Origin: Pseudorhodobacter aquimaris
GTDB lineage: Bacteria; Pseudomonadota; Alphaproteobacteria; Rhodobacterales; Rhodobacteraceae
Assembly (NCBI RefSeq): GCF_001202025.1
Contig: NZ_LGHS01000013.1
Coordinates: forward strand, 1-49,191
Length of the DNA stretch: 49,191 bases
Direction of reading: 5' to 3'
The translations under genes and the position numbers were made by a program. The notes beneath the pieces are model-generated. The model saw nothing but the letters and a program-made list of their open reading frames with translations. It was not told where the DNA came from and made no database searches. Positions 1 through 49,191 of the stretch are shown one piece after another. Each line of letters starts with the position of its first letter. Positions within the stretch are counted from its first letter, which is position 1.

Positions 1-10
1 GGAAAAGGCA

Positions 11-607
11 GTGCCAACAAACACTTTTTGGCTAAGTGCTGGCGATGATCATGCCGCAAACCTTGAGCAAGAGAAAATCAAGATAAAGGAAACCTTGGCG
101 CGCGAAGGTTTGGCTTACGTTCGCGGCGGAAACATCGTTCGAGCTGGCACGACATCTACCCTTTCACTGGAAGAAGCTGTCAAAAAGCACGGATTGGCGT
201 CGGTAGATGTTGAGATACAACGTGCTTTGGCTCAGATCGAAAAGGACCCGCATGCGGCTGCGCACTACGCCGGAAATGTGCTTGAAGCTGCGCTGAAGGC
301 TTATCTTGATCACAAAGGAAAACCCTACGGCAGCGGTGATGCCCTTGCAGAACTTTGGAAATCATCAGCGGAGCAAATTGGGCTACGCCCGGTTGATTGG
401 GACAGCAAAGATCTGAAAAAGATTGCGTCTGGATTGAACAGCATTGTCGATGGGATAATGCACCTCCGAAACACGAAAAGTGGTGCGCATGGAAAGTCAG
501 AAGAGCAGACGCGCAACTTCACCATAAAGCCTCGGCACGCGCGCTTGGCAATCCATGCCTCACACACCGTTGCGGCCTATGTCTTGGAGTTGATCGACGG
601 TCCGTAA
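11..607 (+). CDS. Abortive infection (Abi_C-type) family protein, possibly 5'-partial
   Basis: The readable product is 198 aa starting at GTG 11. The frame stays open to the window edge, so the true start may lie outside. The C-terminal half (about residues 80-195) has the helical pattern of Abi_C proteins: HAAAHYAGNVLEAALKAYL, then a central segment ending in HLRNTKSGAHGKS, then an amphipathic helix ending AAYVLEL. Such proteins are linked to abortive infection, but their biochemistry is largely unknown. The gene is on the strand opposite to the phage-like operon, and its last 48 bases overlap the end of the convergent methyltransferase gene. Antisense effects between the two are therefore possible (inference). 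No signal peptide or membrane segment is seen. Family assignment is fairly good; function in phage defence is inferred. Confidence 0.72.
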   Translation: MPTNTFWLSAGDDHAANLEQEKIKIKETLAREGLAYVRGGNIVRAGTTSTLSLEEAVKKHGLASVDVEIQRALAQIEKDPHAAAHYAGNVLEAALKAYLDHKGKPYGSGDALAELWKSSAEQIGLRPVDWDSKDLKKIASGLNSIVDGIMHLRNTKSGAHGKSEEQTRNFTIKPRHARLAIHASHTVAAYVLELIDGP

Positions 608-1918
608 CGCAGTCTTCCCAGTTGCCATCTCCCACCGCCGCACCTCCACGTCGCAATAGACCGGGTCTAGCTCCATCGCGAAGCAGCGCCGCCCAGCGCG
701 CTCGGCGGCAACGATTTGGGTGCCGGAGCCGCAGAACGGCTCGTAGATCAGATGACCGAGATCCGAGAACGCTGTCAGCACCGCCTCGACCAGCGCGACC
801 GGGAACACTGCCGGATGCGATCCGGCCCCGCCCAGTCCGCCCTTGTGGCGCATGATGCGGAAGACGCTGTCCGGGATGCGGTGGCTCTGGATCGCGTTGC
901 CGGTCCCGGTCTTGGCGTGGACGGTGCCGTCGGCACCGCGCAGTCCACCGCCGCCGAGGGTTTTGCCCGCGTGCTTGGACGGGACGGTCTTGTGCGGTTT
1001 GCGCGGCGCGCGATTGAAGTGGAAAATGAACTCGTGCGAGGGGGCCAGGCGGCCGTTCCAGTCGCCCGGCAATCCCGGCCCCTGATCCCAAACATACCAA
1101 CCAAAGCGTCGCCAGCCAGAGGTGCGCATCCATTCCACCCATCCTTCCCAATAGGGCTGCCATTCACTGTCGCGATGCACGAGGCCGAGGTTGACCAATA
1201 GCTGTGCGTCATCGGTGACCGGGGCCGCTGCGAACACGCCCTGCATCAGCGCATCCCAATCGCTGACCTTTTCCTTGGCCGCGCCGTAGTCGCGCTGCTG
1301 GGCATAGGGTGGCGAGGTGAACATCAGCGTCGCCTGTTCGCCCTGCATCAGCTGGGCCACGGCGGCAGGATCCGTTGCATCGCCGCAGCACAGCCGGTGT
1401 TTGCCCAGCGCCCAGATTTCGCCCGGCTTGGTGATCGGATCGGCGGGTGGCTCGGGGATGGAATCGGCGGCATCGTCTGAAATTGCCGGGCGGTCGTCAG
1501 CGTCCGCCAGCAAAGCTTCCAGCTCATCCTCTGGGATGCCAATCAGCCCGAGGTCAAAGTCCCCTGCCAACAGCGCCTGCAATTCCTGCAGTAGCAGGCC
1601 CTCATCCCAGCCGCCCAGCTCGGTTAATTTGTTGTCGGCGATGCGATAAGCCCGGCGCTGCGCCTCGTTCAGATGGCCCAGCACGATGACTGGCGCTTCG
1701 GAAATGCCGAGGTGGGCGGCGGCCAGGACCCGCCCATGGCCCGCGATCAACTCGCCATCGGCGGCAACCAGCACCGGAACCGTCCAGCCGAACTCGGCCA
1801 TGCTGGCGGCGATCTTGGCCACCTGATCGGCGTCGTGGGTCTTCGCGTTGCGGGCGTAGGGTTTAAGCCGGGCGAGGGGCCAGTATTCGATCTGCTTGGG
1901 CGAGACGGGCGCGTTCAT
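560..1918 (-). CDS. ParB-N domain / DNA methyltransferase fusion (TSPPY type)
   Basis: The 452-aa product has an N-terminal ParB/Srx-like domain (about 1-130, with GELIAGHGRVLAA at 55-67) followed by a DNA amino-methyltransferase. Catalytic motif IV is TSPPY at 201-205. The AdoMet-binding motif FCGSGT comes near residue 400, after motif IV, which is beta-class order. Such enzymes methylate N4-cytosine or N6-adenine; the SPPY form leans toward cytosine. The start is ATG 1918, which overlaps the stop of the upstream gene as ATGA, so translation is probably coupled. The protein is a close paralogue of its upstream neighbour in the first 130 residues. ParB-methylase fusions are common in alphaproteobacterial prophages near the packaging genes, where they may modify phage DNA (family knowledge; target unknown). 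Confidence 0.85.
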   Translation of the reverse strand: MNAPVSPKQIEYWPLARLKPYARNAKTHDADQVAKIAASMAEFGWTVPVLVAADGELIAGHGRVLAAAHLGISEAPVIVLGHLNEAQRRAYRIADNKLTELGGWDEGLLLQELQALLAGDFDLGLIGIPEDELEALLADADDRPAISDDAADSIPEPPADPITKPGEIWALGKHRLCCGDATDPAAVAQLMQGEQATLMFTSPPYAQQRDYGAAKEKVSDWDALMQGVFAAAPVTDDAQLLVNLGLVHRDSEWQPYWEGWVEWMRTSGWRRFGWYVWDQGPGLPGDWNGRLAPSHEFIFHFNRAPRKPHKTVPSKHAGKTLGGGGLRGADGTVHAKTGTGNAIQSHRIPDSVFRIMRHKGGLGGAGSHPAVFPVALVEAVLTAFSDLGHLIYEPFCGSGTQIVAAERAGRRCFAMELDPVYCDVEVRRWEMATGKTALRTVDQLQDIGRNGV

Positions 1919-3174
1919 ACCGCCAGCCTTTTGGCTTTCAGGTCCGCGAACGTCTCGCCGGTTTCGGCCAAGACGGCATTCGCGCCGGTGAATTGCTGCC
2001 AGCGCTCGATGGCCACATCGACATAAGCCGGGTTCAACTCGATCCCGAAGCACACACGGCCCGTGGTTTCAGCCGCGATCAACGTGGTGCCGGATCCCAT
2101 GAAGGGTTCAAACACCGCCTGGCCGGGGTTGGAATTGTTCAGGATCGGGCGGCGCATGCATTCCACCGGCTTCTGCGTGCCATGGACGGTCGCCGCATCT
2201 TGATCCTTGTTGGCGATCTGCCACAGCGTTGTCTGCTTGCGATCCCCAGCCCAATGGCCCTTGCCGGTCTTTTTCACGGCATACCAGCAAGGTTCGTGCT
2301 GCCAGTGATAATCGCCACGGCTGAGAACCAGCCGGTCCTTGGCCCAGATGATCTGCGACCGGACTGCGAAACCTGCGGCCACCAGGCTCTCGGCAACGGT
2401 CGAGGAGTGCAGCGCGCCGTGCCAGACATAAGCGACATCGCCGGGGAACAGCGCCCAAGCCTCCCGCCAGTCAGCACGGTCATCGTTCAACACCTTGCCG
2501 GTACGCTTCGTTTTGGCCGCGCCCGCCTGGTTGCGCCAAGAGGGATCATATTCCACGCCATAGGGGGGGTCGGTGACCATTAGCAGAGGGCGAACATCGC
2601 CGAGCAGCCGTCCGACCACATCGCCGGCCGTGCTGTCACCGCAGATCAGCCGGTGCGACCCAAGCTGCCAGAGGTCACCCGCAGCCGACACCGGCGTGAC
2701 CGGCGGTTCGGGAATGTTGTCCTCACCTTCAATCGCACCACCCTCGACCTGATCCGGATCGCGCAGCAGGGCATCCAGATCCTCGTCGGTGATCCCGAGC
2801 AACGACAAGTCGAAATCCTCGGCCAGCAGCCCGGCGATCTCGTCGCGCAGCATGGCCTCGTCCCATTCGCCCAGCTCGGTCAGCTTGTTATCGGCGATAC
2901 GGTAGGCCCGGCGTTCGGCCTCATCCAAGTGGCTGAGCCGGATCACCGGCACATCCTTCAGGCCCAACATCACCGCCGCCAGCACCCGGCCGTGCCCCGC
3001 GATCAGTTCCCCATCGTCAGACACCATGCAGGGCACGGTCCAGCCGAACTTCGCCATGCTGGCTGCAATCTTGGCGACCTGGTCAGTGCCGTGGATCTTG
3101 GCGTTGCGGGCATAGGGGCGCAGCCGGTCGAGAGGCCAAGTCTCGATCTGGCTCGGTGCGAAGACCAGGTCCAT
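1915..3174 (-). CDS. ParB-N domain / DNA methyltransferase fusion (TDPPYG type)
   Basis: This is a 419-aa protein if the ATG at 3174 is used. A GTG at 3237 would add 21 residues; neither start has a convincing Shine-Dalgarno site, and 3174 matches the N-terminus of the paralogue downstream. Residues 1-130 form a ParB-like domain (GELIAGHGRVLAA). A DNA N6-adenine methyltransferase domain follows with TDPPYG at 201-206 and the AdoMet motif FMGSGT later, giving beta-class order. The stop overlaps the start of the second fusion gene (ATGA). The pair looks like a tandem duplication whose methylase halves then diverged, since TDPPY and TSPPY imply different target bases. It most likely modifies phage or element DNA. 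Confidence 0.85.
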   Translation of the reverse strand: MDLVFAPSQIETWPLDRLRPYARNAKIHGTDQVAKIAASMAKFGWTVPCMVSDDGELIAGHGRVLAAVMLGLKDVPVIRLSHLDEAERRAYRIADNKLTELGEWDEAMLRDEIAGLLAEDFDLSLLGITDEDLDALLRDPDQVEGGAIEGEDNIPEPPVTPVSAAGDLWQLGSHRLICGDSTAGDVVGRLLGDVRPLLMVTDPPYGVEYDPSWRNQAGAAKTKRTGKVLNDDRADWREAWALFPGDVAYVWHGALHSSTVAESLVAAGFAVRSQIIWAKDRLVLSRGDYHWQHEPCWYAVKKTGKGHWAGDRKQTTLWQIANKDQDAATVHGTQKPVECMRRPILNNSNPGQAVFEPFMGSGTTLIAAETTGRVCFGIELNPAYVDVAIERWQQFTGANAVLAETGETFADLKAKRLAV

Positions 3175-3415
3175 GGGGCGGTTCTCATTTGGGGCAGGGC
3201 GGACGTGCCGATGCGCGCCGGGCGATGCCAGCGTCACGATCAGGATCCGCGATGTGGGGAAAAACGAAGGCGCCCGCGAGGGTCATCCTCCGGGCGCAAT
3301 TCTTCGATGATTAATAGGTAGGTCAAGGGGGCTAGAAATGTCAATCCATTTTCTGCCTTGGAATCAACGTGTTCAGAGATGGCCGGAAGCTTCTGGCGGA
3401 GAGATGCGTTCCTAT

Positions 3416-3563
3416 GGTGGCTACTGGCGAGGGTGGCTTCCATCAGGTGGCCGCCCTGGCTTCCGAAAGAAATCCACCTTGCGCGCGCTGCGTGCTGGGT
3501 AAGTCACTGATAATGAGTCATAATGCCGAGGCGATCTGTGGGGGTGGCTTCCAAGTGGCTTCC
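3416..3563. repeat. Iteron-like GGTGGC(TTCC) repeats of the left element
   Basis: Direct copies are visible at 3416 (GGTGGCTACT), 3432 (GGTGGCTTCC), 3447 (GGTGGCCGCC), 3457 (TGGCTTCC), 3543 (GGTGGCTTCC) and 3555 (GTGGCTTCC). A similar GGGTGGC box family recurs between the AlpA-like gene and the integrase at 15,091-15,524. Repeats in two intergenic regions of the same element suggest binding sites for an element-encoded regulator or replication protein. The role is inferred. Confidence 0.5.
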
Positions 3564-3595
3564 CCGGTGAAAAAGCCACGCGCTAGCGAAATGCC

Positions 3596-3639
3596 GCGCT
3601 GCGCCCCCCCGCATACATTAAGGGCCAGGGAGGAACCAT
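3596..3639. repeat. 44-nt motif shared with 35573-35615
   Basis: GCGCTGCGCCCCCCCGCATA and the next bases ending AGGAACCAT match the region upstream of the small terminase gene at 35,573-35,615. The first 22 nt match at 20 positions, and the closing AGGAACCAT is identical. On the minus strand the two copies fall in different reading registers after a one-base length difference, so conservation looks like DNA-level rather than protein-level. It could be part of a packaging (cos/pac) or regulatory site; this is inference. Confidence 0.45.
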
Positions 3640-3705
3640 GCCAAGGGGGGCGCGACTCTAGGGAACTACCGAAAATCAAGCGGAAACGCAGATGTTTAGT
3701 TCATG

Positions 3706-6700
3706 CTATTTACTGGTAGTCTTTGCTGCAGAAAGCCGATCATAGACTTGGCTTCCCAGCCACTTAGACACTAGTTCCTGCATCTCCGGCTTGCCCATGT
3801 ACTCGGCGAATAGCTCCTGGTTTAGGTCCATTCGATCGATGAACAGGGACTCGAGCACCTGCCGAAATACAAGCTGAAACTTGTCGAGCGAGTTGACCTC
3901 GGCCGCTTTCTGCAGCGACTCTTGCAGGCTCGCAGCTTCGGCGATCTGATCGAAGAACAATTGATCCGCTTCGTTAAGCTCGCCGCCGAACCGCTGGTTG
4001 ATCGTGTCAATGAGGCGAGACAGCGAGACGTGTTCCTCGCGCACCATGCCTGACCCCACCTCTCGCGGACCATCCAGTGGTTTGGTATCGCCGTCGTTGA
4101 GGCTGATTGAACCTTCACTGATTTTCTGCAACCGGTAGTAGTCGAGTTCGACCTCCTCGTCGAATTTGTATCCCGGCCCACTCTTGCGCTTGGGCAGTTT
4201 CAGTGCGAGGTGTCGCAAGTAAGTGAACAGCTTCTCCAAATCGCTGTCTTGATATGGGATCACTTGACTCAGGAAGCTGTACAAGTTGCGGAAGGCTTGC
4301 AGCTTTCCGCGCCAAAGCTCAGCTTCATCCTCTTGCGTGGTCTGCAGCCGCTGGAAACGCAAGACTGCCTGATCCAGGATCGCGTTCATCATCTTGTGGT
4401 CGCCTGGGCTCTGGCGTCGCTTCGGCGCGAAGAATACCCTCGCAAATTCGGTGACTTCTGTTTGGAAGTAGATGTCCGAGGCGTCCAGTTCCGCCTTGAC
4501 CTCGTATAGCTTGTCGGGATCGACTTGCTCGCCCATCACGGATCCTTCGTAATATTGGCGGAAGGCCTCCTTGATTTCACCCGGCTCGTTGACAAAGTCG
4601 AGCACGAATGTGTCGTCTTTGAGCGGATGGGTGCGGTTCAAGCGCGACAGCGTCTGTACGGCCTGAATGCCTGCGAGGCGCTTGTCTATGTACATCGTGT
4701 GCAGCAGCGGCTGATCGAAGCCGGTCTGGTATTTCTCGGCCACCAGCAATACGCGGAAATCAGGCTTAGCGAATGTGTCGGGCAGTTCTTTCTCCCTTAA
4801 ACCGTCATTCATCTCCACTTCGGTATAGCTTTTCTGCAAATATTTGTCGTCTTCAACACTGCCTGAGAACGCGACCAGGCTCTTGATCGGATAGCCCTTC
4901 TCCTGAATGTATCTGTCAAACTCTTGTTTATACCGCACTGCCTCCAACCGCGAGCCGGTCACAACCATGGCCTTGGCGTGGCCGCCGATCTTGTGGCGCG
5001 TAAATTGCTGGAAATGCTCGACCATCACCTCAGTCTTCTGGCCGATATTGTGCGGATGCAGGCGCATAAAGCGAGCCAGCGCCTTGGCAGCTTTCTTGCG
5101 TTCCACGTTCGGATCGTCCGCGGCATTCTTAATCAGCGTATAGTAAGTCTTATAGGTGACGTAGCTTTTCAGCACGTCTTCTATGAAGCCTTCCTCAATC
5201 GCCTGACGCATTGTGAAACGGCAGAAGGGTTCGCCATCGCGTCCAAAAATCGCCAGAGTCTTGTGTTTGGGCGTAGCGGTGAAAGCGAAGAAACTCATGT
5301 TCGGCTGCTTGCCACGCTTCGCCATGGAACGGAACAGGAGCTCGAGTTCACCCTCGCCTTCCTCCTCAGCCATCTCCTGCGCCCTAAGGCGCAGCTCCGC
5401 GCCGCCCAGCACGCCCTTGAGCTCCGTCGCCGTCTCGCCCGATTGCGAACTGTGGGCCTCGTCGATAATCACCGCATATTTGCGTGTTGGTAGATGGCTC
5501 CTGCTGCCTTCACCGCGCTCATCGCTCAGCTTGGCCAGCTGCCGGGAAACGAATGGGAACTTCTGCAGAGTGGTGATGATAATCGGCACGCCAACTTCCA
5601 ACGCTTCGGCCAGTTGGCGTGAGTCCCCGTCAATCTTTTGCACCACGCCTTGCCGATGATCGAATTGGTAAATGGTGTTTTGCAACTGGCGGTCTAACAC
5701 CACGCGGTCAGTGATGACTACGACACTATCAAAAATCCGCTCGTCATGTTCATTGTGCAAGCTGGAAACGCGATGCGCCAGCCAAGCGATGGTGTTGCTT
5801 TTACCGCTGCCTGCCGAATGCTCGACCAGATAATTATGCCCCAAGCCTTCGCGGGCTGCGGCCTCCACCATCTGGCGCACCGCTTGCAACTGGTGATACC
5901 GCGGAAAAATGAGGCTCTCCTTTCGCACCACCTTCCCGTCATCCGCAGTTTTTTCTTCCACATTCAGATGCAGAAAGCGGGCTAGCAGATCAAGCAGACT
6001 GTCTCGTTGCAGCACTTCTTCCCACAGGTAGGCCGTCTTGTAGTTACGCCCCGCGCTGTCCGGTGGGTTACCGGCACCGCCGTCCATGCCCTGATTGAAG
6101 GGAAGAAAATGTGTTGAGATGCCCGCCAGCCGCGTGGTCATGTGAGCTTCCTCGGTGTCCACAGCGAAGTGCACCAAAGCGCGCTTGGTGAACAAGAAGA
6201 TTGGTTCTCTCGGGTCTCGGTCGTGGCGGTACTGGTGGATCGCATTAACCGCAGTTTGCCCACTCAAGGGGTTCTTTAGCTCTAACGTCACCAAAGGAAT
6301 GCCGTTAACCGACAGCACCACATCCAGCGACTTTTCGTTCTTCGGGCTGAAATACAGTTGGCGCGTGAGACCTAGAAGATTGGCTTGGTATCGCGCCTCA
6401 AGTTCTGGGTTAAGCCCGTGCGCTGGGCGGAAATAGGCGATCCGCAGAGTCTTTCCAAAACATTTGAAGCCATGGCGCAGTGTGGCTAGTGCGCCATGGC
6501 TGTCCAGCCACTTGCATAGCGATTCCAGCACCCGTGTACCGGTTTGCTCGCCATGCAGCGCTTCCAGCTTTGCCCAAACCTTGCCTTGGGTGGTGCTGAT
6601 GAATGCCAATGCTTCATCAGGAAAGATCGCAAGTTTGCGGTCGAAGCCTTTTGCGGCAACCCGTGTATACCCATCAGCAAGCAGAACCGATTCGATTGCG

Positions 6701-6738
6701 GTTTCAAAAGCGGCTTCGCTGGTGCGCCCTATGCTCAT
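3706..6738 (-). CDS. hsdR: Type I restriction enzyme, R subunit (motor and nuclease)
   Basis: The 1010-aa product has the HsdR layout. The N-terminal PD-(D/E)XK nuclease shows LDVVL (D near 139) and TLELKNP (E153, K155). A P-loop follows (HSAGSGKS near 307-314), then a DEAH-type box (IIDEAHSSQSG), AFTATP motif III, and the helicase C half with QTGFDQPLLHTMY and QTLSRLNR. It translocates DNA by ATP hydrolysis and cuts unmodified DNA far from the recognition site, in complex with HsdM and HsdS. ATG 6738 was chosen because it overlaps the stop of the HNH gene as ATGA and has GGGAG just upstream; an 18-residue upstream extension is unlikely. The gene is the last of a five-gene operon. No frameshift or missing motif is seen. 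Confidence 0.95.
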   Translation of the reverse strand: MSIGRTSEAAFETAIESVLLADGYTRVAAKGFDRKLAIFPDEALAFISTTQGKVWAKLEALHGEQTGTRVLESLCKWLDSHGALATLRHGFKCFGKTLRIAYFRPAHGLNPELEARYQANLLGLTRQLYFSPKNEKSLDVVLSVNGIPLVTLELKNPLSGQTAVNAIHQYRHDRDPREPIFLFTKRALVHFAVDTEEAHMTTRLAGISTHFLPFNQGMDGGAGNPPDSAGRNYKTAYLWEEVLQRDSLLDLLARFLHLNVEEKTADDGKVVRKESLIFPRYHQLQAVRQMVEAAAREGLGHNYLVEHSAGSGKSNTIAWLAHRVSSLHNEHDERIFDSVVVITDRVVLDRQLQNTIYQFDHRQGVVQKIDGDSRQLAEALEVGVPIIITTLQKFPFVSRQLAKLSDERGEGSRSHLPTRKYAVIIDEAHSSQSGETATELKGVLGGAELRLRAQEMAEEEGEGELELLFRSMAKRGKQPNMSFFAFTATPKHKTLAIFGRDGEPFCRFTMRQAIEEGFIEDVLKSYVTYKTYYTLIKNAADDPNVERKKAAKALARFMRLHPHNIGQKTEVMVEHFQQFTRHKIGGHAKAMVVTGSRLEAVRYKQEFDRYIQEKGYPIKSLVAFSGSVEDDKYLQKSYTEVEMNDGLREKELPDTFAKPDFRVLLVAEKYQTGFDQPLLHTMYIDKRLAGIQAVQTLSRLNRTHPLKDDTFVLDFVNEPGEIKEAFRQYYEGSVMGEQVDPDKLYEVKAELDASDIYFQTEVTEFARVFFAPKRRQSPGDHKMMNAILDQAVLRFQRLQTTQEDEAELWRGKLQAFRNLYSFLSQVIPYQDSDLEKLFTYLRHLALKLPKRKSGPGYKFDEEVELDYYRLQKISEGSISLNDGDTKPLDGPREVGSGMVREEHVSLSRLIDTINQRFGGELNEADQLFFDQIAEAASLQESLQKAAEVNSLDKFQLVFRQVLESLFIDRMDLNQELFAEYMGKPEMQELVSKWLGSQVYDRLSAAKTTSK

Positions 6739-7406
6739 CTCCCTGCGCCCCCTTCGATGTACTTTGGAAGTAGCTGTTTGAGTACAAAGCAAAATTCCTG
6801 AAGGCGACCGTCTTTGTTACGTTCTTCGATGTTAGCTAGGGCGATTTTTGCATCTGCGATAGATAAAGGGCGGTTCCGGGTCTTTAGTCCGAATCCGAAG
6901 AAACCATCTATCCTTGCTTTTCTCAATTGACGCAGTGTGGATGAATCCAATTGAAGAACTTCTATTGTTTTTGATGCTACGTCATGGTCGACAGGATTGG
7001 GGTGAACATGGCCGCTCCAGACGAAGCGAAAGCGCCGATCACAATCGTCAGATAGAGGTGATAAGAACAAGTCGACATCCCACCAACCTCCCTTGACCGG
7101 TGCACCGTAGCCGTGAGAACTGTCCCCACCATCGGCGGGAAAGCAGGCAACAACGTTCCTGTACTCGACGTCCTCCCATTCAGCACATTCGCACTGGGGT
7201 TTCACATGCTCGACATGGGACGAGTCGCTGTTTATCGAACGTCCCGTGTAGGCGCAAAGCCACCCCTGCTCGTCAAGTAGCTTTGACTTTAGGGCACCAT
7301 GTGCCTGTGTTCCTAACAGATCACGATAGGTGTGATTGATATCCCGATTCTCGTCTTTCCACGATTGCAGCTCCTGAGGTGAATGTGTCTTAACAATCCT
7401 TCTCAT
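6735..7406 (-). CDS. ptuB: HNH endonuclease, Septu PtuB-like
   Basis: The 223-aa product carries the signature of the PtuB/TIGR02646 HNH group: LLDEQGWLCAYTGRSI, then HVEHVKPQ, then YRNVVACFP, giving the H-E-H and N of the nuclease site. It is encoded directly after a PtuA-like ATPase with a 4-base ATGA overlap, the standard Septu order. In Septu, PtuA oligomers hold PtuB nuclease and release or activate its DNA cleavage on infection (family knowledge). Its own stop overlaps the hsdR start (ATGA), so the Septu pair is translated from within the type I restriction operon. The C-terminal region (about 130-223) is not recognised beyond this family. Confidence 0.85.
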   Translation of the reverse strand: MRRIVKTHSPQELQSWKDENRDINHTYRDLLGTQAHGALKSKLLDEQGWLCAYTGRSINSDSSHVEHVKPQCECAEWEDVEYRNVVACFPADGGDSSHGYGAPVKGGWWDVDLFLSPLSDDCDRRFRFVWSGHVHPNPVDHDVASKTIEVLQLDSSTLRQLRKARIDGFFGFGLKTRNRPLSIADAKIALANIEERNKDGRLQEFCFVLKQLLPKYIEGGAGR

Positions 7407-8779
7407 TCAGAGCTCAATAGCGCGAAGCGGTCCAACAGCGCTATAGCCTCCTGCAGATCCGAAAAATCACCAATTTCCGCGCGTAGCTCTTCTGCAAGAC
7501 TTCGTGCTCTCTTCAAGTCGTCTTCATCAATTGCTTGATAGATTGCAGAAATTCGTTGCTCAGTCTCGTAGTCTCGGGCGGTCACGCCCATAATGTTTTG
7601 CAGAATCCAGCTGCTGTCCATACCAAAAGACTGGGAAGTCCTGGCCTGAACTACTTTTCCTGTCTCTCCATGGTGCAATAGTCGCAATTTTTCAGGGCGC
7701 ACTTGGCCAATGATTTGTGGAGAATGGGTTGTTACAATGAACTGGCAACACGTGAACGTGTTTTTAAGAAGTCTTAATACCCGTCGCTGCCACCTTGGAT
7801 GTAGGTGCAGCTCGATCTCGTCAATCAACACTATAGCAACGCCCTCGGCTATTGGGTTGTCGCTGTCTGGGTTGGCGATTGCGAGACGACGAGTCAGATC
7901 AAACACTAAGGCTAGCAGGCCTCTTTCGCCATCAGAGAGTTGTTCGAGAAATAGCGTTTGGTCATTCTTTGTCACGCTGAATCGCGGTGGCCTTGTGTCG
8001 TGCAGCATCAGATTGTAGACCTCCGGTAGAAATTTTCCGATTGCCTGTCCCAGCTGCTGAAAGAGACGGTCTTTGGTAGCAGTGGATGCTTCAGATGAGA
8101 TCACCCGATACCAGTTTGCGAAGTCATTGAGGGAGACTTCGACTTGGTTAAGGGACTTGTCATATGCTGCCGCGGCATCTATTTTTTTTGTTTTTGGCAG
8201 AGCCGGTGGTAATCGAGATAGAAAACGTGATGTCGTATAGAGCACGGCGAGCGGTTGCCTGCGATCGCCCTTTGCCTCAATGATTAGCGAAGCCACGTCA
8301 GCGGTCACATTTTCGGACAAGAAGCGCACAGCCGCTATATTCGATGCTTGATCGAGCTGGATTTCAATAGGCCTGATCTCATCATTGATTTCCTGCTCTT
8401 CTTTTGAGCCCTTCTTTGTCTCTCGTGTGGCAAAGCGCAGTTCGTCCCGACGCTTTATCAAATTCTCGGTTCGTTCGGCTGAAAGCGGAGCCGCGTGAGT
8501 CAAATCGACTATAGCGTAGGATAAATCGAGGCGCAGCGTGGCCGAGACTGATAATCCATGCTTGCCTGACTGAACATCGGTATCGCTCAAGCCAAGGGTC
8601 GGTTCTTTGGAAACCGTGAACTTCGGCAATGCTAGCGAGAGAGCGGCTGTGAGCGCCTTCAATATGCCGGATTTACCTACTCCGTTTACTCCAGCGATCA
8701 CGGTCACGTCATCTGAAAAATCGAGGTCGATCTGCTCAAAACCCCGAAAATTTGCTAAAACGAGTTTCTTTAGTTTCAT
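7403..8779 (-). CDS. ptuA: AAA ATPase, Septu PtuA-like
   Basis: The 458-aa SMC/ABC-like ATPase has Walker A GVNGVGKSG (about 30-38), a central helical region, the signature motif LSDGERG, Walker B IVLIDEIELHLHP and the switch THSPQII. This is the AAA_21/AAA_15 layout of PtuA. The start MKLKKLVLANFRGFEQ is typical of the family, and its ATG overlaps the stop of hsdS (ATGA). The HNH partner follows with the same overlap. Known PtuA proteins form ring-like oligomers that sense infection and control PtuB. The alternative is an OLD/RecF-type nuclease regulator, but the adjacent TIGR02646-like HNH gene supports Septu. Confidence 0.85.
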   Translation of the reverse strand: MKLKKLVLANFRGFEQIDLDFSDDVTVIAGVNGVGKSGILKALTAALSLALPKFTVSKEPTLGLSDTDVQSGKHGLSVSATLRLDLSYAIVDLTHAAPLSAERTENLIKRRDELRFATRETKKGSKEEQEINDEIRPIEIQLDQASNIAAVRFLSENVTADVASLIIEAKGDRRQPLAVLYTTSRFLSRLPPALPKTKKIDAAAAYDKSLNQVEVSLNDFANWYRVISSEASTATKDRLFQQLGQAIGKFLPEVYNLMLHDTRPPRFSVTKNDQTLFLEQLSDGERGLLALVFDLTRRLAIANPDSDNPIAEGVAIVLIDEIELHLHPRWQRRVLRLLKNTFTCCQFIVTTHSPQIIGQVRPEKLRLLHHGETGKVVQARTSQSFGMDSSWILQNIMGVTARDYETEQRISAIYQAIDEDDLKRARSLAEELRAEIGDFSDLQEAIALLDRFALLSSE

Positions 8780-10035
8780 CCGAGCATTTCCTCTGGAGGT
8801 ATTTGGCCGGTGACGGCAGCCGTGATCAGTGCAACGCGGCGTTCTTTAGCCAAAAAAACTGACCGAAGAAGCAAGCCCTCCATATGACGAATATGTGAGC
8901 GCTCTTGTTCGATGAACGTTACAATAGCCTGCTGTTCTTCGATAGGAGGGTAAGGAAAGTGGAGGGATAGAAAAGCATCTGTATAAAGACGCAAGAAACC
9001 TTGTTCGCCAGTACCAAGACCTTTTGAAGATGACCTGAACACCGCTTGAAGAAGTGATGTCTTGAACAGCTCCAGAAAGTACTCAATTGATAGTTCATTG
9101 TTTAAAACGTCGAACACTGCGTAATCAGGGCTTACTAAGCCTGGCTCACTAGCGACCGCAATTAGTCCACTGGCCGCACGCATTCGATTGATTACCATTT
9201 GGCCAGGCTCGATCTTCTTGAACCCAATGACATCACTTGCTTTCAGGAATTTTTTCGATACATCGTTGTGGCGCACTAATCCTTTCCCCATTCGCAACGA
9301 AAGTAGTGTCTCTTCCCCAGTATCCGTCCGTCTGTCGACTTCACGAAAAAGCCCTTTCGCTCGCTGCTCCTTCCAATGTGTTGGTATCGCGCCCAGCCAA
9401 TCTTGGTTTGAAGTTTTAAGCGCGGCTCCGGGGTCGAGTCCGCGGATGACGACTCGGCTGACAAGGGCGACGCGCTTTTCTTCCAGCAAGGCCAGCATTT
9501 TTTGCTTTTCGGAAACCAGCTCATCAATGCGTGCTGTTTCGCGATCGAGGTAGTCGGCGATGAGGCGCTGAGTCTCGCTCGAAGGCCTAGGGAGGTGGTG
9601 TTGTCGGAGCAGTTCAGGCGAGACCCGCTTGAGCCCTCCAGCGCCAGTCATAGAGGCTTCACCATCTTGCTTGAAACTGGAAGATTGTAAGTAATAGAAA
9701 AGGAACTTTCGATCAATCGCCGTTGGTCGAATTACAAATATTTCCGAAGTCCCAAAGCCTTTTCCCCCGACAAGGTTCTTAGAAATTGCAATATTTCCAT
9801 TCTCAAAGCAGGGCGTAACTTTTGCAAGAAGGATATCACCTTCTGCAAAGACGTTGTACGATGGCGTGTACTTTGAATAGGTTTCCATGTTTGGAATAAA
9901 AAAACCGCTCTTGATCCTATCCATTGGCAGAAACGTGATCATGTCGCTCTCGTTAAACTCTTCCAGAGAAACTGATGGGTTTAGTTTGCTAACGTAGCGC
10001 AGCGGAATTGTGGCCCAATCCTTAGGCGTCATCAC
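8776..10035 (-). CDS. hsdS: Type I restriction-modification specificity subunit
   Basis: The 419-aa product has two target recognition domains (about 1-150 and 210-370), each followed by a conserved helical spacer. The first spacer includes ETQRLIADYLDRETARIDEL and the VALVSRVVIRGLDP region; the second includes EEQQAIVTFIEQER and RRVALITAAVTGQI. It selects the bipartite DNA site for HsdM and HsdR. Translation can start at GTG 10035 (GTGA overlap with hsdM) or ATG 10032; a GGGAGGT site lies at good distance from both. Recognition sequence cannot be read from the protein. The gene uses more AT-rich codons than its neighbours, as is usual for exchanged hsdS genes. Confidence 0.93.
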   Translation of the reverse strand: MMTPKDWATIPLRYVSKLNPSVSLEEFNESDMITFLPMDRIKSGFFIPNMETYSKYTPSYNVFAEGDILLAKVTPCFENGNIAISKNLVGGKGFGTSEIFVIRPTAIDRKFLFYYLQSSSFKQDGEASMTGAGGLKRVSPELLRQHHLPRPSSETQRLIADYLDRETARIDELVSEKQKMLALLEEKRVALVSRVVIRGLDPGAALKTSNQDWLGAIPTHWKEQRAKGLFREVDRRTDTGEETLLSLRMGKGLVRHNDVSKKFLKASDVIGFKKIEPGQMVINRMRAASGLIAVASEPGLVSPDYAVFDVLNNELSIEYFLELFKTSLLQAVFRSSSKGLGTGEQGFLRLYTDAFLSLHFPYPPIEEQQAIVTFIEQERSHIRHMEGLLLRSVFLAKERRVALITAAVTGQIPPEEMLG

Positions 10036-12161
10036 TCAGTTACCTCCCGCAGCAACGCCAGAATGCGCTGCTCGACGCCAGCCAGTTCCGCATCGATCTC
10101 GTACAGTGGGCGCGGCGGCTGATATTGGAAAAACACGCGGTTGAAGTTAATTTCGTAGCCCACCTTTCCAATACCACCGTCTTGTTCGTCCAGTGCCTGA
10201 CGGTCGATCCACGCATCGGACACGTATGGGCGCACCTCGCGTAAGACATAGCTGACGATGTCTTCTTTCAGGGGAATGTTCTCGGCGTCCTTAAGCGCCG
10301 GATCGGGCTCGTACTCGGTGTGCTTGCCCTTTCCGTCGCTATACAAACCCAGCAGAGCATAGAGGTCCTCTTTCGCGATGTCAGCGGTCAAGGTCTGGCC
10401 AGGAAACAGGGCGGCTCGATCCAGCGGACGAACCTTGTGTCGTTTTGCGACGACTGGTGCTGCCTCTTGAGCCACGTTGGTGAAGCACTCACGGAAGATT
10501 TTCTTCTGCGCCGTGCCCTTGGCGCCCTTGGCCCAGTTCTCTACGTCGCTAGGCAGAGCCTTGAATATCTGTAGAACGGTGTCCCACGCGTGGTTCCAAT
10601 CCAGCAGCGGCTCTTGCCCAAGCTGATCTTGCACGGCCTGCAGGGCATCGAAAAGTTCGGGGGTTGTGTTGAGGAAGCGCTCGCGCGCTTTGTCGGTGAT
10701 CTGGAAACGCAGGCGCAGCGGGCGCAGCACTGTAATCCGGCGGTAGCCGAAGTAGGTGTTGTCGAACACGCGGCTGGTTTTGCTGTTCTCCGTGGTGCCA
10801 TGTTCTCGGGTTATGGTATCGAGCGCGGCCTGGTCGAGGTAGCGGCGCTTGTCGCCCAAGCTGCGCTTCATTGGCGTATAGCGAGCGCGGGCGTCGATCA
10901 GTTGAATTTTGCCCTTGCGACGGTCGGCCTTTCGGTTCGTGACCACCCAGATGAACGTGCCAATGCCAGTGTTATAGAACATTTGTTCGGGCAGGGCCAC
11001 AATGGCCTCAAGCATGTCGCGCTCAATGATCCAACGACGGATATCGCTCTCGCCGCTACCCGCACCGCCGGTGAAAAGTGGCGAACCATTAAAAACAACT
11101 GCCGAGCGTGAGCCGGTGTTTTCGCGATCACCGGTTTTATAGTCTTGGAACTTGCTCATCATATAAAGCAAGAATAGCAAGGCACCGTCGTTTATGCGCG
11201 GCAACTTTCCACTGTAGCCACGGAAGTTAGGCCACCGGTCTATAGTCTTTTTCTCCGCCTTCCAGTCGACGCCGAAAGGCGGATTGGCCAGCAGGTAGTC
11301 GAACTTGTGATTAGGAAAAGGGTCATCGGTGAGGGTGTTCCCAAGCACTACCTGGCCATCCTTGTGGCCCTTGATCAACAGGTCGGAGGCGGCTACGGCG
11401 TATGATCTTGGGTTATAGTCCTGCCCAAAGACCTTGACTGTCGCCCGTTCGTTGTGGGCGCGAATCCAGTTCTGCGCTTCGGCTAGCATACCTCCCGTTC
11501 CACACGCCGGATCGTAGATGGTGACGATCACGCCCGCTTGCGTGAGCACACTGGTATCGGGTTCGAGCAGCATGTTGACCATGAGCTGGATGACTTCCCG
11601 CGGGGTGAAGTGATCTCCAGCTGTTTCATTGGCAGCTTCGTTGAAGCGGCGGATCAGGTCTTCGAAGACCAGGCCCATCGTGATGTTGTCGACATTGCGA
11701 GGATGCAGGTCGATTTCGGCGAACTGCGCGATCACTTGGTACAGGCGATTTGATTCTTCGAGCTTCTCAATCTCCTTGTCGAACTCGAAGCGTTCAAAGA
11801 TTCGGCGGATGTTCTCGGAGAAGCCAGCAATGTAGTCGGCCAAGTGGCGGCCGATGTTGTCTGGGTCGCCCTTGAGCTTGTAGAAATCGAGCTGGCTGTG
11901 GTTGTGAAAGCCCAGCGGTTCCCCGTCCTCATCCTTCGCCAGGTTGTTGAGGATGGCGTCTATGTTTTGGATGCCTTTGTCGCTCAGCTCAGCATGGCGC
12001 TTGAGAACGGCCTCCTTACTGTGCGCCAGAACTGCGTCGAAACGGCGCAATACGGTGAGAGGCAGCATCACTCGCTCATACTGCGGTGGGCGGTACGGGC
12101 CGCGCAGCAGGTCGGCGACGGACCAAATGAAGTTGGCGAGTTGTTGGAAGTTGGCGCTCAT
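10032..12161 (-). CDS. hsdM: Type I DNA N6-adenine methyltransferase subunit
   Basis: The 709-aa HsdM has an N-terminal helical domain (about 1-150) and a gamma-class methyltransferase core: GDHFTPREV (182-190), the AdoMet motif DPACGTGG (217-224) and the catalytic NPPFG (293-297). A long C-terminal part (about 500-709) joins HsdS. It methylates adenine in the site chosen by HsdS, protecting host DNA from HsdR. ATG 12161 has AGGA eight bases upstream; upstream codons in the same frame would add 37 residues with no family resemblance. This is the first gene of the operon hsdM-hsdS-ptuA-ptuB-hsdR, and its promoter should lie in 12,162-12,429. No damage is visible. Confidence 0.94.
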   Translation of the reverse strand: MSANFQQLANFIWSVADLLRGPYRPPQYERVMLPLTVLRRFDAVLAHSKEAVLKRHAELSDKGIQNIDAILNNLAKDEDGEPLGFHNHSQLDFYKLKGDPDNIGRHLADYIAGFSENIRRIFERFEFDKEIEKLEESNRLYQVIAQFAEIDLHPRNVDNITMGLVFEDLIRRFNEAANETAGDHFTPREVIQLMVNMLLEPDTSVLTQAGVIVTIYDPACGTGGMLAEAQNWIRAHNERATVKVFGQDYNPRSYAVAASDLLIKGHKDGQVVLGNTLTDDPFPNHKFDYLLANPPFGVDWKAEKKTIDRWPNFRGYSGKLPRINDGALLFLLYMMSKFQDYKTGDRENTGSRSAVVFNGSPLFTGGAGSGESDIRRWIIERDMLEAIVALPEQMFYNTGIGTFIWVVTNRKADRRKGKIQLIDARARYTPMKRSLGDKRRYLDQAALDTITREHGTTENSKTSRVFDNTYFGYRRITVLRPLRLRFQITDKARERFLNTTPELFDALQAVQDQLGQEPLLDWNHAWDTVLQIFKALPSDVENWAKGAKGTAQKKIFRECFTNVAQEAAPVVAKRHKVRPLDRAALFPGQTLTADIAKEDLYALLGLYSDGKGKHTEYEPDPALKDAENIPLKEDIVSYVLREVRPYVSDAWIDRQALDEQDGGIGKVGYEINFNRVFFQYQPPRPLYEIDAELAGVEQRILALLREVTE

Positions 12162-12429
12162 GGGTGCATCCTGGAATACGAAAGGCTCTGTTGCGCTGTT
12201 GTTGCCCATGGCGCTTCGTCTGTATTCGATAGAAGGCTGTGATTCATTGAGCAAGCGTCGGCTTCTCGCCAACTTTCTATCATCCAGCTATCGCCGATAT
12301 GGGGCAGATTTTTCGATAGAGTTGGTTCAATGCGAATTTCAGCGCAGTTATGCATTGATGCCATTGATTAATCTGCCTCTACAACTTCTCGTCCGGACAG
12401 TATTTCAGCCAGAAGCTGAAATCTAGCCA

Positions 12430-13113
12430 CTAAGCGGTATTCAAAGGCTTTGCCCATTGCCGCCTCTGCCATGGCTGCGCTTTCGGCATCCGGTCCGTCA
12501 CCTCGACCTCTCGCAGCATTCTGCCTGCGATCAGCCCGTCGCGAACCCAATCCAGCGCCTGCCACCAGTCCTGATAGCCGCGCCGCGCCGAGGCGATCTG
12601 CTCCGGATGTGGCCGCCAGGTGACCGGGCAGGCCAAAACCTCCACTGTTCGCCATTTACCGCGGGTCAGCACACGCTCGGTGCCCACCACCACCGTGGTC
12701 GCCCGCTCGCCATGCTGATTGCGTTTGGTCTCGACCGGCACGCAGCGCGGTACCGCACCGGGCATCCAGTCCGGTGTCAGCCCGGCGCGCGCCAGTTCAG
12801 CCACGCGGATCGCCATGCGGATGCCGCCGAGGCTGTCGGGCATCCCGGCGACGGTGGCGGCGATAACCTCGGCGTCGGGATGAGTGTAGCTGCCCATCTT
12901 GTGCTGGCCGCCATCAACCTTGCAGCCGAGCGCCGCGCGTTGCAGCAGGACGTATTCCAGGCCGAAGCCAAAGCCTTCTTCCGACACGTCCTTGGGATGC
13001 GGCAGTTCTAGTTGGGCCTTCTCGATCCGGAATGCCCATTCCAGTGCCGCCTGTACGCCCAGCGCAAGTTTTGTGCGTCCGCCGCGATTGAGGATAGGTC
13101 TTTGCAAGGTCAT
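12430..13113 (-). CDS. Unknown early phage-element protein
   Basis: The 227-aa protein starts at ATG 13113, overlapping the stop of the upstream HTH gene (ATGA). I recognise no catalytic motif. Visible features are an N-terminal MTLQRPILNRGGRTKLALG and a GQHKMGSYTHPDAEVIA stretch; there are no membrane segments or signal peptide. It closes the early operon that runs leftward from the AlpA-like gene. The position, between a replication-type HTH protein and the cargo operon, suggests a phage DNA-metabolism or regulatory role, but this is only context. The next gene downstream on the same strand (hsdM) begins about 270 bases away, so the restriction operon probably has its own promoter. Confidence 0.75.
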   Translation of the reverse strand: MTLQRPILNRGGRTKLALGVQAALEWAFRIEKAQLELPHPKDVSEEGFGFGLEYVLLQRAALGCKVDGGQHKMGSYTHPDAEVIAATVAGMPDSLGGIRMAIRVAELARAGLTPDWMPGAVPRCVPVETKRNQHGERATTVVVGTERVLTRGKWRTVEVLACPVTWRPHPEQIASARRGYQDWWQALDWVRDGLIAGRMLREVEVTDRMPKAQPWQRRQWAKPLNTA

Positions 13114-14126
13114 AGCACACCCCGCATCCGGAGGCGTTCTGGCGTGACCACACCGCGTTCCAGCATCAATCCACACATGGCGGCGCTGATCATGCTCGGA
13201 GGCAGGTATTCGTCGGAGTTCACTTTGGCCGCATAGAACGCCGCCAGCTCATCCGCGCTGTGCTGTGGCTTTCCGTGGGCCTTTCGGCTGCGTTTGGCTG
13301 TCAGGGCATTGGCAGCCGCCTGCGCATCGCGCTGGGCAGCGCGTGCCATGAACCGATCCAGCGCTTTGGGTCCATCAGGGGGATTGGGGTGATCGCGTCG
13401 GGTCTCGGTGGCGACCTCGATGATCCGGCCTTCGGAGAGTCCGAGGACGTCGATCCAGCGGCGCACATGGGTTCTGGCTGGCGCGCCCTGCCACCAGGCG
13501 GGCAGGCTGGCATTTGCGGCGAAGCCCAGCGCCGAGAGCAGCTCTGCAAAGAACCGATCAAAATCAGCCTCGCGCGCAGCCGCGTCCTCCTCCTCCTTTA
13601 CTGGTTTACTTAGTGGTTCTCTTACAAGGTTAGTGTCCGGATTTCGGACACGGCTTTGGCCGTTTTCCGGACACGGGTCGGGGCAAAATCCGGACACGGC
13701 TTTTGGGTCAATCCCGTGTCCGAAATCTGGACACGGATCAACCGCGCGAGGCTCATCGAGACCGTATGGGCCTGCGTCATCGGTGATTTCCACAGCCCCT
13801 GCGGTCCCGTGTCCGATTTCCGGACTCGGAACCACATCACGCGGTGTAAAGCCGCGCTCGAACCCCAGGATGTAGCGGGTCGGCAACTGGCGCTTGGTCA
13901 CCGCATCAATCCGGGGCACGCGGCGCAACAGGCCGCGCGCCTCCAGCTGGCACAGGTGATCGTTCAATGTGGACCGGCTGATCTCGCAATCGTGGGCCAG
14001 CCGGGCCTGTGAGGGGAAACAACCAAAGTCCGGGTTGAACCGGTCGCAGAGATGCCAGAGCACGATCTTGGTGGTGGGTTTTAACCCGCGCTGCTTGATG
14101 GCCCAGTTGGTGGCGTCATGGCTCAT
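13110..14126 (-). CDS. Helix-turn-helix protein, replication-initiator-like
   Basis: The 338-aa product begins MSHDATNWAIKQRGLKPTTK. Residues about 15-75 form a winged helix-turn-helix (KIVLWHLCDRF, SQARLAHDCEISRSTLNDHL, LEARGLLRR) like the DnaD/RepA-like N-terminal domains of phage and plasmid replication proteins. The middle is low-complexity with several repeats of a PD(F)GHG-like phrase, and the C-terminal part is helical. ATG 14126 overlaps the stop of the VRR-NUC gene as ATGA. In phage early operons such proteins usually bind the origin or help load helicase (family knowledge). The DNA coding 13,620-13,840 contains several near-copies of TCCGGACACGG, which could be binding sites within the gene itself. 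Confidence 0.72.
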   Translation of the reverse strand: MSHDATNWAIKQRGLKPTTKIVLWHLCDRFNPDFGCFPSQARLAHDCEISRSTLNDHLCQLEARGLLRRVPRIDAVTKRQLPTRYILGFERGFTPRDVVPSPEIGHGTAGAVEITDDAGPYGLDEPRAVDPCPDFGHGIDPKAVSGFCPDPCPENGQSRVRNPDTNLVREPLSKPVKEEEDAAAREADFDRFFAELLSALGFAANASLPAWWQGAPARTHVRRWIDVLGLSEGRIIEVATETRRDHPNPPDGPKALDRFMARAAQRDAQAAANALTAKRSRKAHGKPQHSADELAAFYAAKVNSDEYLPPSMISAAMCGLMLERGVVTPERLRMRGVL

Positions 14127-14518
14127 GGCGCGGGCCTCCGCACAGTAGGCGCAATGCGCGTCGTAAAACCGTGATCGGCCAGCGCGCCCAGCGCGTCGTC
14201 GAGGCTGCGCACTAGGGCCCAGCCAAAACCCTGCGCCAGCACGGCTTCGCGGAAGGCCTCCTGCGTCGGACGCATCCGTCCTTTCGGGGCTTTCAGCTCG
14301 AGAAACAGCACGCGGCCGTCGCACAGGACCATCAGATCGGCAAAGCCCGCATGGACGCCCATGCCGACGAGGATCGCCTGGCGCTTTGCACCGCGGGGGC
14401 CAGCCTCGGTCACCTCGTTGGCGCAGTGATGGATGATTGCCGTGCGGGGCAGTGCCAGGCGCAAGGCTTGCACGACAGAGCGCTGCAGATCAGCTTCGGG
14501 TGTGCCGCGGCGCATCAT
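14123..14518 (-). CDS. VRR-NUC domain nuclease
   Basis: The 131-aa protein is a minimal VRR-NUC (PD-(D/E)XK superfamily) domain. Key pieces are TPEADLQRSVVQALRL at the N-terminus, then GVHAGFADLMVL (D), then VLFLELKAPKGRMRPTQ (E-x-K), and a final helix. Stand-alone VRR-NUC proteins occur in phage replication operons and can act on branched or flap DNA. ATG 14518 overlaps the upstream stop (ATGA) and its own stop overlaps the HTH gene start (ATGA), so all three are translationally coupled. The product is probably cytoplasmic. Assignment to the family is strong; the substrate is not known. Confidence 0.88.
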   Translation of the reverse strand: MMRRGTPEADLQRSVVQALRLALPRTAIIHHCANEVTEAGPRGAKRQAILVGMGVHAGFADLMVLCDGRVLFLELKAPKGRMRPTQEAFREAVLAQGFGWALVRSLDDALGALADHGFTTRIAPTVRRPAP

Positions 14519-14754
14519 CCTGCGGCTCTCCCGTTCTCTTCGCGCTGGGCACACCGCACCGGCCGCCGTGCGTCGATCACCACCAACAGCCGCTGCGCAT
14601 CTTCACGCTCGGCAGCGGTGTCGCCATGGGCGGCCAGGACATTGCAGGCGAGCCGGATCAGGTGGTCGGAATGATGCGCGACATCGGCGATGACGGCGCG
14701 TGCCTCGGCCAGCCGGTCTTGGGGCCAGTCGGACGTGCGGGTTTGAACGAGCAT
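14515..14754 (-). CDS. Small unknown protein of the early operon
   Basis: A 79-aa ORF starting at ATG 14754 (TGATG overlap with the AlpA-like gene) and ending in an ATGA overlap with the VRR-NUC gene. The predicted product is mainly helical and has no recognised motif. The two tight junctions are the main reason to accept it as a real gene. Confidence 0.65.
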   Translation of the reverse strand: MLVQTRTSDWPQDRLAEARAVIADVAHHSDHLIRLACNVLAAHGDTAAEREDAQRLLVVIDARRPVRCAQREENGRAAG

Positions 14755-15011
14755 CACCGACGGCCTCCCGAACGGCGGCGGCGCGGAGCGGCTTGCTCCT
14801 GCTCTTCCAGCCACTCTTCGACGGCGGCGCGACGGTAATAGACCTTCCGCCCGGCGCGGACGCAGGGCGGTCCAAAGCGCTGGGCCTCCCAGCGGCGTAG
14901 CGTGTCGACCGACAGGCCGAGCTCCAGCGCGAGATCAAGGCGGCTGATCCAGCCGACCAGCAGCGTGCGCGGTTTGTCCTTTGGGTCTGGCATCGATCCG
15001 AGATGCGGCAT
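14754..15011 (-). CDS. AlpA/excisionase-like helix-turn-helix regulator
   Basis: The 85-aa product has a MerR-like/excisionase helix-turn-helix: SRLDLALELGLSVDTLRRWE, then FGPPCVRAGRKVYYRRAAVEEWLEEQE. The last part, with a basic tail (APRRRRSGGRR), is typical of AlpA-type regulators of phages and satellites, which control integrase and excision. ATG 15011 has GGGAG seven bases upstream; an internal ATG at 14993 is possible. It is the first gene of the leftward early operon and is divergent from the integrase. The GGGTGGC boxes in between are plausible operators. Confidence 0.82.
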   Translation of the reverse strand: MPHLGSMPDPKDKPRTLLVGWISRLDLALELGLSVDTLRRWEAQRFGPPCVRAGRKVYYRRAAVEEWLEEQEQAAPRRRRSGGRR

Positions 15012-15594
15012 CGGGGTCTCCCTGTTTCTGGGCCCGGTGACGGTGTGCGTCACGGGGCGTTTGCAGAAAGCAGTGAGCGCAGGGCCGAAGGGGTGGCGGG
15101 AAGGCGCAGGGTGGCGCAAAGGATGCCGCTCTTGCGCCACCCCTTGTTTTATTGGGTTTTCGAGGTTGACGAGCGCGGAGTGTCATGGTGCGAGAGTTCG
15201 CGGCCCGGGGCCGAAATGGACACCACACCTGCAAACACCTGCGAACAGCCGCATTGGCAGGCTTTTACGGGCATTGGTGGGCAAAGTGGGGGTGGCATCC
15301 GGCACGACACCCCTGCCACCCATTGATTTCCTTGGGTATTCGTAAATTCGCGCCGGTCTTGTTGGGTGGTTTGTGCCGGAGAGGGGCTTCCACGGTCACG
15401 ATACCTGTTTTGGATCAGGGTGGACGCCCCTGTCAGCCCATCAGCGCAGCGCCGAAACACCATAAAAACATGGGGTGGCGCAAGGATGGCGACCTTTCCG
15501 CCACCTTCTGCCTCCCTGCCACCCGGGCTCGCATGCTTGACTTGATAGTGCGGCGAAACCACGCCTCATGTCGGATGCAAGAAGGAACCAACGC
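15012..15594. promoter_or_regulatory. Divergent control region with GGGTGGC/GCCACCC boxes
   Basis: This 583-nt region separates the AlpA-like gene (leftward) from the integrase (rightward). It has GGGTGGC boxes at about 15,092, 15,110, 15,290 and 15,473 and the reverse GCCACC(C) at about 15,138, 15,316, 15,500 and 15,518. The pair 15,110-15,120 and 15,134-15,144 is a perfect 11-bp inverted repeat (GGGTGGCGCAA). The longer unit GGGTGGCGCAA(A)GGATGSCG occurs at 15,110 and 15,473. The most likely uses are operators for the AlpA-like protein, integrase arm sites or replication iterons. No gene is supported here. Confidence 0.55.
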
Positions 15595-16860
15595 ATGCCC
15601 GAACGCATCAAACTAACCGAAAAAGTGCTCCGCGAGGCTGAACCCGCCTCGGGGCGCGACTACCAGATCTTCGACACCGACGTGCGTGGCTTTGCCGCCT
15701 GCATCTACCGCGGCGGCGGCCGGGCATTCACGCTCGATTACCGCAACGCCGGGCGTCAGCGCCGGATGACCTTCGGGCGTTGGCCGGATTGGTCGGTGTC
15801 AGCGGCGCGGGAACGGGCCAAGGAACTACGTCGCGAGATCGATGCCGGGGGCGACCCGCTCGCCCAGCGCGAGACCAAACGCGAGGCACCCCGCGTGACG
15901 GACCTGATCGAACGCTACTGCGCCGAGCATCTGCCGAAACTGTCGGAACGCAGTGCGGCCGACCAGCGATCCGCGCTGGCAAAGCTGGTGGCCCCGGTCT
16001 GGGGTCGGAAACTGGTGACAGAAATCACGCAGACTGACGTCGACAAGCTGCTGACCAAGATCGCCGCGGGCCGGGCCCGCCCGCACAAGGACAAGCCCAA
16101 CAACCGGGCGCGCAAATTGCAGCCCGCGAAGCCTACGCCAGTGCGCGCCAACCGTATCGGGGAGGTCCTGCGCAAGATGTTCACGCTGGCCGTCCAATGG
16201 GGGTGGTGCGAGGACAACCCTGCCCAGCGCTTCCACCGGCGCATTGAAACACCGCGCGAACGGTTTCTGTCGCAGGAGGAAATCGCCAGCCTTGCCGCAG
16301 CCCTTGATGCTGCGGAAGATCGCCGTGCCGCTGATATCATCCGCATGTGCATGCTGACCGGTGCCCGGCTGGGCGAGGTGCGGCAGGCGCGGTTCGAACA
16401 ATTCAACCTTGAACACATGAGCTGGTCAAAGCCGCCTGCCATGACGAAGCAGCGCCGCGCGCACCGTGTGCCGATCTCGGACGAAACGGCCGCTATCGTG
16501 CGCCAGCGCCAGCTTCTGATGCCGCGCGGCATCCCATGGCTGTTTCCCGGAGATGTGCCCGGCCAGCCGGTGCAAGAGGTGCGCCGGTTTTGGGCCCAGA
16601 TCCAGAAGACGTGCAGCCTATCTGATGTGCACATCCACGACCTGCGCCACACCTTCGCCTCGCTGCTGGTCAGTGGCGGCGCGTCACTGGAAATGATCGG
16701 CAAGCTGCTTGGGCATAGCCAGATGCAGACCACCCTGCGCTATGCCCACCTGATGGACTCGCCCCTGCGCGCCGGTGTCGATGCCGTCGCGATTGCGTTC
16801 CGGCCGAAACCACGGCTGGTTCACGTCGCGGGCGATCACGGCGACGCCAAGTCGGCCTGA
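15595..16860 (+). CDS. int: Tyrosine recombinase / integrase (P4-like, DUF4102 N-terminus)
   Basis: The 421-aa integrase has the DUF4102-type arm-binding N-terminus (LTEKVLREAE through FGRWPDWSVSAARERAKELRREIDAGGDPL), a core-binding domain (about 95-200), and the catalytic domain with GARLGEVR (Arg), HIHDLRHTFASLL (His-x-x-Arg), GKLLGHSQ (His) and the nucleophile in LRYAHL. It should insert and excise the left element at a tRNA 3' end. ATG 15595 has AAGGA nine bases upstream; the ATG at 15568 has no ribosome site. The probable attachment site is the tRNA-fMet fragment at 24,030. It is divergent from the AlpA-like gene, as usual for such elements. No defect is visible. Confidence 0.92.
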   Translation: MPERIKLTEKVLREAEPASGRDYQIFDTDVRGFAACIYRGGGRAFTLDYRNAGRQRRMTFGRWPDWSVSAARERAKELRREIDAGGDPLAQRETKREAPRVTDLIERYCAEHLPKLSERSAADQRSALAKLVAPVWGRKLVTEITQTDVDKLLTKIAAGRARPHKDKPNNRARKLQPAKPTPVRANRIGEVLRKMFTLAVQWGWCEDNPAQRFHRRIETPRERFLSQEEIASLAAALDAAEDRRAADIIRMCMLTGARLGEVRQARFEQFNLEHMSWSKPPAMTKQRRAHRVPISDETAAIVRQRQLLMPRGIPWLFPGDVPGQPVQEVRRFWAQIQKTCSLSDVHIHDLRHTFASLLVSGGASLEMIGKLLGHSQMQTTLRYAHLMDSPLRAGVDAVAIAFRPKPRLVHVAGDHGDAKSA

Positions 16861-16885
16861 CGTGGCCCGGCGCGGACCTAGATTA

Positions 16886-17485
16886 TCACGCATCCTCCCG
16901 CCGCACGGCTTTCCATATCGGCGTGATCCGCCGCCGAATGCTGCGGCTGTCGGGCATCTTCTTGCCATCCGTCTGATCCGCGAACCATTCCTGCATTTCG
17001 GCGACCAACTCGGCTTGGGTCGGGGGAAACCCGTGGTCGTGAATGCGCAGGATCAAGGCAACCATCATCCCCTCCCAATCGTAGGATGTTGCGGCACCTG
17101 GCCCGGATGCCACCCGCCGAACCATATCGTTTTCCTCTTCAAAAGCATGGACCTCCTCCGCAGGGATCATCATGTCGGCCAAACCAACAGGAATGCCGCC
17201 AGCAGAATCCGTGATCAGCAGCCAGTCTTGGCGGCCCAAAGGTTGGATGCGCCGCATGACGCCTTCAGAGGGGCCGGTGCCACACCGGCGAAACAGCGGG
17301 AGTAATTCCATAGGGGACAGCACCACCATACCCGCGATGATCTCCTCGCCACAGCGGACAGCTGAAATCCCAGTCAAAATCTGAAACCTGCCTGTATGGG
17401 CCCACCCCGCGATATCCGCGATATTGCAGCCCCAGCGCGCCGAGGCCTCATGAAGGGTGAAAAACACTCGCGGCGGCAGGGCCAT
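16886..17485 (-). CDS. Unknown protein with regulator-like N-terminus
   Basis: The 199-aa protein begins MALPPRVFFTLHEASARWGCN, which resembles the first helices of excisionase or AlpA-like HTH domains (FTLHEASARWGC). The C-terminal 60 residues (PPTQAELVAEMQEWFADQ, then MPDSRSIRRRITPIWKAVR) look like a second helical DNA-binding-like segment. Proteins with this layout seem common in Rhodobacterales mobile regions, but I know no function. It is convergent with the integrase and ends 26 bases from the integrase stop. No catalytic residues stand out. A role in regulating the neighbouring element is a guess from context only. Confidence 0.65.
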   Translation of the reverse strand: MALPPRVFFTLHEASARWGCNIADIAGWAHTGRFQILTGISAVRCGEEIIAGMVVLSPMELLPLFRRCGTGPSEGVMRRIQPLGRQDWLLITDSAGGIPVGLADMMIPAEEVHAFEEENDMVRRVASGPGAATSYDWEGMMVALILRIHDHGFPPTQAELVAEMQEWFADQTDGKKMPDSRSIRRRITPIWKAVRREDA

Positions 17486-18065
17486 GATCGATACATCCTC
17501 CTCTGGACAGAGGACGAGCCGTACTCAAACCGCCTGCTGCCCGCGCCGGGAAAGCGCAGAGTAAGTATGATCGGAGACAACGCCGTTCACAGCGCCAAAG
17601 CGCTGCGACCTTGTCCAAAGTGCCATTCCGATAGACCTGTTATGCTTTTGGTTGAGGACTGCTCTCCCCACACGCGCAGATTGCATCGGGCTAAGATTCG
17701 GAGCAAGAGGGGGGACCGAAAGTCGCTGTGGATAAGTGCAGATGATATTGACGGCATTTACGAGCAACGAGCGGTCAATCAAGCCAATTTAGATCCGGCG
17801 GAAAGCGGCCTTTCGCAGCACCAAGCTCGAACGGCCGCTACGTGCAGATAGCACCCTCTGCAAAGTCAAGGTCGCAGGGCGCGGCGGAACCAGGTGACCT
17901 GGCCGAGCAGAGCTCGAACCATACTTTCTGATGCTGCGGTGCGGCCCGTCGAAGGAGACCTCTGCTGGGCTTTCTTGCAGCATGACTGTAATGCGTTTAG
18001 TGCAACATTGCATTCCAACGCATTTTGTCTGACACATGTAGAAAAGTGGCCTTAGAGCCGCGTGA
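17486..18065. other. Gene-poor region upstream of the DUF4365 cassette
   Basis: No convincing gene in about 580 bases. A plus-strand frame from 17,567 to 17,851 encodes a short CPKCHSDRP segment but lacks a ribosome site and family resemblance; it may be a decayed fragment. The last 60 bases before 18,066 are AT-richer and could hold the promoter of the cassette. Confidence 0.5.
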
Positions 18066-18632
18066 GTGGATGAGGCGAAATCGTTGGAACCGATCAGTGA
18101 CCTGAATGTGGAGTCGGAACTCAGCTACGCATATCTACATGCGGTTGCCTCACATGCTGGCGCTTCTTGCTCCGTGTCCAACCGCCACGAGGACAATGCG
18201 GGAGTCGACGCAAAGATCACTGCATGGGGTCCGTTTCCAAGTGGCGGATATCGTCATGAAGTCGATCTCAAAGTGCAGCTGAAGGCCACCATAAGCGAGC
18301 CCGTTGAAAAAAATGGGTGTTTGTCCTACAGTTTCTCTGGGATCAAGCAATACGACGATTTGCGTCGCGACACAGTTGCTACACCACGGATACTCGTCGT
18401 TCTGTTCCTACCCAAGAGTAAGAAGGCGTGGTTGACCCACAGTGAAAAAACACTGTCGCTCAGTAAATGTGCATATTGGGTAAGCTTGCTAGATGCACCA
18501 CCTTCGACTAACGGGTCTTCGCAGACAGTCTACCTGCCAAAGACCCAAAAGTTTGATGTTGCTAACCTTGCAGATATTTGTGACCAGATCGCTTCTGGCA
18601 AGAAACTGAAATACGCTGGAAGGCCAGCATGA
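18066..18632 (+). CDS. DUF4365 domain protein (nuclease-like)
   Basis: The 188-aa product matches the DUF4365 pattern: an N-terminal helix region ending in ELSYAYLHAVASHAG, then DNAGVDAKITA (conserved Asp), then VDLKVQLKAT (the E/Q-x-K-like strand), then IKQYDDLR and ILVVLFLP. DUF4365 is thought to be a PD-(D/E)XK-like fold and is frequent in defence islands. The start used is GTG 18066; no strong Shine-Dalgarno is visible, so the start is uncertain. The stop overlaps the ATG of the next gene (ATGA), so both are probably made together. The cassette is more AT-rich than the flanking DNA, suggesting recent transfer. Target and trigger are unknown. Confidence 0.8.
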   Translation: MDEAKSLEPISDLNVESELSYAYLHAVASHAGASCSVSNRHEDNAGVDAKITAWGPFPSGGYRHEVDLKVQLKATISEPVEKNGCLSYSFSGIKQYDDLRRDTVATPRILVVLFLPKSKKAWLTHSEKTLSLSKCAYWVSLLDAPPSTNGSSQTVYLPKTQKFDVANLADICDQIASGKKLKYAGRPA

Positions 18633-19768
18633 AGAACTTAAGTCTAATAAATGCGACTGACTTACGTGATTTCCTCAAAGGAAATGGCTGGGTGGTAAAT
18701 ACTGCTGCACTGGACGACGAGTTATATGTATTAGAGAATCCAGATTATGCTAGACGGCAGTTAGTATTCCCGGTTCAACAATCGGCAGCTGATTTTATAG
18801 ACAGCACTCTGAGCGTCGTTGAAAAATTTGCAGAACTTACAGGTGAAACTGTTCAAGCAATAATACCACGTATTACGAGTGTTCGAAATGATGGGTTAAG
18901 GCTCCGAGTTCATTCGAGATATGATGACACAACACTTCCTTTAGATTTCGCGTCCAACTTGGTCGAAAATGTCGAAAAACTCATCAAATCAGCTGCATGC
19001 ACAGTTTTGAAACCTCGTGTAATGCACCCGCGCCTGTCCCACAGAGAGGCGCTTCAAATGATTGGGCATTCTAGATTTGGCCAGACAGAAGTGGGAAGTT
19101 TCATTATAAATGTGTCTTGCCCGATCAACGCGCTTGACGCACAGGGATCATTAGAGATTGATGAAAATGACGCGCCTTTTGTAAGGCAGGTTTTCAATAC
19201 AATGGGCCAAAGTATTCATAAACTTGTCAGGTCGGTTGAGGCCGACACTCTAGATGAACTAGTTAGGGATCTCAAGGAGTCGCCAAGCCCACTGATATCT
19301 TCGAATATGTGTGAAGCGTTGGCCGCTATGCATGATGATGATTTAGCGAACTCTATTGATATTGGGTTTAGTTGGTCGTCACTTCGACCTATTACTAGCG
19401 CGGTCAAGCTGAAACCAATTCGAATTCAGCGCGACTATTTTTCTCGGATCGAGGAGGTCCGAAAGGAATTACGTGCGGTCGAGTTGCAAGCACCGGAATC
19501 TTATATTGGGACCGTCGAAAGACTTGATGGCGACATGGGTGAAGATGGCTCGCGTTCTGGAAGCGTCTTGCTTGTTTTACTACTAACCGACGAAGATCAA
19601 TCAGTCCGAGCCAATGTCTCTTTGAACCCGACACAGTATTCTGATGCGATAAGAGCACATGAGACTAATGGAGCGTATGTTAGAGTGACAGGGAGATTGA
19701 GGTCAGGACAACAACCGAGAAGTCTAACGGAAATTACGCAATTTGAGTTGATTCCAGGCAAGCGTTAG
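18629..19768 (+). CDS. Unknown partner of the DUF4365 protein
   Basis: The 379-aa protein is translationally coupled to the DUF4365 gene (ATGA overlap at 18,629). The N-terminal segment with LRDFLKGNGW and a following ENPDYARRQLVFPV resembles an uncharacterised domain I associate with defence-type gene clusters. The C-terminal 80 residues (YIGTVERLDGDMGEDG, VLLVLLLTDEDQSVRANVSL, YVRVTGRLRSG) are beta-rich and could be an OB-like fold. No catalytic motif is clear, and there are no membrane segments. The AT-rich codon use matches the partner gene and differs from the neighbours. It could be the sensor or DNA-binding half of a two-gene system; this is inference. Confidence 0.72.
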   Translation: MKNLSLINATDLRDFLKGNGWVVNTAALDDELYVLENPDYARRQLVFPVQQSAADFIDSTLSVVEKFAELTGETVQAIIPRITSVRNDGLRLRVHSRYDDTTLPLDFASNLVENVEKLIKSAACTVLKPRVMHPRLSHREALQMIGHSRFGQTEVGSFIINVSCPINALDAQGSLEIDENDAPFVRQVFNTMGQSIHKLVRSVEADTLDELVRDLKESPSPLISSNMCEALAAMHDDDLANSIDIGFSWSSLRPITSAVKLKPIRIQRDYFSRIEEVRKELRAVELQAPESYIGTVERLDGDMGEDGSRSGSVLLVLLLTDEDQSVRANVSLNPTQYSDAIRAHETNGAYVRVTGRLRSGQQPRSLTEITQFELIPGKR

Positions 19769-19956
19769 ACATGCCATTTTATGCTATAAAATTCTCTTAG
19801 CTATTATGAATTTCGGCTATCGGTGGATTGGACTAAGCCGCTCCGCGGCATTGGCACCTGACCGCGAGGTCGGCACTTATTTCACGGTTTTTCTTTGCGG
19901 CAGGCCCTTCTGGGCTGACGATTGAGGTCTTCTCAATCATCAGACAGGAGGTTCCC

Positions 19957-20844
19957 ATGACAGAGGAGAAGACCACCCCGCTGCGCCAGCGGATGATCGA
20001 AGACATGGATATTCGCGGGCTGTGCGAGAAGACGCAAAAAGCCCACATCCGGAATGTGAAGCATTTCGCGTCATTCCTCGGGCGGCCGCCCGACACAGCT
20101 ACCCCCGAAGATCTGCGCGCCTATCAGCTCAGGATGACACAGGACGGCGTGACGGCCAGCACCTACAACGTGCGCATCATTTCCCTGCGGTTCTTTTTCG
20201 GCATCACCTGTGGACGCGATGAGATGAAACGCTTCATGCAGTTTCATCGCAAGCCCCGCAAATTGCCGATTGTCCTGAGTGTCGAGGAGGTGGCTGATTT
20301 GATGGCCGCCGTGCCCGGCCCTGGGCTCAAATATCGGGCGGCTCTTGGCATCAGTTACGGTGCCGGGCTGCGTGCATCCGAAGTCTGCAACCTCAAGGTC
20401 AAGGATATCGACAGCGATCGGATGCTGATCCATGTCGATGATGGCAAGGGAGGGCGGGATCGCAAGGCTATGCTGTCGCCAAGCCTGCTGGATCTGTTGC
20501 GCGACTATTGGCGCGAGTCGCGCCCCGAGGGGTGGTTGTTCCCCGGCAAGCCAAAGATCAGCCCGCTATCGTCCCGACAACTGAACCGTGCATTCACCTC
20601 AGCCAAGCACATGGCAGGTATCCAGAAGGCCGCTACGCTGCACACATTGCGGCACAGCTTCGCCACACACCTGCTGGAAGCCAACACGGACGTGCGGGTG
20701 ATCCAGGTGTTGCTTGGCCACTCCAAGCTGACGACCACTGCCCGGTATGCCCATGTGGCAACAAAGACTATCCGCAGCACCGTCAGCCCTTTCGAGCAGA
20801 TGAAGCTCTTGCAAGACGAGACCTTGCGACGAGGGGTGGAATAG
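19957..20844 (+). CDS. IS91-associated tyrosine recombinase
   Basis: The 295-aa XerC/D-like recombinase has an N-terminal SAM-like domain (LRQRMIEDMDIRGLCEKTQ through RFFFGITCGR) and a catalytic domain with GAGLRASEVCNLKVKDID (Arg), TLHTLRHSFATHLLE (His, Arg), IQVLLGHSKLTTTARYAHV (His, nucleophile Tyr). A good ribosome site (CAGGAGG) precedes ATG 19957. Paired with an IS91 transposase it is typical of the IS91 variants common in Rhodobacterales, where its exact contribution is not settled. It is intact and separate from the element integrases at 15,595 and 39,036. Confidence 0.9.
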   Translation: MTEEKTTPLRQRMIEDMDIRGLCEKTQKAHIRNVKHFASFLGRPPDTATPEDLRAYQLRMTQDGVTASTYNVRIISLRFFFGITCGRDEMKRFMQFHRKPRKLPIVLSVEEVADLMAAVPGPGLKYRAALGISYGAGLRASEVCNLKVKDIDSDRMLIHVDDGKGGRDRKAMLSPSLLDLLRDYWRESRPEGWLFPGKPKISPLSSRQLNRAFTSAKHMAGIQKAATLHTLRHSFATHLLEANTDVRVIQVLLGHSKLTTTARYAHVATKTIRSTVSPFEQMKLLQDETLRRGVE

Positions 20845-20856
20845 CGCCAAGGGCCG

Positions 20857-22056
20857 GTGCCCCGGCCCAAACTGGAGATCGCTGACATCTTCCGCGCCCA
20901 TGGTCCTGCGTGGCGGCAGGCGAATGCGGGGCATGTCAGCCTGTCCCAGTTGAAGGTGATGTCAGCGATTGAAGCCTGCCGGACCGAAGCGCTCGGCGGG
21001 CATGTGGCCGGTTGCGTCAAATGTGGTCACCATCACATCGCCTATAATTCCTGTAAGAACAGGCACTGCCCCAAATGTCAGGGACCGGCCGCGTGCGACT
21101 GGATGGAGGCGCGCGCCGAAGACTTGCTACCAGTGGAATATTTCCACGTCGTATTCACGATGCCGGCCGAGATTGCGCAGATCGCTTTCTGGAACAAGAA
21201 GGCAGTCTATGGCCTGTTGTTCAAGGCATCCGCCGAAACGGTGATGACCGTCGCCGCCGACCCCAAGCGCATGGGCGCGCGGGTGGGCATGACCAGTGTG
21301 CTGCACACCTGGGGATCAGCACTGACCCATCATCCACACATCCACATGATCGTTCCGGGCGGCGGGTTGTCGCCCGACGGCACGAACTGGATCGTCTGTC
21401 GCCCGGGGTTCTTCCTGCATGTGCGGGTGCTGTCGCGGCTGTTCCGACGCCTGTTTCTGGACGGGCTGATGGATTTGCACCGGGCTGGGCAACTGGTCTT
21501 CTTCGGTGATCTGGCCGGATTGTCGGCGGCAAAGGCTTTTGCCAGCTGGCTCGCCCCGTTCCGCAAATCCGAATGGGTAGTCTACGCCAAGCCGCCCTTC
21601 GGAGGGCCCGAGGCCGTGCTGGCCTATCTCAGCCGCTACACCCACAGGGTCGCCATCTCGAACGCCCGCCTGGTCAGCGCCGATGCCCAAACCGTCGCCT
21701 TCCGATGGAAGGACTACCGCACCAAGTCAGGCGATCGCAAAAAGGTCATGCGGCTGGCCACGCCCGAGTTCATCCGCCGCTTCCTGATCCATGTGCTGCC
21801 TGATGGCTTCCACCGCATCCGACATTACGGTCTGCTGGCCAGCTCCGCTCGCAAGGCCAACATCACAAAGATCCGCGCCTTGCTGTGTGTCCAGCAGACC
21901 GGACAGGCAACTCTGTCAGGACCCAACGCCGAGATCATCCCACTCACCCTGCGCGAACCGTGCCCCTGTTGCGGCGGCCCCATGCGCATCATCGAAATCT
22001 TCCGCCGTGGACAAAAGCCGATGTCGCGCGCACCGCCGAGGGAGCAAGCCGCATGA
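20857..22056 (+). CDS. IS91-family rolling-circle transposase (HUH/Y2)
   Basis: The 399-aa transposase starts at GTG 20857. It has an N-terminal zinc-binding domain (CVKCGHHHIAYNSCKNRHCPKCQG), the HUH metal motif HHPHIHMIVPGGG, and the tyrosine region AVLAYLSRYTHRVAISNARL that supplies the nicking tyrosines. A C-terminal CPCCGGPM cluster is also present. It nicks one strand and drives rolling-circle transposition. The upstream integrase gene ends 12 bases before its start, so both are likely on one transcript. All catalytic residues seen appear intact, so the element may be active. Confidence 0.93.
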   Translation: MPRPKLEIADIFRAHGPAWRQANAGHVSLSQLKVMSAIEACRTEALGGHVAGCVKCGHHHIAYNSCKNRHCPKCQGPAACDWMEARAEDLLPVEYFHVVFTMPAEIAQIAFWNKKAVYGLLFKASAETVMTVAADPKRMGARVGMTSVLHTWGSALTHHPHIHMIVPGGGLSPDGTNWIVCRPGFFLHVRVLSRLFRRLFLDGLMDLHRAGQLVFFGDLAGLSAAKAFASWLAPFRKSEWVVYAKPPFGGPEAVLAYLSRYTHRVAISNARLVSADAQTVAFRWKDYRTKSGDRKKVMRLATPEFIRRFLIHVLPDGFHRIRHYGLLASSARKANITKIRALLCVQQTGQATLSGPNAEIIPLTLREPCPCCGGPMRIIEIFRRGQKPMSRAPPREQAA

Positions 22057-22260
22057 CACGCCGCCTGTCAGATGCCAAAGACCACCACCGGCTGCCTACG
22101 GCAGACCCGTTCACGACAGGCTGCGCCCGTCCGTCTTCGGCACGAAACACGATAGCGCTCACGCCAAATCGCTCAGCGTTTCCGGGATTATCAAGTCCGT
22201 TTATCCCCGTCTCAGGGACTATGCGCTCCTTAAGCCGCGCCCATGACGCAGCCGTCGCCC

Positions 22261-22636
22261 CAACCGTCCTGGCACTTTCCCCATAGCCCGATCCAAGACC
22301 CCCGCGGCTTCCTCCTTCCGAGGTTTGTCAACGTGGGCCGCCAGCTCTTTGTCGCCAATGTCGTGCCGCGGCCCACATCGAAAAACCTTCAGGGAGGTTC
22401 GCTATTTGCGGAGATGCAGCGAAGGTCCAATTTCCTCCCGGGCTGCCTGTGGTCCACGTGACCTGCCACGGGCTACATTATAACGCTGTTTGGGTCCGCT
22501 TCATGGGCTGGAAGCAGTCGTCCTTGCTTCACGCGAACGGCGGCTTAGGGCTTAGGGCCGTGTATTTCGATGGCGCTTGCCTGTCGGCTTGTGCTGCGAT
22601 TGAATAGTGGAAATTTCCGAAAGGTTGGAATTGCTT
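22261..22636. other. Non-coding flank right of the IS91 unit
   Basis: No gene is supported. A 72-codon plus-strand ORF at 22,243-22,461 lacks a ribosome site and family resemblance. The region is probably IS91 flank plus the leader of the nuclease gene that follows. Confidence 0.5.
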
Positions 22637-23701
22637 ATGCCGATCTACGAATTTGCCAGCGAAGAAATTCGCCCCTTACTTAAGACCACATTCAGCCAGA
22701 TGCGGCTGCAGGAGCGGCGTGATCTTCAACGCCTTCTTCGGGCGAACATCTCTGTGGTTGCACCCGATACGCTGGTCATTGCTGAAGAGTTCGGAGACTG
22801 GGACGAGTCGCGTCGGCGCATCGACCTGCTTGGCATCGACCGCGATGCAAACCTTGTTGTCATCGAACTCAAACGAACCGAGGATGGCGGACACATGGAA
22901 CTCCAAGCCATCCGCTATGCAGCGATGGTCTCGACCATGACCTTCGATCAGGCTGCCGACGTGTTCAGTCGCTACCTCGCACAAATCGGCAAGGCCGACA
23001 CGGATGCGCGGGCAGAACTACTCGAGTTCCTCGGGTGGGACGAGCCCGATGAAGATGCATTCGCGCAAGACGTCCGGATCGTCTTAGCCTCAGCTGAGTT
23101 CGCTCGTGAGCTAACGACTTCGGTTCTCTGGCTCATCGAGCGCGGCATCGACATCCGCTGTGTGCGCCTCCAGCCTTACGACCTCGACAGCCGAGTTTTC
23201 GTGGATGTCCAGCAGATCATTCCGCTCCCGGAGATGGCGGAATATCAGGTTCGGGTTAGCGAGAAGAAGCGCAAGGAGCGAGAGGCGCGCTCGGACACCC
23301 GAGACTGGACCAGCTACGATGTCAGTCTCGGTGGGCGTAAGCTATCTGGGCTGCGGAAGCGGCACGCCATTTATCAGACGTTCCGCCATCTCGTGGAGCA
23401 GGGCATCGCCCCGGAGACAGTCGCCGAACATTGCGGCCCGCGCGCCAATCGGGCACTCGTTTTTGTCGATGGGGAAGTGAACGCGGAGGACTTCTATCGC
23501 CTAGCGAAAGAGGCGCGGGCGAAGGAGGGGCGCAGCTTCGACCCTACTCGATACTTCTGCAGCGACGAAGAACTCCTCAACTTCGGTGGCCGGACATACG
23601 CTTTCCTGAATCAATGGGGCGGGTCGGACTGGAAGCAGGCCATGGTCAATCTGCGCGAGGCATTCTACGACAAGGAGATCGAGTTCGCGCCATCCGAATA
23701 G
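22637..23701 (+). CDS. PD-(D/E)XK nuclease-like protein (DUF91/NucS-like core)
   Basis: The 354-aa protein begins MPIYEFASEEIRPLLKTTF. Its nuclease core lies at about 50-115: a helix region, then RRIDLLGID (Asp), then LVVIELKR (E-x-K), then GHMELQAIRYAAMVS, the helix with conserved Gln typical of PD-(D/E)XK enzymes. The C-terminal 140 residues (SLGGRKLSGLRKRHAIYQTF, and FGGRTYAFLNQWG near the end) look like a separate DNA-binding or sensor domain. ATG 22637 was preferred over GTG 22607, which would add ten residues and has no ribosome site. The gene stands alone between the IS91 unit and the tRNA fragment. A defence or repair role is likely but unproven. Confidence 0.75.
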   Translation: MPIYEFASEEIRPLLKTTFSQMRLQERRDLQRLLRANISVVAPDTLVIAEEFGDWDESRRRIDLLGIDRDANLVVIELKRTEDGGHMELQAIRYAAMVSTMTFDQAADVFSRYLAQIGKADTDARAELLEFLGWDEPDEDAFAQDVRIVLASAEFARELTTSVLWLIERGIDIRCVRLQPYDLDSRVFVDVQQIIPLPEMAEYQVRVSEKKRKEREARSDTRDWTSYDVSLGGRKLSGLRKRHAIYQTFRHLVEQGIAPETVAEHCGPRANRALVFVDGEVNAEDFYRLAKEARAKEGRSFDPTRYFCSDEELLNFGGRTYAFLNQWGGSDWKQAMVNLREAFYDKEIEFAPSE

Positions 23702-23866
23702 AAGCGCAAGCCGTATGCTACTTCCATTGATCGCCTCACAGACCCTAGTTCTTGCTGCAGTTGGGGCGAATGTCCGGCTTGACGAGCCGCACCGCATGAT
23801 AGTCTGTTCCGACTGCATCTCTCCTATGGGCCGGAAGCGATTATGATCGGCGCATAGACAAACAGC

Positions 23867-23887
23867 TTACATCAACGCCACATCAAC
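23867..23887. repeat. 21-nt direct repeat, copy 1 (pairs with 42450-42470)
   Basis: TTACATCAACGCCACATCAAC occurs here and, identical, at 42,450-42,470. Inside it ACATCAAC is repeated twice with a 3-nt gap. It lies 143 bases before the first tRNA fragment, while copy 2 lies 67 bases after the second. It may be an integrase arm site or a leftover of tandem integrations. Confidence 0.6.
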
Positions 23888-24029
23888 CCGCGAATGCGTA
23901 TCTTGCGCTGGGTTTGCATCCGAATGCCGGTGAGTCCAGCCCGTTGCGGAAGTGGACAGTAGGCTAAATCAAAGGCTTGGCGCGTAAGTGATTGAGTTAC
24001 ATAAGTTATTGGAATCGCTAGGGCTTTGG

Positions 24030-24076
24030 CTCATAACCTGAAGGTCGTAGGTTCAAATCCTACTCCCGCAACCAAA
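24030..24076 (+). repeat. tRNA-fMet 3'-half fragment, attachment-site repeat 1
   Basis: The sequence runs from the anticodon loop (CTCATAACC, anticodon CAT) through the T arm (GGTTCAAATCC) to CCCGCAACCA, matching the 3' half of bacterial initiator tRNA. The 5' half is absent. It differs by one base from the copy at 42,336-42,382 (CTACTCCCG here, CTACCCCCG there). This is what site-specific integration at a tRNA 3' end leaves behind: probable right attachment site of the left element and left boundary of the central element. Confidence 0.85.
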
Positions 24077-24114
24077 CTTTCGAACAAGATATCAAAGGCT
24101 TAGGCCGATGCAAG

Positions 24115-24135
24115 GCGCCCCGAGGGGCGCTTTTT
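24115..24135 (+). terminator. Rho-independent terminator after tRNA fragment 1
   Basis: A perfect 7-bp stem GCGCCCC / GGGGCGC with a GA loop is followed by TTTTT (24,131-24,135). Its position 39 bases after the tRNA fragment suggests it once ended the tRNA transcript or insulates the element boundary. Confidence 0.85.
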
Positions 24136-24322
24136 GCGTTGCAACACAGAACAACACGTTTCTTCGCGATTCCAAACGCTTACAGCCGTTCCTATTTCTT
24201 CCGTGCAACACCCATGCGACATGGAAATTATTGGATGTTCGTGGGGCGTTCCGTGTACGAATGAGCTTGACCTCTCGACCCGCGAGAGCTGTCATGTCCT
24301 CGAAACCAAATCGGGGACCATC

Positions 24323-24538
24323 ATGCCTAAGACCAATGACGCCGCGCTGGACGCCTTCATTGCCGCAAAGGCCGAAATCGACACGATGCTTGGGCGGCTG
24401 GTGGCGCACAGCGCCGACCACTTCGGATCCAGCCCCGAGGAGGTGAACTGGGGCCATGTCGGCACGCTGGACCACTATCGCGGCCGCCTCCGCGAAATCA
24501 CCGCCATGGCATTCTGCGAGGGCGAGCACGCCGACTGA
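24323..24538 (+). CDS. Small conserved hypothetical protein
   Basis: A 71-aa product starting MPKTNDAALDAFIAAKAEID and ending FCEGEHAD. It is helical, acidic and resembles a small hypothetical protein I associate with Rhodobacterales genomes and prophages (INWGHVGTL-type centre; here VNWGHVGTLDHY). The start ATG 24323 was chosen because upstream in-frame codons cover the tRNA flank and terminator area. It faces the opposite way to the head genes and lies at the left edge of the central element. Function unknown. Confidence 0.65.
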   Translation: MPKTNDAALDAFIAAKAEIDTMLGRLVAHSADHFGSSPEEVNWGHVGTLDHYRGRLREITAMAFCEGEHAD

Positions 24539-24624
24539 TCACAGTCCCAAGCTTCAGCCGCCACCTCGCTGGTCAGGGAGGGGGCAAAAAACAGGGATGC
24601 TGTGTGCCACAACATCCCGGCCGA

Positions 24625-24939
24625 CTATACTGGCTGGCCAAAGCACGTCCCCATGGCCAGCTTGCTGATGGCCGCGTGCGCACCCGTCAGGTGTTGATCC
24701 GTCGGCAGATTCCAAGTTGGCAACAGCCCGGCGATAGCCGCCATGTGGTTTTCCAACTCACCGATGACCATGTTGATGTTCCATGTCCCGTCGTATTCGA
24801 CTGCCGCCTTCCGAAGATCGGCGCACAGGGCAATGATCGCTGCATAGTTGCGCGTCGCGTCAAGCTGGCTTGCATCCTTCGTGTCTCCGACCAACAGGGT
24901 GAGACCATTCAGAATGGCATGGATATCTCGCTCCATCAT
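24625..24939 (-). CDS. Unknown late phage-type protein
   Basis: The 104-aa product starts at ATG 24939, overlapping the stop of the DUF2190 gene (ATGA). It is helical with no motif I recognise. It is the last gene of the head operon, where lambda-like phages encode head completion or connector proteins, so a connector or tail-adaptor role is possible from position only. In a tailless satellite this would be the natural spot for a protein that joins the satellite head to a helper tail. Confidence 0.62.
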   Translation of the reverse strand: MMERDIHAILNGLTLLVGDTKDASQLDATRNYAAIIALCADLRKAAVEYDGTWNINMVIGELENHMAAIAGLLPTWNLPTDQHLTGAHAAISKLAMGTCFGQPV

Positions 24940-25280
24940 GCTGCCACGGTCCCCACGCCATCCAGCCTAACAGCTACGTTGGTGATGCCGTTTCCGGCAG
25001 CCTCAGTCGCGATGCCCACCGGGAAGCGTCCAGTGCCCGGCACGTTGATGTTCTTGGCCGTGTTGTCCCACGCCACGCGTGCGCCGACCGTCAGAACTGC
25101 AGTGGTGGCTTTCGGTAGCTGATAGACGCCGGTGGTTGCCAGTTCGAGCGGATCGCCCGCGATGGCCGCATAGGCGGCGATGCCGAAGATATTGCCGATG
25201 ATCGTCCCCTCGCCGGAGGCGATGCCGCCTGCGGGAGCGGCCACGGTGATGACGTCGCCGTTCTGAATATAGGTCTTCAT
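24936..25280 (-). CDS. DUF2190 family head protein (capsid decoration-like)
   Basis: The 114-aa product begins MKTYIQNGDVITVAAPAGGI and continues with GEGTIIGNIFGIAAYAA, VYQLPKATTAVLTVGARVAWDNTAKNI. This alternating beta pattern is the DUF2190 family, found beside major capsid genes and related in fold to decoration proteins. ATG 25280 lies 2 bases after the stop of the head-tail joining gene, and its stop overlaps the next gene. It probably stabilises the capsid surface. Family call is good; role is by homology and context. Confidence 0.85.
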   Translation of the reverse strand: MKTYIQNGDVITVAAPAGGIASGEGTIIGNIFGIAAYAAIAGDPLELATTGVYQLPKATTAVLTVGARVAWDNTAKNINVPGTGRFPVGIATEAAGNGITNVAVRLDGVGTVAA

Positions 25281-25282
25281 GG

Positions 25283-25492
25283 TCAGAGCCCTTTCGAGGA
25301 TTGGATGCGAACCACGGTGGTGCGCGCCGTGGTGCCGGTGATCTGGCGGTTCAGGTCGCCCAGCGCGGCCGCCATTTCCGCGTCGGTCGTATAGGTGACC
25401 CGCTTGCCGTCATATTCGACGGTGCGGATGCCCTGATAGCGGGCGGCCATCAGGGCGTCGCGCCAGGCGGTGAGTTGGGCGACATCGGCCAT
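25283..25492 (-). CDS. Phage head-tail joining protein (gpW-like)
   Basis: The 69-aa product MADVAQLTAWRDALMAARYQGIRTV plus TYTTDAEMAAALGDLNRQI matches small gpW-like joining proteins of lambda-type phages: two helices around a short beta hairpin. In lambda, gpW binds the portal after packaging and is needed for tail attachment. The ATG shares its A with the stop of the protease-capsid gene (TAATG). A head-tail joining protein in an element without tail genes suggests that it accepts tails made by another phage. Confidence 0.82.
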   Translation of the reverse strand: MADVAQLTAWRDALMAARYQGIRTVEYDGKRVTYTTDAEMAAALGDLNRQITGTTARTTVVRIQSSKGL

Positions 25493-27294
25493 TACGCGCC
25501 TGCGTTCTGGAACCAGCCGCGGTGGTCGATGAAGCCCGCGCCGAAGTCGAGGATCACCCGGATTTCAACACCATCCACATCCCAGCCGGAGCGGCTTTCC
25601 ACCTGTGGCCCTTCGTTGCCCGAGAGATAGGCGAACTCGAGGCCGTCGATCTCGCCGGGGTCGGCGGTCACGTACCAGCGGGTCGCGCTGGACAGGCGAG
25701 GTTCGACAACCAGCGACATCGCGCCCGAGAAGGGGTTCACATCCGCCGCCGTGGCGGGCGCGATGGTGGCGAGCCACTTCTCGGCTACCGTCTCCAGCGC
25801 TGGTGGCACCAGCAGGTTCTTCGGCGTGACGCGGATGATGCGACCGTCGATCCCCTTCTGGGTGCGTAGCGCCAGCCGGGCTGCGGACAGGGTGGCATCG
25901 GAAATCACAGCGCCGCTCGCCGCCTTGTTGCCGTGATCGACATGGAACAGCGCCTTGGTGTCCGAGAGGGTCGGACCGTTGCCGCTATTCGCCTCCAGCA
26001 GCGTGATGAGAATCCGCGCCTCGGTCTCGGCGGCCCCTTGGCCCATGCGGCGGGCGAGGTCCGAGAAGGCCCCGAGGTCGTCGTTCACCAGAACCTGCCT
26101 GGTGATCCCGATCTTCTTGGCCCAGGTCTCGATCTTGTAGGCTTCGCGCGCCTCGGCCATTGTCCCGGCCTTGATCTCGCCGTGCTCGTTCAGCTTTTCC
26201 AGCAGCGGGGCCTCGCCCAGCATGATCTTGTTCACCGACCGGAAATCCCGCGCCGAAGTCTGGCGGCCGAGCCGACGGATGCCGGAAGGGGCCGCCTGGT
26301 AAGCGTCGCGCAACACGCGGCCCACAGTGTTGCCGAGGATGATCGGGAAATCCGAGGTCGTATGCAGGGCGCGGGTGACCAGGCTGGCGGGCGACAGAGC
26401 CATGGTGGACTCGCCGCGCAGGGTCAGCAGTTCCTTGGCCATGTCCACCGGTGTGGAATAGGCATAGCGCCGCGCCGGTTCGGAAAGTTCGTGGCGCGGG
26501 TTGATCCGGGCATAGAGGGCCTCGCCCATCTGGCGGGCGCGAAGGGCGGGGTCATCCTGGCTTTCGCCCATCTCGACGCGCACCTGTTCGGTGCGGATCG
26601 TGGGCGCGCTGCGGCTGGCCAGCACCTCAAAGGCGGCACGACGCGCGGTGTCGGCATCTGCTGCGGTGTCGATCTGCCCGTCGATCCATGACTGGTCCAG
26701 CCCGGCGATGCGGGCGATGGAGCGGATCTCGGTATTGATCACGGCGCGGCTCTGCGTCTCGGGCAGCGCAGGGGTGACGGTGGTGTCGGTCATTTGGGTC
26801 TCCATGCGGATGCGGGCACCCAGGTCAGCCGGGGTGGGGACAAGGGAAATTTCGTGTGGGGTCCAGCGGCTGGCGGTCAGGACGCGTGCGCCGTTCTCGG
26901 TCGTCTCGGCCCATTCCTCGACTGAATAGCCAACCGAGACATGGCGCAGGATCCCAGACAGCACGTCCTGCCAGAGCGGTTCCACCTCGGGGCGCGATGA
27001 GAAGCGGATAAGGGCCGTGCCGCGGTGGCCATCGACGGTTGCGGATTGCACGCTGCCTAGTACGTCGCGGACAGCGGATTGACGGTGGGCATCAAGAACG
27101 CTGGCCCCTTGGAGGCGCGACAGATCCACTGCTTCCGGCGCAAGGCTGAGGCGTTCGACATACGGACCCGCCATGTCACGGCGGCGCACGGGCGCGCCGG
27201 TGGACCAGATCACCTCGACGGTGCGGGCTTGCGCGTCTGCGCTGGCCGGGGCCATGTCGGCGCGGCGCGTCAGCAGGGTGACGATGTCATTCAT
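25492..27294 (-). CDS. Prohead protease / major capsid protein fusion
   Basis: The 600-aa product has an N-terminal HK97-type prohead protease (about 1-165): VEVIWSTGAPVRRRD, then VLDAHRQSAVRDVLGSV (catalytic His), then LIRFSSRPEVEPLW and HVSVGYSVEEW (Ser). A linker precedes the C-terminal major capsid protein (about 270-600: ALSPASLVTRALHTTSDFP through LVEPRLSSATRWYVTADP). In most phages these are separate genes; a fused form is known in some alphaproteobacterial phages. The protease should cut the scaffold-like linker during assembly. ATG 27294 has AAGGAAG nine bases upstream and overlaps the portal gene by 8 bases. Confidence 0.9.
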   Translation of the reverse strand: MNDIVTLLTRRADMAPASADAQARTVEVIWSTGAPVRRRDMAGPYVERLSLAPEAVDLSRLQGASVLDAHRQSAVRDVLGSVQSATVDGHRGTALIRFSSRPEVEPLWQDVLSGILRHVSVGYSVEEWAETTENGARVLTASRWTPHEISLVPTPADLGARIRMETQMTDTTVTPALPETQSRAVINTEIRSIARIAGLDQSWIDGQIDTAADADTARRAAFEVLASRSAPTIRTEQVRVEMGESQDDPALRARQMGEALYARINPRHELSEPARRYAYSTPVDMAKELLTLRGESTMALSPASLVTRALHTTSDFPIILGNTVGRVLRDAYQAAPSGIRRLGRQTSARDFRSVNKIMLGEAPLLEKLNEHGEIKAGTMAEAREAYKIETWAKKIGITRQVLVNDDLGAFSDLARRMGQGAAETEARILITLLEANSGNGPTLSDTKALFHVDHGNKAASGAVISDATLSAARLALRTQKGIDGRIIRVTPKNLLVPPALETVAEKWLATIAPATAADVNPFSGAMSLVVEPRLSSATRWYVTADPGEIDGLEFAYLSGNEGPQVESRSGWDVDGVEIRVILDFGAGFIDHRGWFQNAGA

Positions 27295-28696
27295 CTGGGA
27301 TGTCTTCCTTCTTGACAGGCGGCGCACCGAAAGTCAGGCCCAGCGCGTCGGTGCGTGCCTTGTCTGCGGCGATCTCGGCATCAACCTGTTCGGCGTCGTA
27401 GCCCCGTTCGGAAATCGCCTGACGACGGCTTTTGAGACCGGCGTTGATAGCGAGGATCTCTGCCTCCACGTCCTTCTTCGGATCGACGTAATCGAACTTG
27501 GGCGGCAGCCATTCGCAGGCGAGATACGCCGCAGGATCGCGGTCGAAATCGCGGGCGGGCAGATCGCCCGACAATACCGCTAGCCGCACGAAGCGTTCCC
27601 AGACCGGGCGGCAGAACAGATGGACGACGACATTGTGCTGCAACTGCTCGACCCGGCGGCGAAACTCGATTAGCCCAGCGCGGATCGAGGAATAGGTGAC
27701 ACCCTCCAGATCGCCGGAGACCAGTTCATAGGGCAGGCCCATGCCGGCAGCCACGGCGCGGAGGTGGTTCTTGACGAACGGGCCGTAGGCGTCGCTCTCG
27801 GTCGGGTTGGAAAAGCGGATATCGGTGCCGGGCGGTAGTGGGATGAGGCTGCCAGGCTCCATGCCGACAGTCAGTGCGCCGTTGGTGTTTGTGCCGGTCA
27901 GACCCCCTGCCGTGCCGTCGGGATCGGTGATGAAACCGGTGAACAGGGCTGCCACCTTGGCCTTCACCAGTGCCGCATCCTCGAACTGGTCTAACTCATG
28001 CAACCGCAGCAAAACCGGAGCAAGCCACGTGATCCCGCGCAACTGTCCAGCGGCCAGCGGCTTGAACAGATGCAGGCAATCTGTGGCGGGGATGCGCAGA
28101 GGTTCCAGCCGCAACGAGGTCAGCGGATCGCCGGGCCGTTCCCTCATCATCCAGTAGGCGGCGCGTTGCCCAGCGCTGTTGAACTCGATCCCCGCCCGGA
28201 CGCGCGCACCGCCGCCGATGTCGCGATGCAAGTCCAGCGGCACCTGGTCCCGGTCCAGCAGGTCGATGTGCAGGGGGACAGCCGTACCGTCGGGCACGAC
28301 GCGCAGACGGGCGAAACTTTCGCCGCCCTCTACCATCGCCCGCACGGCCATGGCCTGCAGCCCATAGAAATCCGCCAGCCCACCCGGATCGGCATGATCT
28401 GTCCAGCGCAGCCACAGAACCTGCAGCCGTTCGCGCACGGCGCGGTCGGGATGTGTAGATTGCGGTTTGATCCCGGCCCCGACGACATTGCCGACCAGGC
28501 TGTCCACCGCCGCCGATACCCATGGATTGTTTCGTGCATACCATCCGGCTCTGCGTGCTGCAGTCGTAGCACCCGATAGGATCGCCGTGTTCAGCCCATC
28601 GACCGTGCGTTGTCCCTCCCAACGGCGACCACCACCCGCAGCGTCAAACGCACGGGTGCCGGGGCGGCCGAACAGGCGGTAGATCAGGTTGCGCAT
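27287..28696 (-). CDS. Phage portal protein (lambda family)
   Basis: The 469-aa product MRNLIYRLFGRPGTRAF matches lambda-family portal proteins. Hallmarks are ARRAGWYARNNPWVSAAVDSL, GAGIKPQSTHPD, a middle beta region with RLRVVPDG and HIDLLDRDQVP, and the late GLPYELVSGDLEGVTYSSIRAGLIEFRR. The portal forms the dodecameric ring at one capsid vertex where terminase docks and DNA enters. ATG 28696 was chosen over upstream codons because the family normally starts here. It is first of the head operon after the restriction-modification cargo; a promoter or read-through from the terminase genes must supply transcription. Confidence 0.92.
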   Translation of the reverse strand: MRNLIYRLFGRPGTRAFDAAGGGRRWEGQRTVDGLNTAILSGATTAARRAGWYARNNPWVSAAVDSLVGNVVGAGIKPQSTHPDRAVRERLQVLWLRWTDHADPGGLADFYGLQAMAVRAMVEGGESFARLRVVPDGTAVPLHIDLLDRDQVPLDLHRDIGGGARVRAGIEFNSAGQRAAYWMMRERPGDPLTSLRLEPLRIPATDCLHLFKPLAAGQLRGITWLAPVLLRLHELDQFEDAALVKAKVAALFTGFITDPDGTAGGLTGTNTNGALTVGMEPGSLIPLPPGTDIRFSNPTESDAYGPFVKNHLRAVAAGMGLPYELVSGDLEGVTYSSIRAGLIEFRRRVEQLQHNVVVHLFCRPVWERFVRLAVLSGDLPARDFDRDPAAYLACEWLPPKFDYVDPKKDVEAEILAINAGLKSRRQAISERGYDAEQVDAEIAADKARTDALGLTFGAPPVKKEDIPDE

Positions 28697-28979
28697 GAGG
28701 GCAGAGTCGCATGGAGTGACAGTAATCGGATACTGGGAATCATTTGTAACGTACAATCAGGACGCGTGTATCCAAGCCCCAAGATTTCTCTCGCCACAGT
28801 TGACGATATGCCGCGCAAAGCGGAACTGGGATATATTCGCAGTGGTCGACGCATTCGAAATTTTGCGAAAAACCGCTAGGGCTATTCCAGAAAACGCATC
28901 CGTGATACGGCCATTTACGGCGAGAGGCTGAAAGCAGCTCTTGCCGCATTGATTGATTAAGCAGTAGGGCGCGGACGGT

Positions 28980-30389
28980 ATGGCAAATGTTAAGAACGGT
29001 GACGGCAAGCTTCCCGGTAAGACACTCTATGCAGGCCGTAGGCGAGAAACGACTCGGAAATCAGGCTTCTCAGTTCACTCGAACACAACCGGTGGGGAGT
29101 TTAAGCGCCACTCCGAGAACACATACGATCTGTTGGCCGGTGAAGTTTTAGGAATGTCTTTCACGATCGATGGACATGCAAGCGGAGACATCCTCGGATA
29201 TGGAGCTTGGGTGCTGTGCGATGGAAATGTTGATCTCACAATAACTGGCGGGCCAGCGAAACGCACACAGACCAACTATGAATATCCTTCTTGGAACAAA
29301 TTTGGTTCCATTTGGCGCGCCGAAACAGACGTCCCGGTTCAGATACATGCGATTCTTGCTGCAAAGACAATTTCAAGTGTCGCGATCTACATGCAATCTT
29401 GTGGAAAGATCAGGCACAAGTATCTTGATGATGCGCGCCCCGAGCTGATGAAGAATATGTACCAGTTTTCGCCCGAATCTATCTTTCTGGGAGATGATCC
29501 AGGCGGTGCAGTAGAGATAATAGCACCGCGTCCAAGCGGCTCTGAACATGAAAACATTTTGCTGAAGTCTTGCAACCGCTGTGGACGCTATCTCCCTGTT
29601 AATATTGGCAATGAACGAGATCATCTTAGTTTCAGCAATCACTGCGTAGCGGAGCATCGCCGCCCCTGCAGTCATGGAAGCTTTGGTCGACTCCGAAATT
29701 CTGAGGACGAAGCGGATTTCCTGAAATTGGATTACGGATTTCAATTGGAATGTCGATTTTGCAAGAAGTTCGAAGTGAATGCTGCGCACAATCCGCAACG
29801 AAGTTCAGCCCAGATGAAAGAGGACGGCGCGAGACGCCGGGCATTCGAGCTTCTTCTTGCTGATCTATATGGAGGAACGCCCCAACTACGATACCGGCAT
29901 GCAAACGGCAAGGAACTTGCCGATATGGTATGGACTCGCTTCAATGGTCACTGTTTTCGATGCAACGCAAAGCTGTTGTCGGCAAGGGCGATGCATCTGG
30001 ATCACACGCGTCCGCTGGCGCTTCTTTGGCCTTTGGACGGGAGTGCTACCGCACTATGCGGATCCTGCAACTCCGAGAAAAGGGACCGCGCGCCAGCCGA
30101 CTTCTACACAGCTGAAGAACTCGCACGACTTGCTGAGATTACAGAGGTTCCTCTTGCTGACCTTCAGAGTCTTCGGCCCAACGAACAGGCAATAAAAGAG
30201 CTACTTTCTCGCTTGGTTTGGTTCTTTGAAGAATTTCTTCAGCGCCCAGAGATGACCAAAGAGAGGGACGGAAAAGTAGCTGGCCATCTTGTCATAAAAG
30301 CGCTGCACAAGGTGCTTGCCAGAAGCGAATTTTACTCAGGCATTGATCTTGTAGAGGAATATAGCCGGGGCGGATATGTGGATCGTTAA
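28980..30389 (+). CDS. HNH endonuclease, probable restriction enzyme
   Basis: The 469-aa product has a central cysteine-rich segment (CNRCGRYLP near 198-206, LECRFCKKFEVN near 257-267) and an HNH site: GHCFRCNAKLL (C325, C328), HLDHTRPLALLWPLD (HLDH at 339-342) and LCGSCNSEKRDR (360-370). This zinc-stabilised HNH form, with an LDHTRPL strand and GSCNSEKR helix, is typical of type II restriction endonucleases. Residues 1-170 look beta-rich and may read the DNA site. It is convergent with two methyltransferase genes; the stop codons are 1 base apart (30,389 and 30,391). Together they make a plausible restriction-modification system. Confidence 0.8.
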   Translation: MANVKNGDGKLPGKTLYAGRRRETTRKSGFSVHSNTTGGEFKRHSENTYDLLAGEVLGMSFTIDGHASGDILGYGAWVLCDGNVDLTITGGPAKRTQTNYEYPSWNKFGSIWRAETDVPVQIHAILAAKTISSVAIYMQSCGKIRHKYLDDARPELMKNMYQFSPESIFLGDDPGGAVEIIAPRPSGSEHENILLKSCNRCGRYLPVNIGNERDHLSFSNHCVAEHRRPCSHGSFGRLRNSEDEADFLKLDYGFQLECRFCKKFEVNAAHNPQRSSAQMKEDGARRRAFELLLADLYGGTPQLRYRHANGKELADMVWTRFNGHCFRCNAKLLSARAMHLDHTRPLALLWPLDGSATALCGSCNSEKRDRAPADFYTAEELARLAEITEVPLADLQSLRPNEQAIKELLSRLVWFFEEFLQRPEMTKERDGKVAGHLVIKALHKVLARSEFYSGIDLVEEYSRGGYVDR

Positions 30390-30390
30390 C

Positions 30391-31572
30391 CTATAAAGGA
30401 GTCAGAACAAGATAGGAGTGGCCACTCACAGTTCCCTTGTCACGAATTCCGTGCGACTCGCAATGTTCAACACCCTCAATGTAGAAGTCCTCTACGTTGA
30501 ACCATGGACTTGCCCGATTGGATAATTCGCTTCCCATGTCACATTTTGGGCTCTGTCCAAGATGCATAACCATAACACCGGTTTCGGAGATCTGCTGGCG
30601 CGCGTGATCAAAAAACACTTTATATATGTCAAGATTGATCTTTTGCCTCGTTTCAACAAAATCCTTAGGTTGCAAGTCGAAGTCAGCCCGCTCCCATCCC
30701 GCAAACCAGAAACGCATCCAGTTGGCCATATAAAATCTTGTCGAATCAAAAAACGGTGGCGATGTAATTATCGCGTCAGCCTTTGGCATTTCTTCCGGCC
30801 ACTTTTCAGTCGTGTCTGACTGAAACGAGCCACCAAACGACCGAGACGGATTTCCAATTTCTTCGCTAAGGCGCGCAATTTTAGCCCGAAGTCGGGGTAA
30901 GAGAGCCCGATACTCGAAGTCACCAGTTGGTTTAAATGGCGTCACGGGGTGGCTTCTTCTGCTAAGCGCATAGGGCCTGTTTCCGTGCAAGAGATGCAAG
31001 GTGCAGGCAAACAGGAGCGCCCATTCGGGACTGCTATCCCATCGATCTAAGAAGAACTGTCTCGCGGCAAGTATTTCCTTCATTGTTTCCGGATGAAAGT
31101 AGTCTGGTATAGGACTATTAAACCTAACCAATGAGGCACGGTTCAACTGGTCGTCTGTCATCTCAAATGCTTCAATTGATTCCCCGAGCTCAGAAATCAA
31201 TGAATCAACTCGAGGTGGCGCAGTCATTGCCACCTTTGCAAAAGTGAGAATGTGTCCTAGTCTGGAGATGTCTACACCAAAGCCGCGCCGCTGCATTCGG
31301 CATGCTTCAAACGGAATGGTTCCCGCACCTGAGAAAGGGTCGACTACGACCTCTCCAGGTCGAGAAAAGCATTCAATCAGATGATGAGCAAGCGCAGGCT
31401 TCATCTTTCCCTGGTAGGAGCACATCGAGTGACCAGCGCCACCCCATTCACGTTTTGAAAATGGGGGTTGCTGATGAGGCAAGTTGCGCTTGAACGCTTC
31501 CCATGATTGCTCCCATCGATTCTCATAGTTTCGGCGAAGTGGGGGAGCACGGAATTCTGTTGAAACGCTCAT
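30391..31572 (-). CDS. DNA methyltransferase (TSPPF type)
   Basis: The 393-aa product has the AdoMet motif VVDPFSGAGTIPFEACRM near residues 75-92 and the catalytic motif ADAIITSPPF near 265-275, with motif I first and IV later. The SPPF form fits N4-cytosine or related amino-methyltransferases. It follows the second methyltransferase gene by 4 bases and is convergent with the HNH gene. Two methylases with one nuclease are usual where the recognition site is asymmetric and each strand needs its own enzyme (family knowledge). AT-rich codons set the cassette apart from the GC-rich phage genes around it. Confidence 0.85.
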   Translation of the reverse strand: MSVSTEFRAPPLRRNYENRWEQSWEAFKRNLPHQQPPFSKREWGGAGHSMCSYQGKMKPALAHHLIECFSRPGEVVVDPFSGAGTIPFEACRMQRRGFGVDISRLGHILTFAKVAMTAPPRVDSLISELGESIEAFEMTDDQLNRASLVRFNSPIPDYFHPETMKEILAARQFFLDRWDSSPEWALLFACTLHLLHGNRPYALSRRSHPVTPFKPTGDFEYRALLPRLRAKIARLSEEIGNPSRSFGGSFQSDTTEKWPEEMPKADAIITSPPFFDSTRFYMANWMRFWFAGWERADFDLQPKDFVETRQKINLDIYKVFFDHARQQISETGVMVMHLGQSPKCDMGSELSNRASPWFNVEDFYIEGVEHCESHGIRDKGTVSGHSYLVLTPL

Positions 31573-31576
31573 TCAG

Positions 31577-32905
31577 TTAGGCCTCTACGATTCTAGTTCT
31601 ATTAAGGTTTTCAAACACTAAGAGCTGTTGCCGCAGTAGTTGGCCGCCATTGGAGTTTCTTTTACGTAGATGAACACGGTCGACAGTCCTTAGTCCAAGA
31701 TCCTCGGCCGTTTCAACCAGAAGGTCGTCCGTGGCGACGTGTATGCCCGAATACATGCTATCTCCAATATCAATGCAAATCATGCCACCCACTTTCACAC
31801 GGTTTTGCAGTGAGGCCATGACCTTTCGCATATCATGAAAGTATCCTCCAACCATTTTCGCTATTCGGTCGTCGTATGCATGCTCGGTGAGTTCCTTGAC
31901 AGTTCTCTCAACGCCGATTGTTGTCGGTGCCCACTTGGTTTGCGCGTCTACATCGTTAATGCCAGATGTAATAACAATATCGCGAATTTCTCGTAGGTCG
32001 CCTTTTTTGTTAACAAGCCTCAGAAACCATAACTCAAGCCTAGCGTTGCGAATGTAGTTTGTTCCATTGAGATAGGGAGGGCTAGTAATTACCCCGTCCC
32101 AACCGTCATCTATTTGATCTCCCAAGTCAGCAGCGGCATTGCAAGCATGCCAAGCGTTGCCGGTTAGGCCTGGTAAGTTGAGCAGATCTTTCGCCTGGCT
32201 TTGGAGTCGAGCGCTTACAGCCTCGATGGGTAGAGGGGGTTTGGTTAGTAGCTCCTTGGGTGTCTTAAAACGGAGGTCTCCTGCTCTTTTCAATTGAGAT
32301 GTCTTAATAAGACTTGCCAAAATGGCCAAGGTTAAGCAATTTCCGAGCATTGTGTTGGTGCTTAAGATTTGGTCAGCAATGGTTCTTAGAGTACGAACTT
32401 GATCCAAGGCTTCATCCTCAAAGAACCTGCTTGACCCAAAAGCGGCCAAGTATGTTTCAGCTAGTTCCTTGTCTGGCTTGGTCGTGCTCATCAAGGCTGG
32501 AATTGCGCGGTCGAGGCTCAGGAGTTCTTCGGATATTCGTGTGCGATCTTGCTTTGTTGCCCTGAGCAACGCAAGTTTGGTTTCTATAACAAATGCCATT
32601 GCCGGGTTGGCTTCTGAATAAGCACAATCAACTCCAGATTGCCCAAGAGCTATAGGAGTAGTCCCGCTGCCTGCAAAAGGTTCAATTATGCGCCGAGCAT
32701 TAGGAAGATATTCTAATCGCACTCGATCAACGAATCGTGGTGAATATCCCTCTAGGTAAGGAAACCAAGAATGAAGTGGCGCCCGATTGCTATCCCGGAA
32801 TGTTGCGTCAAGAGGTTCAATATCCATCTCTGCAGCAGTCTTGCTTTTCGGTATTATTTCGTTGTCAGCGAAAATTAGGGAAAGTTGCCGTGGGCTACTT
32901 TTCAT
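31577..32905 (-). CDS. DNA methyltransferase (TSPPY type)
   Basis: The 442-aa product carries RIIEPFAGSGTTPIALGQSG (AdoMet site near 90) and GVITSPPYLNGTNYIRNARLELW (catalytic motif near 287-291). The order is motif I then IV. It is larger than its partner because of a helical insert between them (about 150-270), possibly the target recognition domain. ATG 32905 overlaps the stop of the HTH gene (ATGA). It and the next methylase probably modify the two strands of one site protected from the HNH enzyme. Both methylases look intact. Confidence 0.85.
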   Translation of the reverse strand: MKSSPRQLSLIFADNEIIPKSKTAAEMDIEPLDATFRDSNRAPLHSWFPYLEGYSPRFVDRVRLEYLPNARRIIEPFAGSGTTPIALGQSGVDCAYSEANPAMAFVIETKLALLRATKQDRTRISEELLSLDRAIPALMSTTKPDKELAETYLAAFGSSRFFEDEALDQVRTLRTIADQILSTNTMLGNCLTLAILASLIKTSQLKRAGDLRFKTPKELLTKPPLPIEAVSARLQSQAKDLLNLPGLTGNAWHACNAAADLGDQIDDGWDGVITSPPYLNGTNYIRNARLELWFLRLVNKKGDLREIRDIVITSGINDVDAQTKWAPTTIGVERTVKELTEHAYDDRIAKMVGGYFHDMRKVMASLQNRVKVGGMICIDIGDSMYSGIHVATDDLLVETAEDLGLRTVDRVHLRKRNSNGGQLLRQQLLVFENLNRTRIVEA

Positions 32906-33138
32906 GGTTTGACCTTGCCGACTATAGTCGGATGATTCAGTGTTTCATCGAAAGCTTCAAGTTGCATGGAGCCTCCTTGCACCACCCATTTGTCTATCTC
33001 GGACCTTTGGAATCGCCAAAGACGCCCTGCTTTGTGAGCCGGGAACCCACGTCGAGTGATCCACTTGTAGATTGTGTCATGCTTAACACCCAAGTGTTTG
33101 GCCACATCCTCAACGGTCATCCAAGTTTCAGCGCTCAT
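32902..33138 (-). CDS. Excisionase-like HTH protein, probable controller of the RM cassette
   Basis: The 78-aa product has MTVEDVAKHLGVKHDTIYKWI then RGFPAHKAGRLWRFQRSEIDKWV, the excisionase/MerR-type winged HTH. In restriction-modification loci such proteins can act as control proteins that time methylase before nuclease. ATG 33138 was preferred to a TTG at 33258. It is the first gene of the methylase operon and lies just downstream of the large terminase gene; the short gap of about 100 bases may hold its promoter. Confidence 0.75.
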   Translation of the reverse strand: MSAETWMTVEDVAKHLGVKHDTIYKWITRRGFPAHKAGRLWRFQRSEIDKWVVQGGSMQLEAFDETLNHPTIVGKVKP

Positions 33139-33245
33139 TACGGTTGCGACCCTTCGTATTTCTTCATGGATGTTTTCGTTGGGTTCGACGCTGAAGGCAA
33201 GGATGAAGTGTGATTTTCCATGATCTATTGGACAGACGGATCTCG

Positions 33246-35045
33246 TTATCGCATCCAACTGGATCGAATGACCCTGCCTGCGACTGTCGCCTGCCCGCGT
33301 CGCAAACCTACCACGACGACGATATCCGCCTCCTCATTTAATCGCATCCCCATGCTGATTAGGCCGTGCAGGGCGGCGTGGGCGTAGACGAAGGTGTCAA
33401 GCGCCTCGTTGCGTTCGCCGTCGCGCTTGGGTTGCCAGGAGCGGATAGGGCGGCCCTTCTCGAAGCGGGTGACGACTCGTTCGGCGGTTAACTGGCGAAA
33501 GTAGTCCGCATCGAGGCGGCGGGGGAAGTGGATGGCGCCGGGGCCGGGTTCGGTCAGCTTCAGGCGGGCGTAGACGGCGTCCTTCACGGAATCCACCCCG
33601 ACGATGAACAGCGGAATCTTGCCCTTGTTGGTGCGGGTGGGGCGGCGTGGCCAGACGGGAATGCCGGGGCCGCCACGTCCCTTGATCGCCCAGATGCGCC
33701 GGGCGAGGCGGGTGCGGCAGAATTCGTAAGCCATCTTGGTGTGGTGACCGCCGGTGTCGATGGCGGCGGCACGCACGGGCAGGTCGCCATAGGTGCCGTT
33801 CAGCAAATCGTCCAAGTCTGACCAGAGACGCGGGCCGGATGGGTCGCCCCAGAGCACGCGGTAGTCGATCACCCACGCCTCCTCGTCGCGGCCCCAGCCG
33901 ACAGCTTGCACTTCGATCCGGTCGCCCTGCACGTCGACACCCGCTGTCAACACGGCCACGCCGGGTGCGAGGTCTTGGCCCCAATCCTCACGCCGAGCCA
34001 TAAGCGGGTCGGCAGGGACGGTATCGCCTGCCTGGTCCTCCCAAGACTCGCCCAGCTTGGTGTTGACCCAGACTTGTAGCCGGGCAGGATCCTTGGCGAC
34101 GCGCGCATGATCCAGTGCGATTTCGGCCCATGTTTCCCACGGCGAATAGAGCGACGACAGGTGAAACCCCGCAGTACGGCCATCGCCCAGCGCGGTTGAC
34201 CGCCATTCGCCAGCGACCAGTAGCCGGGGCTTTTCGTGTTCATGATGCACGCCTCCGCAGGCATCGCAGATCATATAGGCGGCGTCGCGCTGCATCTCGG
34301 GCCATCGGATGCGCGCCCAAGTGATCGGAGCCATGTCGCCGCAATGCTGGCAGGGCACGTGGAAATACCTCTGGTCGCTGTCGAGATAGGCGGCTTCGAT
34401 GCGGGAATGGCCCTTCAGGGTTGGCGTGGACACCATGTAGATCTTGCGTCTTCCCCGAAAGGTGGTGGTGCGCTGGATCGCCAAATCGACGGGGTCGCCC
34501 TCGCCATCGGCATCGCCGGGATAGCCGTCCACCTCGTCCAGGAACAGGTAGCGTACGGGCGTGGATCGCAAGCCCACCGCGCTGTTCGCGCCAGTCATCA
34601 CCAGCTGGCCGCCGGGAAAGGATTTGCGGAACAGGCTGTTCCCGGCATCGCGCGACCTTGGGGCTGACACTAGATCGCGCAAAGCAGGTGTGGCTTCGAT
34701 CAGTGGATCAATCCGCACGGTGGTGTTGCGGCGCACCATGTCGAGTGATGGCATCACCAGCATGGCGATGCCGGGGGCGTTCTGGATAATGTAGCCCAGC
34801 CAGTTCAGCCCGGCCTCTGATCCACCTGTCTGCGCGCCCTTCATAAGCACGACCCGTTCATAAGGGCTGGAGGTGGACAGGGCATCCATAACTGCCCGCA
34901 AGTATGGCGTGCGATCGGTGCGCCAGCGGCCGGGTTCGGCCGAGGTGGGCGGCAGGATGCGATGCCGGTCAGCCCAATCCGACACCGGGATCGGCGGTTC
35001 GGGCCGGATGCCACGCCGCCAGGCGAGATCAATCTCAGGCACCAT
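33246..35045 (-). CDS. Terminase large subunit (GpA family)
   Basis: The 599-aa product belongs to the lambda GpA/GP2-type terminases. Visible are the start region SDWADRHRILPPTSAEPGRWRTDRTPYL, the ATPase centre with VVLMKGAQTGGSEAGLNWLG (Walker-like), YLFLDEVDGYP (Walker B), the cysteine pair regions HVPCQHCGDM and ICDACGG, and the nuclease half with LTAGVDVQGDRIEVQAVGWG and AAIDTGGHHTKMAY. It pumps DNA into the capsid and cuts it. ATG 35045 overlaps the small terminase stop by 11 bases. The C-terminus ends VIRSSWMR, as in relatives, so the cargo insertion behind it did not damage it. Confidence 0.95.
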   Translation of the reverse strand: MVPEIDLAWRRGIRPEPPIPVSDWADRHRILPPTSAEPGRWRTDRTPYLRAVMDALSTSSPYERVVLMKGAQTGGSEAGLNWLGYIIQNAPGIAMLVMPSLDMVRRNTTVRIDPLIEATPALRDLVSAPRSRDAGNSLFRKSFPGGQLVMTGANSAVGLRSTPVRYLFLDEVDGYPGDADGEGDPVDLAIQRTTTFRGRRKIYMVSTPTLKGHSRIEAAYLDSDQRYFHVPCQHCGDMAPITWARIRWPEMQRDAAYMICDACGGVHHEHEKPRLLVAGEWRSTALGDGRTAGFHLSSLYSPWETWAEIALDHARVAKDPARLQVWVNTKLGESWEDQAGDTVPADPLMARREDWGQDLAPGVAVLTAGVDVQGDRIEVQAVGWGRDEEAWVIDYRVLWGDPSGPRLWSDLDDLLNGTYGDLPVRAAAIDTGGHHTKMAYEFCRTRLARRIWAIKGRGGPGIPVWPRRPTRTNKGKIPLFIVGVDSVKDAVYARLKLTEPGPGAIHFPRRLDADYFRQLTAERVVTRFEKGRPIRSWQPKRDGERNEALDTFVYAHAALHGLISMGMRLNEEADIVVVVGLRRGQATVAGRVIRSSWMR

Positions 35046-35544
35046 CGCCGAAACTCCCCAACGGCATGTCGGCCAGATATTCCAGATGCTCGCGCATCAT
35101 TCGGTCGAGAGCTGCGAAGGTCGCGCGCGGATCGGCCCCGACTTCGGCGGCCAGCAGGGGGGCGGTGCGCTGGACCCATGCCATGTGCGCGTCGCGTTCG
35201 GCGCGGGCGCGGGCAAACACCGTACGGGTGGCGGCAACGGTTTCAATCAATTGACCCTGCTCTCGTTCAAACGCCAGCTTGGCACGCTGCACTTTGACGA
35301 TTTCATGCATACGCTTCGCTTCGGCCAGCGTGATGCCACTGCGGGCAGGGGCGACCGTGCCACCCTTGTTGCGGCGAGAGGGATCAAGGTTGTCCTCGAT
35401 CCATGCCAGGCCCAGCGCCACGTCGATCTGACCATCAGCGCGCACCGGCAGACCCTCGGCCACCAGTTGTGAGATGCGTCCCTTGGTCAAACCGACACGT
35501 GTGGCGAAAGCGGTCTTGCTCTCTGAAGTGTTGAGTTTAGTCAA
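35035..35544 (-). CDS. Terminase small subunit (Nu1-like)
   Basis: The 169-aa product begins with a Nu1-type helix-turn-helix (TAFATRVGLTKGRISQLVAEG, then VRADGQIDVALGLAWIEDN). A long coiled helix follows (LAEAKRMHEIVKVQRAKLAFEREQGQLI) and then a C-terminal region that binds the large subunit. It recognises the packaging site (cos in lambda-like systems). The start is TTG 35544: AGGGGG lies at correct distance, and TTGA overlaps the stop of the preceding ORF. Its DNA site is usually upstream of or within this gene, so the 35,545-35,970 region is the prime candidate. Confidence 0.85.
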   Translation of the reverse strand: MTKLNTSESKTAFATRVGLTKGRISQLVAEGLPVRADGQIDVALGLAWIEDNLDPSRRNKGGTVAPARSGITLAEAKRMHEIVKVQRAKLAFEREQGQLIETVAATRTVFARARAERDAHMAWVQRTAPLLAAEVGADPRATFAALDRMMREHLEYLADMPLGSFGDGA

Positions 35545-35969
35545 TTCCGCCCCCTGACGCTGGACGGGTCATGCGCTGTGCTCCCCCGCATACAAACCGG
35601 CCCAAAAGGAACCATCGCTATCCCGGTCCTTGCCGAACTGTCTGGGTTGACGTGCTCGTGCATCGCAACGTCACCGCGCGAAGACAACCGTGGGTCCGGG
35701 TCTGTCAGCTTTGGGTCCGAGTTGGGTCCGGGTTTGAGTGCGCTGCAACCCGTTGGAATCGTTGAGTGGGTCCGGGTGGTCCGGGTGGGTCCGGGTCTGT
35801 TCATTACCTTTTCATAGCGTCCCCGCTCGTCCCATTCTAAATTGATTTCTGCAAAAGACCCGGACCACCCGGACCCACCCGGACCCAGCATTGATTTTGT
35901 TGGAGAATTTGAGATGCTTAGACCCGGACCCAACCCGGACCCAAAGCTGACAGACCCGGACCCACTCAT
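35541..35969 (-). CDS. Low-complexity ORF across the iteron cluster
   Basis: A 142-codon frame starts at ATG 35969 with AAGGAG eight bases upstream and an ATGA overlap with the primase stop. It ends in a TTGA overlap with the small terminase start, so it joins two genes in one coupled operon. The translation is dominated by the GGGTCCGGGT repeats (GSGSVSFGSGLGPG and similar), with a short distinct tail (MVPFGPVCMRGSTAHDPSS). It may be a real small protein, or only a translated bridge over a DNA site. I cannot decide from sequence. Confidence 0.45.
   Translation of the reverse strand: MSGSGSVSFGSGLGPGLSISNSPTKSMLGPGGSGWSGSFAEINLEWDERGRYEKVMNRPGPTRTTRTHSTIPTGCSALKPGPNSDPKLTDPDPRLSSRGDVAMHEHVNPDSSARTGIAMVPFGPVCMRGSTAHDPSSVRGRN
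35573..35615. repeat. Copy 2 of the motif shared with 3596-3639
   Basis: GCGCTGTGCTCCCCCGCATACA and AGGAACCAT match the copy near the ParB-methylases of the left element. Here it lies about 30-70 bases upstream of the small terminase start, a typical position for a cos or pac signal. Function is inferred. Confidence 0.45.
35691..35964. repeat. Nested inverted GGGTCCGGGT repeats, putative replication origin
   Basis: Outer arms 35,691-35,734 and 35,921-35,964 are inverted copies with 42 of 44 matching bases. Inner arms 35,766-35,798 and 35,855-35,887 are also near-perfect inverted copies built from GGGTCCGGGTGG units. Between the inner arms lies an AT-richer 55-nt segment (TTCTAAATTGATTTCTGC). 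Two iteron sets around an AT-rich core, next to a primase-helicase gene, resemble satellite origins such as those of SaPIs. Direct binding by the primase is inferred. Confidence 0.7.
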
Positions 35970-38179
35970 GCCACCTGCTCCTTGTCGAGGCCGTCACGCC
36001 GATACCGGCGTTCGCGCTGGGCATTGTCACCGTGGCCACCGACACGGGCGCGGAACTGCCGGAAGCCCATGCTGGTGAGGGTGCGCACGACGCGGTTCTG
36101 ATCTGCCTGCGCCCAGCGCCCCCGTTCCATGCCCAGTGCTTTCTCAAGGATCTCCGCGACGGACACACCATCCTGCTGTCCTGCGGTGTGTTCGAGATAG
36201 CGGCGGATCGGATCGTCCCATGCATCGCCTTGGTATCGGTCTGCCTGCTGCTCTGCAGCCAGCGCTTCGAGGCGTTGATCGTCCAGCCACCAAGGGTCGC
36301 CAGCGCGAAACCGCAGGCAGGCCTCGGCCCAAAGTTGGTCGCGGTCCCGCTCGATGGCTGCGATGTCTATGGCACCGCAGGCAACGGGCCAGAACCGGCG
36401 GCCACCGGTGGCATCTTTCAGGTAGCCGCCCTCTGGATTGACGCTGCCCGCGAACACGCATTGGCGCGGCAGGTCCACCAACCGCTTGCCATAGGGCGGG
36501 CGGAAACGATCAGCGGTGCGGCTGATGAAGGCCTTGATGGTGCCGACCTCTGCGCGGGTCATCGTGTCCAGTTCGGCAATTTCGATGATCCAGACGCTTC
36601 TGGTCTCCATCGCAGCATCCTTGCTTCCAAGGTCGGACAAGCGGTCGGTGAACCATGGATGGCCCATGATCTGCAGGGCGCTGGACTTCTTGATCCCCTG
36701 CGGGCCTTCCAGGATAAGGGCACAATCCACTTTCGCGCCGGGGCGATAGATGCGCGCCACGGCTGAAATCAACCACCGTGCGCCAACAGCGCGGGCGTAC
36801 GCGCTGTCCGTTGCTCCGAGATAGGTTGAAAGCCAGGCGTCGATCCGCTTCACGCCGTCCCAGCGGAGTGCGTCGAGATATTCCCGGACGGGATGGCACA
36901 GCCGGTCACGCGCAACCGCCTCCACCGCCTGACCGGCGATGGAGGCAGGCACCAGGATGCCTTGGTGTTGGAGCCAGTCAGCGACCAGCAGGTCATCGCG
37001 GTCTGACCACTCTGTATCGTGCCATTTGCCATTGACTGTGGCCCATGGTGGCGGTTTGCGTGCGACAGTGGTGGCGGCAAATTCGTCATGCCAGAGCACG
37101 CCCCTCCATTCAGGCGCTGTACGCAAGGCAAGGATCGCATTGGCAAGAATGGGACGAGGTTCGCCCTCCCGGTTGGTCAGAAGGTCAAGGTGCCAGTCGC
37201 TAGCCTTGGCTTCAGAAGCATTGGAAAGATTGATCAGATCACGGACGGCCTGCTCTCCATTGGCGCGCAGCACATCGTTGAAATCCGAGCCCTCGGGCGG
37301 ATCCGCAACAGCAACGCAATGGCCCCGACCGCGAAGCAACGTGACGGCATTCTGGCGCTGATGATGGGCCTTGCTGCCTGGTGCATCGCCGTCGCCTGCG
37401 ATCACGACGAGGTTGCCATAGGGCACGGGTGCCCGCGCGATATTGGCGATACCGAGACAGGCCCAAGTCTCCCGTCCAGTGGCCTGCCAGATGGAAAGAG
37501 CGTTCTCGACGCCTTCGCACAGGATCAGTGGTCCGGTGCCGGGCAAGCGCACGGCGGCGCGTTCCGACCAGCCATCGACGGCTTTGTTGGTTCGCTTGAC
37601 GACCTTCACCGGAGCTTTTTGTCCGTCATCAGTGAGATAGACCTGTTGCACCGCCAAGACCCTACCGACCTCGTCTGTCGCCAGCGCCACCAGCGCGCCA
37701 TGCTTTCCTGCGGCAAACCGACGAAACCGGATGCAGTCGGGTGGCGTGATGGTGATACCGCGGTTGCGCAGGTAGGTCTCTGCCGGAGTTGCCGCGATGC
37801 CCTCCAGACAAGCGATGATCTCGGCCACGGCCTTCTTGCTGTCCATGGTGCTCGGTGCCGCAGCCGCTGTTTGGGGCGGCCGTTGTTGAATGTCGCCGAT
37901 CCAGTCGCGCGCCCAGCGCCGGGCCTCTGCATCGGACAGGCCTTTGTGGTGCCGGATCAACTCCAGCCCATCGCCGCCGACGCCCGCCTCGTGGTCATAC
38001 CAACGCCCAGCGCGTGGCCCTGCGATCTCGATGGCCACGCTGCCCTTGGTACCATAGCGAAGCTGGCATTTTGTCGAGTAGCCCGGATTGGGATCACCCA
38101 TCAGCGACTGCGCCAGATCGGCCATGCGTTTATTGACGCGTGCAGCCAGGTCGGCGACCGAGGCTGGGTTGCTGATCAA
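35966..38179 (-). CDS. Toprim/VapE-like primase-helicase
   Basis: The 737-aa product has an N-terminal DNA-binding-like region (GRWYDHEAGVGGDGLELI), a Toprim domain (LILCEGVENALS at 218-229, AGDGDAPG at 261-268, SDFNDVL near 298-304) and a VirE/VapE helicase-type domain with P-loop EGPQGIKKSS (491-500) and VWIIEIAELD (529-538). This is the phage-satellite type of primase-helicase that starts element replication. The start is TTG 38179: AGGAG sits eight bases upstream, and TTGA overlaps the preceding stop. The origin-like repeats begin right at its stop. The P-loop reads GIKKS rather than G-x-GKS, as in many VapE proteins. Confidence 0.85.
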   Translation of the reverse strand: MISNPASVADLAARVNKRMADLAQSLMGDPNPGYSTKCQLRYGTKGSVAIEIAGPRAGRWYDHEAGVGGDGLELIRHHKGLSDAEARRWARDWIGDIQQRPPQTAAAAPSTMDSKKAVAEIIACLEGIAATPAETYLRNRGITITPPDCIRFRRFAAGKHGALVALATDEVGRVLAVQQVYLTDDGQKAPVKVVKRTNKAVDGWSERAAVRLPGTGPLILCEGVENALSIWQATGRETWACLGIANIARAPVPYGNLVVIAGDGDAPGSKAHHQRQNAVTLLRGRGHCVAVADPPEGSDFNDVLRANGEQAVRDLINLSNASEAKASDWHLDLLTNREGEPRPILANAILALRTAPEWRGVLWHDEFAATTVARKPPPWATVNGKWHDTEWSDRDDLLVADWLQHQGILVPASIAGQAVEAVARDRLCHPVREYLDALRWDGVKRIDAWLSTYLGATDSAYARAVGARWLISAVARIYRPGAKVDCALILEGPQGIKKSSALQIMGHPWFTDRLSDLGSKDAAMETRSVWIIEIAELDTMTRAEVGTIKAFISRTADRFRPPYGKRLVDLPRQCVFAGSVNPEGGYLKDATGGRRFWPVACGAIDIAAIERDRDQLWAEACLRFRAGDPWWLDDQRLEALAAEQQADRYQGDAWDDPIRRYLEHTAGQQDGVSVAEILEKALGMERGRWAQADQNRVVRTLTSMGFRQFRARVGGHGDNAQRERRYRRDGLDKEQVA

Positions 38180-38421
38180 AGATCACGCTCCTGCGCCTCG
38201 ATCCACTCGATCAGCTTGCTTTTGCGGGCGCAGATGACATTGCCGATCCTGAACACCGGCATCCGCACCTTGGCGTCGCTGGCGTAGTAATAGACCTTGC
38301 GGCGGTGGCGCACGTTGCCAAACACAAAGATCGCGATGGCCTCGGCCCCATGCAGCAGGTCGTCGGCAAGCGTTGGGCAAGCGTCTGCGGTCGCAGGCGT
38401 GCCCCGCGTTTGAATGTTCAT
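38176..38421 (-). CDS. Small DNA-binding protein (AlpA-position regulator)
   Basis: The 81-aa product has a C-terminal helix-turn-helix-like part: AEAIAIFVFGNVRHRRKVYYYAS, then MPVFRIGNVICARKSKLIEWIEAQE. Similar small proteins precede primase genes in alphaproteobacterial phage elements and are likely transcription or replication regulators. ATG 38421 was chosen; the stop overlaps the primase TTG. The final WIEAQE pattern is shared with the excisionase family. Confidence 0.75.
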   Translation of the reverse strand: MNIQTRGTPATADACPTLADDLLHGAEAIAIFVFGNVRHRRKVYYYASDAKVRMPVFRIGNVICARKSKLIEWIEAQERDL

Positions 38422-38446
38422 GGCTGTCTCCGTTGTGGCTAGGTGG

Positions 38447-38902
38447 TCAGTCGGCGCTGAGGGCTTTTGTGACCCGCCGCTCAATGTCGTTCAGGTTCAC
38501 GACCGCAAAGGAGCGAACCTCTGGATCGGCCGCAATCTCGGGAAGACGTTGGGGCGAGATGATCTTCGACGCAGGGGCGGGAATATCCGAGTCCATAAAG
38601 GCCGCGTCCTCTTGTGACGAAAGCCGGATCGGGCCTTCGTAAATCACCAGCAAGGCGTCGCCATCGGCAACCCCGTGCAGATTGCCAATGTGCGGCGCGA
38701 CTCGCGCAGGCTCAAACCCAAGACGTGCGAAGTCGACAATCACACCGAGGGCGATGGCGTCCGGCATTGTGAAAATCCGGGCCTTGCCACGTTCGCACTC
38801 GTTTTGCGGAACAAGGTAGCCGCGCGAAATCCAGGCGTCGATTTGGTAGCGGCCAATATTGAAGGCGTCGGCCAGCTTCTGGATGGTAATGTCTTGTGCC
38901 AT
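38447..38902 (-). CDS. MerR-like regulator, putative satellite switch protein
   Basis: The 151-aa product begins with a MerR-type helix-turn-helix: ITIQKLADAFNIGRYQIDAWISRGYLVP, then ARIFTMPDAIALGVIVDFARLGFEP. The C-terminal half (about 75-151) is unknown and could be a sensing or dimer domain. AGGA lies eight bases before ATG 38902. It is first of the leftward early operon and directly faces a perfect 13-bp inverted repeat and the divergent integrase gene, so it is the best candidate for the factor binding that operator. In satellites such a regulator keeps the element silent until a helper phage signal arrives (inference). Confidence 0.78.
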   Translation of the reverse strand: MAQDITIQKLADAFNIGRYQIDAWISRGYLVPQNECERGKARIFTMPDAIALGVIVDFARLGFEPARVAPHIGNLHGVADGDALLVIYEGPIRLSSQEDAAFMDSDIPAPASKIISPQRLPEIAADPEVRSFAVVNLNDIERRVTKALSAD

Positions 38903-38913
38903 TCCACTATCCT

Positions 38914-38962
38914 TTGACAGTACGTTTGATGTATGGATATATGGCCTCTAACGTACTGTCAA
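38914..38962. promoter_or_regulatory. Divergent promoter/operator with perfect 13-bp inverted repeat
   Basis: TTGACAGTACGTT (38,914-38,926) and AACGTACTGTCAA (38,950-38,962) are perfect inverted copies with 23 bases between. Each arm contains TTGACA, so both could be -35 boxes of divergent promoters, with the AT-rich GGATATATGG centre serving as -10 for the rightward one. A regulator bound here would control integrase and the early operon together. Confidence 0.7.
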
Positions 38963-39035
38963 TACCAGTGGGAATGTTCGGCAAACGCCTCTCCTCCCAT
39001 GGGTTTCTGGCCTTTGGGGTGGGAGTGAAGGAAAG

Positions 39036-40139
39036 ATGGCGACCATTCGCAAACGCACGCTGCCCTCGGGGCTGATCCGCTGGCAGGTGGATTTCACCGA
39101 CCAGGCTGGAAAGCGGCGGTCCAAGCTGTTCCCGCGCCGCAAGGATGCGGATGTCTATCTGGTGAAGGTCCGCTCGCTGGTCGCCAACCACACCTATCTG
39201 GCCGACAGCGACAGCACGACGGTGGCCGATGCCGCAAAGGCTTGGCTCGACCATTGCGAGGTGCGCTGCAAGACGGGGCGACGGATGGAGCGGTCCACCC
39301 TTCGCGGCTACAGCGACTATGTGCGGCTGCACATCACCGCGCCCGAGATCGGCATCGGGGACAAGCTGATCGCCCAATTGACCCGCCGCCATGTCAACGA
39401 ACTGCGCGACCGGCTGCTGCTGAATGGCCGCTCCGAACACCTGACCCGCCGCGCGCTGTCGGTGCTGAAGCTGGCGCTGGACCACGCCATCGACAACGGC
39501 CAGCTGTTCACCAATGCCGCCCAAGGGGTGCGGGTGATCAAGTCCAGCCGGATCGAGCACAAGGCCCCGGTGCCGACGAAGGAAGCGATCCGCGCCCTGA
39601 TCGAGGCGGCCGACGAGGATTTCAAACCACACCTGATCGTCTCGGCGCTGGGCGGGCTGCGGGCATCCGAACTGCGGGGCTTGCGCTGGCAGGACATCGA
39701 TTTCGACAAGGGCTTCTTGCACATCCGCCAGCGCGCCGACGCGTACAACCAGATGGGCGAGCCGAAATCGCGGGCAGGGTTCCGCGACATCCCCGCCGGG
39801 CCGATGGTTCTGAACGCCCTGCGCCGATGGAAACTGCGCTGCCCGAAAAGCGAACTGGGGCTGGTGTTCCCCGCGCCGCAGGGCGGCATCCTGCAGCACA
39901 CCCGCACGCAAGACCGGTTCCGCAAGCTGCAGGAAAAGGTCGAGGTGACGATGCGCTGGCACGACTTGCGCCACTTCGCCGTTTCGCTCTGGATCGAGCA
40001 GGGGTTCTCGATCAAGGAAATCATGACCTTCGCAGGCCACTCCTCCATTCAGATGACGATGGAACGGTATGGGCATCTGTTCCCCTCGCCAGACCACCAG
40101 AAGGCGATGGCCATGGTCGAGGCGAAGCTGATGGGTTAG
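39036..40139 (+). CDS. int: Tyrosine integrase of the central element
   Basis: The 367-aa integrase has an N-terminal arm-binding domain (IRKRTLPSGLIRWQVDFTDQ, then KRRSKLFPRRKDADVYLVKV), a core-binding domain (about 65-165), and the catalytic domain with GGLRASELRGLRWQDID (Arg), RWHDLRHFAVSLWIEQG (His, Arg), IKEIMTFAGHSS (His) and MTMERYGHLF (Tyr). ATG 39036 is preceded by GAAGGAAAG. It should act at the tRNA-fMet 3' end, the fragment 2.2 kb to the right. It differs clearly from the P4-type integrase of the left element, although both elements end in the same tRNA fragment. Confidence 0.93.
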   Translation: MATIRKRTLPSGLIRWQVDFTDQAGKRRSKLFPRRKDADVYLVKVRSLVANHTYLADSDSTTVADAAKAWLDHCEVRCKTGRRMERSTLRGYSDYVRLHITAPEIGIGDKLIAQLTRRHVNELRDRLLLNGRSEHLTRRALSVLKLALDHAIDNGQLFTNAAQGVRVIKSSRIEHKAPVPTKEAIRALIEAADEDFKPHLIVSALGGLRASELRGLRWQDIDFDKGFLHIRQRADAYNQMGEPKSRAGFRDIPAGPMVLNALRRWKLRCPKSELGLVFPAPQGGILQHTRTQDRFRKLQEKVEVTMRWHDLRHFAVSLWIEQGFSIKEIMTFAGHSSIQMTMERYGHLFPSPDHQKAMAMVEAKLMG

Positions 40140-40297
40140 CGATTGTTCTCCATCTGACACGTCATTCCAAATGGTGAACAGGTGCGCCCTGCTTATGTCA
40201 TGTCGGGCGAAGCCCCGTAGCTGCACCTTGGCAAAACGGATGTCTGCGCGAAGAGGCCATCGCCAACCTTCGCAGACCCGAAGAATGACTTGGTCAA

Positions 40298-41911
40298 TTA
40301 GAGCTCCATGATCTTGGCATGAAGGCCGGCAAATAGAGATCGTACAAAATCCAGTGCGGCCTCGTCCTTTGTGAGCAAGTGTTGAACGGCCTTCTGGTAG
40401 TCGGCGACTGAACGAAGATTTAGCGCTCGTGCAATTTGATTGCGCGCACCACACTCGCGGATCGGGCAAAAGGCGAGTACGGCCTCCCAGTTGCCTTGGT
40501 CGAGAGCAGCCGATAACTCTTGCTGCCTTTGTGCCATAAGTGCCGCACTGTCCACGTTGATTTGTACGTTCACGCCGTTGAGGTATTCGTCCCCGTCGGG
40601 CAACTGATTCATGATCTCCTTGGCTACTGCCTTCTTGACCGCCTTGCTACATAGTCGATGGGCGTCAGCGCGAACCTCATTTATTCCAGCGGCCAGGGCC
40701 GCGTTGATCAATGCTTGTGCGTCGTCACCCGACACGCCCGCCTGTGCACGAGCGACCATTTCGATCAACCTTGGATGGAAGTAGATCGCTTCGACCGAAT
40801 AGTACGGTACAGCATAGACCCCGTATGCGACCTTGGCCGCAATGGTAGCCGCGTCGTAGCTGTCGCTGTCAACGATCCCAAGCGCCCGCAGCCAATGGAA
40901 CTGCTCACCGGCAGTCACACCGGCTACTGCCTGTTCAACCTCGCGGCAACTGCCCTTCGGGATTACCGACACCTGCGGGAAGATCAGACTGTAAAGTGGC
41001 TTGTCAAGGCTGGCTTCGGTCCCCTCAACAAACAGTATTTTCCGCCGTGCTCCAAGAAGGTCACGCTTGAGGATGTCATCCAGAGGTGCGTTCGCAACTA
41101 GTTCGTCTGCCTCCCAAGTTTGCGCGTGCTGACCATTGAAGTTGCAAGACCTTACGAGGAGAGTGCGAGCTTGCGGGTTCTCAACTGGCAGGTCATGGTC
41201 GTGGGTCGAAATGACGAAGGCGCAATCCGGTCGGCGGTCAAACAACTGGGTCAGCAGCGGAGATATGATTGATCTGTGAAGGTGTCGCTCAGGTTCATCT
41301 ATGATTATCAATGTTCCTGGTGGTGCGGTCAGCACCTCTCCTGCGATCATCAACGCGTTTCGCTCTCCGTCAGACAACTGAGCAGCACTGTATTCTGGTC
41401 CACCGTCCTTGCTTGCCATCACCCTCTCATTCGCTCGAATTGCAATCGCGATGGGAATATTTGATAGACGCAGAAGTTCATTTATCACGGCAAGCGGGGC
41501 ATCAATTTTCGACTTTGTGGTTGCGTCGAGTAGGCGACCTGCTGTCACGTCTGCGGCAATCTCGCGCGCACGAACGTTCTCTGCATCGATCAACTGAAAA
41601 ACAATAATGCTCGCGCGCTGAGCGCCGTATGTGTCCTTGTAGCGTGAATGTTCTTGTGACTCTTCGTTCTGAATGTTCTGCTCAGTCTGAGCCTTCTTTG
41701 CCGGTGTCATGTCGAGAGTATCTGATGACATCCAAGTCTGTCGGTGCGCAGCGATTTTTCTGACGTTGGGGCGGTTTTGGTTTGTGAACCGGTGCATCAA
41801 GCTCGACTTACCAACACCGTTGGCCCCTAAGACGAAGAGCATTTCGCCAGCTTCGAGCTGCAACTGAGCAAGGGCAGGATTCGTGCACGGGAAGTGGATT
41901 GGGAAAGGCAT
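40298..41911 (-). CDS. AAA ATPase with C-terminal Toprim/DUF4435-like domain
   Basis: The 537-aa product joins an ABC/AAA-type ATPase (Walker A LGANGVGKSS at 28-37, signature LSDGERN at 179-185, Walker B LIIIDEPERHLH at 201-212, STHDHD at 235-240) to a Toprim/DUF4435-like half starting KILFVEGTEASLDKPLYSLIF (292-310) with GIVDSDSYD near 345-353. ATPase plus DUF4435 nuclease is the composition of the PARIS defence system (AriA and AriB), which can be fused, and it is related to OLD nucleases. Length is short for a full fusion, so the family member is uncertain. It stands alone on the minus strand between integrase and the tRNA fragment, a typical satellite cargo position. Confidence 0.8.
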   Translation of the reverse strand: MPFPIHFPCTNPALAQLQLEAGEMLFVLGANGVGKSSLMHRFTNQNRPNVRKIAAHRQTWMSSDTLDMTPAKKAQTEQNIQNEESQEHSRYKDTYGAQRASIIVFQLIDAENVRAREIAADVTAGRLLDATTKSKIDAPLAVINELLRLSNIPIAIAIRANERVMASKDGGPEYSAAQLSDGERNALMIAGEVLTAPPGTLIIIDEPERHLHRSIISPLLTQLFDRRPDCAFVISTHDHDLPVENPQARTLLVRSCNFNGQHAQTWEADELVANAPLDDILKRDLLGARRKILFVEGTEASLDKPLYSLIFPQVSVIPKGSCREVEQAVAGVTAGEQFHWLRALGIVDSDSYDAATIAAKVAYGVYAVPYYSVEAIYFHPRLIEMVARAQAGVSGDDAQALINAALAAGINEVRADAHRLCSKAVKKAVAKEIMNQLPDGDEYLNGVNVQINVDSAALMAQRQQELSAALDQGNWEAVLAFCPIRECGARNQIARALNLRSVADYQKAVQHLLTKDEAALDFVRSLFAGLHAKIMEL

Positions 41912-42335
41912 CTGTCACTCGGCAACTTTTGGAGGGAACATCTGTATATAGTGGCTGATGCGGTGAGGGAAGCATGATAGCAGTGAGGCCATTTGTTTAA
42001 GAACTGTTTCCAGTTAGAGGTCGGGGGGCCGAAAGGCCGCAACGTCCCGCAGAGCTGACCGTCGCTTGTGCTCCGCCTGCATAGATCAGTGGCAAACCGG
42101 TCGGACCTTATATCGGTGAAGAGCCTATCAAGCATTTGGTCGAATGCATGGCAGTCAGTTCCCTGCATCATTAGTAACTCATGGCCATGGTCGCGGTGAA
42201 GCTGTTGGGGTGATGCGATTGCCGTTTCTTGCCAGCGGTTTGCGGCAGTTCCGTGCGACACGACGCCGACGTTGCAGGTCATAAAATCGGCTAAAATGCT
42301 GAAATTACGAAAGTATTCCGGACGCAGGGGTGACA
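41912..42335. other. Non-coding region before the right tRNA fragment
   Basis: No gene is supported in these roughly 420 bases. A minus-strand ORF covering most of it runs into the ATPase gene in another frame, and its translation has no recognisable pattern. The region probably contains the ATPase promoter and integrase arm sites. Confidence 0.5.
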
Positions 42336-42382
42336 CTCATAACCTGAAGGTCGTAGGTTCAAATCCTACCCCCGCAACCAAA
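42336..42382 (+). repeat. tRNA-fMet 3'-half fragment, attachment-site repeat 2
   Basis: Same 47-nt sequence as 24,030-24,076 with one difference, here with the canonical CCCCCGCAACCA end of initiator tRNA. The 5' half is absent. It marks the right end of the central element. Confidence 0.85.
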
Positions 42383-42413
42383 ACTAATTCGTCAATGTTA
42401 TCAATAGCTTAAA

Positions 42414-42438
42414 GCCCGACATAATCAGTCGGGCTTTT
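42414..42438 (+). terminator. Rho-independent terminator after tRNA fragment 2
   Basis: The stem GCCCGAC / GTCGGGC with a 7-base loop is followed by TTTT. It is probably the original terminator of the tRNA-fMet transcript or of a former tenant of this site. Confidence 0.85.
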
Positions 42439-42449
42439 GCTTGTGCGGT

Positions 42450-42470
42450 TTACATCAACGCCACATCAAC
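42450..42470. repeat. 21-nt direct repeat, copy 2 (pairs with 23867-23887)
   Basis: Identical to the copy left of tRNA fragment 1. Here it lies just beyond the terminator of fragment 2. Confidence 0.6.
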
Positions 42471-42505
42471 ACCGCGCCTAAAAAACGGCATTCGCACGCA
42501 TTCGC

Positions 42506-45500
42506 GTGCAGTCAGCGGCATTCGCCGACATTGAACGGCCAGAAACGCGTCCAAATGACTTCAGCGAACAGTCTTGCGCCGCCAAGGCCGCTTGGCCCAA
42601 AGTCATTGAAACATTGGGCAGGGCTAAGATATTGATTCGACTACGTGAGGGACCACTGCTTGGGCTGATCGTGAACCCCTTTGGCACGACAGCCAAGGTT
42701 CTCGAACTTGACGGTGATATGCTTCGGGCAACCAAGCGTGGCCAGACAGCGCATCTTTCTTTGGCGGACGTCTGCGACTCCCCGGTCGTTCGAAAGGGTG
42801 CATTCGGCTCAACTTTGACTGTGCGTTCGGGCACTCAGGCCGAGACCATTTTGCGTGGTGCAAACTATGCGGAAGCCGTGGATTTTTCCGATCAGGTGAA
42901 GCGCGCTTGGATCGAATTCAATCTGGCAGCCCTCAAACGAGAAGCAGATCGCTTTGACCGTCTTCATGCTGCCATTTCCGCCCTGGCAAAACCCGCCCAG
43001 TATCCTGCGGCTTGCAGCATTGAGCCTCTGCTGGTTGACGCGCGTGATCTTGATGGCACGCTTTTGTCCAAGCTGCAGCGCGAGGCAATCGGTGTCGAGG
43101 GTATGGTGCGCGTCGATCGCGTCAGGAAATTTGTTGCCGGGCCGCGCGCCGTAAGGGCTGAGGCAGTCTCGATATTCGTGGCGGCAGAACTCGAACGCTG
43201 GAAGGAGTTCTTCGACACCGTTGAGAGCATGCCGCTGACACCCGAGCAGCGCTTGTCTGTGGTCGTGGACGAGGATGCCACGCTGGTCCTTGCAGGGGCG
43301 GGGTCAGGCAAGACGAGCGTCATCACCGCGAAAGCCGCCTATCTCGTCAAGGCTGGCATCCGGCGGCCGGAGGAAATATTGCTCCTGGCTTTCGCCAAAA
43401 ATGCGGCCGAAGAAATGTCCGAACGGGTCGAGGCGCGATCAGGCGTGCCGATCGTGGCGCGGACCTTCCACGCGATTGCCTACGACATTATTGGTCTTGT
43501 GGAGGGTTCAAAGCCCGCACTGGCAGACCATGCTACAGACGACGCGGCATTTACCGCATTGATCAAGCAGATCCTGAAGGATCTCATCAAAACGCTGTCA
43601 GATGTTTCAAAGAGCATCATTCGATGGTTCGCGCATTTCCTTGTCGAACCGAAGACAGAATGGGATTTCGCCACCAAGCACGCCTTTTATACCCACATGG
43701 AACAGCAGGACCTGCGCACGTTGCAGGGCGAGAAGGTCAAGAGTTACGAAGAGCTGCAGATTGCCAACTGGCTTTACGAAAACGGGATCGAATACGAGTA
43801 CGAACCCAATTATGAGCACAAGCTTCCAGGGACCGGGCGGCGCGACTATTGCCCAGATTTTCGGCTGATCGAAAGCGGCGTTTATATTGAGCATTTCGGG
43901 GTGCGGCGTCAGAAGTCGGCAGATGGGAGTGAACGGCTGACGACCGCACCTTTTGTTGACCGCGAAAGCTATCTCGCCGGCATTGACTGGAAGCGGGAAG
44001 TTCACTCGGCGAACGAAACCATTCTCATTGAGACTTTCAGCTATGAACGCCAGGATGGGCGCTTATTGACTGCGCTTGCCGAAAAACTGGCTCCCCATGT
44101 GACGCTGAACCCGCGTCCGGTCGAGACAATCTATGACCGCGTCGTCGAGTTAAAGCAGGTGGACACGTTCTCACAGCTCCTCGGGACGTTCTTGCGCAAG
44201 TACAAAAGTGGTGGCTATAGCCTGGCTGACTGTGAATCCAAGGCCGAACGTGTGAAGCTTGGGAAACGCGCCAAGGCATTTCTGGATGTCTTTGCGCCCG
44301 TGTTCGAGGAATATGAGAAGCGGCTCGGCGGGCGTATCGACTTTGAGGATATGATCCTCCGGGCCGCCCGATACGCAGAGACAGGCAAATATGTCAGCCC
44401 GTTTCGTCACATCCTCGTCGATGAATTTCAGGATATCTCGCAAAGCCGCGCAAGGTTGGTGAAAGCGCTGAAAGCGCAACATCCGGACGTGCGCATGTTT
44501 GCCGTGGGTGACGACTGGCAATCGATCTTTCGTTTTGCCGGTTCAGACATTCATCTGATGCGTCATTTCGGAGGCGAGTTTGGCGGTGCATTTGATGGCG
44601 AAGCTGGCATCCACAGGACGGTTGATCTTGGTCGCACCTTCCGGTCGGTTGACCAGATCGCCTTTGCCGCCCGGACATTTGTTCTCAAGAACCCAGCGCA
44701 GTTGCAAAAACAGATTGTTCCGGCGGGGATTGCGACCGAGCCAGCAATCAGAATTATGATGACACCGCGTGATGAAGGTCTGCGCAAACTCACCGAAGTT
44801 CTGACCAAACTGTCGGCGCAGTTGGATGCGGGCGAAAAACCCGTTACCGTTCTTCTGCTCGGTCGATACCGGTTTGTTGAGCCGGATATGCGCGCGTTAA
44901 AAAGGCAGTTTCCGCGCCTGCAGCTTAGCTTCAAGACAATTCACGCCTCCAAGGGTCTTCAGGCAGATCACGTGGTTCTGCTGAACGCCGACAGCGGCCG
45001 CACGGGATTTCCATCAGAAATTGTTGACGATCCTTTGCTGACTTTGGTTTCTCCTGAAGAAGAGATGTTTGAGAACGCCGAGGAGCGGCGGGTGATGTAT
45101 GTTGCGATGACGCGTGCGCGTTTTACACTCACGCTTCTTGCATCGAACGCGCGGCCATCCGCTTTTGTCACCGAACTGGGCAAGGACCCCGTTTACGGGG
45201 TAATCGCGGCGCCTGGAACGGATCAGGAAGCGCATGAATGCGGAGAGTGCGGCGGACGATTGGTGAGTGTGAATGGCAAGGATGATCGTGTCTGGTACCG
45301 GTGCGAACACGTCCAACATTGTGGAAACTTGTTGCCTGCTTGCTTGTCCTGCGGTGCCGCCCTGCCGCGGTTGGCACCCGGATCTGCGGAGGTTCGGTGC
45401 AGTTGCGGGGCCTGTTATCCGGAATGTCCCGAATGCAACGATGGCTGGTTGGTTGAACGCAAAGGGCGCTATGGGCAATTTATGGGATGCGTCCGCTACC

Positions 45501-45586
45501 CCGCGTGTACTGGTAAGTCCCGCCCAGCGTCGACGAAGCAGAGGTCGAGGAATTTATCGAATAGGGTAAGTCGGCGTAGGACATAG
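42506..45586 (+). CDS. UvrD-type helicase with nuclease-like insert and zinc fingers
   Basis: The 1026-aa product has an N-terminal domain of unknown type (1-240), then a superfamily 1 helicase: motif I VLAGAGSGKTS (261-271), FAKNAAEEM, an inserted PD-(D/E)XK-like segment (YEYEPNYEH, then YCPDFRL and VYIEHFGV), motif II HILVDEFQDIS, motif III FAVGDDWQSIFRFAGS, and C-terminal SKGLQADHVVLLN with MYVAMTRAR. It ends with topoisomerase-type Cys clusters (CGECGGRL, CSCGACYPECPEC, FMGCVRYPAC). It is similar to HelD/helicase IV-like proteins seen in defence loci. The start GTG 42506 has no clear ribosome site. It is followed at 37 bases by two small-to-medium genes. Confidence 0.88.
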   Translation: MQSAAFADIERPETRPNDFSEQSCAAKAAWPKVIETLGRAKILIRLREGPLLGLIVNPFGTTAKVLELDGDMLRATKRGQTAHLSLADVCDSPVVRKGAFGSTLTVRSGTQAETILRGANYAEAVDFSDQVKRAWIEFNLAALKREADRFDRLHAAISALAKPAQYPAACSIEPLLVDARDLDGTLLSKLQREAIGVEGMVRVDRVRKFVAGPRAVRAEAVSIFVAAELERWKEFFDTVESMPLTPEQRLSVVVDEDATLVLAGAGSGKTSVITAKAAYLVKAGIRRPEEILLLAFAKNAAEEMSERVEARSGVPIVARTFHAIAYDIIGLVEGSKPALADHATDDAAFTALIKQILKDLIKTLSDVSKSIIRWFAHFLVEPKTEWDFATKHAFYTHMEQQDLRTLQGEKVKSYEELQIANWLYENGIEYEYEPNYEHKLPGTGRRDYCPDFRLIESGVYIEHFGVRRQKSADGSERLTTAPFVDRESYLAGIDWKREVHSANETILIETFSYERQDGRLLTALAEKLAPHVTLNPRPVETIYDRVVELKQVDTFSQLLGTFLRKYKSGGYSLADCESKAERVKLGKRAKAFLDVFAPVFEEYEKRLGGRIDFEDMILRAARYAETGKYVSPFRHILVDEFQDISQSRARLVKALKAQHPDVRMFAVGDDWQSIFRFAGSDIHLMRHFGGEFGGAFDGEAGIHRTVDLGRTFRSVDQIAFAARTFVLKNPAQLQKQIVPAGIATEPAIRIMMTPRDEGLRKLTEVLTKLSAQLDAGEKPVTVLLLGRYRFVEPDMRALKRQFPRLQLSFKTIHASKGLQADHVVLLNADSGRTGFPSEIVDDPLLTLVSPEEEMFENAEERRVMYVAMTRARFTLTLLASNARPSAFVTELGKDPVYGVIAAPGTDQEAHECGECGGRLVSVNGKDDRVWYRCEHVQHCGNLLPACLSCGAALPRLAPGSAEVRCSCGACYPECPECNDGWLVERKGRYGQFMGCVRYPACTGKSRPASTKQRSRNLSNRVSRRRT

Positions 45587-45623
45587 TGACTTTCTCGGAT
45601 GAATTTTCCGATAAAGGTAAGTC

Positions 45624-45815
45624 ATGGCACGCGAGATCGGATATCGACCGACCGATGGCAAAAATCGGGTCCAAGAGCTTGTCTACAAGCTGGTTGCATG
45701 CAGGGTGAATGTCACAGCCGAGGTGGCCGCCCTTCGGGGCGCGACAGAGGACTATGTCACGCAAACTGCGGAAGCTGTCGATGGGAATGCGCTGCGCATG
45801 GCGGGGAGGCTGTAG
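45624..45815 (+). CDS. 63-aa protein between helicase and repeat protein
   Basis: The product MAREIGYRPTDGKNRVQELV and the rest is helical with no known domain. AAAGGTAAG precedes the ATG at good spacing, and the stop is directly followed by the next start (TAG ATG), so it is very probably real and cotranslated. It could be a small adaptor or antitoxin-like partner of the larger neighbours; this is inference. Confidence 0.7.
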   Translation: MAREIGYRPTDGKNRVQELVYKLVACRVNVTAEVAALRGATEDYVTQTAEAVDGNALRMAGRL

Positions 45816-47057
45816 ATGGCGGGCAAGCTAACACATAAATGGGCGTTCAAACCGGGTATGCGCGCGGGGGCGTACAGCTGGAAGTCGTCAGCCAAGGCCA
45901 TTGACCGGCTTAAAACGACAAGCTCCGAGATCCGCGCGGTCGCCCGCACAGACCCGATTGCCGCAGCCGAGGGCGTCATTGCGCTCGCCCAGCGCATCTG
46001 GCCCGCTTTTGAGCATATCGACACTTCCTCGGGCGCGCTTGGCAATGCCGTGCGCCGGACGCTAGAAGAGTTGCTGCCAGTCCTGATAAAGGCCCCGGCC
46101 GACGAGAAGATACGCGCGAAATGGCTGGAGCAGCTGCGCGAGGCCATTCTTGATGATGGCGTCGATTATCTTGCGCCGATTGCGGATCGCTTCGGCCAGA
46201 TTGCAGCTTTCCCCGCGCTGATGAACCTGCACGCGGATCGCGACCTCGACATGATCCAAGCGGCTTGGTCGGATCACGCGAGGTTTTCTCACGTCACCAC
46301 GGCCACTTTGACGCTGTCTTGCCTGCTCGAGGCTGGGCGCTACGATGAATTACTTGTACTTCTTGAACTGAAGACGTCGCGCCTGTGGTTCGACCAGAAG
46401 TTCGGCGCCGAGGCGCTGCTGCGTCAGGGGCGTGAAGACGAAGCTTTGGCCTATGCAGAATCTCTGCTGAAAGATGATCGTCGCCAATGGGGCTACCAGG
46501 ACATCGCGCAGTTTTGTGAGACCATTCTGGTGCGGCAGGGGCGGGAGGAAGCGGCCTATCGCCGCTTCGGCCTGCTCACTGCTGCGGGCAATACCTACCT
46601 CGCGATGTGGCGGGGTTTGGTGAAACGGTATCCGGATCTCGATGCGCGCATGATCCTTGTCGATCTGATCGAGAGCCACGGGTCCAAAGGAAAATGGTTC
46701 GCCGCCGCCAAGACCGCGAAATACTTCGACATCGCGCTTGAGTGTGCCGCCCATCCGGACGCGGCACCGGCAACACTGATCCGCGCGGCGCGGGATTTCG
46801 CGATCACGGAGCCAGCTTTTGCCGCGCAAGTCGGTCTGCAAGCGATCGGGCATCTTCTGGCGGGTCGCGGCTATGAACCCAGCCCGCTCGATATCGACGA
46901 GGCCGTCACCAATGTCATGGCCGCTGCTGAGCGGATCGGGCAGGGGGACCGGTTGCTGCGCGAGCTTCAGAGGCTCTCGGCCAATGCCGCCACCAATGTA
47001 TTAATGTCAGCGCGATTGAAATCCCGGATCGCCGATATCGAAAGGGGCGACGGATAA
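45816..47057 (+). CDS. Unknown helical-repeat protein of the helicase cassette
   Basis: The 413-aa protein is almost entirely helical. Segments such as YDELLVLLELKTSRLWFDQKFGAEALLRQG, EDEALAYAESLLKD and EEAAYRRFGLL have the spacing of TPR-like helix pairs (about 165-260). Proteins of this sort often serve as scaffolds. GGAGG precedes the ATG at 45816, which follows the stop of the 63-aa gene without a gap. A hairpin terminator ends the cassette at 47,066. No enzymatic motif is visible. Order helicase, small protein, repeat protein suggests a three-gene functional unit. Confidence 0.75.
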   Translation: MAGKLTHKWAFKPGMRAGAYSWKSSAKAIDRLKTTSSEIRAVARTDPIAAAEGVIALAQRIWPAFEHIDTSSGALGNAVRRTLEELLPVLIKAPADEKIRAKWLEQLREAILDDGVDYLAPIADRFGQIAAFPALMNLHADRDLDMIQAAWSDHARFSHVTTATLTLSCLLEAGRYDELLVLLELKTSRLWFDQKFGAEALLRQGREDEALAYAESLLKDDRRQWGYQDIAQFCETILVRQGREEAAYRRFGLLTAAGNTYLAMWRGLVKRYPDLDARMILVDLIESHGSKGKWFAAAKTAKYFDIALECAAHPDAAPATLIRAARDFAITEPAFAAQVGLQAIGHLLAGRGYEPSPLDIDEAVTNVMAAAERIGQGDRLLRELQRLSANAATNVLMSARLKSRIADIERGDG

Positions 47058-47065
47058 AATGCAAC

Positions 47066-47112
47066 ACCGTGATAGCACCCGAGCAGTATCTTTATCACGG
47101 TAGCGCTCTTTT
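47066..47112 (+). terminator. Probable terminator of the helicase cassette
   Basis: The stem ACCGTGATA (47,066-47,074) pairs with TATCACGGT (47,093-47,101), followed after a few bases by CTCTTTTT. The loop is long (18 bases), so strength is uncertain. Confidence 0.55.
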
Positions 47113-47126
47113 TGGTGGATTGTTGA

Positions 47127-47170
47127 TTGTCACTGAGAACTGACCCGGCATTGTCACCGAGACTTGACCC
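47127..47170. repeat. IS21 terminal repeats
   Basis: Two 20-nt direct copies, TTGTCACTGAGAACTGACCC (47,127-47,146) and TTGTCACCGAGACTTGACCC (47,151-47,170), match at 17 positions. Several internal repeats at each end are typical of IS21 transposase binding sites. Confidence 0.75.
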
Positions 47171-47193
47171 ACCCAGCTGTTATGTTCTTTGCG

Positions 47194-47985
47194 TCATGAT
47201 GGCGTCAATGCTGCTGTCTCCTTTCGTTTCTTTTTCGCTGTCTCAGAGCTGGCCTTGAACCGATAGCTGTCATTACCTGTCTCAAGGATGTGGCAGCGGT
47301 GGGTTAGGCGGTCGAGTAGCGCGGTGGTCATTTTCGCATCGCCGAACACGCTGGCCCATTCGCTGAAGCTCAAGTTCGTGGTGATGACGACGCTGGTGCG
47401 CTCGTAGAGTTTACTGAGAAGGTGGAACAACAACGCGCCTCCCGAAGCGCTGAACGGCAGATATCCCAGCTCATCCAGGATCACCAAGTCGGTTTTCACC
47501 AACGCCTCAGCGATCTTTCCGGCCTTGCCTTGGGCTTTTTCCTGCTCCAGCGCATTGACCAACTCAACCGTTGAGAAGAAGCGGACGCGTTTACGGCGAT
47601 GTTCGATCGCTTGGATGCCAAGAGCGGTAGCGACATGCGATTTCCCGGTTCCTGGGCCCCCGATCAGCACTACGTTTTCGGTCCCATCCATGAACTCGCA
47701 GCGATGCAACTGGCGAACCAAGGCTTCACGGATTTCACTGGCGGCAAAGTCGAAGCCAGAGAGGTCCTTGTATGCCGGGAAGCGTGCCGCCTTCATGTGA
47801 TAAGCGACGGAACGAACCTCACGTTCAGCCATTTCGGCCTTGAGCAGCTGCGACAACATGGGGATCGCTGCGTCGAAAGCGGGCGATCCTTGCTCATGCA
47901 GGTCCTGCACAGCCTGCGCCATGCCTGGCATTTTCAGGCTACGCAACATGATGACGATGGCAGCACCAGCGGGATCATGACGCAT
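47194..47985 (-). CDS. istB: IS21 helper ATPase IstB
   Basis: The 263-aa AAA+ ATPase is related to DnaC. It has Walker [36 protein letters not shown], Walker [18 protein letters not shown], and the sensor region [19 protein letters not shown] with [22 protein letters not shown]. IstB assembles on target DNA and activates the IstA transposase. ATG 47985 overlaps the istA reading frame, the usual coupling. It appears intact, unlike its partner. Confidence 0.95.
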
Positions 47986-49015
47986 GACGTGTTCCTCCCG
48001 TGGTGCGGCCCATCATACCGCGCTACATTGGCCTCGGGTTCCTTGCTCAAAGAAAGGGCTGCGGGCGGGGTTACATCGGGCTGGTCTATCGGTGTGCCAT
48101 CCACCAGTCTGTGCAACAGGTTCAGCACATGTGTCTTGGTCGGAACGCCTGCCTCCAGTGCCAATTCCACAGCGCAAAGCACAGCTTGTTCATCGTGGTG
48201 CAGCACCAAGGACAGGATATCGACCATTTCTCGATCCCCGCCGGGCTTGCGCAGTATCTGCGCCTGCAATTTGCGGAAAGGTTCGGGCATTTCGACAAAG
48301 GGCGCCCCGTTGCGCAGCGCCCGGGCTTGCGCTGAACCACTGCCAGATAATGGCGCCAGTCATAAATGACGCGCCCTGGCTGACGGTGCGATCGTTCAAT
48401 GATGCGCTCATGCGTGCAGACCACATGCCCTTCGGCGACGATGACCAGCCGTTCGGGGTAGTGTGCAGGCTGACGGGTCGATTTGCGAAGCTGGCGGGCA
48501 CTGAGTAACGGTTGCGGTCAAAGGTGATCAGGCAGGTGGGCGACACCCGCTTGCTCTGCTCAACAAAGCCGTCAAACATTGTGGGCAGTGGCATCAGCGC
48601 GGGCTTTTCGGCCTCCCAGACATCAGCAATGCTGCCAGGTAGGGTGCCATGCGGAGTCTCGGCCCACAGGAGCTTGCAGCGCTCCTCCAACCACTCATTC
48701 AGCGCATTGAGGTTAGGAAAGGCGGGCATGAGTTGCCAAAGCCGGTGGCGCGCATCGCGCACATTCTTCTCAACCTGACCTTTCTCCCACCCTGCCGCTG
48801 GATTGCAGAACTCAGGATCAAAGACATAGTGGCTGGTCATCGCCAGGAACCGCGCGTTTACATCGCGCTTCTTTCCGACACCAACCCGGTCGACGGCTGT
48901 CTTCATGTTGTCGTAGACGCCGCGCCCTGGAACACCCTCAAACACCCGGAAGCCATGCCAGTGGGCATCGAACAGCATCTCATGCGTTGCAGCAGTCGTA
49001 TCATAAGGATTTTGA
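47934..49015 (-). pseudogene. istA: IS21 transposase IstA, frameshifted and 5'-truncated
   Basis: Family-like sequence begins at HEMLFDAHWHGFRVFEGVPGRGV, which is the middle of a normal IstA; the N-terminal HTH and first catalytic Asp region are missing. Two frameshifts follow: near 48,463 (…RPVSL to YPERLVIVAEG-type frame) and near 48,322, where one base is missing after CAGCGCAAGCCCGG and the frame changes to GAPFVEMPEPFRKLQAQ. The final frame runs into istB. The product cannot be a working transposase. Confidence 0.85.
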
Positions 49016-49191
49016 TCATAGTTTTGGCCACCTGTATTCGCCTGTGAGGAGGATATGCGCCCATCCGAGGGGCGAGATGTGCGCCAGCAGGTCGGGTGAG
49101 CAATCCAGACCGGCACGGCGGCGGCTGGTGACGGCTTGGCCGAGGTGTTTGGTGTTCCAGTAGATGATGACAGCGGCGAGCAGGTTCAGGC
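49016..49191 (-). pseudogene. tnpA: Tn3-family transposase, C-terminal end (runs off the window)
   Basis: Translating leftward from the edge gives LNLLAAVIIYWNTKHLGQAV, then SPDLLAHISPLGWAHILLTGEYRW and a stop at 49,016. This is the conserved end of Tn3-family TnpA. I saw no Tn3 terminal inverted repeat between its stop and the istA remnant, so the end of the transposon is probably lost. Whether the upstream part is intact lies outside the window. Confidence 0.82.

Follow-up and report, generated by a model that had tools for sequence, protein, structure and literature searches.

A probable capsid-forming phage satellite integrated at tRNA-fMet in Pseudorhodobacter aquimaris

P4-like and classical PICI satellites reuse the capsids of their helper phages. 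Other satellites build heads of their own. Passages of two reports (PMC10690885, PMC13230959) describe the cf-PICI as an integrated island, which encodes its own capsid, protease, portal, adaptor, TerS and TerL and receives tails from a helper. In the tree published in PMC13230959, as excerpted, the cf-PICI capsids belong to PF05065. The Mulch and Flayer satellites of Streptomyces phages also possess their own capsid and packaging genes (excerpt of PMC10690885), and P4 carries defence cargo, PARIS included, in hotspots (excerpt of PMC9122126).

We analyzed 49,191 nucleotides of Pseudorhodobacter aquimaris (contig NZ_LGHS01000013.1, positions 1 to 49,191), hereafter the window. Positions 24030-42382 form an integrated stretch of about 18 kb bounded by tRNA-fMet repeats. 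We conclude with high confidence that this stretch is a capsid-forming phage satellite, which would excise, be packaged and capture tails.

Ends, genes and cargo of the element

The ends of the element are as follows.

24030..24076, + strand: att repeat at the capsid-side end, matching the 3′ half of tRNA-fMet
42336..42382, + strand: att repeat at the integrase-side end, matching the 3′ half of tRNA-fMet

The two copies are identical at 46 of 47 positions, with a spacing of 18,306. Since no whole tRNA was detected in the window by ARAGORN, the original prediction, in which 47-nt direct repeats from tRNA-fMet fragments flank the element, was right in the word "fragments". In several relatives, the capsid-side copy sits within an intact tRNA-Met(CAT). 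No excised (attP) form was noticed by eye in the viral contigs carrying relatives.

The predicted gene list (integrase, primase-helicase, TerS, TerL, portal, protease-capsid, adaptor and decoration proteins) was reproduced by Pfam and PHROGs. The features for integration and replication are the following.

39036..40139, + strand: tyrosine integrase (PF00589)
38447..38902, - strand: small conserved protein, possible regulator
38176..38484, - strand: small conserved protein, possible regulator (phrog_18541)
35966..38179, - strand: Toprim and VapE-like primase-helicase (Pfam/PHROGs)
35690..35965, - strand: GGGTCC/GGACCC iterons and inverted repeats, candidate replication origin

Origin-like repeats had been predicted, and ten GGGTCC/GGACCC copies (about 0.2 expected per 450 nt) were found at 35690-35965 together with long inverted repeats. 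The two predicted regulators are present as small ORFs; however, since at E 0.01 neither matches any Pfam family, the label "regulator" is unproven.

The head and packaging genes are on the - strand.

35035..35544, - strand: terminase small subunit (phrog_57)
33246..35045, - strand: terminase large subunit of the GpA type, GpA ATPase and nuclease (Pfam/PHROGs)
27287..28756, - strand: portal protein, lambda family (PF05136)
25492..27327, - strand: fused protease and major capsid protein (PF04586 and PF25209; phrog_4523)
25283..25492, - strand: gpW-type head-tail adaptor Ad1 (phrog_2545)
24936..25280, - strand: head decoration (cement) protein (PF09956, phrog_122)

The protease-capsid fusion matched phrog_4523 with E 3e-229, and its Pfam matches were PF25209, PF10124 and PF04586 only. 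Searches of solved structures with the capsid, adaptor and TerL gave no close relative, the best match being a Mu gpT-type capsid (E 0.002). All 155 records of isolated phage capsids were less than 60% identical to the window capsid; the best reached 37% identity with 94% of the query covered and 39% identity with 75% covered. The adaptor gene stands after the capsid gene rather than ahead of the portal gene. The same order was observed in 20/20 fMet rows where the adaptor was found. In the tailed rows, the gpW-type adaptor lies upstream of the capsid in all 15, before the called portal start in 14 of them and overlapping it in G288.

A stretch upstream of terS is conserved as DNA across the satellite family.

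35545..35613, - strand: 69-bp block with a GGTTCCT box, candidate cos site

An ORF at 35541-35969 beside terS was considered as a gene. Since its last 69 bp, corresponding to this block, show no third-position bias, they are better read as a DNA site. The box GG[GT]TCC[CT] was picked after inspection of the first upstream set, so that the first-set count is not blind: it occurred in 40/41 tailless rows (38/39 without two duplicate records; about 3 expected) and in 3/16 tailed rows (about 1 expected). Thus, the box is not exclusive to satellites. The upstream region of G357 is without it. In a second set, all 48 distinct upstream sequences had the box; after removal of five equal to first-set sequences, the count outside the first set was 43/43. 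On this pattern of conservation, we regard the block as a candidate cos site.

The original prediction had overlooked the cargo, which occupies two slots.

Slot 1, 40298..41911, - strand: PARIS-type AriAB fusion, AAA and DUF4435 (AriAB profile, Pfam)
Slot 2, 28980..30389, + strand: HNH-like protein (weak HNH match, 8e-6)
Slot 2, 30391..31572, - strand: DNA methyltransferase-like protein (profile matches)
Slot 2, 31577..32905, - strand: DNA methyltransferase (PADLOC MTase_II, E 7.7e-61)
Slot 2, 32902..33258, - strand: HTH_17 regulator (Pfam)

The AriAB match (E 6.7e-58) covers residues 22-517, where Pfam gives AAA_21 and DUF4435; the fusion of an AAA ATPase to DUF4435 that defines PARIS is therefore present, as a cargo gene only. 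The genes of slot 2 resemble a restriction-modification cluster, in which the HNH-like protein is possibly the nuclease partner of the adjoining methyltransferases. As for AlpA- or Stl-type master regulators, which are a mark of cf-PICIs, the HTH_17 gene in the cargo gave a sub-threshold AlpA match.

Absence of tail genes and a candidate helper

No tail or lysis family was detected by Pfam or PHROGs among the window ORFs searched, in agreement with the prediction that tail, baseplate and lysis genes are lacking. Beyond the portal and the gpW-type adaptor, no stopper, tube or tape measure was recognised in the window. Thus, the neck, tail and lysis genes of a complete tailed prophage are not found within the att sites. 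The search was extended to 75 non-core genes of eight fMet elements: no tail or lysis family appeared with Pfam at 1e-6 (all 24 families listed) or among the PHROGs matches listed (25 of 56 families), on the understanding that highly diverged tail genes would escape Pfam, PHROGs and our tail profiles, which derive from two phages only.

Since the element has no tail, a helper phage probably provides one. A candidate helper resides in the same genome: contig C60 carries a tailed prophage, which also adjoins an fMet att copy. The C60-type tail tube was present in 18/26 genomes with fMet satellites and in 80/368 others (p 9.5e-7; 17/25 and p 2.7e-6 without the own genome), in statistics that ignore the relatedness of the genomes. 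For a sheath gene, used as a control, the counts were 6/26 and 42/368 (p 0.11). Part of the co-occurrence may stem from genomes that are rich in mobile elements; fMet and compact elements are likewise enriched in the same genomes (p 0.03, with 28 compact-element genomes hand-picked by identity and frame length).

Relatives, capsid tree and transfer

Of 394 genomes of the bacterial family, at least 26 (the own genome included) carry the same head, with capsids 84-95% identical; it also occurs in named species of three orders of Alphaproteobacteria. The repeat is present on both sides of six fMet elements, which are 17.4-19.9 kb long, with 46 (window), 47 (G361), 47 (G065), 43 (G315), 39 (G365) and 38 (G386) of 47 positions identical; the left repeat is weak in two of the six, which counts against the satellite reading. 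Across the relatives, the core is constant and defence genes are exchanged at fixed slots. Thus, the block with conserved ends and variable cargo that the original prediction had proposed to seek was found in these six elements, and in none of them do the repeats enclose a complete set of tail and lysis genes. The window element is not an isolated deletion derivative.

The fMet att lies 1.0-2.8 kb past the capsid in 11/11 viral contigs, and 0.4-3.5 kb past it in 16/19 genome loci, with at least 3 kb downstream; some records are in both sets. The remaining three loci (L160, L170 and L187) have no recognisable fMet att, which counts against the satellite reading; they gave no match to the tail profiles used. 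The degenerate fMet row G101, in which remnants of tail genes are joined to a broken portal, also counts against that reading.

The same head occurs in a wider set of elements, which are 10-17 kb long and located at other tRNAs. Seven of the nine bounded elements show no tail gene. The other two (L199 and L214) possess a tape-measure-like gene, and in G717/L201 a stretch of about 7.5 kb between the decoration gene and the integrase received no assignment; both observations count against the satellite reading. PF10145 matched in 5 of 27 satellite-bearing genomes and never inside the stretches used, as judged by comparing places by eye. Two locus-straddling ORFs were left out of the set of 70 ORFs.

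In the capsid tree of 70 rows, which leaves out L200, L201, L168 and C60 (truncated, duplicates or no capsid of this family), the 19 fMet rows form one supported branch (100*). A single clade was tenable for 47 tailless-labelled rows (p-AU 0.53) and not rejected for all 49 (p-AU 0.108), where the label includes the tape-measure-bearing L199 and L214, G717/L201 with the unassigned stretch, and G458, L204, L212 and G368, which are not bounded.

Capsid dN/dS was 0.06-0.13 in ten comparisons, and this indicates that the core genes are under purifying selection. Between the window and G434 (Rhodospirillales), the capsid is 88.6% identical in amino acids and rpoB 71.4%; between the window and G361, primase dS is 0.09 and rpoB dS 0.94. 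As judged from these divergences, the core genes have crossed bacterial orders.

Proposed cycle, alternatives and comparison with known systems

The following cycle may be proposed. The tyrosine integrase would have placed the element in the tRNA-fMet site, where the att repeats are observed. With a growing helper phage, the element would be derepressed, excised and replicated from the iteron region by the Toprim/VapE primase-helicase. Its own head would be assembled from the portal, the protease-capsid fusion and the decoration protein, and its own TerS and GpA-type TerL would cut and package the satellite DNA at the candidate cos site just upstream of terS. The head would end in the portal and gpW-type adaptor. 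As neither a lysis gene nor a stopper, tube or tape-measure gene was recognised, a helper siphophage would have to supply the remaining neck parts, the tail and the lysis function; the C60 prophage is a candidate for this role. In a new host, the fixed-slot cargo, which consists of PARIS and the restriction-modification-like cluster in the window and of other systems in the relatives, would protect the element and the host.

Identity as a gene transfer agent was discounted by reasoning: the element carries an integrase and replication genes of its own, and att repeats flank it. The element could instead be a cryptic prophage that is degrading where it sits after deletions removed its tail and lysis genes. 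The phage head and packaging module retained beside an integrase fits this, and a few relatives are indeed broken (G101, G173, L200). However, the same tailless layout recurs with intact genes under purifying selection in many genera of three orders, the fMet capsids are one clade, and the capsid-to-att distances are short. Moreover, simple deletion does not produce the adaptor order, which differs from that of the tailed relatives. We therefore consider decay very unlikely.

Slightly less probable still is a defence island, which spreads by other means and uses the head proteins otherwise, for example to spoil the assembly of incoming phages. Assembly interference is a known anti-phage defence (excerpts of PMC11364771 and PMC10884400), and the PARIS and restriction-modification cargo and the tape-measure-like gene of two wider relatives would suit it. 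Such interference needs neither TerL nor a cos-like site, whereas here TerS, TerL, portal, capsid, protease, adaptor, decoration protein and the conserved DNA block are kept together. To an autonomous virus with tailless or unrecognised short-tailed particles we give the smallest chance of the three. Its tail genes may be too diverged for recognition, and apparently tailless particles are described in alphaproteobacterial cultures (Bradyrhizobium; excerpt of PMC11599138). However, there is little room for such genes, since the space between the decoration gene and att is variable cargo; the bounded elements share no conserved extra structural gene, and no lysis gene was found.

Beyond the satellite at this locus, we lean towards a broader reading, in which Alphaproteobacteria harbor an old, independent class of capsid-forming satellites built on a GpA-terminase/fused-capsid module with a capsid family other than that of cf-PICIs. 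The class would have diversified into two or more architectures (about 18 kb at tRNA-fMet, and 10-17 kb at many other tRNAs) and would cross orders via helper tails. Some members would carry their own tape-measure gene, through which they could fix or disturb the borrowed tail's length. If this is true, an own head with stolen tails evolved at least once beyond cf-PICIs, with a different capsid and terminase, and Alphaproteobacteria have a common vehicle by which PARIS and restriction systems move among them and from order to order. The position of the adaptor gene would then separate satellites from phages, many 10-20 kb "incomplete prophages" in Alphaproteobacteria may be complete satellites, and the candidate cos site and the candidate helpers in the same genomes offer testable material.

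Among known systems, the tailed phages RcKemmy and vB_PsuS_Psul1 possess homologous TerS, TerL, adaptor, portal, fused protease-capsid and decoration proteins. Their capsids are about 35% identical to that of the window and, unlike the element, they have neck, tail and lysis genes and the adaptor before the portal. The element resembles P4-like and classical PICI satellites in its defence cargo with PARIS, and differs from them in encoding its own capsid. Like Mulch and Flayer, it carries its own capsid and packaging genes; those satellites, compared here by description in the excerpted source rather than by sequence, have virulent helpers and Streptomyces hosts and no recognised primase.

The likeness to cf-PICIs lies in a discrete island of similar size with an integrase and att repeats, in its own major capsid, protease, portal, head-tail adaptor, TerS and TerL, and in the lack of tail, baseplate and lysis genes among those found in the window ORFs or in the eight fMet elements. 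In contrast to cf-PICIs, the capsid is PF25209/gpT-like, fused to the protease and without a PF05065 match; the terminase is of the GpA type; the shared packaging core has no HNH gene, the weak HNH-like gene being in a variable slot; and the lineage is in Alphaproteobacteria, which are absent from the cf-PICI hosts listed in the excerpt of PMC10803314. The original prediction had left a choice between a cf-PICI member and a parallel invention, and the evidence favors the latter. Since the capsid family, the terminase type and the gene order differ, we read the element as working like a cf-PICI, yet belonging to a parallel lineage.

The element and its surroundings

In contig C13 (the window) of the 3.8-Mb Pseudorhodobacter aquimaris genome, the element at 24030-42382 lies between two copies of a 47-nt direct repeat (att), which agree at 46 positions and correspond to the 3′ half of tRNA-fMet. 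The original prediction of a tailless, capsid-forming satellite listed integrase, replication, packaging and head genes, and this list was borne out by Pfam and PHROGs. As also predicted, no tail or lysis family was detected among the window ORFs searched with these databases. Two features had been overlooked:

28980-33258: restriction-modification-like cluster between terL and portal
40298-41911: fused AriAB (PARIS) gene

Further features were observed near the ends of the element and to its left:

560-14324: HsdR, HsdS and HsdM of type I restriction-modification, with two N6/N4 methylases and an AAA ATPase
15568-16860: integrase, near these genes
19957-22056: tyrosine recombinase-like gene, then IS91-type Y2 transposase
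22607-23701: 364-aa protein without a Pfam match, immediately outside the left att
23867-23887 and 42450-42470: identical 21-nt repeat beyond both att copies
24323-24538 (+): small ORF just within att

The region at 560-14324, with the nearby integrase, is another mobile defence island. Since homologues of the 364-aa protein follow the decoration gene in two relatives, G386 (73%, within its repeats) and G173 (88%, unbounded), this protein may be cargo of a neighbouring element. The 21-nt repeats might serve the integrases of stacked fMet elements as arm sites. Three further genome sites, on contigs C47, C60 and C75, contain DNA similar to the small ORF (73-74%); these contigs also carry fMet att copies.

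Boundaries, core and cargo of the fMet elements

Relatives were sought for the same block with bounded ends. Six fMet elements of 17.4-19.9 kb, including that of the window, possess the repeat on both sides.

Bounded fMet elements: length and identical repeat positions
Window: 18.35 kb, 46/47
G361: 17.4 kb, 47/47
G065: 18.2 kb, 47/47
G315: 17.4 kb, 43/47
G365: 17.65 kb, 39/47
G386: 19.9 kb, 38/47

The fMet att lies 1.0-2.8 kb past the capsid gene in all 11 viral contigs having at least 3 kb downstream and 0.4-3.5 kb past it in 16 of 19 genome loci, some records being present in both sets. In the three loci without a recognisable fMet att (L160, L170 and L187), no match to tail profiles was detected. 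L170 looks like an inverted assembly. In L160 (Rhabdaerophilum), a giant ORF is joined to the decoration gene: the 3183-aa open frame (L160:4825-14376) opens with a decoration-protein match at the satellite end, and is an odd fusion or an assembly error. Near the G365 satellite, a contractile-tail sheath gene (G365:C2:72896-73378) was observed about 6 kb beyond the left att, the weak copy; another prophage may adjoin this satellite.

Read in the direction of the capsid gene, the elements run from slot 1 and the integrase through small ORFs, primase, terS and terL to slot 2, and then through portal, capsid, adaptor and decoration to slot 3 and att, the slots being cargo sites. The integrase is on the opposite strand in five of seven elements. 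Integrase and primase each occur in more than one type, while the genes from terS to decoration are retained. The cargo between the conserved ends proved variable, as expected: of the eight elements examined, at least six have restriction or DNA methyltransferase genes in slot 2.

Contents of slot 2
Window: DNA methyltransferase/restriction genes
G315: type IIG
G365: D12 and N6/N4 methylases, HNH
G065: C5 methylase, Eco57I-like
G386: XamI nuclease and methylase
G318a: Eco57I-like

In G361 and G188, one slot-2 gene each was searched, which gave either no match or a SEC-C motif alone, with weak PADLOC matches at that same end. Among the 75 non-core genes of these eight elements, 24 Pfam families were matched at 1e-6, and neither tail nor lysis families were among them; no tail family was present among the 25 of 56 PHROGs families listed.

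Hosts, compact relatives and ancestry

A capsid match at E 1e-20 was found in 101 of 394 genomes sampled from the family. Among the matches listed in the capsid table, at least 26 of these genomes (own included) carry the close form, 84-95% identical in the best segment; the rest are more distant. At E 1e-100, 6 of 385 genomes sampled from the class matched, own included. One IMG/VR scan gave 156 relatives, of which 80 were retained. The named hosts in the genome collection include Fuscovulum, Rhodobacter, Rhodovulum, Paracoccus, Ruegeria and Albimonas, which belong to Rhodobacterales. Hosts outside this order are Pararhizobium, Rhabdaerophilum and Pannonibacter (Hyphomicrobiales) and Zavarzinia (Rhodospirillales); the weakest close form (77%) is in a Rhodospirillales MAG, L184. 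The record of the L191 satellite is titled Oceanobacillus, a Firmicute, and the title is probably wrong. In isolated phages, the best capsid matches were 37% over 94% of the query and 39% over 75%.

The capsid dN/dS against the window was 0.06-0.13 in ten comparisons. Between the window and G361, dS was 0.09 for primase and 0.94 for rpoB. Between the window and G434 (matched to Zavarzinia marina), amino acid identity was 88.6% for capsid, 89.6% for TerL and 71.4% for rpoB. Judging from these sequences, the element has crossed orders.

In elements with 38-57% capsid identity, the adaptor mostly follows the capsid as well, and many then show an integrase and one of several tRNAs (Cys, Gln, Arg, Tyr, Lys, Ser, Glu, Phe, Gly, Leu or Met) within about 2 kb. 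Nine of these compact elements are bounded by long repeats (score at least 41) and span 9.9-16.7 kb; for nine others, shorter repeats (14-19 nt) point to lengths of about 11-13 kb. G717/L201, which contains a stretch without assigned genes, is an uncertain case. The 70 non-core ORFs of the nine bounded elements gave 16 Pfam families, with no tail or lysis family beyond two tape-measure-like ORFs (PF10145; one also TMP_3), in L199 (Bosea; L199:12930-14849) and L214 (Tianweitania; L214:6716-9460). Among the 25 of 73 PHROGs families listed, tape-measure families occurred in two members. The tape-measure-like genes of L199 and L214 could determine the length of helper tails or interfere with it. 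Where capsid identity is 35-40% and the reading frame is longer, the capsid comes from a tailed prophage or phage, and the adaptor is upstream of it.

A capsid tree of 70 rows, built by a quick method, unites the 19 fMet rows in one branch (100*). The tailed/tailless label, assigned before the tape-measure genes of L199 and L214 came to light, requires two changes. Constraining 47 tailless rows (without L204 and L212) as one group was not rejected (p-AU 0.53), nor was constraining all 49 (0.108). The tree and these tests argue against an origin of the tailless rows by repeated recent deletions. In the G101 element (16252-18035 in local coordinates), a broken satellite portal is joined to remnants of tube, chaperone and tape-measure genes; this is probably the scar left when a tailed prophage and a satellite recombined.

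Candidate helper, candidate packaging site and known satellites

A tailed prophage on contig C60 of the same genome (described for positions 8000-45751) possesses related versions of TerS, TerL, adaptor and portal; it adjoins another fMet att copy and is a candidate helper. No capsid of the satellite's family was found in it.

C60, 8040-22793 and 39087-43573: GpA-type terminase, gpW-type adaptor before portal, attachment protein, tube, chaperone, tape measure

The C60-type tail tube was present in 18 of 26 fMet-satellite genomes versus 80 of 368 others (394 genomes, p 9.5e-7), and excluding the own genome leaves 17 of 25 (p 2.7e-6); fMet and compact elements also co-occur (5/26 versus 23/368, p 0.03). 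These p values ignore kinship. The control, contractile sheath PF04984, gave 6/26 versus 42/368 (p 0.11), and compact-element genomes had no clear tube excess (10/28, p 0.18). Thus, siphophages with this tail type are the foremost helper candidates.

A 69-bp block at 35545-35613 (-) opens with GGTTCCT and extends to the start of terS. Of the distinct tailless rows, 38 of 39 have a looser box, GG[GT]TCC[CT], close to terS, as do 3 of 16 tailed rows, the box having been chosen after viewing these rows; it recurred in 43 of 43 further distinct upstream sequences, at -67 to -69. Entropy falls from 1.29 to 0.32 bits at the block edge (42 aligned sequences). Since entropy by codon position (0.40/0.27/0.31) is unlike that of terS (0.23/0.08/0.56), the constraint acts on DNA. 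Because the block adjoins a GpA-type terminase gene pair, we infer, by analogy with lambda, that it is a candidate cos.

Among the matches listed in the open-access literature, no paper on capsid-forming satellites of Alphaproteobacteria was found. The comparison with known satellites draws on PMC10803314, PMC11389934, PMC13345588, PMC10690885, PMC9122126, PMC13230959 and PMC11599138. Although its capsid belongs to another family and it is without the packaging HNH, the element, as known here from its genes, would work like the cf-PICIs, which have their own heads and use helper tails.
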